Source: Mesostigma viride (taxonomy: Eukaryota > Streptophyta > Mesostigmatophyceae > Mesostigmatales > Mesostigmataceae). From it: a DNA stretch of 64,000 nt. This document shows positions 1-64,000 of this stretch, piece after piece. Within the stretch, counting starts at the first letter, position 1; each line of letters starts with the position of its first letter. The translations under genes were made by a program, and so were the position numbers. Under the pieces are notes generated by a model, which had not been told where the DNA came from, searched no databases, and saw only the letters and a program-made list of their open reading frames with translations. The stretch spans positions 89,939 to 153,938 of the forward strand of contig RPFO01000117.1 of NCBI GenBank assembly GCA_009746045.1, read 5' to 3'.

Positions 1-3000
1 GCTTTAAAGGACGCATGGTCCAGGTACACAGCAATAGAACCTCTCCCTGGTATGGACAAGTCTCAGTTGCATAGAGCTATATTAATAGCACAAGCCAGGT
101 ACTACCCAGTAGAAGCACTGCTGTTAGATCAGCAATTTAGTTGCCTTGCTGGGGCAGAGGGCTGTGAAGCTATAGACCTGGCTGGGCTAGAAGATCATGA
201 GAGACAAGGTATCATTGAGAGGGCAATTAGGTCTATCAAAACCTTGGTAGCCAAAGAAGGTGAGAACCTGTTAGCTGACAGTGGGTCATACGCTGATAGG
301 GCACTGTGGGCTACTAAGATATGCCAGATACTCAATAGACGACCACTCCTGCAGACACCCTATGGTATTATCACACCAGATGGGTTACAGGCTGGGATAT
401 ACCCACCTGAGGTACTAGCTGTGTACAATGCACAGCGTGCCCACGCTGCCAGCAGATTGGCAGCCAAGGATGCCAAGCATCCACGCCCCTCCTTCAAGGA
501 AGGGGACACAGTTCTCTTCTATAAGGAGTCAGGGCTAGGGAAGGTTGGGACATGGTTAGGCCCAGCCACTATCCTTAAGTTTTCCAGCACAGGCAAGACT
601 GTGCATGTGAAACACAATGACACTGGGCATGTGCACAAGTGCTCACCTCACAGGATTAAATTGTATTACACTCCACTGTCAGACGTGGCAGAGGAGGAAG
701 AGCTGATGGTCGACAGCTCAGTACAGTTGCCTGGTATATCTGGAGTACCCAGTGAGTGGTTGTTTGGAACACACACTGGTGAGTGTGATAGCCACAACAC
801 ATGTGCACCCCAGGTCACCCTCAGTGAGCCTAGCCAGCCACAGCAGGTTAGACCACCTGTCAACGAGGGCACTAACCAAGAAGGTGGTCAGCAAGACAGC
901 ACACCTTCAGCGGTACCAGCTCAACCCATACCTACCGTGTCCAAACATGGGCTAGCAGAAGCGGTCCGCATACTGCAAGCAGCGCATAGAGCCAAAGCTC
1001 ACACTGCTGCAGGGTCAGCCAAAGTGAGTAGGGCAGGTCACAGCGACAACAATCCAGCTCTAGTCGCGGTTGACACCCAAGCTCAGGTTAGCATCATCAG
1101 TGCATTGGCTGTACCACACCTAGAGTTAGAGCCTTCCCCTTGGCAACGGGTGGCTGATTTCTCTGGGCAGGCTAGCTTGACTGTTAAAGGTCAGGTTACC
1201 TTAAACATTCTTGGTATCCCCACACCTTTTCAGGTACTGGAAGGATACACAGGAAATGCTTTGTTGGGTGATCCATTTATTTCTTACCCAGGTGTCACCA
1301 TCTCTTGTGATAGGCTTGAGGTACAGGGCCTGGGTGGGGTGTCACTTGATCATTTTCAGGTACCACTCCAGACTTTGGTTGACACACAGCCAGCCACTGT
1401 CAAATTTGTTGCACCTAAGTATGCACCTGGGCACGAGCCACGTGTGGCAGATTTGGTGCACAGTCAGAAACTGCACCCCAAAGCATTTGGATTGGGAAAG
1501 TATGATGTTGCAAAAATGTCTCCCCTCTCCTATGAGCAGATTGTCCAGGACTGTCAAACTCAGGAAGGTTTCACTAAGTGGGTTGAAGCTTTTAGAAAGG
1601 CTATGGATGAATGGGTGGTTCCAGATCCACGTAGTCCCACCCACACACCTCCAGTCACTCCCTTAGAGCGTAAGCCCAACGGGAGCAAGCACCTAAGACT
1701 TAAGTTCGTGTGCAAGCACAAGCAAGCAGCAGATGGCTCTGTCATTTTCCATGCTAGGCCTTGTGTGACTGAGTTTAAGGGATCCACTGATTTGACAGAG
1801 GCAGACCTGTATACACCTGGCATTCAGCAAACTTCTCTTAAAATTTTGCTGTCTGTTTTTCTAGGGCACATCAATCAAGGTGATGATTATGTGTGCAAAG
1901 CCACTGACATTAAACGTGCATTTCTGAAAGGCTCACCTGAAATAGCTGAGCAAGTTTGGCATGGGAAGGTGTATGTGGTCAACACACCTCAGGTGTGGTC
2001 TAAGGATATCCCACAACCATTTCTGAAAGCCAACATAGGAGTGGAAGGTCTGCAATCTGCTCCTAGAATTTTCAGAATGTCAGCTCAAGCTGTGTTTGAG
2101 AAGCTAGGTGCTCGGTATGATGACATAGACCCTTGCTTCTTTGTTGTCCCTCACCCTCATGGCATGATCATGTTTGTGTGGCATGGGGATGATCAGCTTA
2201 TTGCTGGGCCTAGGCAGGCTGTGGATGATTTTATTGCCAACGTGTCTAAGTCTTTTGAGATTGGCAAGCAGCTAGAGCTGGGCACCATTGCTATTAAGTT
2301 CTGTGGCACAATGTTGCAGCTTCAGAAGCAAGCAGATCAGTGGGTCTGTGCAATGTACTCTCCATCAGATTACATGCACAGTTGTAAGGAAGTGCTGCAG
2401 ACTAAAATCAAACCTTGTGACTGTCCCACCATTAGGGGCAAGCTGGGGTGGTTGTGTTCTACTTGTGCACCACACTTGGCAGTAGTCAGCAGGGTTGATG
2501 ATGCAGTTCTTATGCAGGTAGGCCACAAGGCTATCAACAAGCTCCTGCAGGCTGGTCCACCCCTTATCTTGCATTCCCTGGAACTCTTTAAGCCCATTCA
2601 CATTCAGGCTATAATGGACAGTTCCATGGAATCACGGCAGATTACTCAACTGCAGGCTAGGGAGGCTGGCTTATTTTTTGTACAAAATGCTGACCAACCC
2701 ATGTCACTCATCTCATGGTATAGCAGGCTACATAGGCGTAAAGCTGTTAGTAGCAATGCTGCTGAGTGCAGGGCAGTTGTGTCAGCTGTGCTACATGCCA
2801 GGTATCTCAATCATGTCCTGGTTTGGTTACAGAAGCAAGCAGGCAGTCAGGCTGGGGTGGTGGCTCACTTGCACACCGACAGTCAATCTCTCCTCAGTTT
2901 CCTTGACAACCCTTATGCTGTGCATACTGATTTGGACTGGGTGATCCTGAAACAGGAGTGCACCTACTGGGAGTCTACCAATCATGTGCCGGACAAGGCC

Positions 3001-3120
3001 AACGCCGCGGATGCGTTGACCAAGGTGCCCCAGCTAGCACCTGAGCAGTACCAACTGCTCTATCACATGATGAACCCCTACGGCAAGCAGGCCAGCCTGC
3101 CCCCGCCGGTAGACACCTAG
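1..3120 (+). CDS. Copia-like Pol, 5'-truncated by window: integrase, protease-like, reverse transcriptase, RNase H
   Basis: The frame is open from base 1, so the true start lies upstream of the window; the stop is TAG at 3118. Integrase core: second catalytic Asp in LLLDQQ (127) and Glu in GIIERA (217), an unusually short spacing of 29 residues. A retropepsin-like domain follows at about 1050-1340 (VDTQAQVSIIS at 1072, then LLGDPF with Asp at 1270); Gln replaces the usual Gly of the DTG triad. Copia-type reverse transcriptase spans about 1530-2330, with Asp in ATDIKRAF (1906) and HGDD (2182) in place of the usual YVDD. RNase H spans about 2600-3060 with Asp 2617, Glu 2764, Asp 2878 and Asp 3010. 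No frame break is seen, so this copy may be functional. Confidence 0.88.
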   Translation, partial: ALKDAWSRYTAIEPLPGMDKSQLHRAILIAQARYYPVEALLLDQQFSCLAGAEGCEAIDLAGLEDHERQGIIERAIRSIKTLVAKEGENLLADSGSYADRALWATKICQILNRRPLLQTPYGIITPDGLQAGIYPPEVLAVYNAQRAHAASRLAAKDAKHPRPSFKEGDTVLFYKESGLGKVGTWLGPATILKFSSTGKTVHVKHNDTGHVHKCSPHRIKLYYTPLSDVAEEEELMVDSSVQLPGISGVPSEWLFGTHTGECDSHNTCAPQVTLSEPSQPQQVRPPVNEGTNQEGGQQDSTPSAVPAQPIPTVSKHGLAEAVRILQAAHRAKAHTAAGSAKVSRAGHSDNNPALVAVDTQAQVSIISALAVPHLELEPSPWQRVADFSGQASLTVKGQVTLNILGIPTPFQVLEGYTGNALLGDPFISYPGVTISCDRLEVQGLGGVSLDHFQVPLQTLVDTQPATVKFVAPKYAPGHEPRVADLVHSQKLHPKAFGLGKYDVAKMSPLSYEQIVQDCQTQEGFTKWVEAFRKAMDEWVVPDPRSPTHTPPVTPLERKPNGSKHLRLKFVCKHKQAADGSVIFHARPCVTEFKGSTDLTEADLYTPGIQQTSLKILLSVFLGHINQGDDYVCKATDIKRAFLKGSPEIAEQVWHGKVYVVNTPQVWSKDIPQPFLKANIGVEGLQSAPRIFRMSAQAVFEKLGARYDDIDPCFFVVPHPHGMIMFVWHGDDQLIAGPRQAVDDFIANVSKSFEIGKQLELGTIAIKFCGTMLQLQKQADQWVCAMYSPSDYMHSCKEVLQTKIKPCDCPTIRGKLGWLCSTCAPHLAVVSRVDDAVLMQVGHKAINKLLQAGPPLILHSLELFKPIHIQAIMDSSMESRQITQLQAREAGLFFVQNADQPMSLISWYSRLHRRKAVSSNAAECRAVVSAVLHARYLNHVLVWLQKQAGSQAGVVAHLHTDSQSLLSFLDNPYAVHTDLDWVILKQECTYWESTNHVPDKANAADALTKVPQLAPEQYQLLYHMMNPYGKQASLPPPVDT

Positions 3121-4559
3121 TCCACCCCTCCCCAGGGAGGGTGGCTAGTCTCCCCACCCCTACTATGGGGCAACCCCTGTCAGGGGGTAGGGGTACCCAG
3201 ACCCAGGCCCAGGCCACGGGGTGTCTTATCATCAGCACTAGCTCCTGGGGAGGAGCTGAACCTGTATGCCTTGTAAGCCCTGTTTTATGGTGAATAAATG
3301 GAGTCTCTTTGACCTCGTCTCTCTCATGGAATTTCGTTAGCTCGTCTCTTGGGAGGTGAGCTGTCAATCCTTCACAAGTGTGTCATTGTGTCAGTCATGG
3401 TGACAGTACTTGTACATGGCATTGTTATGTGGCTGGGTCATGTTCATGGTTACCTTGTACATGTGCATGTGCATGTGCATGTAACGTGTGACAGTCTTAG
3501 TCCTGTGACTGTGCCTGTTGTGTTTATGCTGCCATCTGGTCCCAGGACCTGTGGTAGGGTGATGGGCAGTCCACCCATTCGCCATGTGCAAATCAAGTGG
3601 AGAACCAGTTCCCACTTGTCAGTTGCCTGTGCTTACCACCATGTGGCACTCACAGGTATCTGGCTGCTCTGGCCCAGGTCAGCAGTGGCAAAACATCAGG
3701 TCCTAAGCACCTGGGGAAGACCTCTGGTTTCACTAGAGTCATCCCATTGGTTTTTGGGAAGTGGATGTTGCATGGGGTTCCATCCACAAGTGGCAATCAA
3801 GCCCCCCTTTTTCTACCATCTGCAGTGACAGATGCCAGGGAAATGACGACAATTCGCTCCTTCAAAGATGGAAACTGGGCACTCCTTATATGCTGTGACA
3901 TGTGACTTGCATGACGTCCTGTGTGACGAATGGCCGCAGTACCTCATTTATGTTTTCCCCACTATTGAGGGGGAGGAACCCCCGTAGTGCTTGGCAGGGT
4001 TAAATCAGCAGTCAGCATCAGTATAGTCCGTTTCTGGGGCCCTTCTCTAATCCAGTTGTGACTGTATGGGCTCTGGTTGCCTTGCAACGGTTGGTAGGTC
4101 AGACTTGGAGCATGTTCCAATCTGAAAGAAAACATAATGGGAGTTAGCTGAGATACCTCGAGGCTGACTTGTGGCCGGAGCCACACAGGGGAACATACAG
4201 TGTGACCGGAGTTATTCTGGCGGAGACAGAATAACGGTGCCGAGCGCCGGTTGTGGCGCGACGCACACACGTGTACGCAAGTTACGTAGCTAGCAACTAG
4301 TCTAGTGGACGTTGTGCGTAGTAACGTTGCTCCAGGTCTAGAAGCCTCTAGAACCTGGACACGTGGCGGACAAGTGAGCGTAGTCCAGTTGTCCTAGGGA
4401 TCTCGTGTGAGTGATGTGTCCACGACATATAATGTGTGCCCACATATGGAGTGAATAATGACAAGGAACGCCCGATCCCTGGCGTTGCTGCAGCCATCAT
4501 TCTCACACTGAGTCCCCAACGTCTCCGACGTACATCTATATATCTAACTTGGATTAGAC
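3121..4559 (+). other. Non-coding block between retrotransposon copies (LTR plus leader)
   Basis: This block follows the pol stop of copy 1 and precedes the gag ATG of copy 2, so it should contain 3' LTR, 5' LTR and leader functions. AATAAA occurs at 3293 and TTGTAA just before it at 3271, a plausible polyadenylation region. A TATA-like CATATAAT lies near 4426. I find no obvious long direct repeat inside the block, so it does not look like two separate LTRs. A short run of alternating CATGTG lies near 3460-3480. No convincing gene is present. Confidence 0.5.
3142..3326 (+). mobile_element. Candidate short LTR (185 bp)
   Basis: This segment starts with TG right after the purine-rich CAGGGAGGG and ends with CA in CTCTCTCA. 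It is followed at once by TGGAATTTCG, which has the TGG that starts most tRNA primer-binding sites. It contains AATAAA near its 3' end. This fits the grammar PPT, TG..CA, PBS, but no second copy is in view to confirm the borders, and the tRNA was not identified. A longer LTR extending further towards 4500 is an alternative. Confidence 0.3.
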
Positions 4560-7500
4560 ATGGCGCCGAAGAACTCGGAAGCTAAGAACAACAATGTCCG
4601 TCCCACCCTTCAGCGGGGAGGGGCAGGAAACGGTCGGGGTCGGCCTCCCGCTAACCGGGAGCCCCCCATTACCACGAGACTGCCTTTCACGGCGTCTCAG
4701 AGGAGAATGTCTCCTCGCAGTTCCCCACCGCGGGAGCGTGACGAAAATGTCACCTACCGCATGGTGGTGGCGGACAACCCTCGCCGGCAGCGTGAAGCTG
4801 TCGCTGCCGAGGAGTCTGCCCCCCAGGGGAACCGGGGCACCGGGACTCGCAACGAGTCCGAGGTTGCCCCGCACCTCATGCCACCCGCCCCAGGGCGACA
4901 GGTGGAAGAGGATTCCTCCTCTATGGAGGAGGGGGAGGCTTCACCCTCTCCTAGGAGAGAGGTGACCTCCGGCCAGACGAGGTCATCGTCTGGCAATACC
5001 TCTGTCGGGAGGGCGCTGGCAGGCATGAGCCTCGGCGCGAACCCGACCCCTGCGTCCCAGGACGCAGGTGAGGTTTATGTTGACGGTTGGGGCCAGCTCC
5101 CCTTCAAGATCCCGGTGCGTAATGCACCAAATTTTCTGCCTTTCGACGGCTGGCGACTCCGCCAGCAGAGTACCCTCCCTGGCGGCTTCGTCCTGACCAA
5201 GTTCGCGGTTCAGGCGGTGGCGGCCGAGCTCCCGGAGGACGTCCATTGTCGTTTTTCGCATGTTCAGGTTGCGATTTTGATCCGGCTGTACTTCTTGGCC
5301 GTGAGACAAGGAGTAACGGCTCTCGACATGTATTCGGAGGCTCGCCAGGTGGCAGCGGCCACGGTGGTGGCCAAGCCACCTCGGCCGGCCGAGGAGATGC
5401 CAAGGATGCCACCTGTCGTGCCAGTCGGCTGGGGACCTGCGACGGCATCCCCTGGTTCGGCAGCGACATCGACTGCGTCGCAGCAGCTGGCTGCAACTGT
5501 GTCGCCCCCGGCGTCGGCGGCGACCTTGCCGGCCGCGGCATCCAAGACTGCAGCACCGGTGGGCGCCCCGTCTTCTCCAGCGGTGGCAGCGACAGCGACA
5601 GCGACAGCGACAGCAGCAGCGACAGCGACAGCGGCAGCGACCCCTAGGCGGGCGGAGGGCAAGCGCCAGCCGCCTCCCCACGACACACCCGCCGCTGAGT
5701 CGGCACCGTCGGCATCAGCCGACAACACCAACGCCATCACCACCCACCCCCCACGAAGGCGGGTGCTTCGGCACCCCCATCGCAGTCCCAAGCCCCCGGC
5801 AGGGCCGGCAAGGGACCTGCCACGGCCCAGGCCGTGGCAAGGGATCATCCATCTCCCCCAGGGGAGGAGGATGTGGCCATGGAGACAGCCGAGGCACGCA
5901 TCCCTGGGGATGACGTCGTCTCACTCCGTGAGCCAACCCTTTGGCGCGCAGTCCAGCGCTGCGCCCAGGGTATCCAAGGGGTGGCCAGCGAGAGGCTGGA
6001 CGACAGGTTGGCTGAACACACCAGCCTGTTGTGTGCGATCATCTATCATTTGCTCGATCAACCCTCGATTGAGCCGATGACCAGGAGGATGTGCGAGGCA
6101 CTCCTGCCCGCCCTGCAGACCTTGCTGCGAGGCAAGAAGATCAGGGTGAACCTGGGCGTGATGGTGGAGATGGTGCAGACGTTGCACCGGGTGTGCATGC
6201 AGCAAGCAAGTATGTATCTCCCCACTTGGTTGCGTGTACAGACAGGTAGCCAGCAGGGGGGGACGTGCAGCAGACAAGCTCATCTAGCAGTGAGGATAGT
6301 GATGTTTCTCTCACCCCTACCTTTGAGCAATGGGAAGCAGCTAGGGCACGCAAGAGGCAGGCACAGAGTCAGGGTGTGCAGGGGGGCATGGACATGTCAT
6401 CTTCACCAACACATGTTGTGCAGGCACCTAACCCCCCAGTGCAGCCAGCCACGCGTAGCAGGCCCTCACAGGTCTCACCTAGCATCCCAAACACTGCCAA
6501 TGCTGCTACATCCCCAGGCAGGTCTTCCTCTCCCTCTCCCTCTTCACCATCTCAGGATTGGCCAGTCTATAACGAGCATAGGCCAATTGACAGGATTATG
6601 GTGAGGGGGCTGCCAGAGGGGTATACTAGGCAGCAGGGTGCTCAGCTTCTTCTCTCTCTCAAGCTTGCTAGGGAGGAGCTGAATATCAAGAACTGGTTTG
6701 GGGCACTCATGCAGGGTGATTTCTTCCACCAATCCAATCCCTCCATCCAGCACTTGGTATCCATATATCAGCAAAGATATCCCAGGTGGCAGGATACACA
6801 GGGTAGGGAGCCATGGGAGAATTTTCTGCGTGATCTGCATGAACTGTTGTCTGCTCCCACCACTGTTGACATGTACTCTGCGTTTAACTGGGTGAAAACC
6901 TATAAGGTAGAAACTCAGAACTATGTAGCAGAGATTAAGAAGTGGGAACTTGCAGTGAAGGCCCACCCCGAGGTTAGCAAGCTAGATCACAAGTGGCTTG
7001 TTCATTCCCTGCTCGAGAAGCTTAACCTTGATCGTAACACCTTTGCCATGATCACCACAGGCTTGGCCACCCATTGGGAGTCGATGAAAGAGGCTCTCGA
7101 TTATGTTAAGTTAGCCCTGGGTCCACTGTGTCAGGACTCAGCCCCTCCCCCCTCTACCTCTTCCCCCCCTGCGGTCAAGCGGGCACGGGGGGAGGAATCA
7201 GATGAGGAGGGTAAGGCCAGGAAGGCCAAGGACAAGCGTCCTGTGACGCTAGGGGAGGTGAAGACTCTTATGAGTCAGTTTGTTAAGAGCCTCAAGGGCA
7301 AGGGCAAGGGCAAGGGCAAGGGCAAGGGCAAGGGGCAGGGGAAGGGGAAGGGTAGGTCATCCCCCCCAGGGGGGAACGCTAACAAGTCTTCTGGGGCTGG
7401 GTCCTCCACCCCCAAGAAGGATGTGAAATGTGTGCGTTGTGGGCGTCGTGGACACAGCAAGGACAAGTGCCACAAACACAAGGAGCACCTGGCGCACCTG

Positions 7501-7686
7501 GAGGTGCTCTGCCACAAGTGCCTGGGACCGCCTCACGGGGACCCCGCCAAGTGCACCAAGGAGCCGTGGCAGCCCCTCAATGTAAGTCCTCACACCCTCA
7601 CACGTGTCATGATGAGTCGTGTCCCCTACACCACCCAATATCCAGCTCCACTGCCCAGGCAGGGACACAGGATGGGAGGATGTTGA
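4560..7686 (+). pseudogene. Copia-like Gag, reading frame split in three
   Basis: The start is ATG at 4560 (MAPKNSEAK). The first segment stays in frame to about 5750 and has an Ala/Thr-rich tract coded by GCGACA repeats near 5588-5640. Homology-free but natural-looking coding then continues in another frame (about 5750-6209), and again in a third (6254-7686). The first switch lies at a C6 run (5747-5752). The second can be explained by a 44-nt GT-AG intron. The last segment ends with a Lys-Gly tract (7298-7350) and two zinc knuckles: a CCHC motif CVRCGRRGHSKDKC near 7428, and a variant with CX2CX4HX5C near 7512. It overlaps pol in the -1 frame. Gag is the capsid and RNA-binding protein of the element. 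Confidence 0.65.
6210..6253 (+). other. Possible 44-nt intron in gag
   Basis: The segment begins GTATGT and ends with CCAG. Removing it joins the frame ending ...CMQQA to the frame beginning TGGDVQQTSSSSSED through a split ACA codon, with no stop. An intron in genomic retrotransposon RNA would need to be retained for transposition, so a degenerate frame is the main alternative. Confidence 0.35.
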
Positions 7687-9969
7687 CAGGATGTCAAGTT
7701 AATTCTGTTACCTCTCACTCTCCACCTTCATGCTCAGCTGTCAAGGCTGTAAGCAAGGTTGGCAAAGTGCTGAAGTATTACACAGAAACCTCTGACAGTG
7801 AACCCAGGTTCACCTCCTTGATACCCAAGGTGTCCAGGGTCATGACCCAAGCTCTTAGTAACATCAGTTATGAGGAGCTGGCATTGCAACTGCACTTACT
7901 GTATGGTCATGAGACATGTGCAGAGGTGGTAGCAGCTGCATTGGGAGGTACGGCACTCAGGAAGGCATGTCAGCTGATCAGAAAACACTGTCAGCACTGC
8001 CAAATGTATGCACCTAAACCACCCAAGTGGCATGTAGCTACACCACCTAAGTGCAAGGGCAGAGTGGTCGGGGATGTGTTCCATATTAAGGGACAGCCCT
8101 ATCTGGCTTTAAAGGACGCATGGTCCAGGTACACAGCAATAGAACCTCTCCCTGGTATGGACAAGTCTCAGTTGCATAGAGCTATATTAATAGCACAAGC
8201 CAGGTACTACCCAGTAGAAGCACTGCTGTTAGATCAGCAATTTAGTTGCCTTGCTGGGGCAGAGGGCTGTGAAGCTATAGACCTGGCTGGGCTAGAAGAT
8301 CATGAGAGACAAGGTATCATTGAGAGGGCAATTAGGTCTATCAAAACCTTGGTAGCCAAAGAAGGTGAGAACCTGTTAGCTGACAGTGGGTCATACGCTG
8401 ATAGGGCACTGTGGGCTACTAAGATATGCCAGATACTCAATAGACGACCACTCCTGCAGACACCCTATGGTATTATCACACCAGATGGGTTACAGGCTGG
8501 GATATACCCACCTGAGGTACTAGCTGTGTACAATGCACAGCGTGCCCACGCTGCCAGCAGATTGGCAGCCAAGGATGCCAAGCATCCACGCCCCTCCTTC
8601 AAGGAAGGGGACACAGTTCTCTTCTATAAGGAGTCAGGGCTAGGGAAGGTTGGGACATGGTTAGGCCCAGCCACTATCCTTAAGTTTTCCAGCACAGGCA
8701 AGACTGTGCATGTGAAACACAATGACACTGGGCATGTGCACAAGTGCTCACCTCACAGGATTAAATTGTATTACACTCCACTGTCAGACGTGGCAGAGGA
8801 GGAAGAGCTGATGGTCGACAGCTCAGTACAGTTGCCTGGTATATCTGGAGTACCCAGTGAGTGGTTGTTTGGAACACACACTGGTGAGTGTGATAGCCAC
8901 AACACATGTGCACCCCAGGTCACCCTCAGTGAGCCTAGCCAGCCACAGCAGGTTAGACCACCTGTCAACGAGGGCACTAACCAAGAAGGTGGTCAGCAAG
9001 ACAGCACACCTTCAGCGGTACCAGCTCAACCCATACCTACCGTGTCCAAACATGGGCTAGCAGAAGCGGTCCGCATACTGCAAGCAGCGCATAGAGCCAA
9101 AGCTCACACTGCTGCAGGGTCAGCCAAAGTGAGTAGGGCAGGTCACAGCGACAACAATCCAGCTCTAGTCGCGGTTGACACCCAAGCTCAGGTTAGCATC
9201 ATCAGTGCATTGGCTGTACCACACCTAGAGTTAGAGCCTTCCCCTTGGCAACGGGTGGCTGATTTCTCTGGGCAGGCTAGCTTGACTGTTAAAGGTCAGG
9301 TTACCTTAAACATTCTTGGTATCCCCACACCTTTTCAGGTACTGGAAGGATACACAGGAAATGCTTTGTTGGGTGATCCATTTATTTCTTACCCAGGTGT
9401 CACCATCTCTTGTGATAGGCTTGAGGTACAGGGCCTGGGTGGGGTGTCACTTGATCATTTTCAGGTACCACTCCAGACTTTGGTTGACACACAGCCAGCC
9501 ACTGTCAAATTTGTTGCACCTAAGTATGCACCTGGGCACGAGCCACGTGTGGCAGATTTGGTGCACAGTCAGAAACTGCACCCCAAAGCATTTGGATTGG
9601 GAAAGTATGATGTTGCAAAAATGTCTCCCCTCTCCTATGAACAGATTGTCCAGGACTGTCAAACTCAGGAAGGTTTCACTAAGTGGGTTGAAGCTTTTAG
9701 AAAGGCTATGGATGAATGGGTGGTTCCAGATCCACGTAGTCCCACCCACACACCTCCAGTCACTCCCTTAGAGCGTAAGCCCACCGGGAGCAAGCACCTA
9801 AGACTTAAGTTCGTGTGCAAGCACAAGCAAGCAGCAGATGGCTCTGTCATTTTCCATGCTAGGCCTTGTGTGACTGAGTTTAAGGGATCCACTGATTTGA
9901 CAGAGGCAGACCTGTATACACCTGGCATTCAGCAAACTTCTCTTAAAATTTTGCTGTCTGTTTTTCTAG
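7428..9969 (+). pseudogene. Copia-like Pol, 3'-truncated copy
   Basis: This frame overlaps the end of gag in -1 phase, consistent with frameshifted Gag-Pol translation; no slippery site was pinned down. The integrase zinc-binding region is visible as HLLYGHET followed by CQHC (about 7890-8010). Catalytic Asp GDVF is at 8073, then the second Asp and the Glu as in copy 1. The retropepsin-like domain with DTQ follows. The protein ends abruptly early in reverse transcriptase after SVFL, where the 40-bp minisatellite begins, so the catalytic RT Asp residues and RNase H are missing and this copy cannot be autonomous. Confidence 0.8.
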
Positions 9970-12900
9970 TCCCACCATTTTTTTCTTTCGTAGGTGTATG
10001 TACATGTGAGTGCAGCCGCCCAAGAGTATGTACATGTGAGTGCCGTCGCCCCTAATTGCGTGCATTGTGTGTGTAAGTGTGTGTGCAGCAGCCCCTTGCG
10101 TGCGTGGTGTATGTACGTGTGTGTGCAGCCGCCCCTTGCGTGCATGGTGTATGTACATGTGAGTGCCGTTGCCCCTTGCGTGCGCGGTGTATGTACGTGT
10201 GTGTGCAGCCGTCCCTTAATTGCGTGCGCGGTGGATGTACATGTGCGGGCAGTTGCCCCTTGCGTGCGCGGTGTATGTACGTGTGTGTGCAGCCGCCCCT
10301 TGCGTGCGCGGTGGATGTACGTGTGTGTGCAGCCACCCCTTTCGTGCGCGGTGTATGTACATGTGAGTGCCGTCGCCCCAAGCGTGCATTTTGTGTGTAA
10401 GTGTGTGTGCAGCAGCCCCTTGCGTGCGCGGTGTATGTACGTGTGTGTGCAGCCGCCCCGTGGTTGCGCGGTGGATGTACATGTGAGTGGAGCCGGTCCT
10501 TGCGTGCGCGGTGTATGTACGTGTGTGTGCAGCCGCCCCTTGCGTGCGCGGTGTAGGTACGTATGTGTGCAGCCGCCCCTTGCGTGCGCGGTGTATGTAC
10601 GTGTGTGTGCAGCCGCCCCAAGCGTGCGCGGTGTGTGTACATGTGAGTGCAGCTGCCCCAAGCGTGCGCGGTGTGTGTACATGTGTGTGCAGTTGCCCCT
10701 TGCGTGCGCGGTGGATGTACGTGTGTGTGCATGCCGGCAATTGCGTGCATGGTGTGTGTACGTGTGTGTGCAGCCGCCCCTTGCGTGCGCGGTGTGTGTA
10801 CATGTGAGTGCCGTCGCCCCAAGCGTGCATTTTGTGTGTAAGTGTGTGTGCAGCCGCCCCTTGCGTGCGCGGTGTAGGTACGTGTGTGTGCAGCCGCCCC
10901 AAGCGTGCGCGGTGTATGTACGTGTGTGTGCAGCCGCCCCAAGCGTGCGCGGTGTGTGTACATGTGAGTGCAGCTGCCCCAAGCGTGCGCGGTGTGTGTA
11001 CATGTGTGTGCAGTTGCACCTTGCGTGCGCGGTGGATGTACGTGTGTGTGCATGCCGGCAATTGCGTGCATGGTGTGTGTACGTGTGTGTGCAGCCGCCC
11101 CTTGCGTGCGCGGTGTGTGTACGTGTGTGTGCACTCGCCCCTTGCGTGCGCGGTGGATGTACATGTGTGTGCAGCCGCCCCTTGCGTGCATGGTGTATGT
11201 CCATGTGTGGGCAGTTGCCCCTTGCGTGCGCGGTGTATGTACATGTTTTTGCACTCGCCCCTTGCGTGCATGGTGTATGTATGTGTGTGTGCAGCCGCCC
11301 CTTGCGTGCGCGGTGGATGTACGTGTGTGTGCAGCCACCCCTTTCGTGCGCGGTGTATGTACATGTGAGTGCCGTCGCCCCAAGCGTGCATTTTGTGTGT
11401 AAGTGTGTGTGCAGCAGCCCCTTGCGTGCGCGGTGTATGTACGTGTGTGTGCAGCCGCCCCGTGGTTGCGCGGTGGATGTACATGTGAGTGGAGCCGGTC
11501 CTTGCGTGCGCGGTGTATGTACGTGTGTGTGCAGCCGCCCCTTGCGTGCGCGGTGTAGGTACGTATGTGTGCAGCCGCCCCTTGCGTGCGCGGTGTATGT
11601 ACGTGTGTGTGCAGCCGCCCCAAGCGTGCGCGGTGTGTGTACATGTGAGTGCAGCTGCCCCAAGCGTGCGCGGTGTGTGTACATGTGTGTGCAGTTGCCC
11701 CTTGCGTGCGCGGTGGATGTACGTGTGTGTGCATGCCGGCAATTGCGTGCATGGTGTGTGTACGTGTGTGTGCAGCCGCCCCTTGCGTGCGCGGTGTGTG
11801 TACATGTGAGTGCCGTCGCCCCAAGCGTGCATTTTGTGTGTAAGTGTGTGTGCAGCCGCCCCTTGCGTGCGCGGTGTAGGTACGTGTGTGTGCAGCCGCC
11901 CCAAGCGTGCGCGGTGTGTGTACGTGTGTGTGCAGCCGCCCCAAGCGTGCGCGGTGTGTGTACATGTGAGTGCAGCTGCCCCAAGCGTGCGCGGTGTGTG
12001 TACATGTGTGTGCAGTTGCCCCTTGCGTGCGCGGTGGATGTACGTGTGTGTGCATGCCGGCAATTGCGTGCATGGTGTGTGTACGTGTGTGTGCAGCCGC
12101 CCCTTGCGTGCGCGGTGTGTGTACGTGTGTGTGCACTCGCCCCTTGCGTGCGCGGTGTATGTACGTGTGTGTGCAGCCGCCCCTTGCGTGCGCGGTGTAG
12201 GTACGTGTGTGTGCAGCCGCCCCAAGCGTGCGCGGTGTATGTATGTGTGTGTGCAGCCGCCCCTTGCGTGCGCGGTGGATGTACGTGTGTGTGCAGCCAC
12301 CCCTTTCGTGCGCGGTGTATGTACATGTGAGTGCCGTCGCCCCAAGCGTGCATTTTGTGTGTAAGTGTGTGTGCAGCAGCCCCTTGCGTGCGCGGTGTAT
12401 GTACGTGTGTGTGCAGCCGCCCCGTGGTTGCGCGGTGGATGTACATGTGAGTGGAGCCGGTCCTTGCGTGCGCGGTGTATGTACGTGTGTGTGCAGCCGC
12501 CCCTTGCGTGCGTGGTGTGTGTACATGTAAGTGCAGCCGCCCCTTGCGTGCGCGGTGTATGTACGTGTGTGTGCAGCCGTCCCTTGCGTGCGCGGTGTGT
12601 GTACGTGTGTGTGCAGCCGCCCCTTGCGTGCATGGTGAGTGTAAGTGTGTGTGCAGCCGCCCCTTGCGTGCGCAGTGTATGTACGTGTGTGTGCAGCCGC
12701 CCCTTGCGTGCGCGGTGTGTGTACTGTGTGTGCAGCCGGCCCTTGCGTGCGGTGTGTGTACGTGTGTGTGCAGCCGCCCCTTGCGTGCGCGGTGTATGTA
12801 CATGTGTGTGCAGCCGGCCCTTGCGTGCGCGGTGATGTACATGTGTGGGCAGTTGCCCCTTGCGTGCGCGGTGTATGTACATGTGTTTGCACTCGCCCCT

Positions 12901-15780
12901 TGCGTGCGCGGTGGATGTATGTGTGTGCAGCCGCCCCTTGCGTGCGGTGTGTGTACGTGTGTGTGCAGTCCCCTTGCGTGCGGTGTGTGTACATGTGTGT
13001 GCAGCCGCCCCTTGCGTGCATGGTGTGTGTACGTGTGTGTGCAGTTGCCCCTTGCGTGCGCGGTGTATGTACGTGTGTGTGCAGCCGCCCTTGCGTGCGC
13101 GGTGTGTGTACATGTGAGTGCAGCCGCCCCAAGCGTGTGTACATGTGTGTGCAGTTGCCCCTTGCGTGCGCGGTGGATGTACGTGTGTGTGCATGCCGGC
13201 AATTGCGTGCATGGTGTGTGTACGTTTGTGTGCAGCCGCCCCTTGCGTGCGCGGTGTGTGTACGTGTGTGTGAATCCTTGTCCTTGCGTGCATGGTGTAT
13301 GTACATGTGGGTGCAGCCGCCCCTTGCGTGCGCGGTGTATGCCAGTGTGTGTGCATGCCGGCCCTTGCGTGCATGGTGTGTGTAAGTGTGTGTGCAGCCG
13401 CCCCGAGCGTGTGTACATGTGTGTGCAGTTGCCCCTTGCGTGCGCAGTGGATGTACGTGTGTGTGCATGCCGGCAATTGCATGCATGGTGTGTGTACGTG
13501 TGTGTGCAGCCGCCCCTTTCGTGCGCGGTGTGTGTACGTGTGTGTGCACTCGCCCCTTGCGTGCGCGGTGTATGTACGTGTGTGCAGCCGCCCCTTGCGT
13601 GCGCGGTGTATGCCAGTGTGTGTGCATGCCGGCCCTTGCGTGCATGGTGTGTGTAAGTGTGTGTGCAGCCCCTTGCGTGCATGGTGTATGTACGTGTGTG
13701 TGCAGCCGCCCCTTGCGTGCGCGGTGTGTGTACGTATGTGTGCAGCCGCCCCTTGCGTGCGCGGTGTATGTACGTGTGTGTGCAGCCGCCCCTTGCGTGC
13801 GCGGTGTAGGTACGTGTGTGTGCAGCCGCCCCAAGCGTGCGCGGTGTGTGTACATGTGAGTGCAGCTGCCCCAAGCGTGCGCGGTGTGTGTACGTGTGTG
13901 TGCAGTTGCCCCTTGCGTGCGCGGTGGATGTACGTGTGTGTGCATGCCGGCAATTGCGTGCATGGTGTGTGTACGTGTGTGTGCAGCCGCCCCTTGCGTG
14001 CGCGGTGTGTGTACATGTGTGTGCAGCCGCCCCTTGCGTGCGCGGTGTAGGTACGTGTGTGTGCAGCCGCCCCAAGCGTGCGCGGTGTGTGTACATGTGT
14101 GTGCAGTTGCCCCTTGCGTGCGCGGTGGATGTACGTGTGTGTGCATGCCGGCAATTGCGTGCATGGTGTGTGTACGTGTGTGTGCAGCAGCCCCTTGCGT
14201 GCGCGGTGTGTGTACATGTGTGTGCCGTCGCCCCTTGCGTGCGTGGTGTAAGTGTGTGTGCAGCCGCCCCTTGCGTGCGGTGTATGTACGTGTGTGTGCA
14301 GCAGCCCCTTGCGTGCGCGGTGTATGTACATGTGTGTGCACTCGCCCCTTGCGTGCATGGTGCATGTATGTATGTGTGTGTGCAGCCGCCCCTTGCGTGC
14401 GCGGTGGATGTACGTGTGTGTGCAGCCACCCCTTTCGTGAGCGGTGTATGTACATGTGAGTGCCGTCGCCCCAAGCGTGCATTTTGTGTGTAAGTGTGTG
14501 TGCAGCAGCCCCTTGCGTGCGCGGTGTATGTACGTGTGTGTGCAGCCGCCCCGTGGTTGCGCGGTGGATGTACATGTGAGTGGAGCCGGTCCTTGCGTGC
14601 GCGGTGTATGTACGTGTGTGTGCAGCCGCCCCTTGCGTGCGTGGTGTGTGTACATGTAAGTGCAGCCGCCCCTTGCGTGCGCGGTGTATGTACGTGTGTG
14701 TGCAGCCGTCCCTTGCGTGCGCGGTGTGTGTACGTGTGTGTGCAGCCGCCCCTCGCGTGCATGGTGAGTGTAAGTGTGTGTGCAGCAGCCCCTTGCGTGC
14801 ATGGTGTGTACGTGTGTGTGCAGTTGCCCCTTGCGTGCGCGGTGTATGTACGTGTGTGTGCAGCCGGCCCTTGCGTGCGCGGTGTGTGTACATGTGAGTG
14901 CAGCCGGCCCTTGCGTGCGCGGTGGATGTACATGTGTGGGCAGTTGCCCCTTGCGTGCGCGGTGTATGTACATGTGTTTGCACTCGCCCCTTGCGTGCGC
15001 GGTGGATGTACATGTGTGTGCAGCCGAACCTTGCGTGCATGGTGTGTGTACCTGTGCGTGAAGTCGCTCCTTGCGTGCATGGTGTGTGTACGTGTGTGTG
15101 CAGCCGCCCCTTGCGTGCGCGGTGTAGGTACGTGTGTGTGCAGCCGCCCCTTGCGTGCGCGGTGTATGTACGTGTGTGTGCAGCCGGCCCTTGCGTGCAT
15201 GGTGTGTGTACGTGTGTGTGCAGCCGGCCCTTGCGTGCGCGGTGGATGTACATGTGTGTGCAGTCGCCCCTTGCGTGCGCGGTGTAGGTACGTATGTGTG
15301 CAGCCGCCCCTTGCGTGCGCGGTGTATGTACGTGTGTGTGCAGCCGCCCCGTGGTTGCGCGGTGTATGTACATGTGTGTGCAGTTGCCCCTTGCGTGCGC
15401 GGTGTATGTACGTGTGTGTGCAGCCGGCCCTTGCGTGCGCGGTGGATGTACATGTGAGTGCAGCCGGCCCTTGCGTGCATGGTGTGTGTACGTGTGTGTG
15501 CAGCCGCCCCTTGCGTGCATGGTGTATGTACATGTGAGTGCAGCCGGCCCTTGCGTGCATGGTGTGTGTACGTGTGTGTGCAGCCGCCCCTTGCGTGCGC
15601 GGTGTATGTACGTGTGTGCGCACTCGCCCCTTGCGTGCGCGGTGTATGTACGTGTGTGTGCAGTTGCCCCTTGCGTGCGCGGTGGATGTACGTGTGTGTG
15701 CAGCCGCCCCTTGCGTGCGCGGTGTGTGTACGTGTATGTGCAGCCGCCCCTTGCGTGCATGTACATGTGTGAAGAAATAA
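9970..15780. repeat. 40-bp GC-rich minisatellite with higher-order structure
   Basis: About 145 units of roughly 40 bp, with cores such as CAGCCGCCCCTTGCGTGCG and GGTGTATGTACGTGTGTGT. The unit length is 1 mod 3 and lacks stops, so all frames stay open and give artefactual proteins on both strands. A rare variant containing GCATTTTGTGTG marks positions 10386, 10827, 11388, 11829, 12350 and 14479, showing duplications at offsets of 1002, 962 and 2129 bp. The array starts directly at the truncated copia copy. Confidence 0.95.
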
Positions 15781-15889
15781 GCAATAGTGAATGAAATAGT
15801 AAAAAGAAAATCATTCCAGCATATGTATGTACAAGTTTTTAGTAGTACACTATGACTATCGTCAAATATAACAATTTTCTATATTTTCA
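15781..15889. other. Short AT-rich spacer, nothing recognised
   Basis: AT-rich unique sequence between two repeat arrays; no gene or motif recognised. Confidence 0.6.
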
Positions 15890-17680
15890 TACACACACGA
15901 ACAACACACCCAACACACACACACACTATGTTTGCACCCAAGACACACACCAACACCTAAAAACAAGACACCAACACACAAGACAGCCATGCAACACACA
16001 CCCAACACACACACGCAACACACACATAACACACCTAAGTATAGTTGTTATAACACACAACACATAGGTACATCCCGCCCCCCCACACACAACACCAACA
16101 CATGACAATTAACAGGCCACAACACACACACTGACACACATGCCCCAACACACACACACACATGCCCCAACACACACACACATGCCCCAACACTGCACAC
16201 ACAACAACACCCAAACACACACCACACACACAAAAGACACCCAACACACATACCGAAAACACGCACACACAACACCTACTAAAAACAAGACACCAACACA
16301 CAAGACACCCAACACACACCCAACACACACACACACACACAATGTTTGCACCGGTCGGCCCACGACACCCACACCCAACACACACATAACACACCTAAGT
16401 AACACACAACACACACGTACATCCCCCCCCCCACACACACAACACCAACACATGACAATTAACATGCCACAACACACACACATGCCCCAACACACACACA
16501 CACATGCCCCAACACTGCACACACAACAACACCCAAACACATACCACACACACACAAGACACCCAACACACATACCGAAAACACGCACACACAACACCTA
16601 CCAAAAACACCAAACACACAAGACACCCAACACACACCCAACACACACACACACACAATGTTTGCACCCACGACACACACACCAACACCTAAAAATAAGA
16701 CACCAACACACAACACACGTACACGTACATCCCCCCCCCCACAACACCAACAATAACATGCAAACAACACACACACAACACACCTAAGTCACACACACAA
16801 CACACACGTACTTTCCCCCCCCCACACCCAACACCAACACACAAGACACTTTGCACACACCCTACACACACCCACACCCTTTATGAACACATGTACACCC
16901 AACACACACACGCAACACACACCTAGGTCGATCACACACAACACACACAAAACACACCTAAGTCACACACAACACACACGTACACCCCCCCACACAAACC
17001 CAATACCAACACACAAGACACTTGGCCCCCCCCCACCCACCCACACACCCACACCCACACCCACACCACACATCCAACACACACAACACACACACTACAC
17101 ACTTAAGTCACACACAACACACACATAACACACCTAAGTCACACACAACACACACGTCCATCCCCCCCTCACACTCAACACCAATACATGACAATTAACA
17201 TGCACACAACACACACACGCACACGCCCCAACACACACACACACAACATACATACACAGAGCACACACACACGCCTCAACACACATACCGAACACACACA
17301 CACAAGACACCCAACACACATACCGACACACACACACACACACACTATGTTTGCACCCGACATACACACACCCAACACCTACTAAAAACAAGAAACCAAC
17401 ACACAAGACACCCTACACACACACAACACACACACACACAACACATATCCAACACAAACAACACACACACCTAAGTCACACACACAACACACCTACTAAG
17501 TCACACACACAACACACATGTACCTCCCCCCCCCCACACCCAACATCAACACACAAGACACTTTGCACACACCCTACACGCCCCCGCACCTTCATGAATG
17601 CACCCAACACACACACACAACACACACGCCCCAACACACATACCCAACATTCACACAACACACCCAACATATAAGGGTAA
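15890..17680. repeat. CA-rich degenerate tandem repeat
   Basis: The plus strand is almost only A and C, built from ACACACCCAACAC-like words. Larger modules recur: TGTTTGCACCC near 15930, 16342, 16659 and 17347; runs of 8-10 C near 16424 and 16731; and ACATGACAATTAACATGC blocks. Reading frames here are low-complexity artefacts. Shortly after the end, at 17697-17716, stands GGTTTAGGGTTTA, about two units of plant-type telomere sequence. Confidence 0.9.
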
Positions 17681-17866
17681 ATATGGTTTAGGAGTGTAGG
17701 GGTTTAGGGTTTAAGGCCTACCATACACCCGTATGTAAAAATGCAACAACACGCCAAGTCATCCGCCACCATGCAAAAATATATAAACACAACTGGTCAT
17801 CCTCAACAAGAATGCCCATTTTAGTACCTAATCCGCACTTGGCACTTGTCCAGTTTCGTAAGTCCA

Positions 17867-17880
17867 ACGGCCGTTGGCTT
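17867..17880. repeat. Palindrome CCAACGGCCGTTGG
   Basis: A single perfect copy just beyond the inferred last exon of the minus-strand transposase-related gene, in its 3' flank. Confidence 0.85.
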
Positions 17881-18744
17881 TGAGAAATTAAGATATGCGA
17901 CATGCGCCATGCAGCCAAGCTAAAGTATAGGCTGATTGCCCTGTATGTAACATTAGTAAGGTGAACGACCGTCGACAAAAAAACACATGCGACATACAAA
18001 CACCAATTTTACACAGTAATGTTTGGAATGACGTACCGTAATTTCGGCGTCCACCTTCTTCGCAATTGTGAACCAGCCCTGTCGCGTGTTGTCCGGATGT
18101 CCTTCCCACTTGCCCTTCGTGACCTTTGCGACGCTCAGGTAGCACACGATTGCAGTTAAGGGTTCTCGGTCGTCTGGGTTCCAGAAGAAGCGTCGGGCGT
18201 CCGATCCGGAGGAGGAGCACCTCTCGAAGTATTTTACGTACATTACCCAGTTGCCTTTCTTAAAAACCTCGCCCCCCCCCCTGTATGTTTGTTTAAACAC
18301 TCATCCTTGTCGAGTTGGTGGGCGACTCGAACAACTTTCGCCAACCAGTACGGGTGGTCGGGCACATGGTCCTTGTGCCCCCTCTCAGATGCGACTGCGA
18401 CGGCCTCCCCCTCCTGCAAACCACGCCCCAACTCGTTTCTTGCCGTTTGAACGTGGTTCAGGCGGGTTCCCGGATATCGCGTGGGGTTCCGCGACTTACT
18501 CGCCTGGAGTTTTACAGTCCACGACGAGCTGCTCCAATCGTTTGGGCATGTCGTCCACTTGCCCTCTCGGCACTCCGCACAACTGAAGCATGAAAAACGC
18601 CTGAGCTTTACCACCTCGACCCGCTCGCCCTTTTTGTCCAGTCGCCACTGGTGTGCCGTGGAGATATCTCGGATCGGGCCTCGCTCCTTACCGGACGTGA
18701 GAATCTGCAATTGTAATTCCATGAAACAACATCACAGCACATTT

Positions 18745-18900
18745 CCCAACTCCAACGGCCGTTGGCACTCAACAATTATAAGATTTCCCAACTCCAACGG
18801 CCGTTGGCCCTTGGAAACTTTATATAAGTACATTTCTCAACTCCAACGGCCGTTGGCACTCAACAATTATACGATTTTCCAGCTCCAACGGCCGTTGGCC
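18745..18900. repeat. Four palindromes within an inferred intron
   Basis: Four copies of CCAACGGCCGTTGG spaced about 38-50 bp lie in the intron between exons C and D (19006-18705). Seen from the gene strand, several are followed within 4-7 bases by GGGAAA or GAAA, as at other sites in the window. Confidence 0.85.
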
Positions 18901-19777
18901 TTATGAAACTTCAAACTGCATCAAGGAAGCTGTCCTCTGTAAAGTGTAACCAGAGACAAATTATAGAACTGCACTTGACCACCAGAAAGCAACTGTCTTT
19001 ACTTACGTTATCGAGAAGAAATGCCCGTCGAACCACGTCCGATTGTGCCGATGGTCGACTCGAGTCTTTGCCGGTTCTCCAATCCCGGTTCAGGTAGGCC
19101 ACCAGTGCCTCCACCGTATTCAGGTTCCGATTGTCCTCCTGCATCTGCGCTCTTTTGAGGATGCTTTTGACCGTCCCCCCCTCCCCGTCCGACTCCCCCT
19201 TCCCATGTCCTGCACACGAGTAGTTCCACTCCAATGATTCCAAGTCGGGGTCGGCCTCGAGCAGGTCCGCAGCCATCGCCAACACATACCGGGATTGGAA
19301 CTGCTCCTTACAGTTGTCGGACCAACTGATCCAGTTCCTCACCTCCACCCCCTCCTCCCTCAGCACGTTAAGGGTATTCTTCATCACGAACTCCAGGGTC
19401 TGGGCATTCCTCGGTACGTCCTTCCCCATGTAATCGTGCTTCACCCTTTTGATTTCCAGCGATACGGGATCACGGTACATCACGATCACCGGCATCAGGA
19501 CGTAACTACTTGGGTACCAGTACTGCGCCTGCAACTGTTTCTGCAGGTGGTCCGAATAGTTCTCCGAGTAGTCCATCAGGACCACCACCGTTCCCAGCGG
19601 CATCACGTCAATGCACTCCTTGTAAGCGTGGTGCTGCCAGGCCCATGTATGGACGTGAATGGCGAATTCCGGGAAGCGCGCCGTAATGAGTTCATGGAGC
19701 TCCGAGAGGGTTGACTTGATGAGTTTTTGCTGCAGGTTCATTTGCGGCGCCACATCCTCCTCCTGCAACACAACACA

Positions 19778-20013
19778 CCCGCGCACCATGGATTGACCGA
19801 AGAATGGAAGTCAGCAGCTGGGAATTTCCCAACGCCAACGGCCGTTGGAAGTATGAAAGTCTACATATATATATTCAACGATGCAAATATACATGCCCGC
19901 GCACCATGGATTGACCGAAGAATGGAAGTCAGCAGCTGGGAATTTCCCAACGCCAACGGCCGTTGGAAGTATGAAAGTCTACATATATATATTCAACGAT
20001 GCAAATATACATG
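19778..20013. repeat. Two 118-bp direct repeats in an intron
   Basis: The segment starting at 19781 (GCGCACCATGG) recurs from 19899. Each copy holds one palindrome (near 19834 and 19952) and an alternating ATATATAT tract. The repeats fill the inferred intron between exons B and C of the transposase-related gene. Confidence 0.85.
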
Positions 20014-21235
20014 CTTACCGTCCCACGGGGCGCTGTGCCCTCCTTTATGAAGTCGAACCACGTGTACTTCTTTGTCCACCCCTTCATCTGGTCCGTCACG
20101 ATGAACTCGGAAATCCCACACTCGTTGCACGTCCCTTCCAAGCAGTTCATTGGGACGTTAACGAACGGGCCGCCCGTCCTCCCCCCTCCTTGCCCCCCTC
20201 CCCCCTCTCAGCCCTGTGGCAGGTGAAACGTCGAACGAAATCATGGGCATTGTCAGGCACGGAAGGGATACCCTCCCTCTCCTCGATCTCCAGCGTGCTC
20301 TTCAACTCCTTGACGCCTTTGGCGAAGGCAGAGAGCAGAGACTCGAAGACGACGTGCTTTTCGCATGCGCACAAGTCCCGGTCCTTCCACACGCCCTTTA
20401 CGCACTTGGGCATGAACTCCACGAACTTCGTGTACCCCACCTTGTACCTTGTCCCGTCCGCAGTCGTCACGATACCTCCCTTGTACGGCGACGCGTCAGA
20501 ACAGAACCGCTTGTAAATCGTTTCAAGCGAGTCCAAATAGTACCTTCCGCCCTGGGAGGAAATGAGGATCCTGGCGTTTCCCTTCCTTTCGAACTCATTG
20601 ACCACGTCCTTATGGTTGGGAGACGCCCTCGTGTTTAGGTCTGACAACCAGTAACTCCCGACGATGTCTTTGACCTCCTCCGGAAACTTGTCCGACCGTA
20701 AAGCACGAGGGGGCGCCTTCAGGGCGGGAAGGTCGCCCCCCATCCTCATTCCCCTTGCGGTCTGGATATCCTTGGGCGTGACGTGAAGCAGCCGCGCGAG
20801 AGTGCAATGCCCTTGATTGTTCATGCCGTCCTTTCCCAAGCACATTGACAGCACAGCGCACTTCGCGTTCCTGTGCTCATCCGACTTGCCCAATTCCTGG
20901 AAACCTTGCACGATATTAGCGACAACCTCCTGAGCGAAGGACTCCGACGCCTTTCTTTTCAGCGCAGGGCGGTACTGTTTCCCCATAACCTTCACAACCG
21001 CACCTGGCAGCCGCTCAAGCGCCCTCAAGCCTACTGCAGTTTTCGTGTTTTCAGTCTTGTGATTGTTGTCCTTCAGCAAGTATTCCATTGCGCTGGCCAT
21101 GTCGAGGGCAAGTTGGTTGCCCTTGATCTCGACGTACTTGAGACTTAGGTCTTTGTTGTGCGCTTCACCTGCATCCGCGCGCATACAGAATCCAGACGAA
21201 GTTTTGACTTTTTATCAAATTATTGCTTTCCAACA

Positions 21236-21835
21236 ATTACCCAATTTGTAGGTCCCAACGGCCGTTGGACCCCTGAAAGTACGCCTGAAACACGCCAACA
21301 CATGCATTTTCGACACCCAACGGCCGTTGGACCCCCGAAAGTGGGCCTGAAACACGCCAACACATGCATTTTCGACACCCAACGGCCGTTGGACCCCTGA
21401 AAGCGGGCCGAAAACACGCCAACACATGCATTTTCGACACCCAACGGCCGTTGGACCCCTGAAAGTGGGCCTGAAACACGCCAACACATGCATTTTCGAC
21501 ACCCAACGGCCGTTGGACCCCTGAAAGCGGGCCGAAAACACGCCAACACATGCATTTTCTACACCCAACGGCCGTTGGACCCCTGAAAGTGGGCCTGAAA
21601 CACGCCCTTTACATGCATTTTCGACACCCAACGGCCGTTGGACCCCTGAAAGCGGGCCGAAAACACGCCAACACATGCATTTTCGACGTCCAACGGCCGT
21701 TGGGCCCCTGAAAGCGGGCCGGAAACACGCTAACGCATGCATTTTAGACACCCAACGGCCGTTGGACCCCTGAAAGCGGGCCGAAAACTCGCCAACACCT
21801 GCATTTTTTACACGCCAGGATGTGAATTTCCGAAT
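21236..21835. repeat. 62-bp tandem array centred on the palindrome
   Basis: Nine palindromes start at 21255, 21317, 21379, 21441, 21503, 21565, 21628, 21690 and 21752, a nearly constant 62-bp period. Each unit reads TTTTCGACAC before and ACCCCTGAAAG after the palindrome, so TTTC/GAAA flank it symmetrically. A decayed copy follows near 21864. The array lies directly 5' of the inferred first exon of the minus-strand gene. Confidence 0.92.
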
Positions 21836-23362
21836 CCCAACGCACTTTTTATAACCTTAACGACCGTTGGAACCCAGAAATTCGACTGAAATGTTTCCAT
21901 AACACACGTAACAACAAATTTGGTGGTCAACAACCCCGTAAATCCGTAACCCTGCACGCACCTCTTGCCGCCATAGCTCTTGTTCGCAGCAGGTGGGCCC
22001 TGAAGACGCCTTTTGGTCTTGCACCTGTTGGTTACAATTGCATGGCATACCAGCAATATATTGCACATAGCATTGTATTTCACACAATTATTATATTCAT
22101 GCCACAAATAATAATAATAATTGTATTAAACATAGGGGGGCAGGTTGCATATTCGTTTCATTGCAGTCTAATATCAACATATTAAAAATTTCCATGCCCA
22201 TAAACATTTTTGATATAGCTATTAGGTTGCTATTATATTAAATCTTACCAGCCGTGTAGTGGTTTGCGGATTGCTTTATAGGCTTGCCACACCAACCCAA
22301 AAAAAAATGTTACGACGGGAGTTGAACCCGGGCCTACTAGACGTGTTCACGAGGTACTACGAGGATCAGCCAAGAATCTGTCCCGTACCGGTGTGGTTCA
22401 CCAGTTCCGCACACTAGCATGGTCTCCGCGTCGCGCTCGTTCATTAAATTTCGGAGAAATTTTGCCTGCTTATATACGTTTTTGAAGCCCCTCGGCGTCG
22501 CGCCGTGAAAAGCTTCCTCCGCCAGGCGTCCAATCAGGTAGCAGGAATGTGAAAAAATGGGCTCGAGCTGTGTGCAGCGCCGCGTCCATGTGGCGCCACA
22601 CGGCGTCAGGAGTCGGCGTGGCGCCATATATGGCGCTGCGAATTCCCTACCGTGTGGTCTGCAGCGCCACGTCACAGTTGCGACTGCAAGTATTTTTCAG
22701 CGCGGCGCCGTCCCGGCGCCGCGCCATATCGTTTGGCGCGTAAATTTTTTTCCCGCGCGCGGCGCCTTTTAGGCGCCGCGCCATTCCATTTGCGCGTCGG
22801 CATACCAGCACCAGGGAATTTGAATTGCAGGTGCTGCGTTGGCGCTTTCCAGCCCTCCTGGAAGACCGACACCGTGGATGCACCTTGCACCCGAGCATCA
22901 ACGGCGGGTATTCGCGACATCGGCCGAAAGTGACAACGATATTAGCAACCCGACAGCCATATTCGACTGAGCAACGCCATTGTGTGCAGCCGAAGAGTGT
23001 GAAAAGAGGTGAGCAATGGCGGTGGATGTACATGGATGCTTTTGACAGATAGTTGTCCACAAGCAGCTCGATGACGGGGGAGTGTGAGATAGATAATTTC
23101 GTCGCTTTTTTGGTGTCGTGGTGCCGGTCGCTGACGGGGGAGTGTAAGTGTTTTTGTCGGTTCTCGTTTGGTTGCAGGGATTTGCGAGCAAGCCGAGACC
23201 ATCGATTGGATTGGTAAGCCCCACTTGTTCATTTGTGTGAATCCAAGCATTATTGAAGCAGGCTGTCGCAAATGTTTTCGTTTCTGGGTTGCGCCATAGC
23301 TGCGTTGCTGGGTTGCTGGGTTTTCTTGCCATGGCAGCGCCGTATGATCTTTCCCCCGGCTC
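21836..23362. other. Intergenic region without a supported gene
   Basis: AT-rich to about 22310, then unique sequence. A pol III B-box-like GGTTCAACTCC is on the minus strand near 22325. A cluster of GGCGCC sites lies at about 22590-22790. Two GACGGGGGAGTGT copies occur near 23074 and 23135. Reading frames here are short and unlike known proteins. Confidence 0.5.
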
Positions 23363-26300
23363 CCATTCTTGGTTACTAACGTTGATGTTTTGCTGCTTCC
23401 TTTGGTGCTTGATCTGCCTTGGTGTCGTGCCTCCGTTTGGTGGCCGGTGGTCACGGGATGCACAACAACGCTATCAGTTTTCTTCCACCCGCCGCCGCTG
23501 CCCCCGAAGGACAAGGATAAAAAAAAAGAAACATCTATAAAAAGGTACGACGCGTGGTGTGTTGCGTGCTTTTTTTCTTGGTTTTCTCGCTCCCTTGCAG
23601 CTCAGGTTTGCTGGCACATGTATTTATGCATGCCGGCACCACACCACATGTATTTATGCATGCCAGATAACACAGGCTGTGTGTCTGACTTTTTTTCGTC
23701 CCTGTCATATGCGGTCCGCCTCTCTTTTTTCGTGTTTTGTTTTTTGTTCGTATCTTCTACGGTACAACGCGACATGTTCACGGCGTCATCTGCGCGGTGT
23801 CACTAGCTTCATTTTTGCCGGCACCGCCGCCCCCGGCCGGCCCCATAAAAAAAAAGAAACATCTATAAAAAGGTACGACGCGTGGTGTGTTGCGTGCTTT
23901 TTTTCTTGGTTTTCTCGCTCCCTTGCAGGTCAGGTTTGCTGGCACATGTATTTATGCATGGCGGCACCACACCACATGTATTTATGCATGCCAGCACCCC
24001 ACCACCTTTTTTCATGCATGCCAGCACCCCCCCTAGGTATTTATGCATGCCAGCACCCCCCCTCGGTATTTATGCATGCCAGCACCCCACCCTAGGTATT
24101 TATGCATGCCAGCACCCCCCCTAGGTATTTATGCATGCCAGCACCCCCCCCTCGGTATTTATGCATGCCAGCACCCCCCCCTCGGTATTTATGCATGCCA
24201 GCACCCCACCCTAGGTATTTATGCATGCCAGCACCCCCCCCTAGGTATTTATGCATGCCAGCACCCCCCCCGACGTATTTATGCATGCCAGCACCCCCCA
24301 CATGTATTTATGCATGCCAGCACCCCCCCCTCGGTATTTATGCATGCCAGCACCCCCCCGACGTATTAATCCATGCCAGCACCCCCCCCTCGGTATTTAT
24401 GCATGCCAGCACCCCCCACATGTATTTATGCATGCCAGCACCCCCCCTCGGTATTTATGCATGCCAGCACCCCACCCGACGTATTAATGCATGCCAGCGA
24501 CCCCCCTAGGTATTTATGCATGCCAGCACCCCACCCGACGTATTTATGCATGCCAGCACCCCCATTCTTGGTTAATAACGTCAACGTCCTTGCTGCTTCC
24601 TTTGGTGCTTGATCCGCCTTGGTGTCGTGCCTCCGTTTGGTGGCCGGTGGTCACGGGATGCACAAACGGGAACGCTATCAGTTTTCCTCCACCGCCGCCG
24701 CTGCCCCAGGCCGGCTTAAAAATAAAAAAAGAAAAAAAGGTACGAATGGCAGCCCCCCCCCTAGGTATTTATGCATGCCAGCACCCCCCCTAGGTATTTA
24801 TGCATGCCAGCACCCCCCCTAGGTATTTATGCATGCCAGCACCCCCCCTCGGTATTTATGCATGCCTGCACCCCCCTAGGTATTTATGCATGCCAGCACC
24901 CCCCCTCGGTATTTATGCATGCCAGCCCCCCCCCTAGGTATTTATGCATGCCAGCACCCCCCTAGGTATTTATGCATGCCAGCACCCCCCCTAGGTATTT
25001 ATGCATGCCAGCCCCCCCCCTAGGTATTTATGCATGCCAGCACCCCCCTAGGTATTTATGCATGCCAGCACCCCACCCGACGTATTTATGCATGCCAGCG
25101 ACCCCCCCTAGTATTTATGCATGCCAGCCCCCCCCTCGGTATTTATGCATGCCAGCCCCCCCCTAGGTATTTATGCATGCCAGCACCCCCCCTAGGTATT
25201 TATGCATGCCAGCCCCCCCCCTCGGTATTTATGCATGCCAGCACCCCCCCTAGGTATTTATGCATGCCAGCACCCCCCTAGGTATTTATGCATGCCAGCA
25301 CCCCACCCGACGTATTTATGCATGCCAGCGACCCCCCGACGTATTTATGCATGCCAGCCCCCCCCCTAGGTATTTATGCATGCCAGCACCCCCCACATGT
25401 ATTTATGCATGCCAGCACCCCCCCCTAGGTATTGATGCATGCCAGCACCCCCATTCTTGGTTAATAACGTCAACGTCCTTGCTGCTTCCTTTGGTGCTTG
25501 ATCTGCCTTGGTGTCGTGCCTCCGTTTGGTGGCCGGTGGTCACGGGATGCACGAACGGGAATGCTATCAGTTTTCGTCCACCCGCCGCCGCTGCCCCAGG
25601 CCGGCTTAGCAATAAAAAAGAAAAAAAGGTACGAATGGCAGCCCCCCCCCTAGGTATTTATGCATGCCAGCACCCCCCCTAGGTATTTATGCATGCCAGC
25701 ACCCCCCTAGGTATTTATGCATGCCAGCGACCCCCCGACGTATTTATGCATGCCAGCCCCCCCCTAGGTATTTATGCATGCCAGCACCCCCCCTAGGTAT
25801 TTATGCATGCCAGCACCCCCCCCTAGGTATTTATGCATGCCAGCCCCCCCCTAGGTATTTATGCATGCCAGCCCCCCCCCTAGGTATTTATGCATGCCAG
25901 CACCCCCCCTAGGTATTTATGCATGCCAGCACCCCCCCCTCGGTATTTATGCATGCCTGCACCCCCCCTAGGTATTTATGCATGCCAGCACCCCCCCTCG
26001 GTATTTATGCATGCCAGCACCCCCCCTTGGTATTTATGCATGCCAGCCCCCCCCCTAGGTATTTATGCATGCCAGCACCCCCCCTAGGTATTTATGCATG
26101 CCAGCACCCCCCCTAGGTATTTATGCATGCCAGCGACCCCCCCGACGTATTTATGCATGCCAGCCCCCCCCTAGGTATTTATGCATGCCAGCACCCCCCC
26201 TAGGTATTTATGCATGCCAGCACCCCCCCTAGGTATTTATGCATGCCAGCCCCCCCCTAGGTATTTATGCATGCCAGCCCCCCCCTAGGTATTTATGCAT

Positions 26301-29300
26301 GCCAGCACCCCCCCTAGGTATTTATGCATGCCAGCACCCCCCCTCGGTATTTATGCATGCCTGCACCCCCCTAGGTATTTATGCATGCCAGCACCCCCCC
26401 TCGGTATTTATGCATGCCAGCACCCCCCCTTGGTATTTATGCATGCCAGCCCCCCCCTAGGTATTTATGCATGCCAGCACCCCCCCTAGGTATTTATGCA
26501 TGCCAGCACCCCCCCTAGGTATTTATGCATGCCAGCCCCCCCCCTAGGTATTTATGCATGCCAGCACCCCCCTAGGTATTTATGCATGCCAGCACCCCCC
26601 TAGGTATTTATGCATGCCAGCGACCCCCCGACGTATTTATGCATGCCAGCCCCCCCCTAGGTATTTATGCATGCCAGCACCCCCCCTAGGTATTTATGCA
26701 TGCCAGCCCCCCCCCTAGGTATTTATGCATGCCAGCACCCCCCTAGGTATTTATGCATGCCAGCATCCCCCCCTCGGTATTTATGCATGCCAGCACCCCC
26801 CCTCGGTATTTATGCATGCCAGCACCCCCCCTAGGTATTTATGCATGCCAGCACCCCCCTCGGTATTTATGCATGCCAGCACCCCCCCTAGGTATTTATG
26901 CATGCCAGCCCCCCCCTAGGTATTTATGCATGCCAGCCCCCCCCTAGGTATTTATGCATGCCAGCACCCCCCCTAGGTATTTATGCATGCCAGCACCCCC
27001 CCTAGGTATTTATGCATGCCAGCACCCCCTCTAGGTATTTATGCATGCCAGCACCCCCCCCTAGGTATTTATGCATGCCAGCACCCCCCCTAGGTATTTA
27101 TGCATGCCAGCACCCCCCTAGGTATTTATGCATGCCAGCACCCCCCTAGGTATTTATGCATGCCAGCACCCCCCCTAGGTATTTATGCATGCCAGCATCC
27201 CCACATGTATTTATGCATGCCAGCCCCCCCCCTAGGTATTTATGCATGCCAGCACCCCCCCCTCGGTATTTATGCATGCCAGCACCCCCTCTAGGTATTT
27301 ATGCATGCCAGCACCCCCCTAGGTATTTATGCATGCCAGCACCCCCCCTAGGTATTTATTCATGCCAGCATCCCCCCTCGGTATTTATGCATGCCAGCAC
27401 CCCCCTCGGTATTTATGCATGCCAGCACCCCCCCTAGGTATTTATGCATGCCAGCACCCCCACATGTATTTATGCATGCCAGCACCCCCCCTAGGTATTT
27501 ATGCATGCCAGCACCCCCCCTAGGTATTTATGCATGCCAGCACCCCACCCGACGTATTTATGCATGCCAGCACCCCCCCTAGGTATTTATGCATGCCAGC
27601 ACCCCCCCTAGGTATTTATGCATGCCAGCACCCCCCCTAGGTATTTATGCATGCCAGCACCCCCCCGACGTATTTATGCATGCCAGCACCCCCCCTAGGT
27701 ATTTATTCATGCCAGCATCCCCCCCTCGGTATTTATGCATGCCAGCACCCCCCTCGGTATTTATGCATGCCAGCACCCCCCCCTAGGTATTTATGCATGC
27801 CAGCCCCCCCCTAGGTATTTATGCATGCCAGCACCCCCCCTAGGTATTTATGCATGCCAGCACCCCCCTAGGTATTTATGCATGCCAGCACCCCCTCTAG
27901 GTATTTATGCATGCCAGCACCCCCCTAGGTATTTATGCTTGCCAGCACCCCCCTAGGTATTTATGCATGCCAGCACCCCCCCTCGGTATTTATGCATGCC
28001 AGCACCCCCCCCTAGGTATTTATGCATGCCAGCCCCCCCTCTAGGTATTTATGCATGCCAGCACCCCCCCCTAGGTATTTATTCATGCCAGCATCCCCCC
28101 CTCGGTATTTATGCATGCCAGCACCCCCCCTCGGTATTTATGCATGCCAGCACCCCCCCCTAGGTATTTATGCATGCCAGCACCCCCCACATGTATTTAT
28201 GCATGCCAGCACCCCCCCCTAGGTATTTATGCATGCCAGCACCCCCCTAGGTATTTATGCATGCCAGCACCCCCCTCGGTATTTATGCATGCCAGCACCC
28301 CCCCTAGGTATTTATGCATGCCAGCACCCCCCCCTAGGTATTTATGCATGCCAGCACCCCCCCTAGGTATTTATGCATGCCAGCACCCCCCCCGACGTAT
28401 TTATGCATGCCAGCACCCCATTCTTGGTTAATAACGTCAACGTCCTTGCTGCTTCCTTTGGTGCTTGATCTGCCTTGGTGTCGTGCCTCCGTTTGGTGGC
28501 CGGTGGTCACGGGATGCACAAACGGGAACGCTATCAGTTTTCGTCCACCCGCCGCCGCTGCCCCAGGCCGGCCCCCATTAAAAAATAAAAACAGAAAAAA
28601 AGGTACGAATGGCAGCACCCCCCCTAGGTATTTATGCATGCCAGCACCCCCCCTAGGTATTTATGCATGCCAGCACCCCCCCTAGGTATTTATGCATGCC
28701 AGCACCCCCCTAGGTATTTATGCATGCCAGCACCCCCCCTAGGTATTTATGCATGCCAGCACCCCCCACATGTATTTATGCATGCCAGCACCCCCTCTAG
28801 GTATTTATGCATGCCAGCACCCCCCTAGGTATTTATGCATGCCAGCACCCCCCCTAGGTATTTATTCATGCCAGCATCCCCCCCTCGGTATTTATGCATG
28901 CCAGCACCCCCCCTCGGTATTTATGCATGCCAGCACCCCCCCCTAGGTATTTATGCATGCCAGCACCCCCCACATGTATTTATGCATGCCAGCACCCCCC
29001 CTAGGTATTTATGCTTGCCAGCACCCCCCCTCGGTATTTATGCATGCCAGCACCCCCTCTAGGTATTTATGCATGCCAGCACCCCCCCTAGGTATTTATG
29101 CATGCCAGCACCCCCCCTAGGTATTTATGCATGCCAGCACCCCCCCGACGTATTTATGCATGCCAGCACCCCCATTCTTGGTTAATAACGTCAACGTCCT
29201 TGCTGCTTCCTTTGGTGCTTGATCTGCCTTGGTGTCGTGCCTCCGTTTGGTGGCCGGTGGTCACGGGATGCACAAACGGGAACGCTATCAGTTTTCGTCC

Positions 29301-29370
29301 ACCCGCCGCCGCTGCCCCAGGCCGGCCCCCATTAAAAAATAAAAACAGAAAAAAAGGTACGAGTGGCAGC
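23363..29370 (+). repeat. Five dispersed copies of a ~190-bp module
   Basis: Copies at about 23363-23560, 24563-24753, 25452-25642, 28419-28616 and 29173-29370 share CATTCTTGGTTAATAACGT at the start, a GC-rich middle, and an A-rich end followed by GGTACGA. Copies 2-5 are nearly identical and embedded in the 29-bp minisatellite; copy 1 is more divergent and just precedes it. A second shared block (AAACATCTATAAAAAGGTACG to GCTGGCACATG) occurs near 23529 and 23859. No coding function is evident. The module may be part of a higher-order repeat or a small non-autonomous element. Confidence 0.85.
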
Positions 29371-31553
29371 TGAACCCCTAGGTATTTATGCATGCCAGCA
29401 CCCCCCCTAGGTATTTATGCATGCCAGCACCCCCCCTAGGTATTTATGCATGCCAGCACCCCCCCTAGGTATTTATGCATGCCAGCACCCCCCTAGGTAT
29501 TTATGCATGCCAGCCCCCCCCCTAGGTATTTATGCATGCCAGCACCCCACCCGACGTATTTATGCTTGCCAGCACCCCCCTAGGTATTTATGCATGCCAG
29601 CACCCCCCCTAGGTATTTATGCATGCCAGCACCCCCCATAGGTATTTATGCATGCCAGCACCCCCCTAGGTATTTATGCATGCCAGCACCCCCCCTAGGT
29701 ATTTATGCATGCCAGCACCCCCCCTAGGTATTTATGCATGCCAGCACCCCCCTAGGTATTTATGCATGCCAGCACCCCCCTAGGTATTTATGCATGCCAG
29801 CACCCCCCCTAGGTATTTATGCATGCCAGCATCCCCCCCTCGGTATTTATGCATGCCAGCACCCCCCTCGGTATTTATGCATGCCAGCACCCCCCCTAGG
29901 TATTTATGCATGCCAGCACCCCCCACATGTATTTATGCATGCCAGCACCCCCCCTAGGTATTTATGCATGCCAGCACCCCCCCTCGGTATTTATGCATGC
30001 CAGCACCCCCTCTAGGTATTTATGCATGCCAGCACCCCCCCTCGGTATTTATGCATGCCAGCACCCCCTCTAGGTATTTATGCATGCCAGCACCCCCCCT
30101 AGGTATTTATGCATGCCAGCACCCCCCCTAGGTATTTATGCATGCCAGCACCCCCCCTAGGTATTTATGCATGCCAGCACCCCCCTAGGTATTTATGCAT
30201 GCCAGCACCCCCCCGACGTATTTATGCTTGCCAGCACCCCCCCTAGGTATTTATGCATGCCAGCCCCCCTTCTAGGTATTTATGCATGCCAGCACCCCCC
30301 CTCGGTATTTATGCATGCCAGCACCCCCCCTAGGTATTTATGCATGCCAGCACCCCCCCTAGGTATTTATGCATGCCAGCACCCCCACATGTATTTATGC
30401 ATGCCAGCACCCCCCCTAGGTATTTATGCATGCCAGCACCCCCCCTAGGTATTTATGCATGCCAGCACCCCCTCTAGGTATTTATGCATGCCAGCACCCC
30501 CCCTCGGTATTTATGCATGCCAGCACCCCCTCTAGGTATTTATGCATGCCAGCACCCCCCCTAGGTATTTATGCATGCCAGCACCCCCCCTAGGTATTTA
30601 TGCATGCCAGCACCCCCCCTAGGTATTTATGCATGCCAGCACCCCCCGACGTATTTATGCATGCCAGCACCCCCCCTAGGTATTTATGCATGCCAGCACC
30701 CCCCTAGGTATTTATGCATGCCAGCACCCCCCCTAGGTATTTATGCATGCCAGCACCCCCCCTAGGTATTTATGCATGCCAGCCCCCCCCCTAGGTATTT
30801 ATGCATGCCAGCACCCCACCCGACGTATTTATGCTTGCCAGCACCCCCCCTAGGTATTTATGCATGCCAGCACCCCCCCTAGGTATTTATGCATGCCAGC
30901 ACCCCCCTAGGTATTTATGCATGCCAGCACCCCCCATAGGTATTTATGCATGCCAGCACCCCCCTAGGTATTTATGCATGCCAGCACCCCCCATAGGTAT
31001 TTATGCATGCCAGCACCCCCCATAGGTATTTATGCATGCCAGCACCCCCCCTAGGTATTTATGCATGCCAGCACCCCCCCTAGGTATTTATGCATGCCAG
31101 CACCCCCTTCTAGGTATTTATGCATGCCAGCACCCCCCCTAGGTATTTATGCATGCCAGCACCCCCCCTAGGTATTTATGCATGCCAGCACCCCCCTAGG
31201 TATTTATGCATGCCAGCACCCCCCCTAGGTATTTATGCTTGCCAGCACCCCCCCTCGGTATTTATGCATGCCAGCACCCCCTCTAGGTATTTATGCATGC
31301 CAGCACCCCCCCTAGGTATTTATGCATGCCAGCACCCCCCCTAGGTATTTATGCATGCCAGCACCCCCCCTAGGTATTTATGCATGCCAGCACCCCCCCT
31401 AGGTATTTATGCATGCCAGCACCCCCCCTAGGTATTTATGCATGCCAGCCCCCCCCCTAGGTATTTATGCATGCCAGCACCCCACCCGACGTATTTATGC
31501 TTGCCAGCACCCCCCCTAGGTATTTATGCATGCCAGCACCCCCCCTAGGTATT
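23975..31553. repeat. 29-bp minisatellite
   Basis: More than 200 units with the consensus words TATTTATGCATGCCAGCAC and a C7-8 run ending CTAGG, CTCGG or CGACG. The C-run length and the three endings vary between units. The unit is open in several frames and produces many spurious short peptides. Confidence 0.96.
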
Positions 31554-32415
31554 TATCCTTCCCTCCTTCCCTCCTTCCCTCCTTCCCTCCTTCCCTCCTT
31601 CCCTCCTTCCCTCCTTCCCTCCTTCCCTCCTTCCCTCCTTCCCTCCTTCCCTCCTTCCCTCCTTCCCTCCTTCCCTCCTTCCCTCCTTCCCTCCTTCCCT
31701 CCTTCCTCCTTCCCTCCTTCCCTCCTTCCCTCCTTCCCTCCTTCCCTCCTTCCCTCCTTCCCTCCTTCCCTCCTCCTCCTCCTTCCCTCCTTCCCTCCTT
31801 CCCTCCTTCCCTCCTTCCCTTCCTCCTTCCCTCCTTCCCTCCTTCCCTCCTTCCCTCCTTCCTCCTTCCCTCCTTCCCTCCTTCCCTCCTTCCCTCCTTC
31901 CCTCCTTCCCTCCTTCCCTCCTTCCCTCCTTCCCTCCTTCCCTCCTTCCCTCCTTCCCTCCTTCCCTCCTTCCCTCCTTCCCTCCTTCCTCCTTCCCTCC
32001 TTCCCTCCTTCCCTCCTTCCCTCCTTCCCTCCTTCCCTCCTTCCCTCCTTCCCTCCTTCCCTCCTTCCCTCCTTCCCTCCTTCCCTCCTTCCCTCCTTCC
32101 CTCCTTCCCTTCCTCCTTCCCTCCTTCCCTCCTTCCCTCCTCCTTTCCCTACTCCTTTCCCTCCTTCCCTCCTTCCCTCCTTCCTCCTTCCCTTCTTCCC
32201 TCCTTCCCTCCTTCCCTCCTTCCCTCCTCCTTTCCCTACTCCTTCCCTCCTTCCCTCCTTCCCTCCTTCCTCCTTCCCTTCTTCCCTCCTTCCCTCCTTC
32301 CCTCCTCCCTCCCTCCCTCCCTCCCTCCCTCCCTCCCTACTTCCCTCCTTCCCTCCTTCCCTACCTCCCTCCTTCCCTCCTTCCCTCCCTCCCTCCCTCC
32401 CTCCCTCCCTCCCAC
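31554..32415. repeat. CCTTCCCT polypyrimidine microsatellite
   Basis: About 860 bp of an 8-bp CCTTCCCT repeat, with degenerate CCCT and CCTCCTTT stretches near the 3' end. It is purely pyrimidine on the plus strand. Open frames on both strands are artefacts of the missing stops. Confidence 0.96.
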
Positions 32416-32994
32416 CTGCTGGGCAACTTGGATTTAATTCTGTCACCCGGCACAATTTTCTCACACGCATGTAGTGGTATTCTTATTAATCTCATGCCAA
32501 CGGCCGTTGGACCTGAAAAACGAAATGTGGAAAATATGTAATCCTTGTAATTCTGATTGCAACGTTTTTGCGCATTCCTTGCAGATTCCACGTCGCCACA
32601 CAAGATTCGCGTCTGTCAACCACCTGCAAGGTACTTGTTTTATTATTATGCGTTTTTTGGGCAGTCGCTCCCTCTTCTGATTTTCTTGATGCCAACGGCC
32701 GTTGGACTTGCAAAATCAGTTTCCATCATTGCTGTTGTGATTTACGTGATGCCAACGGCCGTTGGACCTCCAAAAAAAAGTTCTTGCCAATTTTTTTTGC
32801 GTTATTGATTATACGCCAGTTTTATCAGCCGTTGCATTACGACGTTTTTATCTTAACTTCATTGCTGTAATGCCAACGGCCGTTGGCGTTGTAAAATAAA
32901 ATTGTACTCCGGCTGATGAATTAATCCGCCCCTGAAGTTACTAGGTTTACTTACATTGGTTGTGCCAGTTGTGCTTCACGTGCAGTTTTTTTCA
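32416..32994 (+). other. Intergenic region with four palindromes
   Basis: Palindromes lie at about 32498, 32692, 32751 and 32871, each followed within 4-8 bases by an A-rich GAAA or CAAAA tail. No gene was recognised. It leads into the first small gene of the island; a CAG splice-acceptor-like site lies 10 bases before that gene's ATG. Confidence 0.75.
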
Positions 32995-33249
32995 ATGGAG
33001 AAAGACAAGGACGTTTCGGTGTCGAACCAGGAGAGAGAGGCAGTTGAACGGGGGGCCAAAAAACTGCCAGCCGAAGTTGTTAGAGCGATTGAGAAATTTT
33101 GGGATTCAATTCCAGCCATGGTTGTGATGAAAAAAGATGATGTACAAGCTGAAGTGGACGAAATGCCGGCCTTAATTTCCGACGATGAAGGGGATGGTGT
33201 CAACTTTATTCAACCGGGAAACAAACGTAAACTGAAACGCAAAAAGTAG
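32995..33249 (+). CDS. Small acidic/basic protein, unknown
   Basis: An 84-residue reading frame starts at the ATG at 32995 (MEKDKDVSVSNQ); upstream in-frame sequence offers only non-ATG starts. The middle is mixed charge with an acidic stretch (SDDEGDGVNF). The C terminus is a basic nuclear-localisation-like cluster, NKRKLKRKK. No family was recognised. It is the first of a run of plus-strand genes and lies 180 bp before a MYND gene. The next 180 bp (33250-33429) hold no supported gene. Confidence 0.45.
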   Translation: MEKDKDVSVSNQEREAVERGAKKLPAEVVRAIEKFWDSIPAMVVMKKDDVQAEVDEMPALISDDEGDGVNFIQPGNKRKLKRKK

Positions 33250-33429
33250 TGCGACCTAAGATGTTTTTAAATGTATATGCCAATTTAATGAAATCATTTT
33301 CTGAGGTTGTGAAGGACCTGACTGTTTTAAAAATGAATGATTACAATAAATTAGGCAAACACACTAATGGGAAAACGCGTTTTTTTGGCCGCGATGTAAA
33401 TCTTTTTGTTCGTTTTTTCCCTGAAAAAG

Positions 33430-34206
33430 ATGGCCGAGATCGCGAATGAGTCCGAGATCGTGAATGAAGTCTACGGAAGCGTCCTTCAAAACGTTTACAA
33501 ACAAGTTCGCTTCCTGTCGCGTGTCATATTCGAGGAAGTTCGTGTCGCGCAGGAGAAGACAGGCCGCCACTTGGCCGTTTTATTGGCGTTTGATTCGTTC
33601 AGCCAAATGGAGAGGGTTGTGTACGCCCAGCTAGCTGATATGAACTTCTGTATTCAACAGGGTTTTTTCGTACCACAGATGGATCTAAGAGCGCCAATAG
33701 ACCCAACGAGGGAGTTCCGCCTTTTGGTGTCGTTCATTACAAAGGGGCCAAAGATAGAGTTGGGGGAAGAGGAAGGGGCTCAGGTTGGGTGCACCTACGG
33801 GCGCGCATTTTACCCGAATGTTACGTCTTCCCTGCGCGTGAGGGCTGACGCGTGTGTAGGGGCAGAAGTACCCCTCAACATGAACCTTTTCTTGCTCTCT
33901 GACCCGATCGTGAGGGATGGGGACCCCATGCGTGGTATGCGAAATTGCTCCAAGGAGGGGTGTGGGTGCCAAACAGGCCCTCAGAAGTGGTGTAGAGGAT
34001 GTAGGGATGCCAGATATTGCAGTGAGGAGTGCCAGCGTGCTGACTGGAGTAGGCATAAGGATAGATGCGAACGTCTGAGGCAAGCAAGGGAGGGGCTGGC
34101 AGGGGTGATAAGGGGGGTAAACAGGACGACCATACTGGATGGAACTCAGGTCGACTTCTCTGAGGTCGACTTCTCCTTCACCTTCTACTACGGTTCTTCC
34201 TCATAG
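33430..34206 (+). CDS. MYND zinc-finger protein
   Basis: A 258-residue protein starting at ATG 33430 (MAEIANESEIV); an in-frame TTG upstream is unlikely. The N-terminal half (about 1-170) has no recognised domain but is shared with the gene at 38589, including a conserved (A/V)VL..(F/Y)DSF segment and a (E/V)FRLLVS(F/Y) segment. The C-terminal part has a MYND-type finger: CSKEGCGC, then WCRGCRDARYCSEECQRADW, then H and C at KDRC. MYND fingers usually bind proline-rich partner peptides. The frame ends FTFYYGSSS. The protein is intronless as drawn. Its function is not known. Confidence 0.8.
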   Translation: MAEIANESEIVNEVYGSVLQNVYKQVRFLSRVIFEEVRVAQEKTGRHLAVLLAFDSFSQMERVVYAQLADMNFCIQQGFFVPQMDLRAPIDPTREFRLLVSFITKGPKIELGEEEGAQVGCTYGRAFYPNVTSSLRVRADACVGAEVPLNMNLFLLSDPIVRDGDPMRGMRNCSKEGCGCQTGPQKWCRGCRDARYCSEECQRADWSRHKDRCERLRQAREGLAGVIRGVNRTTILDGTQVDFSEVDFSFTFYYGSSS

Positions 34207-34567
34207 AAAAACTGGAAATGTAGAGTAATAATTTGCTTTTGAGGTTGGATAACTGGACGCATTTTGGGTTTGAAATTTGTGTATGTAGTCCTGATTTGTG
34301 TTGTAAAATGGTGTAATGGTGAATTCTCTTTTTACTTTGAAATTGGAATAAAATTGACCTGATTTGTGTTGTAAAATGGTGTAATAGTGGATTCTCCTTT
34401 CACTTTGAAATTGGAATAAAATTGACTTTCGTTTTCTCTCATGCGACTGTAGTGGGTTAAACAACAATTAGTGACCCAACGGCCGTTAGGGATTGGAAAC
34501 CTCGCCTAACGTTTGCATATTTTCTTTCCGACAAAACCTCATTTTTTTTAAGGATGGACGTCGATGT

Positions 34568-35515
34568 ATGTTATGTGCAGAGGGGACAAGTTTGACGTCG
34601 GGGCCGATAATGGAAGGGGATATCTCACTGCCGTGGGAAATTTGGACCGAAGTCGCAGCTTTTATGGAGGCGCCCGACGTAGCCCGCTTTGAAGCAGTTT
34701 GTAGAGGGGCTAGGGAAGCGGTGTCGGGGAGGTATGAACCCCAATTCAGCTTTAAGTTAATTTCTGGGTTCGTGGACGCATTCGGGGATGGTCCTCGTAC
34801 ATTGATAACTGAGTCTCTTTTCCGAGAATTGTATGGCGGGCAAGTAAAGTGTGCAAGCGCTGATATCACCCCCTACACACTCGTCACAAGGGGAATGTAT
34901 TTTAAGGTATATTGTGAAGAAGTTGAGGAGGTGTTAGGACGCCAGCCAGCACCAGAGGGACATGCACGAGCAAGGACGATGGGAGGGTTGTTCAGGTCCG
35001 AGCGTGCTGAGAGGAGACGTGTGTTGGAGAGGAATTGGAGGGGGTGGACAGCTCGCTTACGCCAATTGGGAAAGGAAATGGATGACTTGTACGATAATTA
35101 TGAACTATGGGGGTTAAGGAGCATTTTCTGGTTCTGCGATACTCCTTATGACCCGGATGAGGACATTTTTTTTCCTCCGGGGAGGAGAGCGCGTAGGGAG
35201 GCAGAATGGGTGAAGCTTTTGGAGGGGCTGCCTCTGGAGGGGGGAGGAATGGCATGTGCAGTTCTGATCATGGGATTTGATGAGAACGCAGACATGAAGG
35301 CCTTATTAGAGAGGAGGTGTAGGGAGGAGGATATGGCAAGCGTTTTGGTGGAGTTAGCTATGCAGGTCCTCAGCGGAACAATCTTCACACCGGATTATCT
35401 CAAGTTTTTTGGGGGGAAGAAGGCACGCTTGCTGTATTTGGCCGAGAGTAGTATGTACAAGTGGAAAGGGGACATGATGTTGTGTTTGGATGAGGATTCT
35501 GAAGAGGTTGAATGA
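34568..35515 (+). CDS. F-box-like protein
   Basis: A 315-residue frame. The first in-frame ATG is 34568 (MLCAEGT); ATG 34610 (MEGDISLPWEIW) is an alternative that puts the motif at the very N terminus. The segment ISLPWEIWTEVAAFMEAPD..RFEAVCRGAR resembles an F-box: LP, hydrophobic helix, Asp, VCR. F-box proteins act as substrate adaptors of SCF ubiquitin ligases; this match is by eye and moderate. The remainder (about 90-315) is acidic, with no known repeat such as LRR or kelch. A palindrome variant (CCAACGGCCGTTAG) lies about 80 bp upstream. Confidence 0.55.
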   Translation: MLCAEGTSLTSGPIMEGDISLPWEIWTEVAAFMEAPDVARFEAVCRGAREAVSGRYEPQFSFKLISGFVDAFGDGPRTLITESLFRELYGGQVKCASADITPYTLVTRGMYFKVYCEEVEEVLGRQPAPEGHARARTMGGLFRSERAERRRVLERNWRGWTARLRQLGKEMDDLYDNYELWGLRSIFWFCDTPYDPDEDIFFPPGRRARREAEWVKLLEGLPLEGGGMACAVLIMGFDENADMKALLERRCREEDMASVLVELAMQVLSGTIFTPDYLKFFGGKKARLLYLAESSMYKWKGDMMLCLDEDSEEVE

Positions 35516-36389
35516 TGAAACATAAATTTCATTAATAAATTTTGAATTCTAATATTGAATGAAATTCGCCAATTTTTGCTGATGGGTAAGGCTGATGGCT
35601 AAAGCTGGATTTGATGATTTAATTATCTCTAATTCTGTCAACTGTCACATTTATATAAATTTGACATGAATTCGGCATTTTTTGGATTCCAACGGCCGTT
35701 GGACCTCAAAAAACATTTCTAGTGTGGTTAAAAAGTTGTGGGTATTGGTTAAATGGAGTGACCAATGGTTGTGATTTATTTGATGCCAACGGCCGTTGGA
35801 CCTTGACAAACATTGCTAGTGTAGCGCAACAGTGGTGGATAATTTGTTTAATGGGGGGCCGTCGCATCTGCTTGTTATTTTTTTAGGCTGAACAGTCACT
35901 GAAAATGTCGACATTATTGCTCCACACCAGGTAGGCCAGCCATCATGTTCCGCACACAAATCTGGCTCGACTCCGATCCCTGGCAGTGCTCTTCGCTTCG
36001 AACAGGTCCGGAACGAGTTTCTTGTGGGGTTGGAGCAATAAATAGTATTTTACCGGGAAGAGGCGTAATGCCAACGGGCGTTGGACCTGAACAATTGTGT
36101 GGTTAAATCAAGTGACAGAATATGAATGTGATTTATTTTACATTTAAAAACATATGTTATTTGGGAGGACAAGAAAGTTGGTTTTTGAGGTGTGTGTATC
36201 TTACGGTCGTTGATGGAGGAAACCTCTAACAATCCTGATGCTCTCGTGATCGTGTTTTGTTTATGTGATATCTGTCAAGGCATCAAGAAGGAGAGGAGTC
36301 GCCCGTTGCTGAGAAGCTGAGGACAACTGTACTGGAAAGGTATGTGGACAAGGACAACTGTGGGTGTGGGGGGAATAGCTTGGTGGACA
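35516..36389 (+). other. Intergenic region with palindromes
   Basis: AT-rich spacer with palindromes near 35688 and 35786, and a one-base variant (CCAACGGGCGTTGG) near 36070. No supported gene. Confidence 0.7.
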
Positions 36390-38560
36390 CCATTTCTGAC
36401 TGGTCCGTAAGGCCTCTACCCGAAGGGGGTTGTGAGCCAACGGCCGTTGGAATTGGAAAAACATTATCATGTGCTTTTTATTCGTTTGATAGGGTGGCAA
36501 GCAGCCAGGATGTGTCTTTCATGCAGCTTAGTGGTGGCTATTTACCATTTTTCTCCTAGAAAGGCCTCCAAAAAAACTAGCTGAGCATAAAGATGGGGCT
36601 TGACTGGTTCGTAAGGCATCCACCCTTCCCACAGGGGGGTTGTGAGCAAACGGCCGTTGGAATTGGAAAAACATTATCATGTGCATTTCATTCGTTTAAT
36701 TGGGTGGCAATAAGGCAGGATGTGTCTTTTATGCAGCCTAGTGGTGGCTATTTACCATTTTTCTCCTAGAAAGGCCTCCAAAAAAACTAGCTGAGCTTAA
36801 AGATGGGCTTGACTGGTTCGTAAGGCATCCACCCTTCCCACAGGGGGGTTGTGAGCCAACGGCCGTTGGAATTGGAAAAACATTATCATGTGCATTTCAT
36901 TCGTTTCATTGGGTGGCAGTTAGGCAGGATGTGTCTTTCATGCAGCTTTGTTGTGGCTATTACCATGTGCCTTCCAAGAAAGGCCTCCAAAAATCTAGCT
37001 GAGCATAAAGATGTGGTTGACTGGTTCGTAAGGCATCCACCCTTCCCACAGGGGGGTTGTGAGCCAACGGCCGTTAGACTTGAAAAACATTATCATGTGC
37101 ATTTCATTCGTTTCATTTGGTGGCAATAAGGCAGGATGTGTCTTTCATGCAGCTTAGTGGTGGCTATTTACCATTTTTCTTCCAAGAAAGGCCTCTGAAA
37201 AATCTAGCTGAGCATAAAGATGGGCTTGACTGGTTCGTAAGGCATCCACCCTTCCCAGAGGGGGGTTGTGAGCCAACGGCCGTTGGACTTGAAAAACATT
37301 ATCATGTGCATTTCATTCCTTTGAGTGGGTTGGCAATCAGCCAGGATGTATCTTTCATTCAGCTTAGTGGTGGCTATTACCATTTTTCTTCCAAGAAAGG
37401 CCTCCAAAAATCTAGCTGAGCATAAAGATGGGCTTGACTGGTTCGTAAGGCATCCACCCTTCCCAGTGGGGGGTTGTGAGCCAACGGCCGTTGGACTTGA
37501 AAAACATTATCATGTGCATTTCATTCCTTTGAGTGGGTTGGCAATCAGCCAGGATGTATCTTTCATTCAGCTTAGTGGTGGCTATTACCATTTTTCTTCC
37601 AAGAAAGGCCTCCAAAAATCTAGCTGAGCATAAAGATGTGGTTGAATGGTTCGTAAGGCATCCACCCTTCCCACACGGGGGTTGTGAGCCAACGGCCGTT
37701 GGACTTGAAAAACATTATCATGTGCATTTCATTCCTTTGAGTGGGTTGGCAATCAGCCAGGATGTATCTTTCATTCAGCTTTGTGGTGGCTATTACCATT
37801 TTTCTTCCAAGAAAGGCCTCCAAAAATCTAGCTGAGCATAAAGATGTGGTTGAATGGTTCGTAAGGCATCCACCCTTCCCACAGGGGGTTGTGAGCAAAC
37901 GGCCGTTGGAATTGGAAATACAATAAAATGTGCATTTCATTCGTTTCATTTGGTGGCAAGAATGCAGGATGTGTCTTTCATGCAGCTTAGTGATTGTTAT
38001 TACCATGTGCCTTCAAAGAAAGGCCTCCAAAAATCTAGCTGAGCATAAAGATGTGGTTGAATGGTTCGTAAGGCATCCACCCTTCCCACACGGGGGTTGT
38101 GAGCCAACGGCCGTTGGACTTGAAAAAAATTACCATGTGCATTTCATTCGTTTAATTGGGTGGCAATAAGGCAGGATGTGTCTTTTATGCAGCTTAGTGG
38201 TGGCTATTTACCATTTTTCTCCTAGAAAGGCCTCCAAAAAATCTAGCTGAGCATAAAGATGGGGCTTGACTGGTTCGTAAGGCATCCACCCTTCCCACAG
38301 GGGGGTTGTGAGCCAACGGCCGTTGGAATTGGAAAAACATTATCATGTGCATTTCATTCTTTTCATTTGGTGGCAGTAAGGCAGGATGTGTCTTTCATGC
38401 AGCTTAGTGATGGTTATTACCATGTGCCTTCCAAGAAAGGCCTCCAAAAATCTAGCTGAGCATAAAGATGTGGTTGAATGGTTCGTAAGGCATCCACCCT
38501 TCCCACAGGGGGGTTGTGAGCCAACGGCCGTTAGACTTGAAAAACATTACTTACGTATTA
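36390..38560 (+). repeat. 208-bp tandem array, 11 units, one palindrome each
   Basis: Palindromes (two with a CAAACGG variant) start near 36437, 36647, 36856, 37064, 37273, 37481, 37689, 37896, 38104, 38313 and 38521, a period of 207-210 bp. Shared flanking words are GGTTCGTAAGGCATCCACCC before and CATGTGCATTTCATTC after. Predicted peptides repeat with the array and carry stops, so it is taken as non-coding. It ends 30 bp before the frameshifted MYND gene. Confidence 0.93.
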
Positions 38561-38588
38561 CGCACGTGCCAATTGGCGCAGGGGAGGG

Positions 38589-39379
38589 ATGGCGGAGACG
38601 GGCGAGCTGGAATCTTCGACCCGCGCTGCGATTGCCTGCGTGGCAGCAAACGTACTTAACCGGGCTCGCGAGATCCACGGATGGGTACGGCAGCACGAGA
38701 AGCGCCTGGGTCGCCAGTTTGCGGTTTTGGTCGTGTATGACTCGTTCGCCTCAGTAGGACGACAGATTAATCTCCAGTTGCTGGACATGTACTTCGCCTT
38801 GGCTGGCGGATTCTACAAGCCCACGCCGGCGGATCGGGTTCCACTCAATCGAGACGTCGAGTTTCGACTTTTGGTGTCGTATGTCGGAAAGGTTGGGTGG
38901 GACCAGTGGGAGAAAGACCAGTGGGGGAAATTTCCAGACGCGAGTGAGGCGCAGCCGAGATTGACCGTATCGGCGAGAGTAGAGGGGGGGGGTTTGAAGG
39001 TTTCCATTTTACATTCGGGAATTCCGAGTCCGTGAAATTGACGTTTTCACGGATGATCGTTCTCCCGGGGGTGGGAGGGCCGATGCTGGGCTCGCTTCCA
39101 AAGTGTTGCTCGAATCAGGCGTGCTCTGTGATGGAGGGTGTCCACCGCAAGTGCGGGGGTTGTCGAGACGTCCGGTATTGTGCTGCCGAATGCCAGCGTG
39201 CGGACTGGGAGGAACACAAGAAGTGGTGTAACAAGTATCGTGAGGCGAGAAAGTCTCTCAGCACTATGCACGGCGACGTTACAGACAGCTGGTCTGGTGT
39301 CAATTTGGCCGGACTTGTAATTCGGATGGGGGGTGAAGTGCATTTCAAGTTCAAAGGTGAAATGTTCAAGGTTTTTTGA
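38589..39379 (+). pseudogene. Second MYND protein, frame broken at a G9 run
   Basis: Starts at ATG 38589 (MAETGELESS). Residues 1-130 align by eye with the MYND protein at 33430 (VLVVYDSF; VEFRLLVSYV). The frame then drifts and stops at 39035. The neighbouring frame continues with TFGNSESVKLTFSRM and a MYND finger (CCSNQACS, CGGCRDVRYCAAECQRADW, H, C) to the stop at 39379. The switch fits a one-base change in the G9 run at 38984-38992. If that is a sequencing error the gene is intact and about 260 residues; otherwise it is a truncated paralogue. Confidence 0.7.
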
Positions 39380-39709
39380 GGGGACTAAATCGTACCCCAG
39401 GGCGATTTGTGAGGCGATGTCCGCGCTGGGGGAACAGTACCCCTGTTCGACTGCGTGAGGGGAATGGATTCTGCGACTGAAGAAATTTTGGGTGTGATTT
39501 TCTTGCGCCAACGGCCGTTGGAACTTGCAAATTAGGGTTTGATTTTCTTTGCAACCGGAAGTAGGGTGTGGTTTGCCACGTGGCACCATGGATGTAATTA
39601 ATAAATGCATAATAAAACATTTTTCGTGCGCCAACGGCCGTTGGAGACTGAAAACTAGTGTGTGATTTGTGCGCGTAATAAATCTTAAAATTCTTGTTGT
39701 TTTTTCAAG
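39380..39709 (+). other. Intergenic region with palindromes
   Basis: Palindromes near 39508 and 39630. A short stretch near 39407-39460 resembles the C-terminal coding end of the gene at 39764 (VREVMSALGQ), suggesting a duplicated relic. No separate gene is supported. Confidence 0.5.
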
Positions 39710-39763
39710 CCAACGGCCGTTGACGGTGAGAAATGTATATCAAACGGTGTCGGTGGGTTGCAG
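39710..39763 (+). promoter_or_regulatory. Palindrome-containing upstream element
   Basis: CCAACGGCCGTTGA followed by GAGAAATGTATATCAAACGG and ending in CAG right at the ATG. Nearly the same 53-base block precedes 42652 and 43560. TATATC lies about 20 nt downstream of the palindrome. The CAG before ATG could be a splice acceptor. Confidence 0.5.
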
Positions 39764-40381
39764 ATGACGTTCTACAGGACGGAGGGGGGCGAGTGGATCA
39801 ACTTGGAAGACAGGCTTCTGGGAGTGGTTAAGAGCGCGCTCAGGCTTCTGCCGGACATTAAGCTGGATTTTAAGCCCAAGGAGGGTGAAAGGTCTCTTTT
39901 GAAACCGGATGTCGCGAAGGCCGCGGCTCTTGTTTTCAATATCGAGGGTCGGGGACTCCCAAACCCGACCGTAGAGCCATTTGAGGAGGTGCTTGTGAGG
40001 TGTGGTGCTATAAGGCCCTATGATCCATCAATACCCAGCCCAATTTGTTTTCAGTCGATCGATGCTGATGGTAATGAAAGTTGGATACAGATGACGCGGC
40101 CATATGAGAGGGGAGAAGGGTTTAAGGGTTTAGGGGAGGTGGGACGGTTCGAATGGGTCATCTTGAAGGACGGCAAGTACTTCAAGCATCACACTGACCT
40201 GATCATCGACCGGCTGTTCGTGTCTGCTGGAGATTGCATGTTCTGGTTGAGGGAATACGTGCATGAGTGGGGACCCGACGGTGTTGACGAGTTTGAGAAA
40301 GCGGTTCGTGAGGTGATGTCCGCGCTGGGGCAGGAGTACAAGTTCGAGTGCGTGACTGACGCGAATCGATTATGCGACTGA
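39764..40381 (+). CDS. Unknown protein, member A of a duplicated pair
   Basis: A 205-residue protein, start ATG 39764 (MTFYRTEGGEW), directly after CAG. No known domain was recognised. Conserved with the gene at 42652: LEDRLLGVVKSALRLLPDI, RCGAIRPYDPS.PSPI, WVILKDGKYFKH, and EFEKAVREVM near the end. It lacks an 11-residue insert after EW found in the other copy, and has extra residues around CFQSIDADGNESW. A palindrome starts 26 nt after the stop. Mixed charge and no signal peptide or membrane segment suggest a soluble protein. Confidence 0.7.
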   Translation: MTFYRTEGGEWINLEDRLLGVVKSALRLLPDIKLDFKPKEGERSLLKPDVAKAAALVFNIEGRGLPNPTVEPFEEVLVRCGAIRPYDPSIPSPICFQSIDADGNESWIQMTRPYERGEGFKGLGEVGRFEWVILKDGKYFKHHTDLIIDRLFVSAGDCMFWLREYVHEWGPDGVDEFEKAVREVMSALGQEYKFECVTDANRLCD

Positions 40382-40438
40382 AGTGTTGGGTGTGATTTTC
40401 TTTGCGCCAACGGCCGTTGGAACCTGCAAATTAGGGTT

Positions 40439-42433
40439 CGGATTTCTTTGAAAAGAGTTTCTCGAAGTGAGGCGGGGAATAAGGCCGCTCACGGGAGCCG
40501 CCTGGATGGTCGGCTGAACCGGGCGGGTTTGGCAGATGTAACCGGATTTGGCTAATGGCTGGCGACCTGGAATTGTTAGTAGGGGCAGTGGCCCTATTGT
40601 GCTACAATCTCGAAACAATCTTATGCTTAAAGTTTGACAGGGCCGGGTTTGTTGAACCGGTTTGTTGAATGATAATTAGAACCTTTCGGAAAGGGTATTT
40701 GATTGGTTGTTGTTTTTGTGGTACGGTAGGTGTCGCTACATTCTCAGGTTGGCGTGTTAAGTTAAGCTCGGTTGCTGATGTCAGCCCCGTGCTAGGGCAG
40801 TTTGACTACTTTGGCGGCGTAGTGACATTGTTGTGGTCTTTTTTCTTGTAAACGTTGGCTGAGCGCCGACGGCTGAGGCTATGGCGGTACAAGAAGTGCC
40901 TCACCAGCCTTGCGCTCAGCATGGGTGCGGGGCTAAAATTTGTTAACCAAATTTCCGGCATCCATGATCCCTGGCTGCTTAAGGCGGTTGGGATTCATGG
41001 CTGCCACTGGCCCGGAATTAGTGTCCGGGTGATCGGGGTTTAAATGCGAAGCGGGGGCTGATGCATTATTTAATGGCTGGTTTGTTTGAAAGAAACGGCC
41101 AGCTGGCCGGGTTGGGCAAGGGCTAGCTTGCTTGATGGTTCCGTACCTGGGGATGCTTGCGCCTCGGGTTGGGCTGTCGGCAGGCTGGCCTGCCTTTGAG
41201 TTGTCTCGTACCTGGAAATGCTTGCATTCCGGGTTGGGCTTGGCTTGAGGGCCGCCGCGGCTCGGGGGGGTAAAAAATTTAAGTCACCGTTGTGGGACAC
41301 GGAGCCTCGGCGCAGGAGGCAAGGGCTGAAAGCCAACTTGATTTCGTAATCAGTGGTATTTCCACTTTTTTGTACGGAAGGAGTGTTTATGTGCTCGGCA
41401 CTAGGTTGGTTGCTCTTCAAAAAAGTTGTAAACTGGGCGTCGGCTGGAATCAGCGGCGCCAGTCAGCAGCTTTTGCTTTGACTTTGTGTTCCGCGACAGC
41501 ACCCCTTAGCGGACCAGAGAAGAGGTCGGCAACGAGGTCAGCGGGGGCCCCCGAGTGGGGTCAAAAATGCGAGCTGTGTCGATTGACAGTGCATGAATTT
41601 TTGTGCATTCACAGTCGCTGGGAATTAAATCTGTTTTCTGGCAACGGAGAGCGCCCATCGCGACAGGACAGCTTTTGACGGGAAAGGAAATGGTGCTTCT
41701 TTAGCGGACCGGAGGGCCAGGAAGGGGAGGTTGGGTAATCGCGAGCCATGCCTAAGGAGTTCTTAATAGCGGTTCTGTAACCGCTACCTGTCTGTATGCA
41801 TCTACTTATTGTTTTAACAAAGATGCTGGTGACTATGGTGAGCAAACGGGTGTATGAATCGGATTTCTTTGAAAAGAGTTTCTCGAAGTGAGGCGGGGAA
41901 TAAGGCCGCTCACGGGAGCCGCCTGGATGGTCGGCTGAACCGGGCGGGTTTGGCAGATGTAACCGGATTTGGCTAATGGCTGGCGACCTGGAATTGTTAG
42001 TAGGGGCAGTGGCCCTATTGTGCTACAATCTCGAAACAATCTTATGCTTAAAGTTTGACAGGGCCGGGTTTGTTGAACCGGTTTGTTGAATGATAATTAG
42101 AACCTTTCGGAAAGGGTATTTGATTGGTTGTTGTTTTTGTGGTACGGTAGGTGTCGCTACATTCTCAGGTTGGCGTGTTAAGTTAAGCTCGGTTGCTGAT
42201 GTCAGCCCCGTGCTAGGGCAGTTTGACTACTTTGGCGGCGTAGTGACATTGTTGTGGTCTTTTTTCTTGTCCCACCCACCCACCCTCTTTGGTGGCCTGG
42301 TCTGCGCGGGTAATCGCGAGCCATGCCTAAGGAGTTCTTAATAGCGGTTCTGTAACCGCTACCTGTCTGTATGCATCTACTTATTGTTTTAACAAAGATG
42401 CTGGTGACTATGGTGAGCAAACGGGTGTATGAA
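40439..42433 (+). repeat. Segmental duplication, units A-B and A'-B'
   Basis: Segment A 40439-40850 matches A' 41860-42271 at an offset of 1421 bp with no difference seen. Segment B 41735-41858 matches B' 42310-42433. A and B are separated by about 880 bp in the first copy and by 38 bp in the second. The second unit may be an internal deletion derivative, or the first may carry an insertion. Outer borders abut palindrome-bearing spacer on both sides. No terminal inverted repeats were seen. Confidence 0.85.
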
Positions 42434-42597
42434 TTGATTTTCTTTGCGCCAACGGCCGTTGGCAGCTGGAAAGTTGGGTGTGATTCGCCGCGTGGCAATA
42501 TGGATGTTATGAATAAATGCATAATAAAAATTTTTTTCGTGCATTTTTCGTGCGCCAACGGCCGTTGGAGGCTGGAAATCATTCTTGTTGTTTCAAG

Positions 42598-42651
42598 CCA
42601 ACAGCCGTTGACGGTGACAAATTTATATCAAACGGTGTCGGTGGTGTGCAG
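42598..42651 (+). promoter_or_regulatory. Palindrome-containing upstream element
   Basis: A variant palindrome CCAACAGCCGTTGA, then ATTTATATCAAACGGTGTC, then GTGCAG at the ATG. Same architecture as 39710-39763; the palindrome ends 40 nt before the start codon. Confidence 0.45.
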
Positions 42652-43257
42652 ATGACGTTCTACAGGACGAAGGGGGGCGAGTGGATTGATATTACCGAAT
42701 GGCAACAAAAGCGTGACGACTTGGAAGACAGGCTTCTGGGAGTGGTTAAGAGCGCGCTCAGGCTTCTGCCGGACATTGAGCTGTCGTTCAAGCCCAAGGA
42801 GGGTGCAAAGTGTCTTTTGAGACAGGATGTCGGGAAGGCCGCGGTTCTTGTTTTCAATATGGAGGGTCGGGGACTCCCAAAGCCGACCGTAGAAGCATTT
42901 GAGGGGGTGCTTCTGAGGTGTGGTGCTATAAGGCCCTATGATCCATCAGTACCCAGTCCAATTCGTGGTGCTATGCGGCAATATGATAGGGGAGAAGGGT
43001 TTGAGGGTGTGGGGCAGGAGGGACCGTTCCAATGGGTCATCTTGAAGGACGGCAAGTACTTCAAGCATAGAAGGGTACAGGCTGACATACTGTTCGCGTC
43101 TGCTGGAAAATGCATGGTCTGGTTGAGCGAATACGTGCATGAGTGGGGAAGTGCGGGTGTTGACGAGTTTGAGAAGGCGGTTCGTGAGGTGATGTTCGCG
43201 CTCGGGCAGGAGTACAAGTTCGAGTGCGTGACCGAGGCGAATCGATTCTGCGACTGA
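42652..43257 (+). CDS. Unknown protein, member B of a duplicated pair
   Basis: A 201-residue protein, start ATG 42652 (MTFYRTKGGEW), immediately after GTGCAG. Longer upstream translations use non-ATG starts and read through palindromes, so they are rejected. It is a close relative of the protein at 39764 over its whole length, with an extra DITEWQQKRDD segment. No domain was recognised. The stop is followed 23 nt later by a palindrome. The two genes and their flanks probably arose by one duplication of about 2.9 kb. Confidence 0.7.
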   Translation: MTFYRTKGGEWIDITEWQQKRDDLEDRLLGVVKSALRLLPDIELSFKPKEGAKCLLRQDVGKAAVLVFNMEGRGLPKPTVEAFEGVLLRCGAIRPYDPSVPSPIRGAMRQYDRGEGFEGVGQEGPFQWVILKDGKYFKHRRVQADILFASAGKCMVWLSEYVHEWGSAGVDEFEKAVREVMFALGQEYKFECVTEANRFCD

Positions 43258-43506
43258 AGTGTTGGGTGTGATTTTCTTGCGCCAACGGCCGTTGGAACCT
43301 GCAAATTAGGGTTTGATTTTCTTTGCGCCAGCGGCCGTTGGCAGCTGGAAAGTTGGGTGTGATTCGCCACGTGGCACTAAGGATGTGTAATCAATAAATG
43401 CATAATAAAAATTGTTTTCGTGCATTTTTCGTGCGCCAGCGGCCGTTGGAGGCTGGAAAATGGTGTGATTTTCGTGCGCGTAATAAATCATTCTTGTTGT
43501 TTCAAG

Positions 43507-43559
43507 CCAACGGCCGTTGACGGTGAGAAATGTGTATCAAACGGTGTTGGTGGTCGCAG
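43507..43559 (+). promoter_or_regulatory. Palindrome-containing upstream element
   Basis: CCAACGGCCGTTGA, GAGAAATGTGTATCAAACGG, then CGCAG at the ATG. It is nearly identical to the elements before 39764 and 42652 although the downstream gene is unrelated to them. Confidence 0.5.
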
Positions 43560-44342
43560 ATGGCGGTCAAATGCACGGTTGCGTGGTGCCAGGAAGCGAG
43601 AGCAGGAGGGGATGACTTGTGCGTGCGTCATGTCAGCGTGCGAACGGGAATGGCAGGGAGGGTGAAGGATTTGTTTGCAAAAAAGGGGGGGTGTATCGCC
43701 CGGGATTGCCAGCTTCCATTCGGGACGGATTGCATGCCTTTTTGTGATGGACACGCCAAGTTGTCAGGGGAGATGCAAGAGGTGATCAAAGGAGGCTTGT
43801 TGTTTGTGCATGGCGAGTCCAGTGCTGGTGAAGGACCTCTTGTCCTGAGTTTTGAGGTGGACAGTGCTGGAAGTCTGGAAAGAATGGCGGTCAGGTCGCG
43901 GGAATGGATGTTGAATCACCCTGACTTTGACTCGTATGCCTACTGCCAAGGTTTCGGGGACGCCGTTTTTACATGGATGCTGTGCTCGGAGGATGACGTG
44001 CATGCGATTGTTTCGCATGACGACTTGGATATCGCAGGCGCCATGGGCGCAGACCTGTTGTTGTATTTCATGATTGGATGGGGTTGCGGATTTTTGGAAG
44101 GTGATTGGTGGGTCCCGCACCTCGCAAGGCTTACTTTTGCGGTCGGCGAATTGCCTGTACCTGTTGAAGTCTCAAAAACTCGTGTGGAGATGGCTGCCGT
44201 TCTGGCATCGGGGGTTAAGCGCCAAGCCCGATTTGCCATGACCGTTGTTGCTGGTGCTGAGGGGGAGGAAATTGAAAAGGTCGTGGAAAGGGTCGTCCTG
44301 GCCTCTGCTTTGGTGGAGAGAGCAAGGAATGCATGCGACTAG
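43560..44342 (+). CDS. Cys/His-motif protein, unknown function
   Basis: A 260-residue protein starting at ATG 43560 (MAVKCTVAWC). Two likely metal-binding modules at the N terminus: C5-x4-C10-x10-C21-x2-H24 and C45-x4-C50-x11-C62-x2-H65 (with an extra C58). The same spacing occurs in the genes at 44943 and 45754. The rest (about 70-260) has no recognised domain and ends in an Ala/Val/Glu-rich helix. Stop TAG; a palindrome starts 13 nt later. Four palindromes lie in the 250-bp spacer upstream. Zinc binding is inferred from spacing only. Confidence 0.65.
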   Translation: MAVKCTVAWCQEARAGGDDLCVRHVSVRTGMAGRVKDLFAKKGGCIARDCQLPFGTDCMPFCDGHAKLSGEMQEVIKGGLLFVHGESSAGEGPLVLSFEVDSAGSLERMAVRSREWMLNHPDFDSYAYCQGFGDAVFTWMLCSEDDVHAIVSHDDLDIAGAMGADLLLYFMIGWGCGFLEGDWWVPHLARLTFAVGELPVPVEVSKTRVEMAAVLASGVKRQARFAMTVVAGAEGEEIEKVVERVVLASALVERARNACD

Positions 44343-44413
44343 GTGTTTTTGGTCGCCAACGGCCGTTGGACTTGCAAAATGTCCTGTGAGCTGAGTCCGT
44401 TTCTTAACTTGCC

Positions 44414-44758
44414 ATGGACGTCGGTTGTGCAGGGGCAGGGTGTAGGATGGAGTGCGGAAAAGAAGGAAAGGAAGGGGGGGAGACTACAAAGGAAAACCTG
44501 ATAGAGATTGTGGAGGCCGAACTGGAAGACCTGCCCGATCTGGTTCTCGAAGAGGACGGGCAATTGCACGCTGAACGTCTTGATGGCGTGGGCATGATGA
44601 TGTCGGAGGTTGATGGGTATGGTGGAATTGCTAAAGGTGTATTGCGTAAATTGAGGCGTGAGGAGGATGTGGGGACTCCGGCTCATGTTTTGGTCAGTTT
44701 TATGAACGACAATTGGGGTCGAATGCAACCCACTAAAGATGGGGAGGATGTTGACTAG
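44414..44758 (+). CDS. Small acidic protein, unknown
   Basis: A 114-residue frame from ATG 44414 (MDVGCAGAGCRMEC). The N terminus has C5-x4-C10-x3-C14, possibly a remnant of the Cys/His module of its neighbours, but the final His is missing. It is rich in Glu, with a LIEIVEAELEDLPDLVLEED stretch. Translation ends at TAG 44758. No family was recognised. It sits 71 bp after the previous gene, on the far side of a palindrome. Confidence 0.5.
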   Translation: MDVGCAGAGCRMECGKEGKEGGETTKENLIEIVEAELEDLPDLVLEEDGQLHAERLDGVGMMMSEVDGYGGIAKGVLRKLRREEDVGTPAHVLVSFMNDNWGRMQPTKDGEDVD

Positions 44759-44885
44759 AATGTGATTTTAGGATGAATGTAAATTTATTTAATAAAGAAG
44801 AATCATTTGGAAAAAATCGCCTGATGGTGTCAAGTTTTGTGCGTCTAAGGCCAACGGCCGTTGGGATGTGTGGAATTTAACAGGG
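44759..44885 (+). other. Spacer with palindrome
   Basis: Contains AATAAAG (near 44792), a possible polyadenylation signal for the gene upstream, and one palindrome near 44850. Confidence 0.45.
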
Positions 44886-44942
44886 CCAACGGCCGTTGAC
44901 CCTGCTGAATGCGTGCGTTTGCGGGTGGTGTAAAAAATATCG
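44886..44942 (+). promoter_or_regulatory. Palindrome upstream of 44943
   Basis: CCAACGGCCGTTGA ending 43 nt before the ATG. Beyond the palindrome the sequence differs from the other three upstream elements. Confidence 0.4.
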
Positions 44943-45524
44943 ATGTGCACAGATGGACCCATTCGATGCGAACATCCGGATTGTCAATGGGAAGGAATGC
45001 CGACGGACAGCGAGTGGTTCTGTCCCAAGCATTCTGACGTATGGGGGGCGTTGTTTGCCGAAATCGAGAGCGGGCTGATGACGATTGACCGTCACATCGT
45101 GACGAAAAAGTGGAAGCCTTGGCCCAACAACATGGTTTTGGTCTTGTACTATGTTGACAAGAAGCCTCGATTCATGCTGCGTGATGCAGAGTGGGTGATA
45201 GAGGAGGTGGGACAGATGCGACCTGGAGAGGGGATAGGCGGAGAGGACAAGCCGCCAAGGCATGTGTGGGCTTACATGGGAGACCATCCCGACTGTCCAA
45301 CGGCCAAAGTGTGGCATGATATGGGAAGGGACATGGCCACGGAGTCCGCGTATGAGTGCGCGCGACTCGTGACAGCGCTCTTGAAGGGGGAGGTGAAAGA
45401 CCTGATGCGCAAGGGGGGGTTGGTAGAGCAGATTAGACAGCAGATTAGACGTGTGTGTGATTTTGATGAGGAGATTGATGAGAAGCCGGCAAAGAGGGGC
45501 AGGATGGACAGAATTGCTCAGTAA
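44943..45524 (+). CDS. Cys/His-motif protein, unknown function
   Basis: A 193-residue protein from ATG 44943 (MCTDGPIRCEHPDC). One module C9-x4-C14-x12-C27-x2-H30, like those in 43560 and 45754. The middle part is Trp-rich (KKWKPWPNNM, AEWVIEE). The C terminus is basic (EKPAKRGRMDR), possibly nuclear. An ATG ten bases downstream opens a different short frame and is rejected. No known domain. Confidence 0.6.
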   Translation: MCTDGPIRCEHPDCQWEGMPTDSEWFCPKHSDVWGALFAEIESGLMTIDRHIVTKKWKPWPNNMVLVLYYVDKKPRFMLRDAEWVIEEVGQMRPGEGIGGEDKPPRHVWAYMGDHPDCPTAKVWHDMGRDMATESAYECARLVTALLKGEVKDLMRKGGLVEQIRQQIRRVCDFDEEIDEKPAKRGRMDRIAQ

Positions 45525-45753
45525 GAAAGAGAGGAGAAAATATGATTTGATTAATCTGATGCGTGTAATTGAAACTAATTTATTTTGTCTCATAAAACTT
45601 CTTTGAACGGACCTTCTTTGAACCAACAATTATTGCACGTACAACAAGACTAGATTGAGAATTGTGTGAGAAAGACGCCAGAGGGGGTTCTGACGGTCCT
45701 CATTGCCCCTGTTATACAATGGCTGCTGTATGGGACTCATGGCAATTGCGCAG

Positions 45754-46542
45754 ATGGCAACGAAATGCAAAATCTGTACGGAGCCCGTAAGGGTCGAGGG
45801 ACTGTGCGCGGAACATTACAAGTTCCTACAAGCGCACGACCTCGAGTACCAACATGCCAAGGATCCATACGGGGGGTGTGGATTTCTTAGATGTGATAGA
45901 CCACTGGAGGGATTGGATGTGTATTGCAAGACACATCTACCTTTTGCCGAGAAGTTGGAGGACGTGTGCGCTCGTGGGATCGCATACGTAGCAAGTTTGC
46001 AGATGTTGATGGGGAAGACCGGAATGACACGCTCGGTCCTCCACTTCACGGCAACGCACACTGGGGAACGGAAAGTTGAGCTGGTGCGCCTCGACAGGCA
46101 GGGACTCGAGATTTTTGCAGAGGGGGACAGCGCGTACGGGTTTGCTCATGGGCAAAACGTTACCATGGGGGATTCCTTGCAGGGTGTGGCGCGTGAATGC
46201 GCGTACACCTTGATGACGAATAGTGGATTTGTGGAAGCACAAAGACTGCACAAGGATATTTTGGAGGCTCTTCTTGCCGCAGAGCCGGTGGGACTGCCGA
46301 CGCTCCCGAGGCCTGAGGAGCGGGACCGTTTGATCAGGATGGTGGTGAAGGCGGATATAGATGCAGATGTGGAGGCCGCAAAGGCGAAGGCAGAGGAAGC
46401 GCGTCGTGCAAAGGAGGAATCGGATCAAGAACTGTTGGAGAAGATGCAGAGCTCCAACAAAATTTTGCATCGTTTGGGGATGGCGGACGTCGCTTATGCA
46501 TGCGAGTCCGGGAAGGGGAAGAAACAAAAGAGGAAAAGATAA
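45754..46542 (+). CDS. Cys/His-motif protein with coiled-coil tail
   Basis: A 262-residue protein. ATG 45754 (MATKCKIC) is preferred because it follows GCGCAG, as in the neighbours; in-frame ATGs lie slightly upstream. Modules: C5-x2-C8-x9-C18-x2-H21 and C42-x4-C47-x10-C58-x2-H61. Residues about 195-235 are Ala/Glu/Lys-rich (VEAAKAKAEEARRAKEE), a likely coiled coil. The C terminus is a basic cluster, GKGKKQKRKR, typical of nuclear import. Third member of the local Cys/His family. Confidence 0.65.
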   Translation: MATKCKICTEPVRVEGLCAEHYKFLQAHDLEYQHAKDPYGGCGFLRCDRPLEGLDVYCKTHLPFAEKLEDVCARGIAYVASLQMLMGKTGMTRSVLHFTATHTGERKVELVRLDRQGLEIFAEGDSAYGFAHGQNVTMGDSLQGVARECAYTLMTNSGFVEAQRLHKDILEALLAAEPVGLPTLPRPEERDRLIRMVVKADIDADVEAAKAKAEEARRAKEESDQELLEKMQSSNKILHRLGMADVAYACESGKGKKQKRKR

Positions 46543-46781
46543 TAATGGGAATGGTCGCCCACTGTTCTTGTCACAGAAATGCTTTTGTTAATGCTGGCGA
46601 ACTTGGGACGGTCTTCCGTATTTCAACATTTCCTTGCCTTTAAAATTGATTGATGGGTAAATAATAATACTGAGCAAGCCTTCCATTTTATGTGTCTGTG
46701 GTCATACAATTTCGTTATTGTTTCAACCCTTGCAACGAGGTTTTTCTTGTCCCATGCATGTAAGTCTCAACCTTGGTGTCA
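46543..46781. other. Intergenic, nothing recognised
   Basis: AT-rich sequence between the last Cys/His gene and the plastid-derived fragment. Confidence 0.5.
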
Positions 46782-47211
46782 TGGAACTGCTTGTCTTTGC
46801 ATATTACAACCCATTAATGCTCGGATTGCATCATCATGTTCCACCAAGGGAATAAATGAAGTAGCTATTGAAGCTTGCGTTGGAGAAATCCCCAAATAAT
46901 CGACTTCTTCTGCTTTACTACTAAATTCTGGTTTATATCGCACATGAACATAATTATTTTCAACACTAGAGTAACAAGAAAGTAATAAATATTCTGGGGC
47001 GAATTTAAATTGATCTTGTTGATGTGGAGGTATAAAAATAGGTATTTCACTTTTAATTACTTGATTTTTTTGTAATGTATAAAAAGGACAAGAAAACATA
47101 TTCATTTACTTTACTATGCGTAGCTAAAGATCCAATTAAACCGGTATTCGGCCCTTCTGGCGTTTGTATAGGACCATAATGACTAGGATGTATATCATGT
47201 AACGTGCGTGT
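46782..47211 (-). pseudogene. rpoB: Fragment of plastid-type RNA polymerase beta subunit
   Basis: The minus strand encodes [25 protein letters not shown], then after a frame change [17 protein letters not shown] and [19 protein letters not shown]. These are the conserved central region of plastid/cyanobacterial RNA polymerase beta. The usual RIC between HYG and PI is absent. A one-base shift near 47090 breaks the frame, and a stop follows VP. Only about 140 residues of a >1000-residue protein are present. It is AT-rich and lies between nuclear-type genes and repeats, so it is best read as plastid DNA inserted in the nucleus. Confidence 0.85.
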
Positions 47212-47369
47212 TTGCAAGTTGGCCGTTGACACTCTACGACGGAGCCAATTTTCGGAAGAACCTGCCTCATTTATGAATGCATCGACTGTGTGCATAAATT
47301 GTGATCATTGAATTGAACAAAAAAATTCTCTTATTGCCCCAATCATGGCTATTCTCTTAATGCCCTATC

Positions 47370-47760
47370 ATGGCTATTTGTTTGTGTATGTTTTGCCCAT
47401 GTTATTACATTAATGGCATGATGTTGTGGATTGCTCTATCTATGATGGTTGTTCGTTTGTGTATGCTTTGCCCATGTTGTTACAGTAATGGCATGATGTT
47501 GTGGATTGCTAGCTCAATCTATGATGGTTGTTCGTTTGTGTATGCTTTGCCCATGTTGTTACAGTAATGGCATAATGTTGTGGATTGCTAGCTCAATCTA
47601 TGATGGTTGTTCGTTTGTGTATGCTTTGCCCATGTTGTTACAGTAATGGCATGATTTTCTGGATTGTTAGCTCAATCTATGATGGTTGTTCGTTTGTGTA
47701 TGCTTTGCCCATGTTGTTACAGTAATGGCATGATTTTGTGGATTGCTCAACCTATGAGGG
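47370..47760 (+). repeat. 79-bp tandem repeat
   Basis: ATGATGGTTGTTCGTTTGTG starts at 47442, 47521, 47600 and 47679, an exact 79-bp period, with a degenerate earlier unit near 47370. It contains TGCTTTGCCCATG and GTTACAGTAATGG. Non-coding. Confidence 0.9.
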
Positions 47761-47796
47761 TTTGGTTGTTTGTGTATGTTTTGCGCGCAGATCACA

Positions 47797-48000
47797 ATGG
47801 ATTGCACCATCTGCCGCAGCAAGCGAAGCCCCCTTACTGGTTCCAAGATCTTATCCTGGATGCCAAGCAGGCTGGCGAAGGGTATCCCAGTACGTACTTT
47901 GAAACTTGATGCCGCAAAACAACTACAACTTCGTTTTAACCCTTTAGCCGTTTTGAGTGATATTTACATCGGACATTACATTTTTGTTGCTACGGGATGA
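47797..48000 (+). CDS. Possible small exon or peptide
   Basis: A 67-residue frame from ATG 47797 (MDCTICRSKRSP), preceded by GCGCAG. It has a CTIC pair. An overlapping frame (HHLPQQAKPPYWFQDLILDA) also looks natural, so the true frame is uncertain. Confidence 0.25.
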   Translation: MDCTICRSKRSPLTGSKILSWMPSRLAKGIPVRTLKLDAAKQLQLRFNPLAVLSDIYIGHYIFVATG

Positions 48001-48336
48001 GAATTGAGCTTTGTAATGCTAGCAGGTGTCACAAACCAAACTGTCCGCTATTTGTAGTGGGCATTTATTGTTAGAGCTTGCAGCTGGGTCCCTGCTCCTC
48101 CACATGCAACCTTGGTGTTCATGAGCCCTTTACTAGCTTCCTTTCTGTCAGGGGGTGCTATATATGGCACCCATAGGACATTGCAATATGACCAATGACA
48201 TGACCCCCAAGGTGGTGAATATATGTGTGTGCTTGTGTCCTATAATGGACCATAACTAACTATTAGGTTGGTTTGTGGACATTATCATGGAAAGTGACCA
48301 TTGCCCGGTTTTTATAGCGGGCAGTTGGACACGGTT
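48001..48336. other. Intergenic, nothing recognised
   Basis: No supported gene or repeat in this stretch. Confidence 0.5.
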
Positions 48337-48340
48337 TTAA

Positions 48341-50038
48341 CCCCTAAATGGTCTGGCTGCCGATTTTCCGCCTAAAACTGAGTTACAGCCGACACGTCGG
48401 CCCCTTCTCGGGGGACCAAATGCCGCGAAAACTATTGAGAATTAGGAAACGTTTAGCTGAGAAGATCGAAAGTTTATAATTTTCCTCACAGCATGGTACT
48501 AGGGTTTGCATACTTCTGACAAAGTTATAGAGGTGTTCTGGCCGGTCAAAGTACAAGGGGTCAGGGTACTTTTTCACGTACAACGTGCATTCCGGAAAAC
48601 GACGACCTGGCCATGGCGGCTTGCGCCCACGCATGGCATTTACGTTTTCGTTCGAATTTTCTGACCAAACTCAGGAAATTGATTTTATACGTCCTAAAGA
48701 TGATACAGGCCAATTTTTGGTTCGCGGGAATGCCATTTGATAGGTGTCGGCAGCGTTCTTGCTGGAAAAAACTGCGATCAGGCCGGACGATAGAAACGTT
48801 GACAGCAATACCTTTCCGGCGTATTTTAAAGGATATATTGGTTTCTTTGTACTTTTTATGATACATAGTAGTCGTAAACGTGCAAGGGTGGCCAGAAATC
48901 GCCGAATCCAGCGACCATGCTGCACAACTTTGGTGTGCCGAAATGCGCCATTTTGCGGCCACCGCCTGGGCCAAGGTAACGCCATCCATGCCTGGTAAAG
49001 CTTAATCATCGTTTTCCTATCGATGTTTGACGTTTATATATACGTTCTAGCTTGTGTAGCACATTCTTTTTGCATTATTCATGCTCTTTCTTGACCCTGG
49101 CCTGGCCCCTTTCTAAAACACCCTTCTTAGATGCTTCCCTCAGTCAGTTGACCTGCCACAGGGTGATGGTGATAAGTTTTAGAGGCTGTATGGGTTTGAA
49201 TACCTCCATATATGTTTGTTATACATTTCCCACACACATATTGCATGAGTGTGAGGCAGTTGGCTGGTCTCTGTGGCATCATCAAGCATGTAACCGGTGA
49301 GTAGAAGCTTCCCATTGTCAGCATGTGCCACCAGGTGTGCTGGCCATCACCTGGCAAGCTATAGCAGCTTAGGCCTAGTTTATCCTTGCTAGGGCAAGCT
49401 GAAATAGGCTTAACATCACTAGTTTGTTGGTGGCTGCCTCCTAGAATGCATGCCTTGCGTAGGGTATCCGTACCACGTTACCTACGTGCATGGACAAGGT
49501 GGCACCTGCACATAGGTGCCATGTAAGGGCAGTGTGATGATGCAGTTATGTTTCCCCATCATTGTGGAAGGGAAATGTATTGTGTGGCATGGTTGGGGGC
49601 CATATTAGTAGGTATTAGTAGGTAGTATGCCCACTCCTACCCCCTTGGTTGCTTTTTACCAACGGTACCCCTATGGGCTGTACTGGGTGTAACTGCTGGT
49701 ATACCCGCCCAAATGATGACCCCAATGGCTCAAACTGTTCAGCAACTAATTGTTTATCATCCCTGAAGTGGTAGGTGCCTAGCTCTAACAACATAATTCA
49801 AATGCACATTCTACCAAAAATGAAAACGCTCGTCTTGACCCCCCTGACTTTGACGGCAGTTATACATGGCCTACCCTGCATATATGTAAGGTTGTGATAT
49901 ACCAACCCGAAGGGCAACTCATGGACATGCTTGGCCCCCAAGGACAGCCATCGGATATGGGTGGGTTGGATGGCATCTGGTTTGCAAAATTGTGAAGTTA
50001 CAGCCGATGCATCGGCAGTATTTCTGCCCATTTAGGGG
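48341..50038. mobile_element. Non-autonomous TTAA-flanked inverted-repeat element
   Basis: The ends are CCCCTAAATGG (48341) and its exact reverse complement (ending 50038), each bordered by TTAA (48337-48340 and 50039-50042). Internally both ends carry CTGCCGAT and a near-palindrome: GCCGACACGTCGGC on the left, GCCGATGCATCGGC on the right. A TTAA target duplication and a CCC start are typical of piggyBac-type transposons. The 1698-bp interior has no convincing transposase, so it would depend on one elsewhere. Confidence 0.6.
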
Positions 50039-50137
50039 TTAAGGGTTGACCTATTAGCTTTGTCAGGTGTGTGTGCTGCACCGCACCGCTTGCTAACATA
50101 TTCGGCGGATTTCTTCTTTGTCGTCTGCGTGTCACAG

Positions 50138-50437
50138 CGTGCTTGTACGCACAACCACCCGCGTTCCCCTCCGCCGGCGCCCCCGCCGCCGGGCTCTCCG
50201 CCGCCACCGTTGTTGCCCCCTCCCGCCGCCGGCCCTTCCGCGCCGTCGGAAGCTGCAGCGGCAGCACAGCAAATGCCCCCTCCCCCCGCACCATCGTCGG
50301 GGCAAGAGGCGCGCGGCGCTCATGCAGCAAAGGCGGCGAAGGAGCGGAGGAAATCGGCGGCTTCTGGGTCATCGGGTTCCGATGCCGCGACGGCAGCAAC
50401 TGGAAAAGCAACCCACCACACACTGCCAGCTGTCCGG
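50138..50437 (+). CDS. Candidate first exon, Pro/Ala-rich, of a large unknown gene
   Basis: The frame reads RSPPPAPPPPGSPPPP, then APSEAAAAAQQMPPPP, then AAKAAKERRKSAASGSSG, ending LPAVR before a GTAGGT donor at 50438 in phase 0. The 5' border is uncertain: CAG at 50137 could be an acceptor, and the first in-frame ATG is 50273. Phase and frame fit the exon at 57660. The proline-rich, disordered N terminus is typical of nuclear or regulatory proteins but gives no function. Confidence 0.4.
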
Positions 50438-50475
50438 GTAGGTGTTACGCACAAGGATGTGATTTTCTTGCGCCA

Positions 50476-53400
50476 TCCTTGTCCTTGTCCTTGTCCTTGT
50501 CCTTGTCCTTGTCCTTGTCCTTGTCCTTGTCCTTGTCCTTGTCCTTGTCCTTGTCCTTGTCCTTGTCCTTGTCCTTGTCCTTGTCCTTGTCCTTGTCCTT
50601 GTCCTTGTCCTTGTCCTTGTCCTTGTCCTTGTCCTTGTCCTTGTCCTTGTCCTTGTCCTTGTCCTTGTCCTTGTCCTTGTCCTTGTCCTTGTCCTTGTCC
50701 TTGTCCTTGTCCTTGTCCTTGTCCTTGTCCTTGTCCTTGTCCTTGTCCTTGTCCTTGTCCTTGTCCTTGTCCTTGTCCTTGTCCTTGTCCTTGTCCTTGT
50801 CCTTGTCCTTGTCCTTGTCCTTGTCCTTGTCCTTGTCCTTGTCCTTGTCCTTGTCCTTGTCCTTGTCCTTGTCCTTGTCCTTGTCCTTGTCCTTGTCCTT
50901 GTCCTTGTCCTTGTCCTTGTCCTTGTCCTTGTCCTTGTCCTTGTCCTTGTCCTTGTCCTTGTCCTTGTCCTTGTCCTTGTCCTTGTCCTTGTCCTTGTCC
51001 TTGTCCTTGTCCTTGTCCTTGTCCTTGTCCTTGTCCTTGTCCTTGTCCTTGTCCTTGTCCTTGTCCTTGTCCTTGTCCTTGTCCTTGTCCTTGTCCTTGT
51101 CCTTGTCCTTGTCCTTGTCCTTGTCCTTGTCCTTGTCCTTGTCCTTGTCCTTGTGCCAGCACGTTGTCCTTGTCCTTGTCCTTGTCCTTGTCCTTGTCCT
51201 TGTCCTTGTCCTTGTCCTTGTCCTTGTCCTTGTCCTTGTCCTTGTCCTTGTCCTTGTCCTTGTCCTTGTCCTTGTCCTTGTCCTTGTCCTTGTCCTTGTC
51301 CTTGTCCTTGTCCTTGTCATTGTCATTGTCCTCGTCCTTGTCCTCGTCCTTGTCCTTGTCCTTGTCCTTGTCCTTGTCCTTGTCCTTGTCCTTGTCCTTG
51401 TCCTTGTCCTTGTCCTTGTCCTTGTGCCAGCACGTTGTCCTTGTCCTTGTCCTTGTCCTTGTCCTTGTCCTTGTCCTCGTCCTCGTCCTCGTCCTTGTCC
51501 TTGTCCTTGTCCTTGTCCTTGTCCTTGTCCTTGTCCTTGTCCTTGCCCTTGTCCTTGTCCTTGTCCTTGTCCTTGTCCTTGTCCTTGTCCTTGTCCTTGT
51601 CCTTGTCCTTGTCCTTGTCCTTGTCCTTGTCCTTGTCCTTGTGCCAGCACGTTGTCCTTGTCCTTGTCCTTGTCCTTGTCCTTGTCCTTGTCCTTGTCCT
51701 TGTCCTTGTCCTTGTCCTTGTCCTTGTCCTTGTCCTTGTCCTTGTCCTTGTCCTTGTCCTTGTCCTTGTCCTTGTCCTTGTCCTTGTCCTTGTCCTTGTC
51801 CTTGTCCTTGTCCTTGTCCTTGTCCTTGTCCTTGTCCTTGTCCTTGTCCTTGTCCTTGTCCTTGTCCTTGTCCTTGTCCTTGTCCTTGTCCTTGTCCTTG
51901 TCCTTGTCCTTGTCCTTGTCCTTGTCCTTGTCCTTGTCCTTGTCCTTGTCCTTGTCCTTGTCCTTGTCCTTGTCCTTGTCCTTGTCCTTGTCCTTGTCCT
52001 TGTCCTTGTCCTTGTCCTTGTCCTTGTCCTTGTCCTTGTCCTTGTCCTTGTCTTGTCTTGTCCTCGTCCTTGTCCTCGTCCTTGTCCTTGTCCTTGTCCT
52101 TGTCCTTGTCCTTGTCCTTGTCCTTGTCCTTGTCCTTGTCCTTGTCCTTGTCCTTGTCCTTGTCCTTGTGCCAGCACGTTGTCCTTGTCCTTGTCCTTGT
52201 CCTTGTCCTTGTCCTTGTCCTCGTCCTCGTCCTTGTCCTTGTCCTTGTCCTTGTCCTTGTCCTTGTCCTTGTCCTTGTCCTTGTCCTTGTCCTTGTCCTT
52301 GTCCTTGTCCTTGTCCTTGTCCTTGTCCTTGTCCTTGTCCTTGTCCTTGTCCTTGTCCTCGTCCTCGTCCTTGTCCTTGTCCTTGTCCTTGTCCTTGTCC
52401 TTGTCCTTGTCCTTGTCCTTGTCCTTGTCCTTGTCCTTGTCCTTGTCCTTGTCCTTGTCCTTGTCCTTGTCCTCGTCCCTCCTGTCCTTGTCCTTGTCCT
52501 TGTCCTTGTCCTCGTCCTCGTCCTGTCCTGTCCTCGGCCTTGTCGTTGGCCTTGTCCTTGTCCTTGTCCTTGTCCTTGTCCTTGTCCTTGTCCTTGTCCT
52601 TGTCCTTGTCCTTGTCCTTGTCCTTGTCCTTGTCCTTGTCCTTGTCCTTGTCCTTGTCCTTGTCCTTGTCCTTGTCCTTGTCCTTGTCCTTGTCCTTGTC
52701 CTTGTCCTTGTCCTTGTCCTCGTCCTTGTCCTCGTCCTTGTCCTTGTCCTTGTCCTTGTGCTTGTCCTCGTCGTCCTCGTCCTTGTCCTTGTCCTTGTCC
52801 TTGTCCTTGTCCTTGTCCTTGTCCTTGTCCTTGTCCTTGTCCTTGTCCTTGTCCTTGTCCTTGTGCCAGCACGTTGTCCTTGTCCTTGTCCTTGTCTTGT
52901 CCTTGTCCTTGTCCTTGTCCTTGTCCTTGTCCTTGTCCTTGTCCTTGTCCTTGTCCTTGTCCTTGTCCTTGTCCTTGTCCTTGTCCTGTCCTTGTCCTTG
53001 TCCTTGTCCTTGTCCTTGTCCTTGTCCTTGTCCTTGTCCTTGTCCTTGTCCTTGTCCTTGTCCTTGTCCTTGTCCTTGTCCTTGTCCTTGTCCTTGTCCT
53101 TGTCCTTGTCCTTGTCCTTGTCCTTGTCCTTGTCCTTGTCCTTGTCCTTGTCCTTGTCCTTGTCCTTGTCCTTGTCCTTGTCCTTGTCCTTGTCCTTGTC
53201 CTTGTCCTTGTCCTTGTCCTTGTCCTTGTCCTTGTCCTTGTCCTTGTCCTTGTCCTTGTCCTTGTCCTTGTCCTTGTCCTTGTCCTTGTCCTTGTCCTTG
53301 TCCTTGTGCCAGCCTTGTCCTTGTCCTTGTCCTTGTCCTTGTCCTTGTCCTTGTCCTTGTCCTTGTCCTTGTCCTTGTCCTTGTCCTTGTCCTTGTCCTT

Positions 53401-56400
53401 GTCCTTGTCCTTGTCCTTGTCCTTGTCCTTGTCCTTGTCCTTGTCCTTGTCCTTGTCCTTGTCCTTGTCCTTGTCCTTGTGCCAGCACTTGTCCTTGTCC
53501 TTGTCCTTGTCCTTGTCCTTGTCCTTGTCCTTGTCCTTGTCCTTGTCCTTGTCCTTGTCCTTGTCCTTGTCCTTGTCCTTGTCCTTGTCCTTGTCCTTGT
53601 CCTTGTCCTTGTCCTTGTCCTTGTCCTTGTCCTTGTCCTTGTCCTTGTCCTTGTCCTTGTCCTTGTCCTTGTCCGTCCTTGTCCTTGTCCTTGTCCTTGT
53701 CCTTGTCCTTGTCCTTGTCCTTGTCCTTGTCCGTCCTTGTCCTGTCCTTGTCCTTGTCCTTGTCCTTGTCCTTGTCCTTGTCCTTGTCCTCGTCCTTGTC
53801 CTTGTCCTTGTCCTTGTCCTTGTCCTTGTCCTTGTCCTTGTCCTTGTCCTTGTCCTTGTCCTTGTCCTTGTCCTTGTCCTTGTCCTTGTCCTTGTCCTTG
53901 TCCTTGTCCTTGTCCTTGTCCTTGTCCTTGTCCTTGTCTTGTCCTTGTCCTCGTCCTTGTCCTTGTCCTTGTCCTTGTCCTTGTCCTTGTCCTTGTCCTT
54001 GTCCTTGTCCTTGTCCTTGTCCTTGTCCTTGTCCTTGTCCTTGTCCTTGTGCCAGCACGTTGTCCTTGTCCTTGTCCTTGTCCTTGTCCTTGTCCTTGTC
54101 CTCGTCCTCGTCCTTGTCCTTGTCCTTGTCCTTGTCCTTGTCCTTGTCCTTGTCCTTGTCCTTGTCCTTGTCCTTGTCCTTGTCCTTGTCCTTGTCCTTG
54201 TCCTTGTCCTTGTCCTTGTCCTTGTCCTTGTCCTCGTCCTCGTCCTCGTCCTTGTCCTTGTCCTTGTCCTTGTCCTTGTCCTTGTCCTTGTCCTTGTCCT
54301 TGTCCTTGTCCTTGTCCTTGTCCTTGTCCTTGTCCTTGTCCTTGTCCTCGTCCTCGTCCTCGTCCTTGTCCTTGTCCTTGTCCTTGTCCTCGTCCTCGTC
54401 CTCGTCCTCGTCCTGCCTTGTCCTTGGCCTTGTCCTTGTCCTTGTCCTTGTCCTTGTCCTTGTCCTTGTCCTTGTCCTTGTCCTTGTCCTTGTCCTTGTC
54501 CTTGTCCTTGTCCTTGTCCTTGTCCTTGTCCTTGTCCTTGTCCTTGTCCTTGTCCTTGTCCTTGTCCTTGTCCTTGTCCTTGTCCTTGTCCTGTCCTTGT
54601 CCTGTCCTTGTCCTTGTCCTTGTCCTTGTCCTTGTCCTGTCCTTGTCCTGTCCTTGTCCTTGTCCTTGTCCTTGTCCTTGTCCTTGTCCTTGTCCTTGTC
54701 CTTGTCCTTGTCCTTGTCCTTGTCCTTGTCCTTGTGCCAGCACTTGTCCTTGTCCTTGTCCTTGTCCTTGTCCTTGTCCTTGTCCTTGTCCTTGTCCTTG
54801 TCCTTGTCCTTGTCCTTGTCCTTGTCTTGCCTTGTCCTTGTCCTTGTCCTTGTCCTTGTCCTTGTCCTTGTCCTTGTCCTTGTCCTTGTCCTTGTCCTTG
54901 TCCTTGTCCTTGTCCTTGTCCTTGTCCTTGTCCTTGTCCTTGTCCTTGTCCTTGTCCTTGTCCTTGTCCTTGTCCTTGTCCTTGTCCTTGTCCTTGTCCT
55001 TGTCCTTGTCCTTGTCCTTGTCCTTGTCCTTGTCCTTGTCCTTGTCCTTGTCCTTGTCCTTGTCCTTGTCCTTGTCCTTGTCCTTGTCCTTGTCCTTGTC
55101 CTTGTCCTTGTCCTTGTCCTTGTCCTTGTCCTTGTCCTTGTCCTTGTCCTTGTCCTTGTCCTTGTCCTTGTCCTTGTGCCAGCACGTTGTCCTTGTCCTT
55201 GTCCTTGTCCTTGTCCTTGTCCTTGTCCTTGTCCTTGTCCTTGTCCTTGTCCTTGTCCTTGTCCTTGTCCTTGTCCTTGTCCTTGTCCTTGTCCTTGTCC
55301 TTGTCCTTGTCCTTGTCCTTGTCCTTGTCCTTGTCCTTGTCCTTGTCCTTGTCCTTGTGCAGCCTTGTCCTTGTCCTTGTCCTTGTCCTTGTCCTTGTCC
55401 TTGTCCTTGTCCTTGTCCTTGTCCTTGTCCTTGTCCTTGTCCTTGTCCTTGTCCTTGTCCTTGTCCTTGTCCTTGTCCTTGTCCTTGTCCTTGTCCTTGT
55501 CCTTGTCCTTGTCCTTGTCCTTGTCCTTGTCCTTGTCCTTGTCCTTGTCCTTGTCCTCGTCCTTGTCCTTGTCCTTGTCCTTGTCCTTGTCCTTGTCCTT
55601 GTCCTTGTCCTTGTCCTCGTCCTGTCCTCGTCCTTGTCCTTGTCCTTGTCCTTGTCCTTGTCCTTGTCCTCGTCCTCGTCCTCGTCCTTGTCCTTGTCCT
55701 TGTCCTTGTCCTTGTCCTTGTCCTTGCCCTTGTCCTTGTCCTTGTCCTTGTCCTTGTCCTTGTCCTTGTCCTTGTCCTCGTCCTCGTCCTCGTCCTTGTC
55801 CTTGTCCTTGTCCTTGTCCTCGTCCTCGTCCTCGTCCTGTCCTCGCCTTGTCGTTGGCCTTGTCCTTGTCCTTGTCCTTGTCCTTGTCCTTGTCCTTGTC
55901 CTTGTCCTTGTCCTTGTCCTTGTCCTTGTCCTTGTCCTTGTCCTTGTCCTTGTCCTTGTCCTTGTCCTTGTCCTTGTCCTTGTCCTTGTCCTTGTCCTTG
56001 TCCTTGTCCTTGTCCTTGTCCTTGTCCTTGTCCTTGTCCTTGTCCTTGTCCTTGTCCTTGTCCTTGTCCTTGTCCTTGTCCTTGTCCTTGTCCTTGTCCT
56101 TGTCCTTGTCCTTGTCCTTGTCCTTGTCCTTGTCCTTGTCCTTGTCCTTGTCCTTGTCCTTGTCCTTGTCCTTGTCCTTGTCCTTGTCCTTGTCCTTGTC
56201 CTTGTCCTTGTCCTTGTCCTTGTCCTTGTCCTTGTCCTTGTCCTCGTCCTTGTCCTCGTCCTTGTCCTTGTCCTTGTCCTTGTGCTTGTCCTCGTCCTCG
56301 TCCTCGTCCTTGTCCTTGTCCTTGTCCTTGTCCTTGTCCTCGTCCTCGTCCTTGTCCTTGTCCTTGTCCTTGTCCTTGTCCTTGTCCTTGTCCTTGTCCT

Positions 56401-56755
56401 CGTCCTCATCCTCGTGCTTGTCCTTGTCCTTGTCCTTGTCCTTGTCCTTGTCCTTGTCCTTGTCCTTGTCCTTGTCCTTGCCCTTGCCCTTGTCCTTGTC
56501 CTTGTCCTTGTCCTTGTCCTTGTCCTTGTCCTTGTCCTTGTCCTTGTCCTTGTCCTTGTCCTTGTCCTTGTCCTTGTCCTTGTCCTTGTCCTTGTCCTTG
56601 TCCTTGTCCTTGTCCTTGTCCTTGTCCTTGTCCTTGTCCTTGTCCTTGTCCTTGTCCTTGTCCTTGTCCTTGTCCTTGTCCTTGTCCTTGTCCTCGTCCT
56701 TGTCCTTGTCCTTGTCCTTGTCCTTGTCCTTGTCCTTGTCCTTGTCCTTGTCCTT
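50476..56755. repeat. 6.3-kb CCTTGT hexanucleotide array
   Basis: About 1,040 hexamers, mainly CCTTGT, with local CCTCGT variants and short slips. It is interrupted by GTGCCAGCACGTTG-type words near 51152, 51427, 51643, 52169, 52862, 54049 and 55176, and by shorter forms near 53306, 53481 and 54734. Several interruptions are followed by the same pattern of six CTTGTC units and two or three CTCGTC units, so larger blocks were duplicated. It encodes CP, SL, VL, KD, RT or GQ dipeptide runs, all artefacts. The array starts and ends inside CTTGCGCC of the 46-bp palindrome unit. Confidence 0.97.
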
Positions 56756-56762
56756 TTCTTGC

Positions 56763-57612
56763 TTGATTTTCTTGCGCCAACGGCCGTTGCAATTTGGAAA
56801 TTAGGGTGTTATTTTTTTTTTGCCCAACGGCCGTCGGAACCTTGAAATTAGGGTGTGATTTTCATGCGCCAACGGCCGTTGGAACCCGTAAATTAGGGTG
56901 TGATTTTCATGCGCCAACGGCCGTCGGAACCTTAAAATTAGGGTGTGATTTTCATGCGCCAACGGCCGTTGGAACCTGGAAATTAGGGTGTTATTTTTCT
57001 GTCGCCAACGGCCGTTGGAACCTGGAAATGAAGGTGTCATTTTTCTCGCGCCAACGGCCGTTGGAAACTGGAAATTAGGGTGTGATTTTCATGCGCCAAC
57101 GGCCGTTGGAACCTGGAAAATAGGGTGTGATTTTTCTCGCGCCAACGGCCGTTGGAACCTGGAAAATAGGGTGTCATTTTTCTCGCGCCAACGGCCGTTG
57201 GAACCTGGAAATTAGGGTGTGATTTTTCTGTCGCCAACGGCCGTTGGAACCTGGAAATTAGGGTGTGATTTTCATGCGCCAACGGCCGTTGGAACCTGTA
57301 AATTAGGGTGTGATTTTCATGCGCCAACGGCCGTTGGAACCTGTAAATTAGGGTGTGATTTTCATGCGCCAACGGCCGTCGGAACCTTAAAATTAGGGTG
57401 TGATTTTCATGCGCCAACGGCCGTTGGAACCTGGAAATTAGGGTGTTATTTTTCTGTCGCCAACGGCCGTTGGAACCTGGAAATTAGGGTGTGATTTTCA
57501 TGCGCCAACGGCCGTTGGAACCTGTAAATTAGGGTGTGATTTTCATGCGCCCACGGCCGTTGGAACCTGGAAATTAGGGTGTTATTTTTCTGTCGCCAAC
57601 GGCCGTTGGAAC
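56763..57612 (+). repeat. 46-bp tandem palindrome array (19 units)
   Basis: Palindromes begin at about 56777, 56824, 56869 and onward to 57597, spaced 42-48 bp (mostly 46). The unit is palindrome, AACCTGGAAATTAGGGTGTG, then ATTTTTCT or ATTTTCATGCG. Several units have CCGTCGG instead of CCGTTGG. It lies in the inferred intron before 57660. Confidence 0.95.
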
Positions 57613-57659
57613 ATAGTACTGACCTTCCGGCTATCTGTATGTTTTTTGCATGTGATCAG

Positions 57660-58814
57660 GGGCGTCCGTCAAGGCAGAGAACGGACGAAGAGCGGAGGAA
57701 GTGGGCTTACAAGATTGAACATAACTGTTCGGAAAGGCATCTCACAACATTTTTTGAGGACTGGCGCCAACGAGCACCGGGCACCGACTTATGGTCGGTT
57801 ATTGTGAAGACCTTTGAGAGGAAGGGGCTGCTGACGACACGTGCTGGAAATGCGAAGCCCAGCATTTTGGACTCCTGGGAGCCAGCGCCGTCCTCTCAAG
57901 TGCACGACAAGAATCTAACTGACACCATACAGGCGGCGTTTCATCTGCGGCAGAAGATACGCCTAGTTCCAGACGATGTCGACATCGTGGGGGGGTCCGC
58001 GATTGCGACTCAAGTACGGGCCCCCACGGAGAACTTGTGCCAACTCCCGGAACTCATGCGGCACCGGACGGTGACGGTGCGGAATTGTAGGGGGCTCGCG
58101 CCGTGGTTCGTGGGGGCCGGCACAAGTCTGACAAAAGCAAAATGTGCCGTGCCGATCTTCCGGTTTGCGTGGCAGGTGCTGGCAGACCGTGATCCAGGTC
58201 TCTACAATTTATGGGTGCAGAGGAGTGAAAAGGTTCCTTACCACATTAAAATACTGACGGGGGACGACAGTGACCGTGCCGTGCAGAGGTTCGGATACTA
58301 TCGTTCGCCAACGGCCGAGGAAGCCATGTCCATTCTCCGGACGGACTCCCTGAAGGACATGGCGGCCGCTTGCTCAGACGAGTTGATCACCATGGAGTTG
58401 GATCCGTCCGAGTGGTCAAATGAATCTGAGCGTGAGGCAGTAGTTGACCTGACGAAATCCGCGCTGGGGAGCTTGAACATCTCGGACCATGCCGGCCTTA
58501 AGGGTAAATTTCGAGACCAGACGCCTTGCGTGTTTGTGCAGTTTGCCGTGCTGGACGGCAACCACTACACACAGATGTTGAAGTCCGTGATTTTCGAGGG
58601 CTCTGACGAGCAAGTGAGTACTGCGATAGCTGGCGAGATTGCGGGTAAACAAAAGGGCAAGTTCGTGGAGACAACCGACGAGGCGTTTGATTTGTGGAGG
58701 GGGTTGGTGAGGGACGCGGAGAAGTTCAAGTACACCAATCTGGACGTGCTCAAGGGCTGGGAGGTGGAGGGGGAAGCACTGATCCCGCCCATGAAGGACA
58801 TGCGGACGCAAAAG
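57660..58814 (+). CDS. Exon of a large unknown protein (385 residues)
   Basis: Entry is at a CAG acceptor (57657-57659) in phase 0; exit is at GTAAAT (58815) after MRTQK, phase 0. Reads GRPSRQRTDEERRKWAYK, EDWRQRAPGTDLWSVIVKTF, WFVGAGTSLTKAKCAVPIF, PCVFVQFAVLDGNHYTQML. The start DEERRKWAYKIEHNCSE is charged and may be helical. No known family was recognised. If the donor is not used, the frame runs to a TAG at 58854-58856. The next 46-bp array begins just after, so the array would again be intronic. Confidence 0.65.
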
Positions 58815-58857
58815 GTAAATATAACGGATCGGGTGTGGGAACGTTTTAGGCACTAGA

Positions 58858-59335
58858 TGTTATTTTTCTTGCGCCAACGGCCGTTGGAACCTGGAAATTA
58901 GGGTGTGATTTTTCTTGCGCCAACGGCCGTTGGAACCTGGAAATTAGGTGTGATTTTTCTTGCGCCAACGGCCGTTGGAACCTGGAAATTAGGGTGTGAT
59001 TTTTCTTGCGCCAACGGCCGTTGGAACCTGGAAATTAGGGTGTCATTTTTCCTGCGCCAACGGCCGTTGGAACCTGGAAATTTGGTTGATATTTTTCTTG
59101 CGCCAACGGCCGTTGGAACCTGGAAATTCGGTGACATTTTTCTTGCGCCAACGGCCGTTGGAACCTGGAAATTAGGGTGTGATTTTTCTTGCGCCAACGG
59201 CCGTTGGAACCTGGAAATTAGGGTGTGATTTTTCTTGCGCCAACGGCCGTTGGAACCTGGAAATTAGGGTGTGATTTTTCTTGCGCCAACGGCCGTTGGA
59301 AACTGGAAATTAGGGTGTGATTTTTGTTCGGGAAC
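58858..59335 (+). repeat. 46-bp tandem palindrome array (10 units)
   Basis: Palindromes start near 58874, 58920, 58965, 59011, 59057, 59103, 59148, 59194, 59240 and 59286, with a decayed end copy near 59333. The unit is the same as in 56763-57612 but more uniform, with CTTGCG preceding each palindrome. It lies in the inferred 615-bp intron 58815-59429. Confidence 0.95.
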
Positions 59336-59429
59336 GGCCGATCTTCCAAAGTGTAAGGACAAAATGTCAGGTCGTGTGTTGTATGACCGTTTTTTGTCTC
59401 AAACACTGATTCACATTTCATGCATGCAG

Positions 59430-61450
59430 GGGAGAGAGGCGCATCGGAGGGTTGCCCTGATCGGAGGGGGGCTGAATGCAGAAGACGAGGCCGTTTCCAA
59501 AAAGTCGAGGGGGACGGCGCTGCTGGAAGTGCACAACTATTTCAAGACGCACATGGAGGAATCCTGGGATAAGCCGGAGGTGCCCCTTCAGGACCAGAAA
59601 GAAATATGGAATTTGATTCATGGGGTTTCAAGCAGCACTGAGAAGGCAAGGAAGGACGGGGAGGGGGAGGAGGGTGGTGAGGAGCGGGTTGGAGGGCGAT
59701 TGAACGAGGGCCGGGCCCACTTCAAATGTTCCGCCGTCCAAGCCAAGTGTGTGACACTTTTGGTCGTTTTTCGCAAAAAAAAAATAAAATTTCGCACGAG
59801 TTCGCGTGATTTTCGCGTGATTTTCGCAAAATTTTCACACATTTTCGCACGATTTCGCACGATTTCGCACAATTTTGCATGATTTCGCACAATTTCGCAT
59901 GGATTTCAACCAAGGGTCGTTTTGGGGAGTGACGTTTGACAAAATTTCGCATGAATTCACACACGTTGTGCACATCAAAATTTTTTTACCGTCGACATTT
60001 TTCACATGAAATTTCGCACAATTTCAGCAAATTTCGCACAAATTCGCACGATTTCAGCAAATTTCACACGATTTCAGCAAATTTCGCACAATTTCGCACG
60101 ATTTCGCACGACGAATCACTCTGCAGAGTGACGATCGTCGAAAAAGTAAAAAAAACGACCAAAAGTGTCACACTTTTCGGAACATTTGAAGTGGGCCCGG
60201 CCCGAGGGTGGTTTGTCCGAATCGGAGAAAACCCAAGTCTACGACTTCATCTCGGCTGTGAAGGATGAAACGGTCGCTCCGAACGACGACAGTAGATGTG
60301 GAATGCCGATTGAGGACAAGCTGGCCAAGGAGCTTGCAGAGTTTCTGGACATCGTGGCAGCGGACAAGCTGGACGGGGAGGGAAGGGTGATGAGGAAGGG
60401 GGGGGGATCAAACAGGAAGGGTGGAGGAGTCTAGCCCGCTTTCGATTCTGGCCGTCTATCATGGCAACCGTGAAGGCCAAACACGTTCCTCCTCAGTGCT
60501 TGTATGACCTGACATACATGGCCAAGATCTTCTGCGAGGTGATGGTCCAGCTTTTCATGATCTACAACCGCGATTTGGGGAAATACCCCGAACCACGCGA
60601 CCTCGGCTGGTTGCCGATGCAGCCTTCGGAAGCCGACAGCGCCCTTCAGAGGGTGGCCGATACGGTCGCTGTAGCTGCCAAGAGACTAAGGGCGGTTATC
60701 AGGCCAACGGGGAGGGACGATTCCACCTTCCCACTTGCACTGCTGGAGAGGACGGATTTTTGGACGACCCACAAGGAGGAAACGAAATGGTGGGTCCTGA
60801 TTGCGCCCGAACCCCCAACCGAACAGGCTGTGGTGCCCCAACCCGTACAGCCTGTGGCGGGGGCTGTGGTGGTGACGGGGGCTGTGCCGGAGGAAGGCCA
60901 AGCCGAACATGCCGAGGCAGAGGACGTCCAGTCGGGTCGCCAAAAAAAGGTGGGGGAGAAGCGGGAACCCCCGCGGAAGTTTGGGTCGGAGGAGCTGGCA
61001 TCCGAAATCGAGCAGCAGGGCCCGTGGATTTCTAAGAAAGTTTACGGGTCTGACGGGGATACGACCTGTGAGTTCATGATGAAGACTTTCGCGTGGGAGA
61101 AAAGCGATGGGCCGACACGGTTGGCTCAAGTGGTACTTAATGCAATGGAGGGGTTCGAATTTGTTGCGAAGAGGACGGGGTTGACGAACAAGCCGGATAT
61201 CAAGAATGGGATATGGCTGCTGAATTTGGAACACCACGCGAAGCTGTGGAATGATGAGGAATTGTTGAAGGGTCGAACGGGTTCGTGGGTGGAGAAAAGG
61301 GACTGGAAGGCGGCGAAGGATTGTGGAGATTTCAATGGTGTGAAGGACGACTGGTCGTCGTACCTAGGCGATTTCACGGGATTCTTCAACCCACCCGTGA
61401 TCTTCATTGGGTCAAAGGAGCAGGTGGATGGGTTTAAGGTCCTTCTGAAG
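59430..61450 (+). pseudogene. Exon of the large unknown protein, interrupted by a transposon and a frame break
   Basis: Entered after TGCATGCAG in phase 0 (GREAHRRVALIGGG). Coding runs to RLNE at 59708, is interrupted by the 494-bp element at 59709-60202, and resumes with GGLSESEKTQVYDFISAVK in the same frame once the element and one target copy are discounted. A G9 run (60398-60406) then separates this frame from the next, which continues through MATVKAKHVPPQCLYDL to QVDGFKVLLK and a GTACTT donor at 61451. The part from 60461 alone is a 330-residue stretch with an acidic, Pro/Val-rich linker (about 60800-60960) and Trp-rich C-terminal portion. No domain was recognised. Confidence 0.6.
59709..60202. 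mobile_element. 494-bp inverted-repeat transposon (MITE-like) inside an exon
   Basis: Perfect 25-bp terminal inverted repeats start GGCCGGGCCCACTTC (59709-59733 and 60178-60202). A second inverted block, TGTGACACTTTTGGTCGT, lies just inside. CGAG is present on both sides (59705-59708 and 60203-60206), a 4-bp target duplication. The interior is built from TTTCGCACGA-like 10-11-bp repeats. No transposase. The superfamily was not assigned. Precise removal would restore the reading frame. Confidence 0.85.
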
Positions 61451-61530
61451 GTACTTGGGAAGCGGCACAGGGGGAGGATATTTCCAATCCCAACGGCCGT
61501 TCGGGCAAGGAAATTGCGGGTGCAGCCCAG
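61451..61530 (+). other. 80-nt intron carrying a palindrome variant
   Basis: Begins GTACTT and ends CCCAG, phase 0 on both sides, joining LLK to KRPLETAGAG. It contains CCAACGGCCGTTCG near 61490, one base from the standard palindrome. Confidence 0.55.
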
Positions 61531-62339
61531 AAGCGTCCGCTGGAGACGGCAGGCGCTGGCACCAAAAAGAAACGCCGGAAGCGCGCCGCCTCGGAGACCC
61601 CCGCGGCCGAAGACGTCTCAATGGGGGATGATGAGGATGTCGGGTCACATGGGGGTGATGATGGGGAGGAGGTTGGTGATGATGGTGCCGGCGATGATGA
61701 GGGGGACGGGAATGAGGGTGGTGATAAGGGGGGCGGGTCGAAGGACGGAGAGGGGGGGGTTCGAAGGGCGGAGAGGGGGGCGGGTCGAAGGGCGGAGAGG
61801 GGGGGGGTCGAAGGACGGAGAGGGGGCGGGTCGAAGGGCGGAGAGGGGGGGGGTCGAAGGGCGGAGAGGGGGGGGGTCGAAGGACGGAGAGGGGGGCGGG
61901 TCGAAGGGCGGAGAGGGGAGGGGGTCGAAGGATGGAGAGGGGGGCGGAGAGAAGGGCGGAGAGGGGAGGGGGTCGAAGGGCGGAGAGGGGGGCGGGTCGA
62001 AGGGCGGAGAGGGGGGCGGGTCAAAGGGTGGAGAGGGGGGCGGGTCAAAGGGCGGAGAGGGGGGCGGGTCCAAGGGCGGAGAGGGGGGGGAGAGAAGGGT
62101 GGAGAGGGGGGCGGGTCAAAGGGCGGAGAGGGGGGCGGGTCGAAGGGCGGAGAGGGGGGCGGGTCGACCGGCGCATCGGGGGAAGGGGGGAAGGAGGGGG
62201 GGGAGGGGAGGGAGGCTCGAGGGGGAATTCGGGGGCGTCGGGGGGGGGATGTTGGGGCGTGCCGTCGACTACTGCAAAAAGCTCCTTTCGCCTGGCGGGC
62301 ACGTTCGATCAAGAGCAACGGCTAGTCATCTGTCAAAGG
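61531..62339 (+). CDS. Exon with nuclear-localisation signal and Gly/Ser/Lys repeat
   Basis: Starts KRPLETAGAGTKKKRRKRAA, a strong basic nuclear-localisation-like cluster, then an acidic stretch (MGDDEDVGSHGGDDGEE). A 24-bp repeat follows, coding GGGSKGGE. The exit is in another frame: AVDYCKKLLSPGGHVRSRAT, HLSKG, with donor GTAAGT at 62340 in phase 1. At least one frame change must therefore lie in the G-rich repeat, through indels or error. The exact repeat translation is unreliable. Confidence 0.45.
61735..62165 (+). repeat. 24-bp G-rich minisatellite (exonic)
   Basis: About 18 units built from GGTCGAAGGGCGGAGAG and runs of 4-7 G. The unit is eight codons long, so it can expand without frame loss, but variable G-runs break the frame between units. 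Confidence 0.9.
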
Positions 62340-62458
62340 GTAAGTTAATCTGAGTGAATATGGTCGGTTAAATTATGATGTTTGCATATTCCCAAGTTTG
62401 ATTTGCGATTGTAATGATAACTAATTGCGCCGCTCGTCATTGCTTGTCCCACACACAG
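62340..62458 (+). other. 119-nt intron
   Basis: GTAAGT donor and CACACACAG acceptor. Joining makes a GGT codon (phase 1) and links HLSKG to DESEEEPPKDD. AT-rich relative to the exons. Confidence 0.6.
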
Positions 62459-63277
62459 GTGACGAGTCTGAAGAGGAGCCGCCAAAGGATGACGCGCATG
62501 GCGGCCCACCCAAAGGGTTTGAGGAAGATTCGGAAGAATCGGAAGAATCGGAACCTGAGGAGGAAGCGCCACAAAGACGTGTCACAGTTACCGCAACCCA
62601 GCCCAAGCCACTAGACAAGAAAGTGCCACCACCAAGTTGGCAGACGTGGATGGAGAATCTGGAAGGTGGGGGGGGGGAAACGGGTCGTGCCCCGCTCGCC
62701 TGTTGGATGTCCGGTTTCGGTATTGTGCAAGCACGGCGGTGAATTTTGCCAGTATCGGAAGAACCAATCCCAGCGCCTTGATACGTTGTGGAAGCCCACG
62801 TGGGCTGCTGATTCGGTGGCTAAACTCAATGCAGACCCAATGAAGCTGGCACACATGCCTGATTTCCACGTCGACACGTTCCTGGTGCATGGAGTCGTTC
62901 GAAAGGTGGATAAAACGGGCGTGTGGTACGTTAAATTTTGGGCAGAAGGGTGTGACGAAAAGGGAATCTGGATTAATGGGGAGCAGGGGACGATGCCCAA
63001 CATAATTTTCAAGGTACAACAAGACGAGATGCGGAACTGTTTCAAGCCACCTGAGGGAACGTATTTGGAGTGGTGGATGGACAAGGGGTACCTGGCGACC
63101 AGATCTTCCCCAGCGACCAGATCTTCCCCACGACTCCAAGAGAAGGGGGGAGACCAAGCCGCAGGGCAGGGCAAACGAAAACCTCAAGGGAAGGCTGGCG
63201 CAGATGTGCGGGAGGGGGGTGTAAAGAAGCCCAGCGGACGGGCACCTGTAAAGAAACGCCTGTTAGTAGGTAGTTAG
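62459..63277 (+). CDS. Last exon of the large unknown protein, one G-run frame break
   Basis: Begins DESEEEPPKDDAHGG, an acidic Glu/Ser stretch, then SWQTWMENLEGGGG. A G10 run (62668-62677) separates this from the frame that continues KRVVPRSPVGCPVSVL, FHVDTFLVHGVVRKV, WYVKFWAEGCDEKG, TYLEWWMDKGYL. The end is basic (KRKPQGKAGAD, GRAPVKKRLL) and stops at 63275-63277. No known domain was assigned; FLVHGVVRKVDKTGVWYVKF suggests a beta-rich fold. If the G-run is miscounted the exon is intact. Confidence 0.6.
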
Positions 63278-64000
63278 ATAGCTTGATCTGAACTCGTGTA
63301 CATTTGTAAAGATCGATCTGTACATCTGTCTCCAGAGCATTCACTTGAATATTCAAAGTTCAAGTGGGAATTACTGGTTGGGTTGTGCACAGGCTTGTGC
63401 ACAATTTTGGCAATAATTATAATTCGTTCTATAAATAGAACTAGCGGGGTCGTGGAGAGGGTTGTGCAATTGTAAATTTAATCTACAACTTGTCTCACTT
63501 GCTTACCCTCCGAGTGCATGACACTTTGACAAAAACAGCCAATTTTACCCCGACTTGAATAAATTTTAATAAATGTTAATAAATTTTAATAAATTTTAAT
63601 AAATTTAAGCAATCTAGTAATGAAAAGTGCACGCGGAAAGCGCACCAGTGACCAAATTGCATGAAATGGTAATGATTTCATGTGGAAACGCATTCACAAT
63701 GAGCATCAATTGTCATGTATTTGTTGAAATGGCGTCTCCTCAAGTAATAAAATTTGGCATGGGTATTGTAGATTGATTGTGGGCCCCCCCCATGAGATGT
63801 TTCTGACCTATGTTGAAAGTTTCAGACCAAAAATCGCATGTTTAATAGGTTTGCCATGTGTCAGATTACAACGCGATACATCGCGTTCTAACCCTACAAC
63901 GCGATGTATCGCGTTGTAAAAAAACACGGGTTAATGAAGATCAATTTATTAATTAGCATGTGACTGCATCACGTGCCAGTGGGTGCCAATTACAGAGTAT
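63278..64000. other. AT-rich 3' flank, no gene seen
   Basis: TTTGTAAAG near 63304 and TTGTAAATT near 63470 may be polyadenylation signals. A 10-bp AAATTTTAAT repeat (five units) spans 63561-63610. No coding potential was recognised. Confidence 0.6.
63867..63918. other. Perfect 21-bp inverted repeat with 10-nt loop
   Basis: Arms 63867-63887 and 63898-63918 are exact reverse complements. Each arm contains AACGCGAT-AC/GT-ATCGCGTT, itself nearly palindromic. The loop is CTAACCCTAC. It could extrude as a cruciform or form an RNA hairpin. Confidence 0.9.

Follow-up and report, generated by a model that had tools for sequence, protein, structure and literature searches.

How very long transposons recognize, protect, and mobilize themselves is, to our knowledge, poorly known. 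Plant DNA transposons have subterminal repeated sites for their transposase or for TnpA, VANDALs are MULE-type transposons with comparatively long target duplications, and Sola2 transposases have a D-D-D triad. In alpha satellite, the CENP-B box is a short conserved protein box within tandem repeats whose other bases diverge.

In the passages we draw on, VANC21 sites of Arabidopsis VANDALs lie densely in introns and in intergenic and terminal non-coding regions, tandem repeats included, and the VANC motif, YAGTATTAY, is short, one-sided, and set in the same orientation (PMC5735166). The corresponding passages on Sola2 give 4-bp target duplications and imperfect terminal inverted repeats of 12 to 21 bp (PMC3627910), and those on Teratorn describe a giant eukaryotic transposon of 41 to 182 kb (PMC6431247). 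The locus that we set beside these systems is a window of 64,000 nucleotides from Mesostigma viride (the whole stretch of DNA that was analyzed), in which a 14-bp palindrome recurs.

Results

The window holds 78 copies of the palindrome, compared with 0.02 expected from dinucleotide shuffles.

17,864 to 61,503, no strand assigned: dyad sites, 61 exact and 17 one-mismatch; extended form TTT-N7-CCAACGGCCGTTGG-N7-AAA

The original prediction had placed about 80 copies between 17.9 and 61.5 kb and none in the copia-like element (1 to 9,969), the 40-bp and 29-bp minisatellites, or the CCTTGT array, and our scan of the window agreed on both points. Across the whole genome (440 Mb), the exact 14-mer occurs 9,685 times and its reversed control 0 times, whereas arithmetic with equal base frequencies gives about 1.6 copies for any 14-mer. 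The count is thus far from the near-random one that, by the original prediction, would have spoken against the palindrome's significance. Elsewhere, 108 stretches of viral contigs contained the bare 14-mer, with a single site in each among the 80 listed, and none contained the extended pattern TTTC-N5-core-N6-GAAA; therefore, no related element was seen there. One palindrome array searched against phage DNA gave no match, and neither Rfam, at gathering scores, nor a tRNA scan found anything in the window. In a literature text search, the 14-mer was not found, and its inner 12-mer appeared in three papers with unrelated titles (norovirus, cytomegalovirus).

The palindrome in the window is almost certainly carried by a giant DNA transposon. 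The window segments at 19.1 to 20.7, 33.4 to 35.5, 57.7 to 58.8, and 63.5 to 63.8 kb each occur in at least 40 places, at 98 to 100% identity. Among the matches listed, the 33.4-kb and 57.7-kb pieces share eight contigs, in seven of which they keep the same order and strand and lie 21 to 63 kb apart; on the remaining one (C2089), they are about 948 kb apart and therefore belong to different copies. The 33.4-kb and 19.1-kb pieces share nine contigs among the matches listed, and in all nine they lie 10 to 27 kb apart in the opposite orientation seen in the window.

Taking ends from the copies already known and from the 40 best-scoring matches per terminus search, we found 13 right ends that share one common terminus with 13 different flanks (four of them with an extra C beyond the 7 C of the terminus), and 12 left ends that share one common terminus with 11 different flanks. 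The element thus has defined ends that recur at separate places in the genome, as a cut-and-paste (TIR) DNA transposon would. The terminal inverted repeats are imperfect, matching at 19 of 27 bases, a score that was reached by 2 of 200,000 random pairs, and they do not contain the dyad motif. The left end of the window copy lies beyond the window, at C1237:1956.

63,764 to 63,790, plus strand: right terminal inverted repeat and right element end, ending ...TGTGGGCCCCCCC

Target duplications of 4 bp (TGGG, TCAA, and GCAA) were present in three of the four same-contig pairs of ends that we read (those on C1446, C1524, and C557, the fourth being C1237; a possible fifth pair, at C1468:5,710,278-5,825,722, was left out of this count). 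By arithmetic, the chance of such duplications is about 7e-08 for three of three and about 3e-07 for three of four. The copies that have them measure 39.7, 80.7, and 139.9 kb. The window copy, on C1237, has no target duplication, its left flank being CCTA and its right flank CATG, and the same left-flank sequence borders a copy on C1413. The two ends of the window copy may therefore not belong together, assembly having linked them over a long, site-free stretch of C1237 that is repetitive at least in part. Interpretations of C1 and C1237 as two haplotypes of one locus, or as differing by a 2.9-Mb rearrangement, were dropped because both contigs hold copies of the dispersed element.

All of the 50 genomic sites listed (of 9,685) fall in two element segments of C1, which make up about 115 kb of that contig's first 5.09 Mb; from these 50 we extrapolate that sites throughout the genome are confined to the element. 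With the part to the left of the window included, 64 exact and 83 near-exact sites lie in the window copy; about 470 bp separate the first from the left end, and about 2.3 kb separate the last from the right end. Sites in the window occupy introns, spacers, and unrelated arrays, most of them deep inside the element, among the following genes.

18,300 to 21,211, minus strand: candidate transposase gene of several exons; motifs MDYSENY, WSDNCKEQFQ, and HGKGESDGEGG, read by eye
33,430 to 34,206, plus strand: MYND-finger gene (Pfam PF01753, E 8.8e-08, above the cut-off)
34,610 to 35,515, plus strand: gene whose F-box match, at 18.2 bits, is weak and falls short of the Pfam cut-off (20.5)
38,591 to 46,542, plus strand: six further compact genes, with sites in all spacers except that of the last pair
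38,591 to 39,379, plus strand: MYND paralog with a frame break
39,764 to 40,381 and 42,652 to 43,257, plus strand: paralogs
43,560 to 44,342, 44,943 to 45,524, and 45,739 to 46,542, plus strand: compact genes
57,672 to 58,816, plus strand: element-gene exon, found at least 40 times in the genome at 99 to 100%
60,461 to 61,459, plus strand: open frame of no known family, also in the copy at 9.74 Mb of C1

Pfam scans of 20 window frames recognized no confident family apart from the MYND finger, and no capsid, packaging ATPase, or other giant-virus hallmark. At E 0.001, no relative was found for the element protein at 57.6 to 58.9 kb (3,647 candidates) or for the nested copia-like frame at 1 to 3,117 (7,996 candidates scored), and a PDB sequence search with two proteins returned nothing convincing. 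We take the three motifs of the minus-strand gene to resemble D-D-D motifs. For a low-confidence AlphaFold model of one of its exons (pLDDT 43), Foldseek matches were largely RNase H-like nucleases, with a best E of 2.5e-04 and TM-scores of at most 0.37 among the 50 matches listed.

A search with this gene, among 640 candidates, gave the only protein relative found, a 164-aa EukProt fragment labeled Prorocentrum lima (P0001). Within it, a 63-nt part of the 19.8- to 20.0-kb intron, palindrome included, is translated in frame as an exon (PTAVG), so at least one site is carried in spliced mRNA there. The original prediction that copies lie always outside exons stands for the hand-drawn coding sequence, which overlaps 0 of the 78 window sites, with this mRNA as one qualification.

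The dyads could be bound by the element's own transposase, or by an accessory protein like TnpA of En/Spm, drawing the very long element into a complex for transposition. Such a protein would suit sites that are dyad-symmetric and, in all 50 listed cases, inside element copies; it has precedent in the subterminal repeated sites of plant DNA transposons, and the putative RNase H-like transposase, modeled at low confidence, would supply a candidate. However, the sites are not concentrated at the ends, most lying deep inside and some in introns, and the terminal inverted repeats lack the motif, and we regard this reading as unlikely.

The full motif is a 34-bp dyad consisting of the 14-bp core plus TTT and AAA arms. 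TTT is present at positions -10 to -8 in 58 of 78 sites, AAA at +21 to +23 in 70, and both in 54, and the symmetric TTTC/GAAA extension first described is therefore real, and sharper than it had appeared. The motif is an exact two-fold dyad; its symmetry shows across 32 non-redundant sites, with little information outside the arms. When element copies were compared (with arrays masked and alignments below 95% identity or 250 bp dropped), substitutions affected 2 of 736 core and 0 of 316 arm positions, versus 36 of 2,765 in the flanks (p 0.0008, a test that few substitutions underlie). The arrays that carry the site allow a similar comparison.

18,741 to 18,899, no strand assigned: 42-bp array, 4 sites, intronic in the minus-strand gene
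19,778 to 20,014, no strand assigned: 118-bp direct duplication with 2 sites, likewise intronic in the minus-strand gene
21,254 to 21,813, no strand assigned: 62-bp array, 9 sites; deviations in core 0/126 and arms 0/54 versus 35/351 elsewhere
36,425 to 38,549, no strand assigned: 208-bp array, 11 sites
56,764 to 57,612, no strand assigned: 45-bp array, 19 sites
58,858 to 59,340, no strand assigned: 46-bp array, 10 sites, within a GT-AG intron drawn by eye

In the six array sets, deviation amounts to 0 to 2.4% in the core and 0 to 3.3% in the arms, versus 3 to 22% in the remainder. The site is thus conserved while neighboring sequence diverges. That several arrays of otherwise unrelated units (42, 62, 118, 208, and 45 to 46 bp) hold the dyad once per unit could also be expected of a passenger driven by recombination or replication, a cruciform hotspot from which tandem duplications start, no binding protein being involved. 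Were the dyad a passenger, separate TTT and AAA arms would hardly be expected to persist amid varying intervening bases, and we consider this explanation highly improbable.

The idea of a mobile element, also raised originally, applies to the carrier DNA, which is a giant mobile element, but not to the palindrome: in 864 offset/length combinations, no convincing target duplications surrounded it (best z 3.9, at scattered offsets), and a MITE made of the palindrome itself was set aside on this account. What moves is not the palindrome but the giant DNA transposon that it marks, an element amplified recently.

Four drawn start codons (38,591, 39,764, 43,560, and 44,943) have a site that ends 39 to 56 bp upstream, and the core contains two AACGG motifs in opposite orientation, each of which presumably resembles a MYB-type core. 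Both features would be in keeping with a host protein, MYB-like or another dimeric factor, that binds the dyad and either silences the element or has its transcriptional role hijacked by it. We doubt this, since sites also lie in introns and past stop codons, and since, among the matches listed, no exact copy occurs elsewhere in the first 5.09 Mb of C1, which would be unusual for a host regulatory site. The target of a host silencer, moreover, would be expected to erode, whereas the dyad is conserved.

The palindrome might instead act in element transcripts, as a hairpin terminator, a 3'-end element, or a splicing element. In line with this, sites begin 13 to 25 bp past three plus-strand stop codons (40,381, 43,257, and 44,342), one site is in spliced mRNA, one folds well (z -2.87), and 1 of 25 mirror positions (position 9, in the conserved arm) pairs above shuffles (z 3.4). 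Yet the other mirror positions lack covariation, two next to the core pairing less than shuffles (z -2.2 and -1.9), and core changes on one side are uncompensated on the other. For only 4 of 8 sites did single-stranded folding give a minimum-energy structure with the hairpin (z up to +0.76), and the motif is also found in arrays, ahead of genes, and beside genes in either orientation. The inconsistent folding and the uncompensated core changes bear as well, though indirectly, on the structural cruciform that was another idea of the original prediction. Given the inconsistent folding and the lack of covariation at most mirror positions, we set the RNA hairpin aside as very unlikely.

Discussion

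The paired protein site that the original prediction had offered as one idea is favored by the exact two-fold dyad with its arms, its conservation in unrelated contexts, and the absence of covariation next to the core. Judged by its sequence, the dyad is probably the site of a dimeric DNA-binding protein. We lean toward an overall explanation in which the transposon's dyads are bound by its own dimeric, VANC-like factor. Each dyad would bind a homodimer whose gene more likely belongs to the element than to the host, and dense occupancy of introns, spacers, and arrays would serve a single purpose by tagging the long element. Most likely, that purpose would be to keep element genes out of silencing, as VANC does for VANDAL, an analogy that we offer tentatively; such binding might also help to assemble the element for transposition. 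Local tandem duplication would spread new sites, which would explain why unrelated arrays share only the dyad, and a conserved single site may be a possible seed of unrelated minisatellites.

More speculatively, a private 34-bp dyad and its own dimeric factor, coating 40 to 140 kb, might form a system of identity and anti-silencing that has converged on that of VANC, by which a long element stays active and multiplies to perhaps 100 or more near-identical copies. If true, a multi-copy family of 40 to 140 kb with a private, symmetric, repeated site would provide an independent case in which an entire transposon is marked sequence-specifically, and the 34-bp dyad offers a concrete bait for finding its binding protein.

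Like the CENP-B box, the dyad is a conserved short box in tandem repeats whose remainder diverges; unlike it, the dyad is dispersed over a mobile element's introns and spacers and recurs in unrelated arrays. The 4-bp target duplication is shorter than those of VANDALs. With Teratorn and Starships, as characterized in the passages we draw on, the element shares a size of tens to hundreds of kilobases, many genes, and defined termini (inverted repeats in Teratorn). It differs in that Pfam scans of the window frames found no herpesvirus or tyrosine-recombinase domain, and in its internal repeated dyad, none being described in those passages. Among superfamilies, our comparison of 4-bp duplications covers Sola2, whose short imperfect terminal inverted repeats (12 to 21 bp, versus 27 bp here) are similar in the passages cited, although the Sola2 examples given there are AT-rich (PMC3627910) and the duplications here are not (TGGG, TCAA, GCAA).

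Pfam scans of the 20 window frames recognized nothing as VANC, a family whose Pfam coverage is not assured, and we describe the element as seeming to work like VANDAL/VANC without classing it as a member. The VANC motif, in the passages cited, is short and one-sided, whereas here the motif is a 34-bp two-fold dyad with a putative binder, in an element of 40 to 140 kb. In both systems, a motif is enriched in one transposon family, dense in non-coding parts, and spread by tandem repeats; it was lacking in the coding probes reported in those passages (PMC5735166), and here the 50 listed sites all lie in the one element family, while in the window copy the motif is dense in non-coding parts and absent from the hand-drawn coding sequence.

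Palindrome copies in the window and the genome

Within the window (C1237:89,939-153,938), the palindromic 14-mer CCAACGGCCGTTGG occurs in 61 exact copies and in 17 with one mismatch, against 0.02 expected. Genome-wide (440 Mb, 2,243 contigs), we counted 9,685 exact copies of CCAACGGCCGTTGG and none of the reversed 14-mer, which served as control. The 14-mer was absent from the text of the literature searched.

As had been noted earlier, no copy falls in the copia-like element or the large minisatellites. The claim that they always lie outside exons also held for coding sequence as drawn by hand: none of the 78 sites overlaps it, and it makes up 46% of the region (chance of zero overlap ~1.5e-05, with sites grouped into 18 clusters). 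These gene models were drawn from open frames and GT-AG signals, with transcript support at one place only. There, 99 aa of the minus-strand gene match at 100% a 164-aa protein that EukProt lists under Prorocentrum lima. This protein also takes in 63 nt of intron sequence with the palindrome, read in frame, which indicates that the gene is transcribed; its source may indeed be the organism named or may be a contaminant of the culture.

The sites are carried by a giant DNA transposon

The DNA of the window's genes recurs genome-wide at 98-100% identity. We scored the best 40 matches per query; unscored candidates are not confirmed copies.

Identity-search queries (window positions unless marked)
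33,429-35,515: 40 scored of 369 candidates
57,672-58,816: 40 scored of 210 candidates
19,100-20,700: 40 scored of 155 candidates
last 300 bases before 63,790: 40 scored of 224 candidates
300 bases from C1237:1,958 (C1237 being the contig that holds the window): 40 scored of 184 candidates

Among the best 40 matches each, the first two queries share eight contigs. In seven (C2010, C1659, C1615, C1237, C1948, C1468 and C2053) the pieces lie 21-63 kb apart in the same order and strand, and on C2089 they lie ~948 kb apart. The first and third queries share nine contigs (C1557, C1237, C1408, C721, C26, C1677, C1573, C10 and C2014), with the pieces 10-27 kb apart and in opposite orientation, as in the window, on all nine.

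Similarity among the window copy, C1:5.096 Mb and C1:9.742 Mb is lost at a common point, window position 63,790. We read 13 right ends (these three and 10 from the best 40 right-end matches), and all finish in TGTGGGCCCCCCC, with an extra C in four, followed by 13 different sequences. All 12 left ends read (10 picked from the best 40 left-end matches, plus C1237 and C1) start with GGGAAGGCCCACACTAAATC, and one left flank is common to two of them, C1237 and C1413. The two ends form inverted repeats, matching at 19 of 27 bases. Both ends were read on four contigs, and C1468 holds a further possible pair.

Copies with both ends on one contig
C1446: 80.7 kb, 4-bp duplication TGGG
C1524: 39.7 kb, 4-bp duplication TCAA
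C557: 139.9 kb, 4-bp duplication GCAA
C1237 (window copy): ~152 kb, no target duplication, flanks CCTA and CATG

A fifth base would match in two of the first three if the last terminus C were counted as flank. Since its left flank is identical to that of the C1413 copy, the window copy's two ends may owe their pairing to an assembly join. Between 4.2 and 107.8 kb C1237 carries no palindrome site; in the parts covered, this stretch holds a copia-like insertion and the 40-bp minisatellite, the latter in the window and in L113 and L114, two stretches to its left.

Counting both strands, the genome holds 210 occurrences of the 21-mer GATG-core-GACC, and 52 of the 100 places listed form 26 pairs spaced 3.0-3.15 kb, like those of the window. 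Together with the 9,685 exact sites, against 64 in the window copy, these counts suggest on the order of 100-150 element copies. The 50 genomic sites listed, of 9,685, all lie on C1 inside two element segments.

C1 segments holding the listed sites
2.099-2.198 Mb: element segment with left end
5.080-5.096 Mb: element segment with right end

No site was listed outside these segments in the first 5.09 Mb of C1; extending this confinement of the motif to the whole genome extrapolates from these 50.

Further repeats and insertions
1-9969: copia-like retroelement with a 1.86-kb stretch repeated at 1-1864 and 8106-9969 (99.9%); it adjoins the 40-bp minisatellite, which is seen again far to the left, in both L113 and L114
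23948-32412 and 50476-56755: simple arrays of great length inside the element (29-bp, 8-bp and 6-bp units); their extent is not the same in the C1 copies, so element length seems to vary partly through arrays
40438-42446: a 412-bp sequence present twice (40,438-40,849 and 41,859-42,270, 100% identity) and a second, 139-bp repeat, between two element genes; it resembles a short insertion with long direct terminal repeats
59711-60202: ~492-bp AT-rich piece with inverted ends, rich in TTTCGCAC, which two other element copies (L129 and L139) lack; it looks like a foldback MITE insertion
L129:5739-6100, just beyond where the C1 5.096-Mb copy ends on the right: MULE-type transposase-like by eye, so that copy may have inserted within another transposon

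Element genes

A MYND finger in one open frame passes the Pfam cut-off, and another frame has a weak F-box match. A second MYND-type gene, by eye a paralog of 33,430-34,206, lies at 38591-39379 with a frame break in the window copy. On C1135 and C1398, the MYND/F-box block has its paired 21-mers as inverted neighbours at a distance of ~1.6 kb, which points to blocks arranged head to head.

Three spaced acidic motifs in the minus-strand gene are, in our reading, like those of D-D-D transposases. One of its exons was modelled from the single sequence; the model was poor (pLDDT 43), and the 50 closest solved folds listed for it, mostly RNase H-like nucleases, had low TM-scores. We consider this gene a candidate, not a proven, transposase. 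The dyads might serve a transposition complex, a rival to the marking role proposed below.

Shape and conservation of the motif

Among 32 non-redundant sites (left from 151 after dropping copies with similar flanks), TTT at -10..-8 and AAA at +21..+23 stand in exact mirror symmetry about the centre. Weaker symmetric preferences lie between these arms and the core, and there is little information beyond them; both arms are intact in 54 of 78 window sites. A rival reading has the palindrome act at the RNA level. The core hairpin was present in single-strand folds of 4 of 8 sites tested. In a second set of 29 sites out of 153, compared with shuffles over 25 mirror positions, complementary pairs at positions 1-8 were roughly equal to shuffles or rarer, and only position 9, inside the conserved arm, reached z 3.4. 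Taken together, the symmetric arms, the pairing result and the folds make a double-stranded site, bound by a symmetric protein, more likely than an RNA stem.

In six sets of array units, excluding one edge unit each of the 208-bp and 45-bp arrays, 0-2.4% of core cells and 0-3.3% of arm cells deviate from consensus, against 3-22% at the remaining positions, the 22% coming from the 208-bp set and being inflated because its units were compared without gaps. Across aligned non-array segments of element copies, we counted 2 substitutions in 736 for the core, 0 in 316 for the arms and 36 in 2,765 for flanks within 40 bases of a site (core and arms versus flanks, p 0.0008), with 91 in 10,639 for coding sequence. 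"Other" sequence had 60 in 13,100 (0.5%), below the flank rate, which we attribute to the left part being nearly identical; neighbouring flanks are the fairer contrast, and the difference from them is modest. A palindrome that is a mere passenger is another rival reading.

Comparison with known systems

The element's 4-bp duplications fit those of Sola2 transposons, although, unlike Sola2's as described in the available text of PMC3627910, they are not AT-rich. For the dyads, the nearest parallel is with VANC, the anti-silencing proteins of Arabidopsis VANDAL transposons. We infer that a dimeric protein would bind the dyad, probably one encoded by the element itself, with a host factor as the rival binder, and that the bound protein could have an anti-silencing or marking role for the element. 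As far as the available text of PMC5735166 describes them, VANC targets are element-borne, dense, non-coding, array-forming and conserved, as are the dyad sites here.
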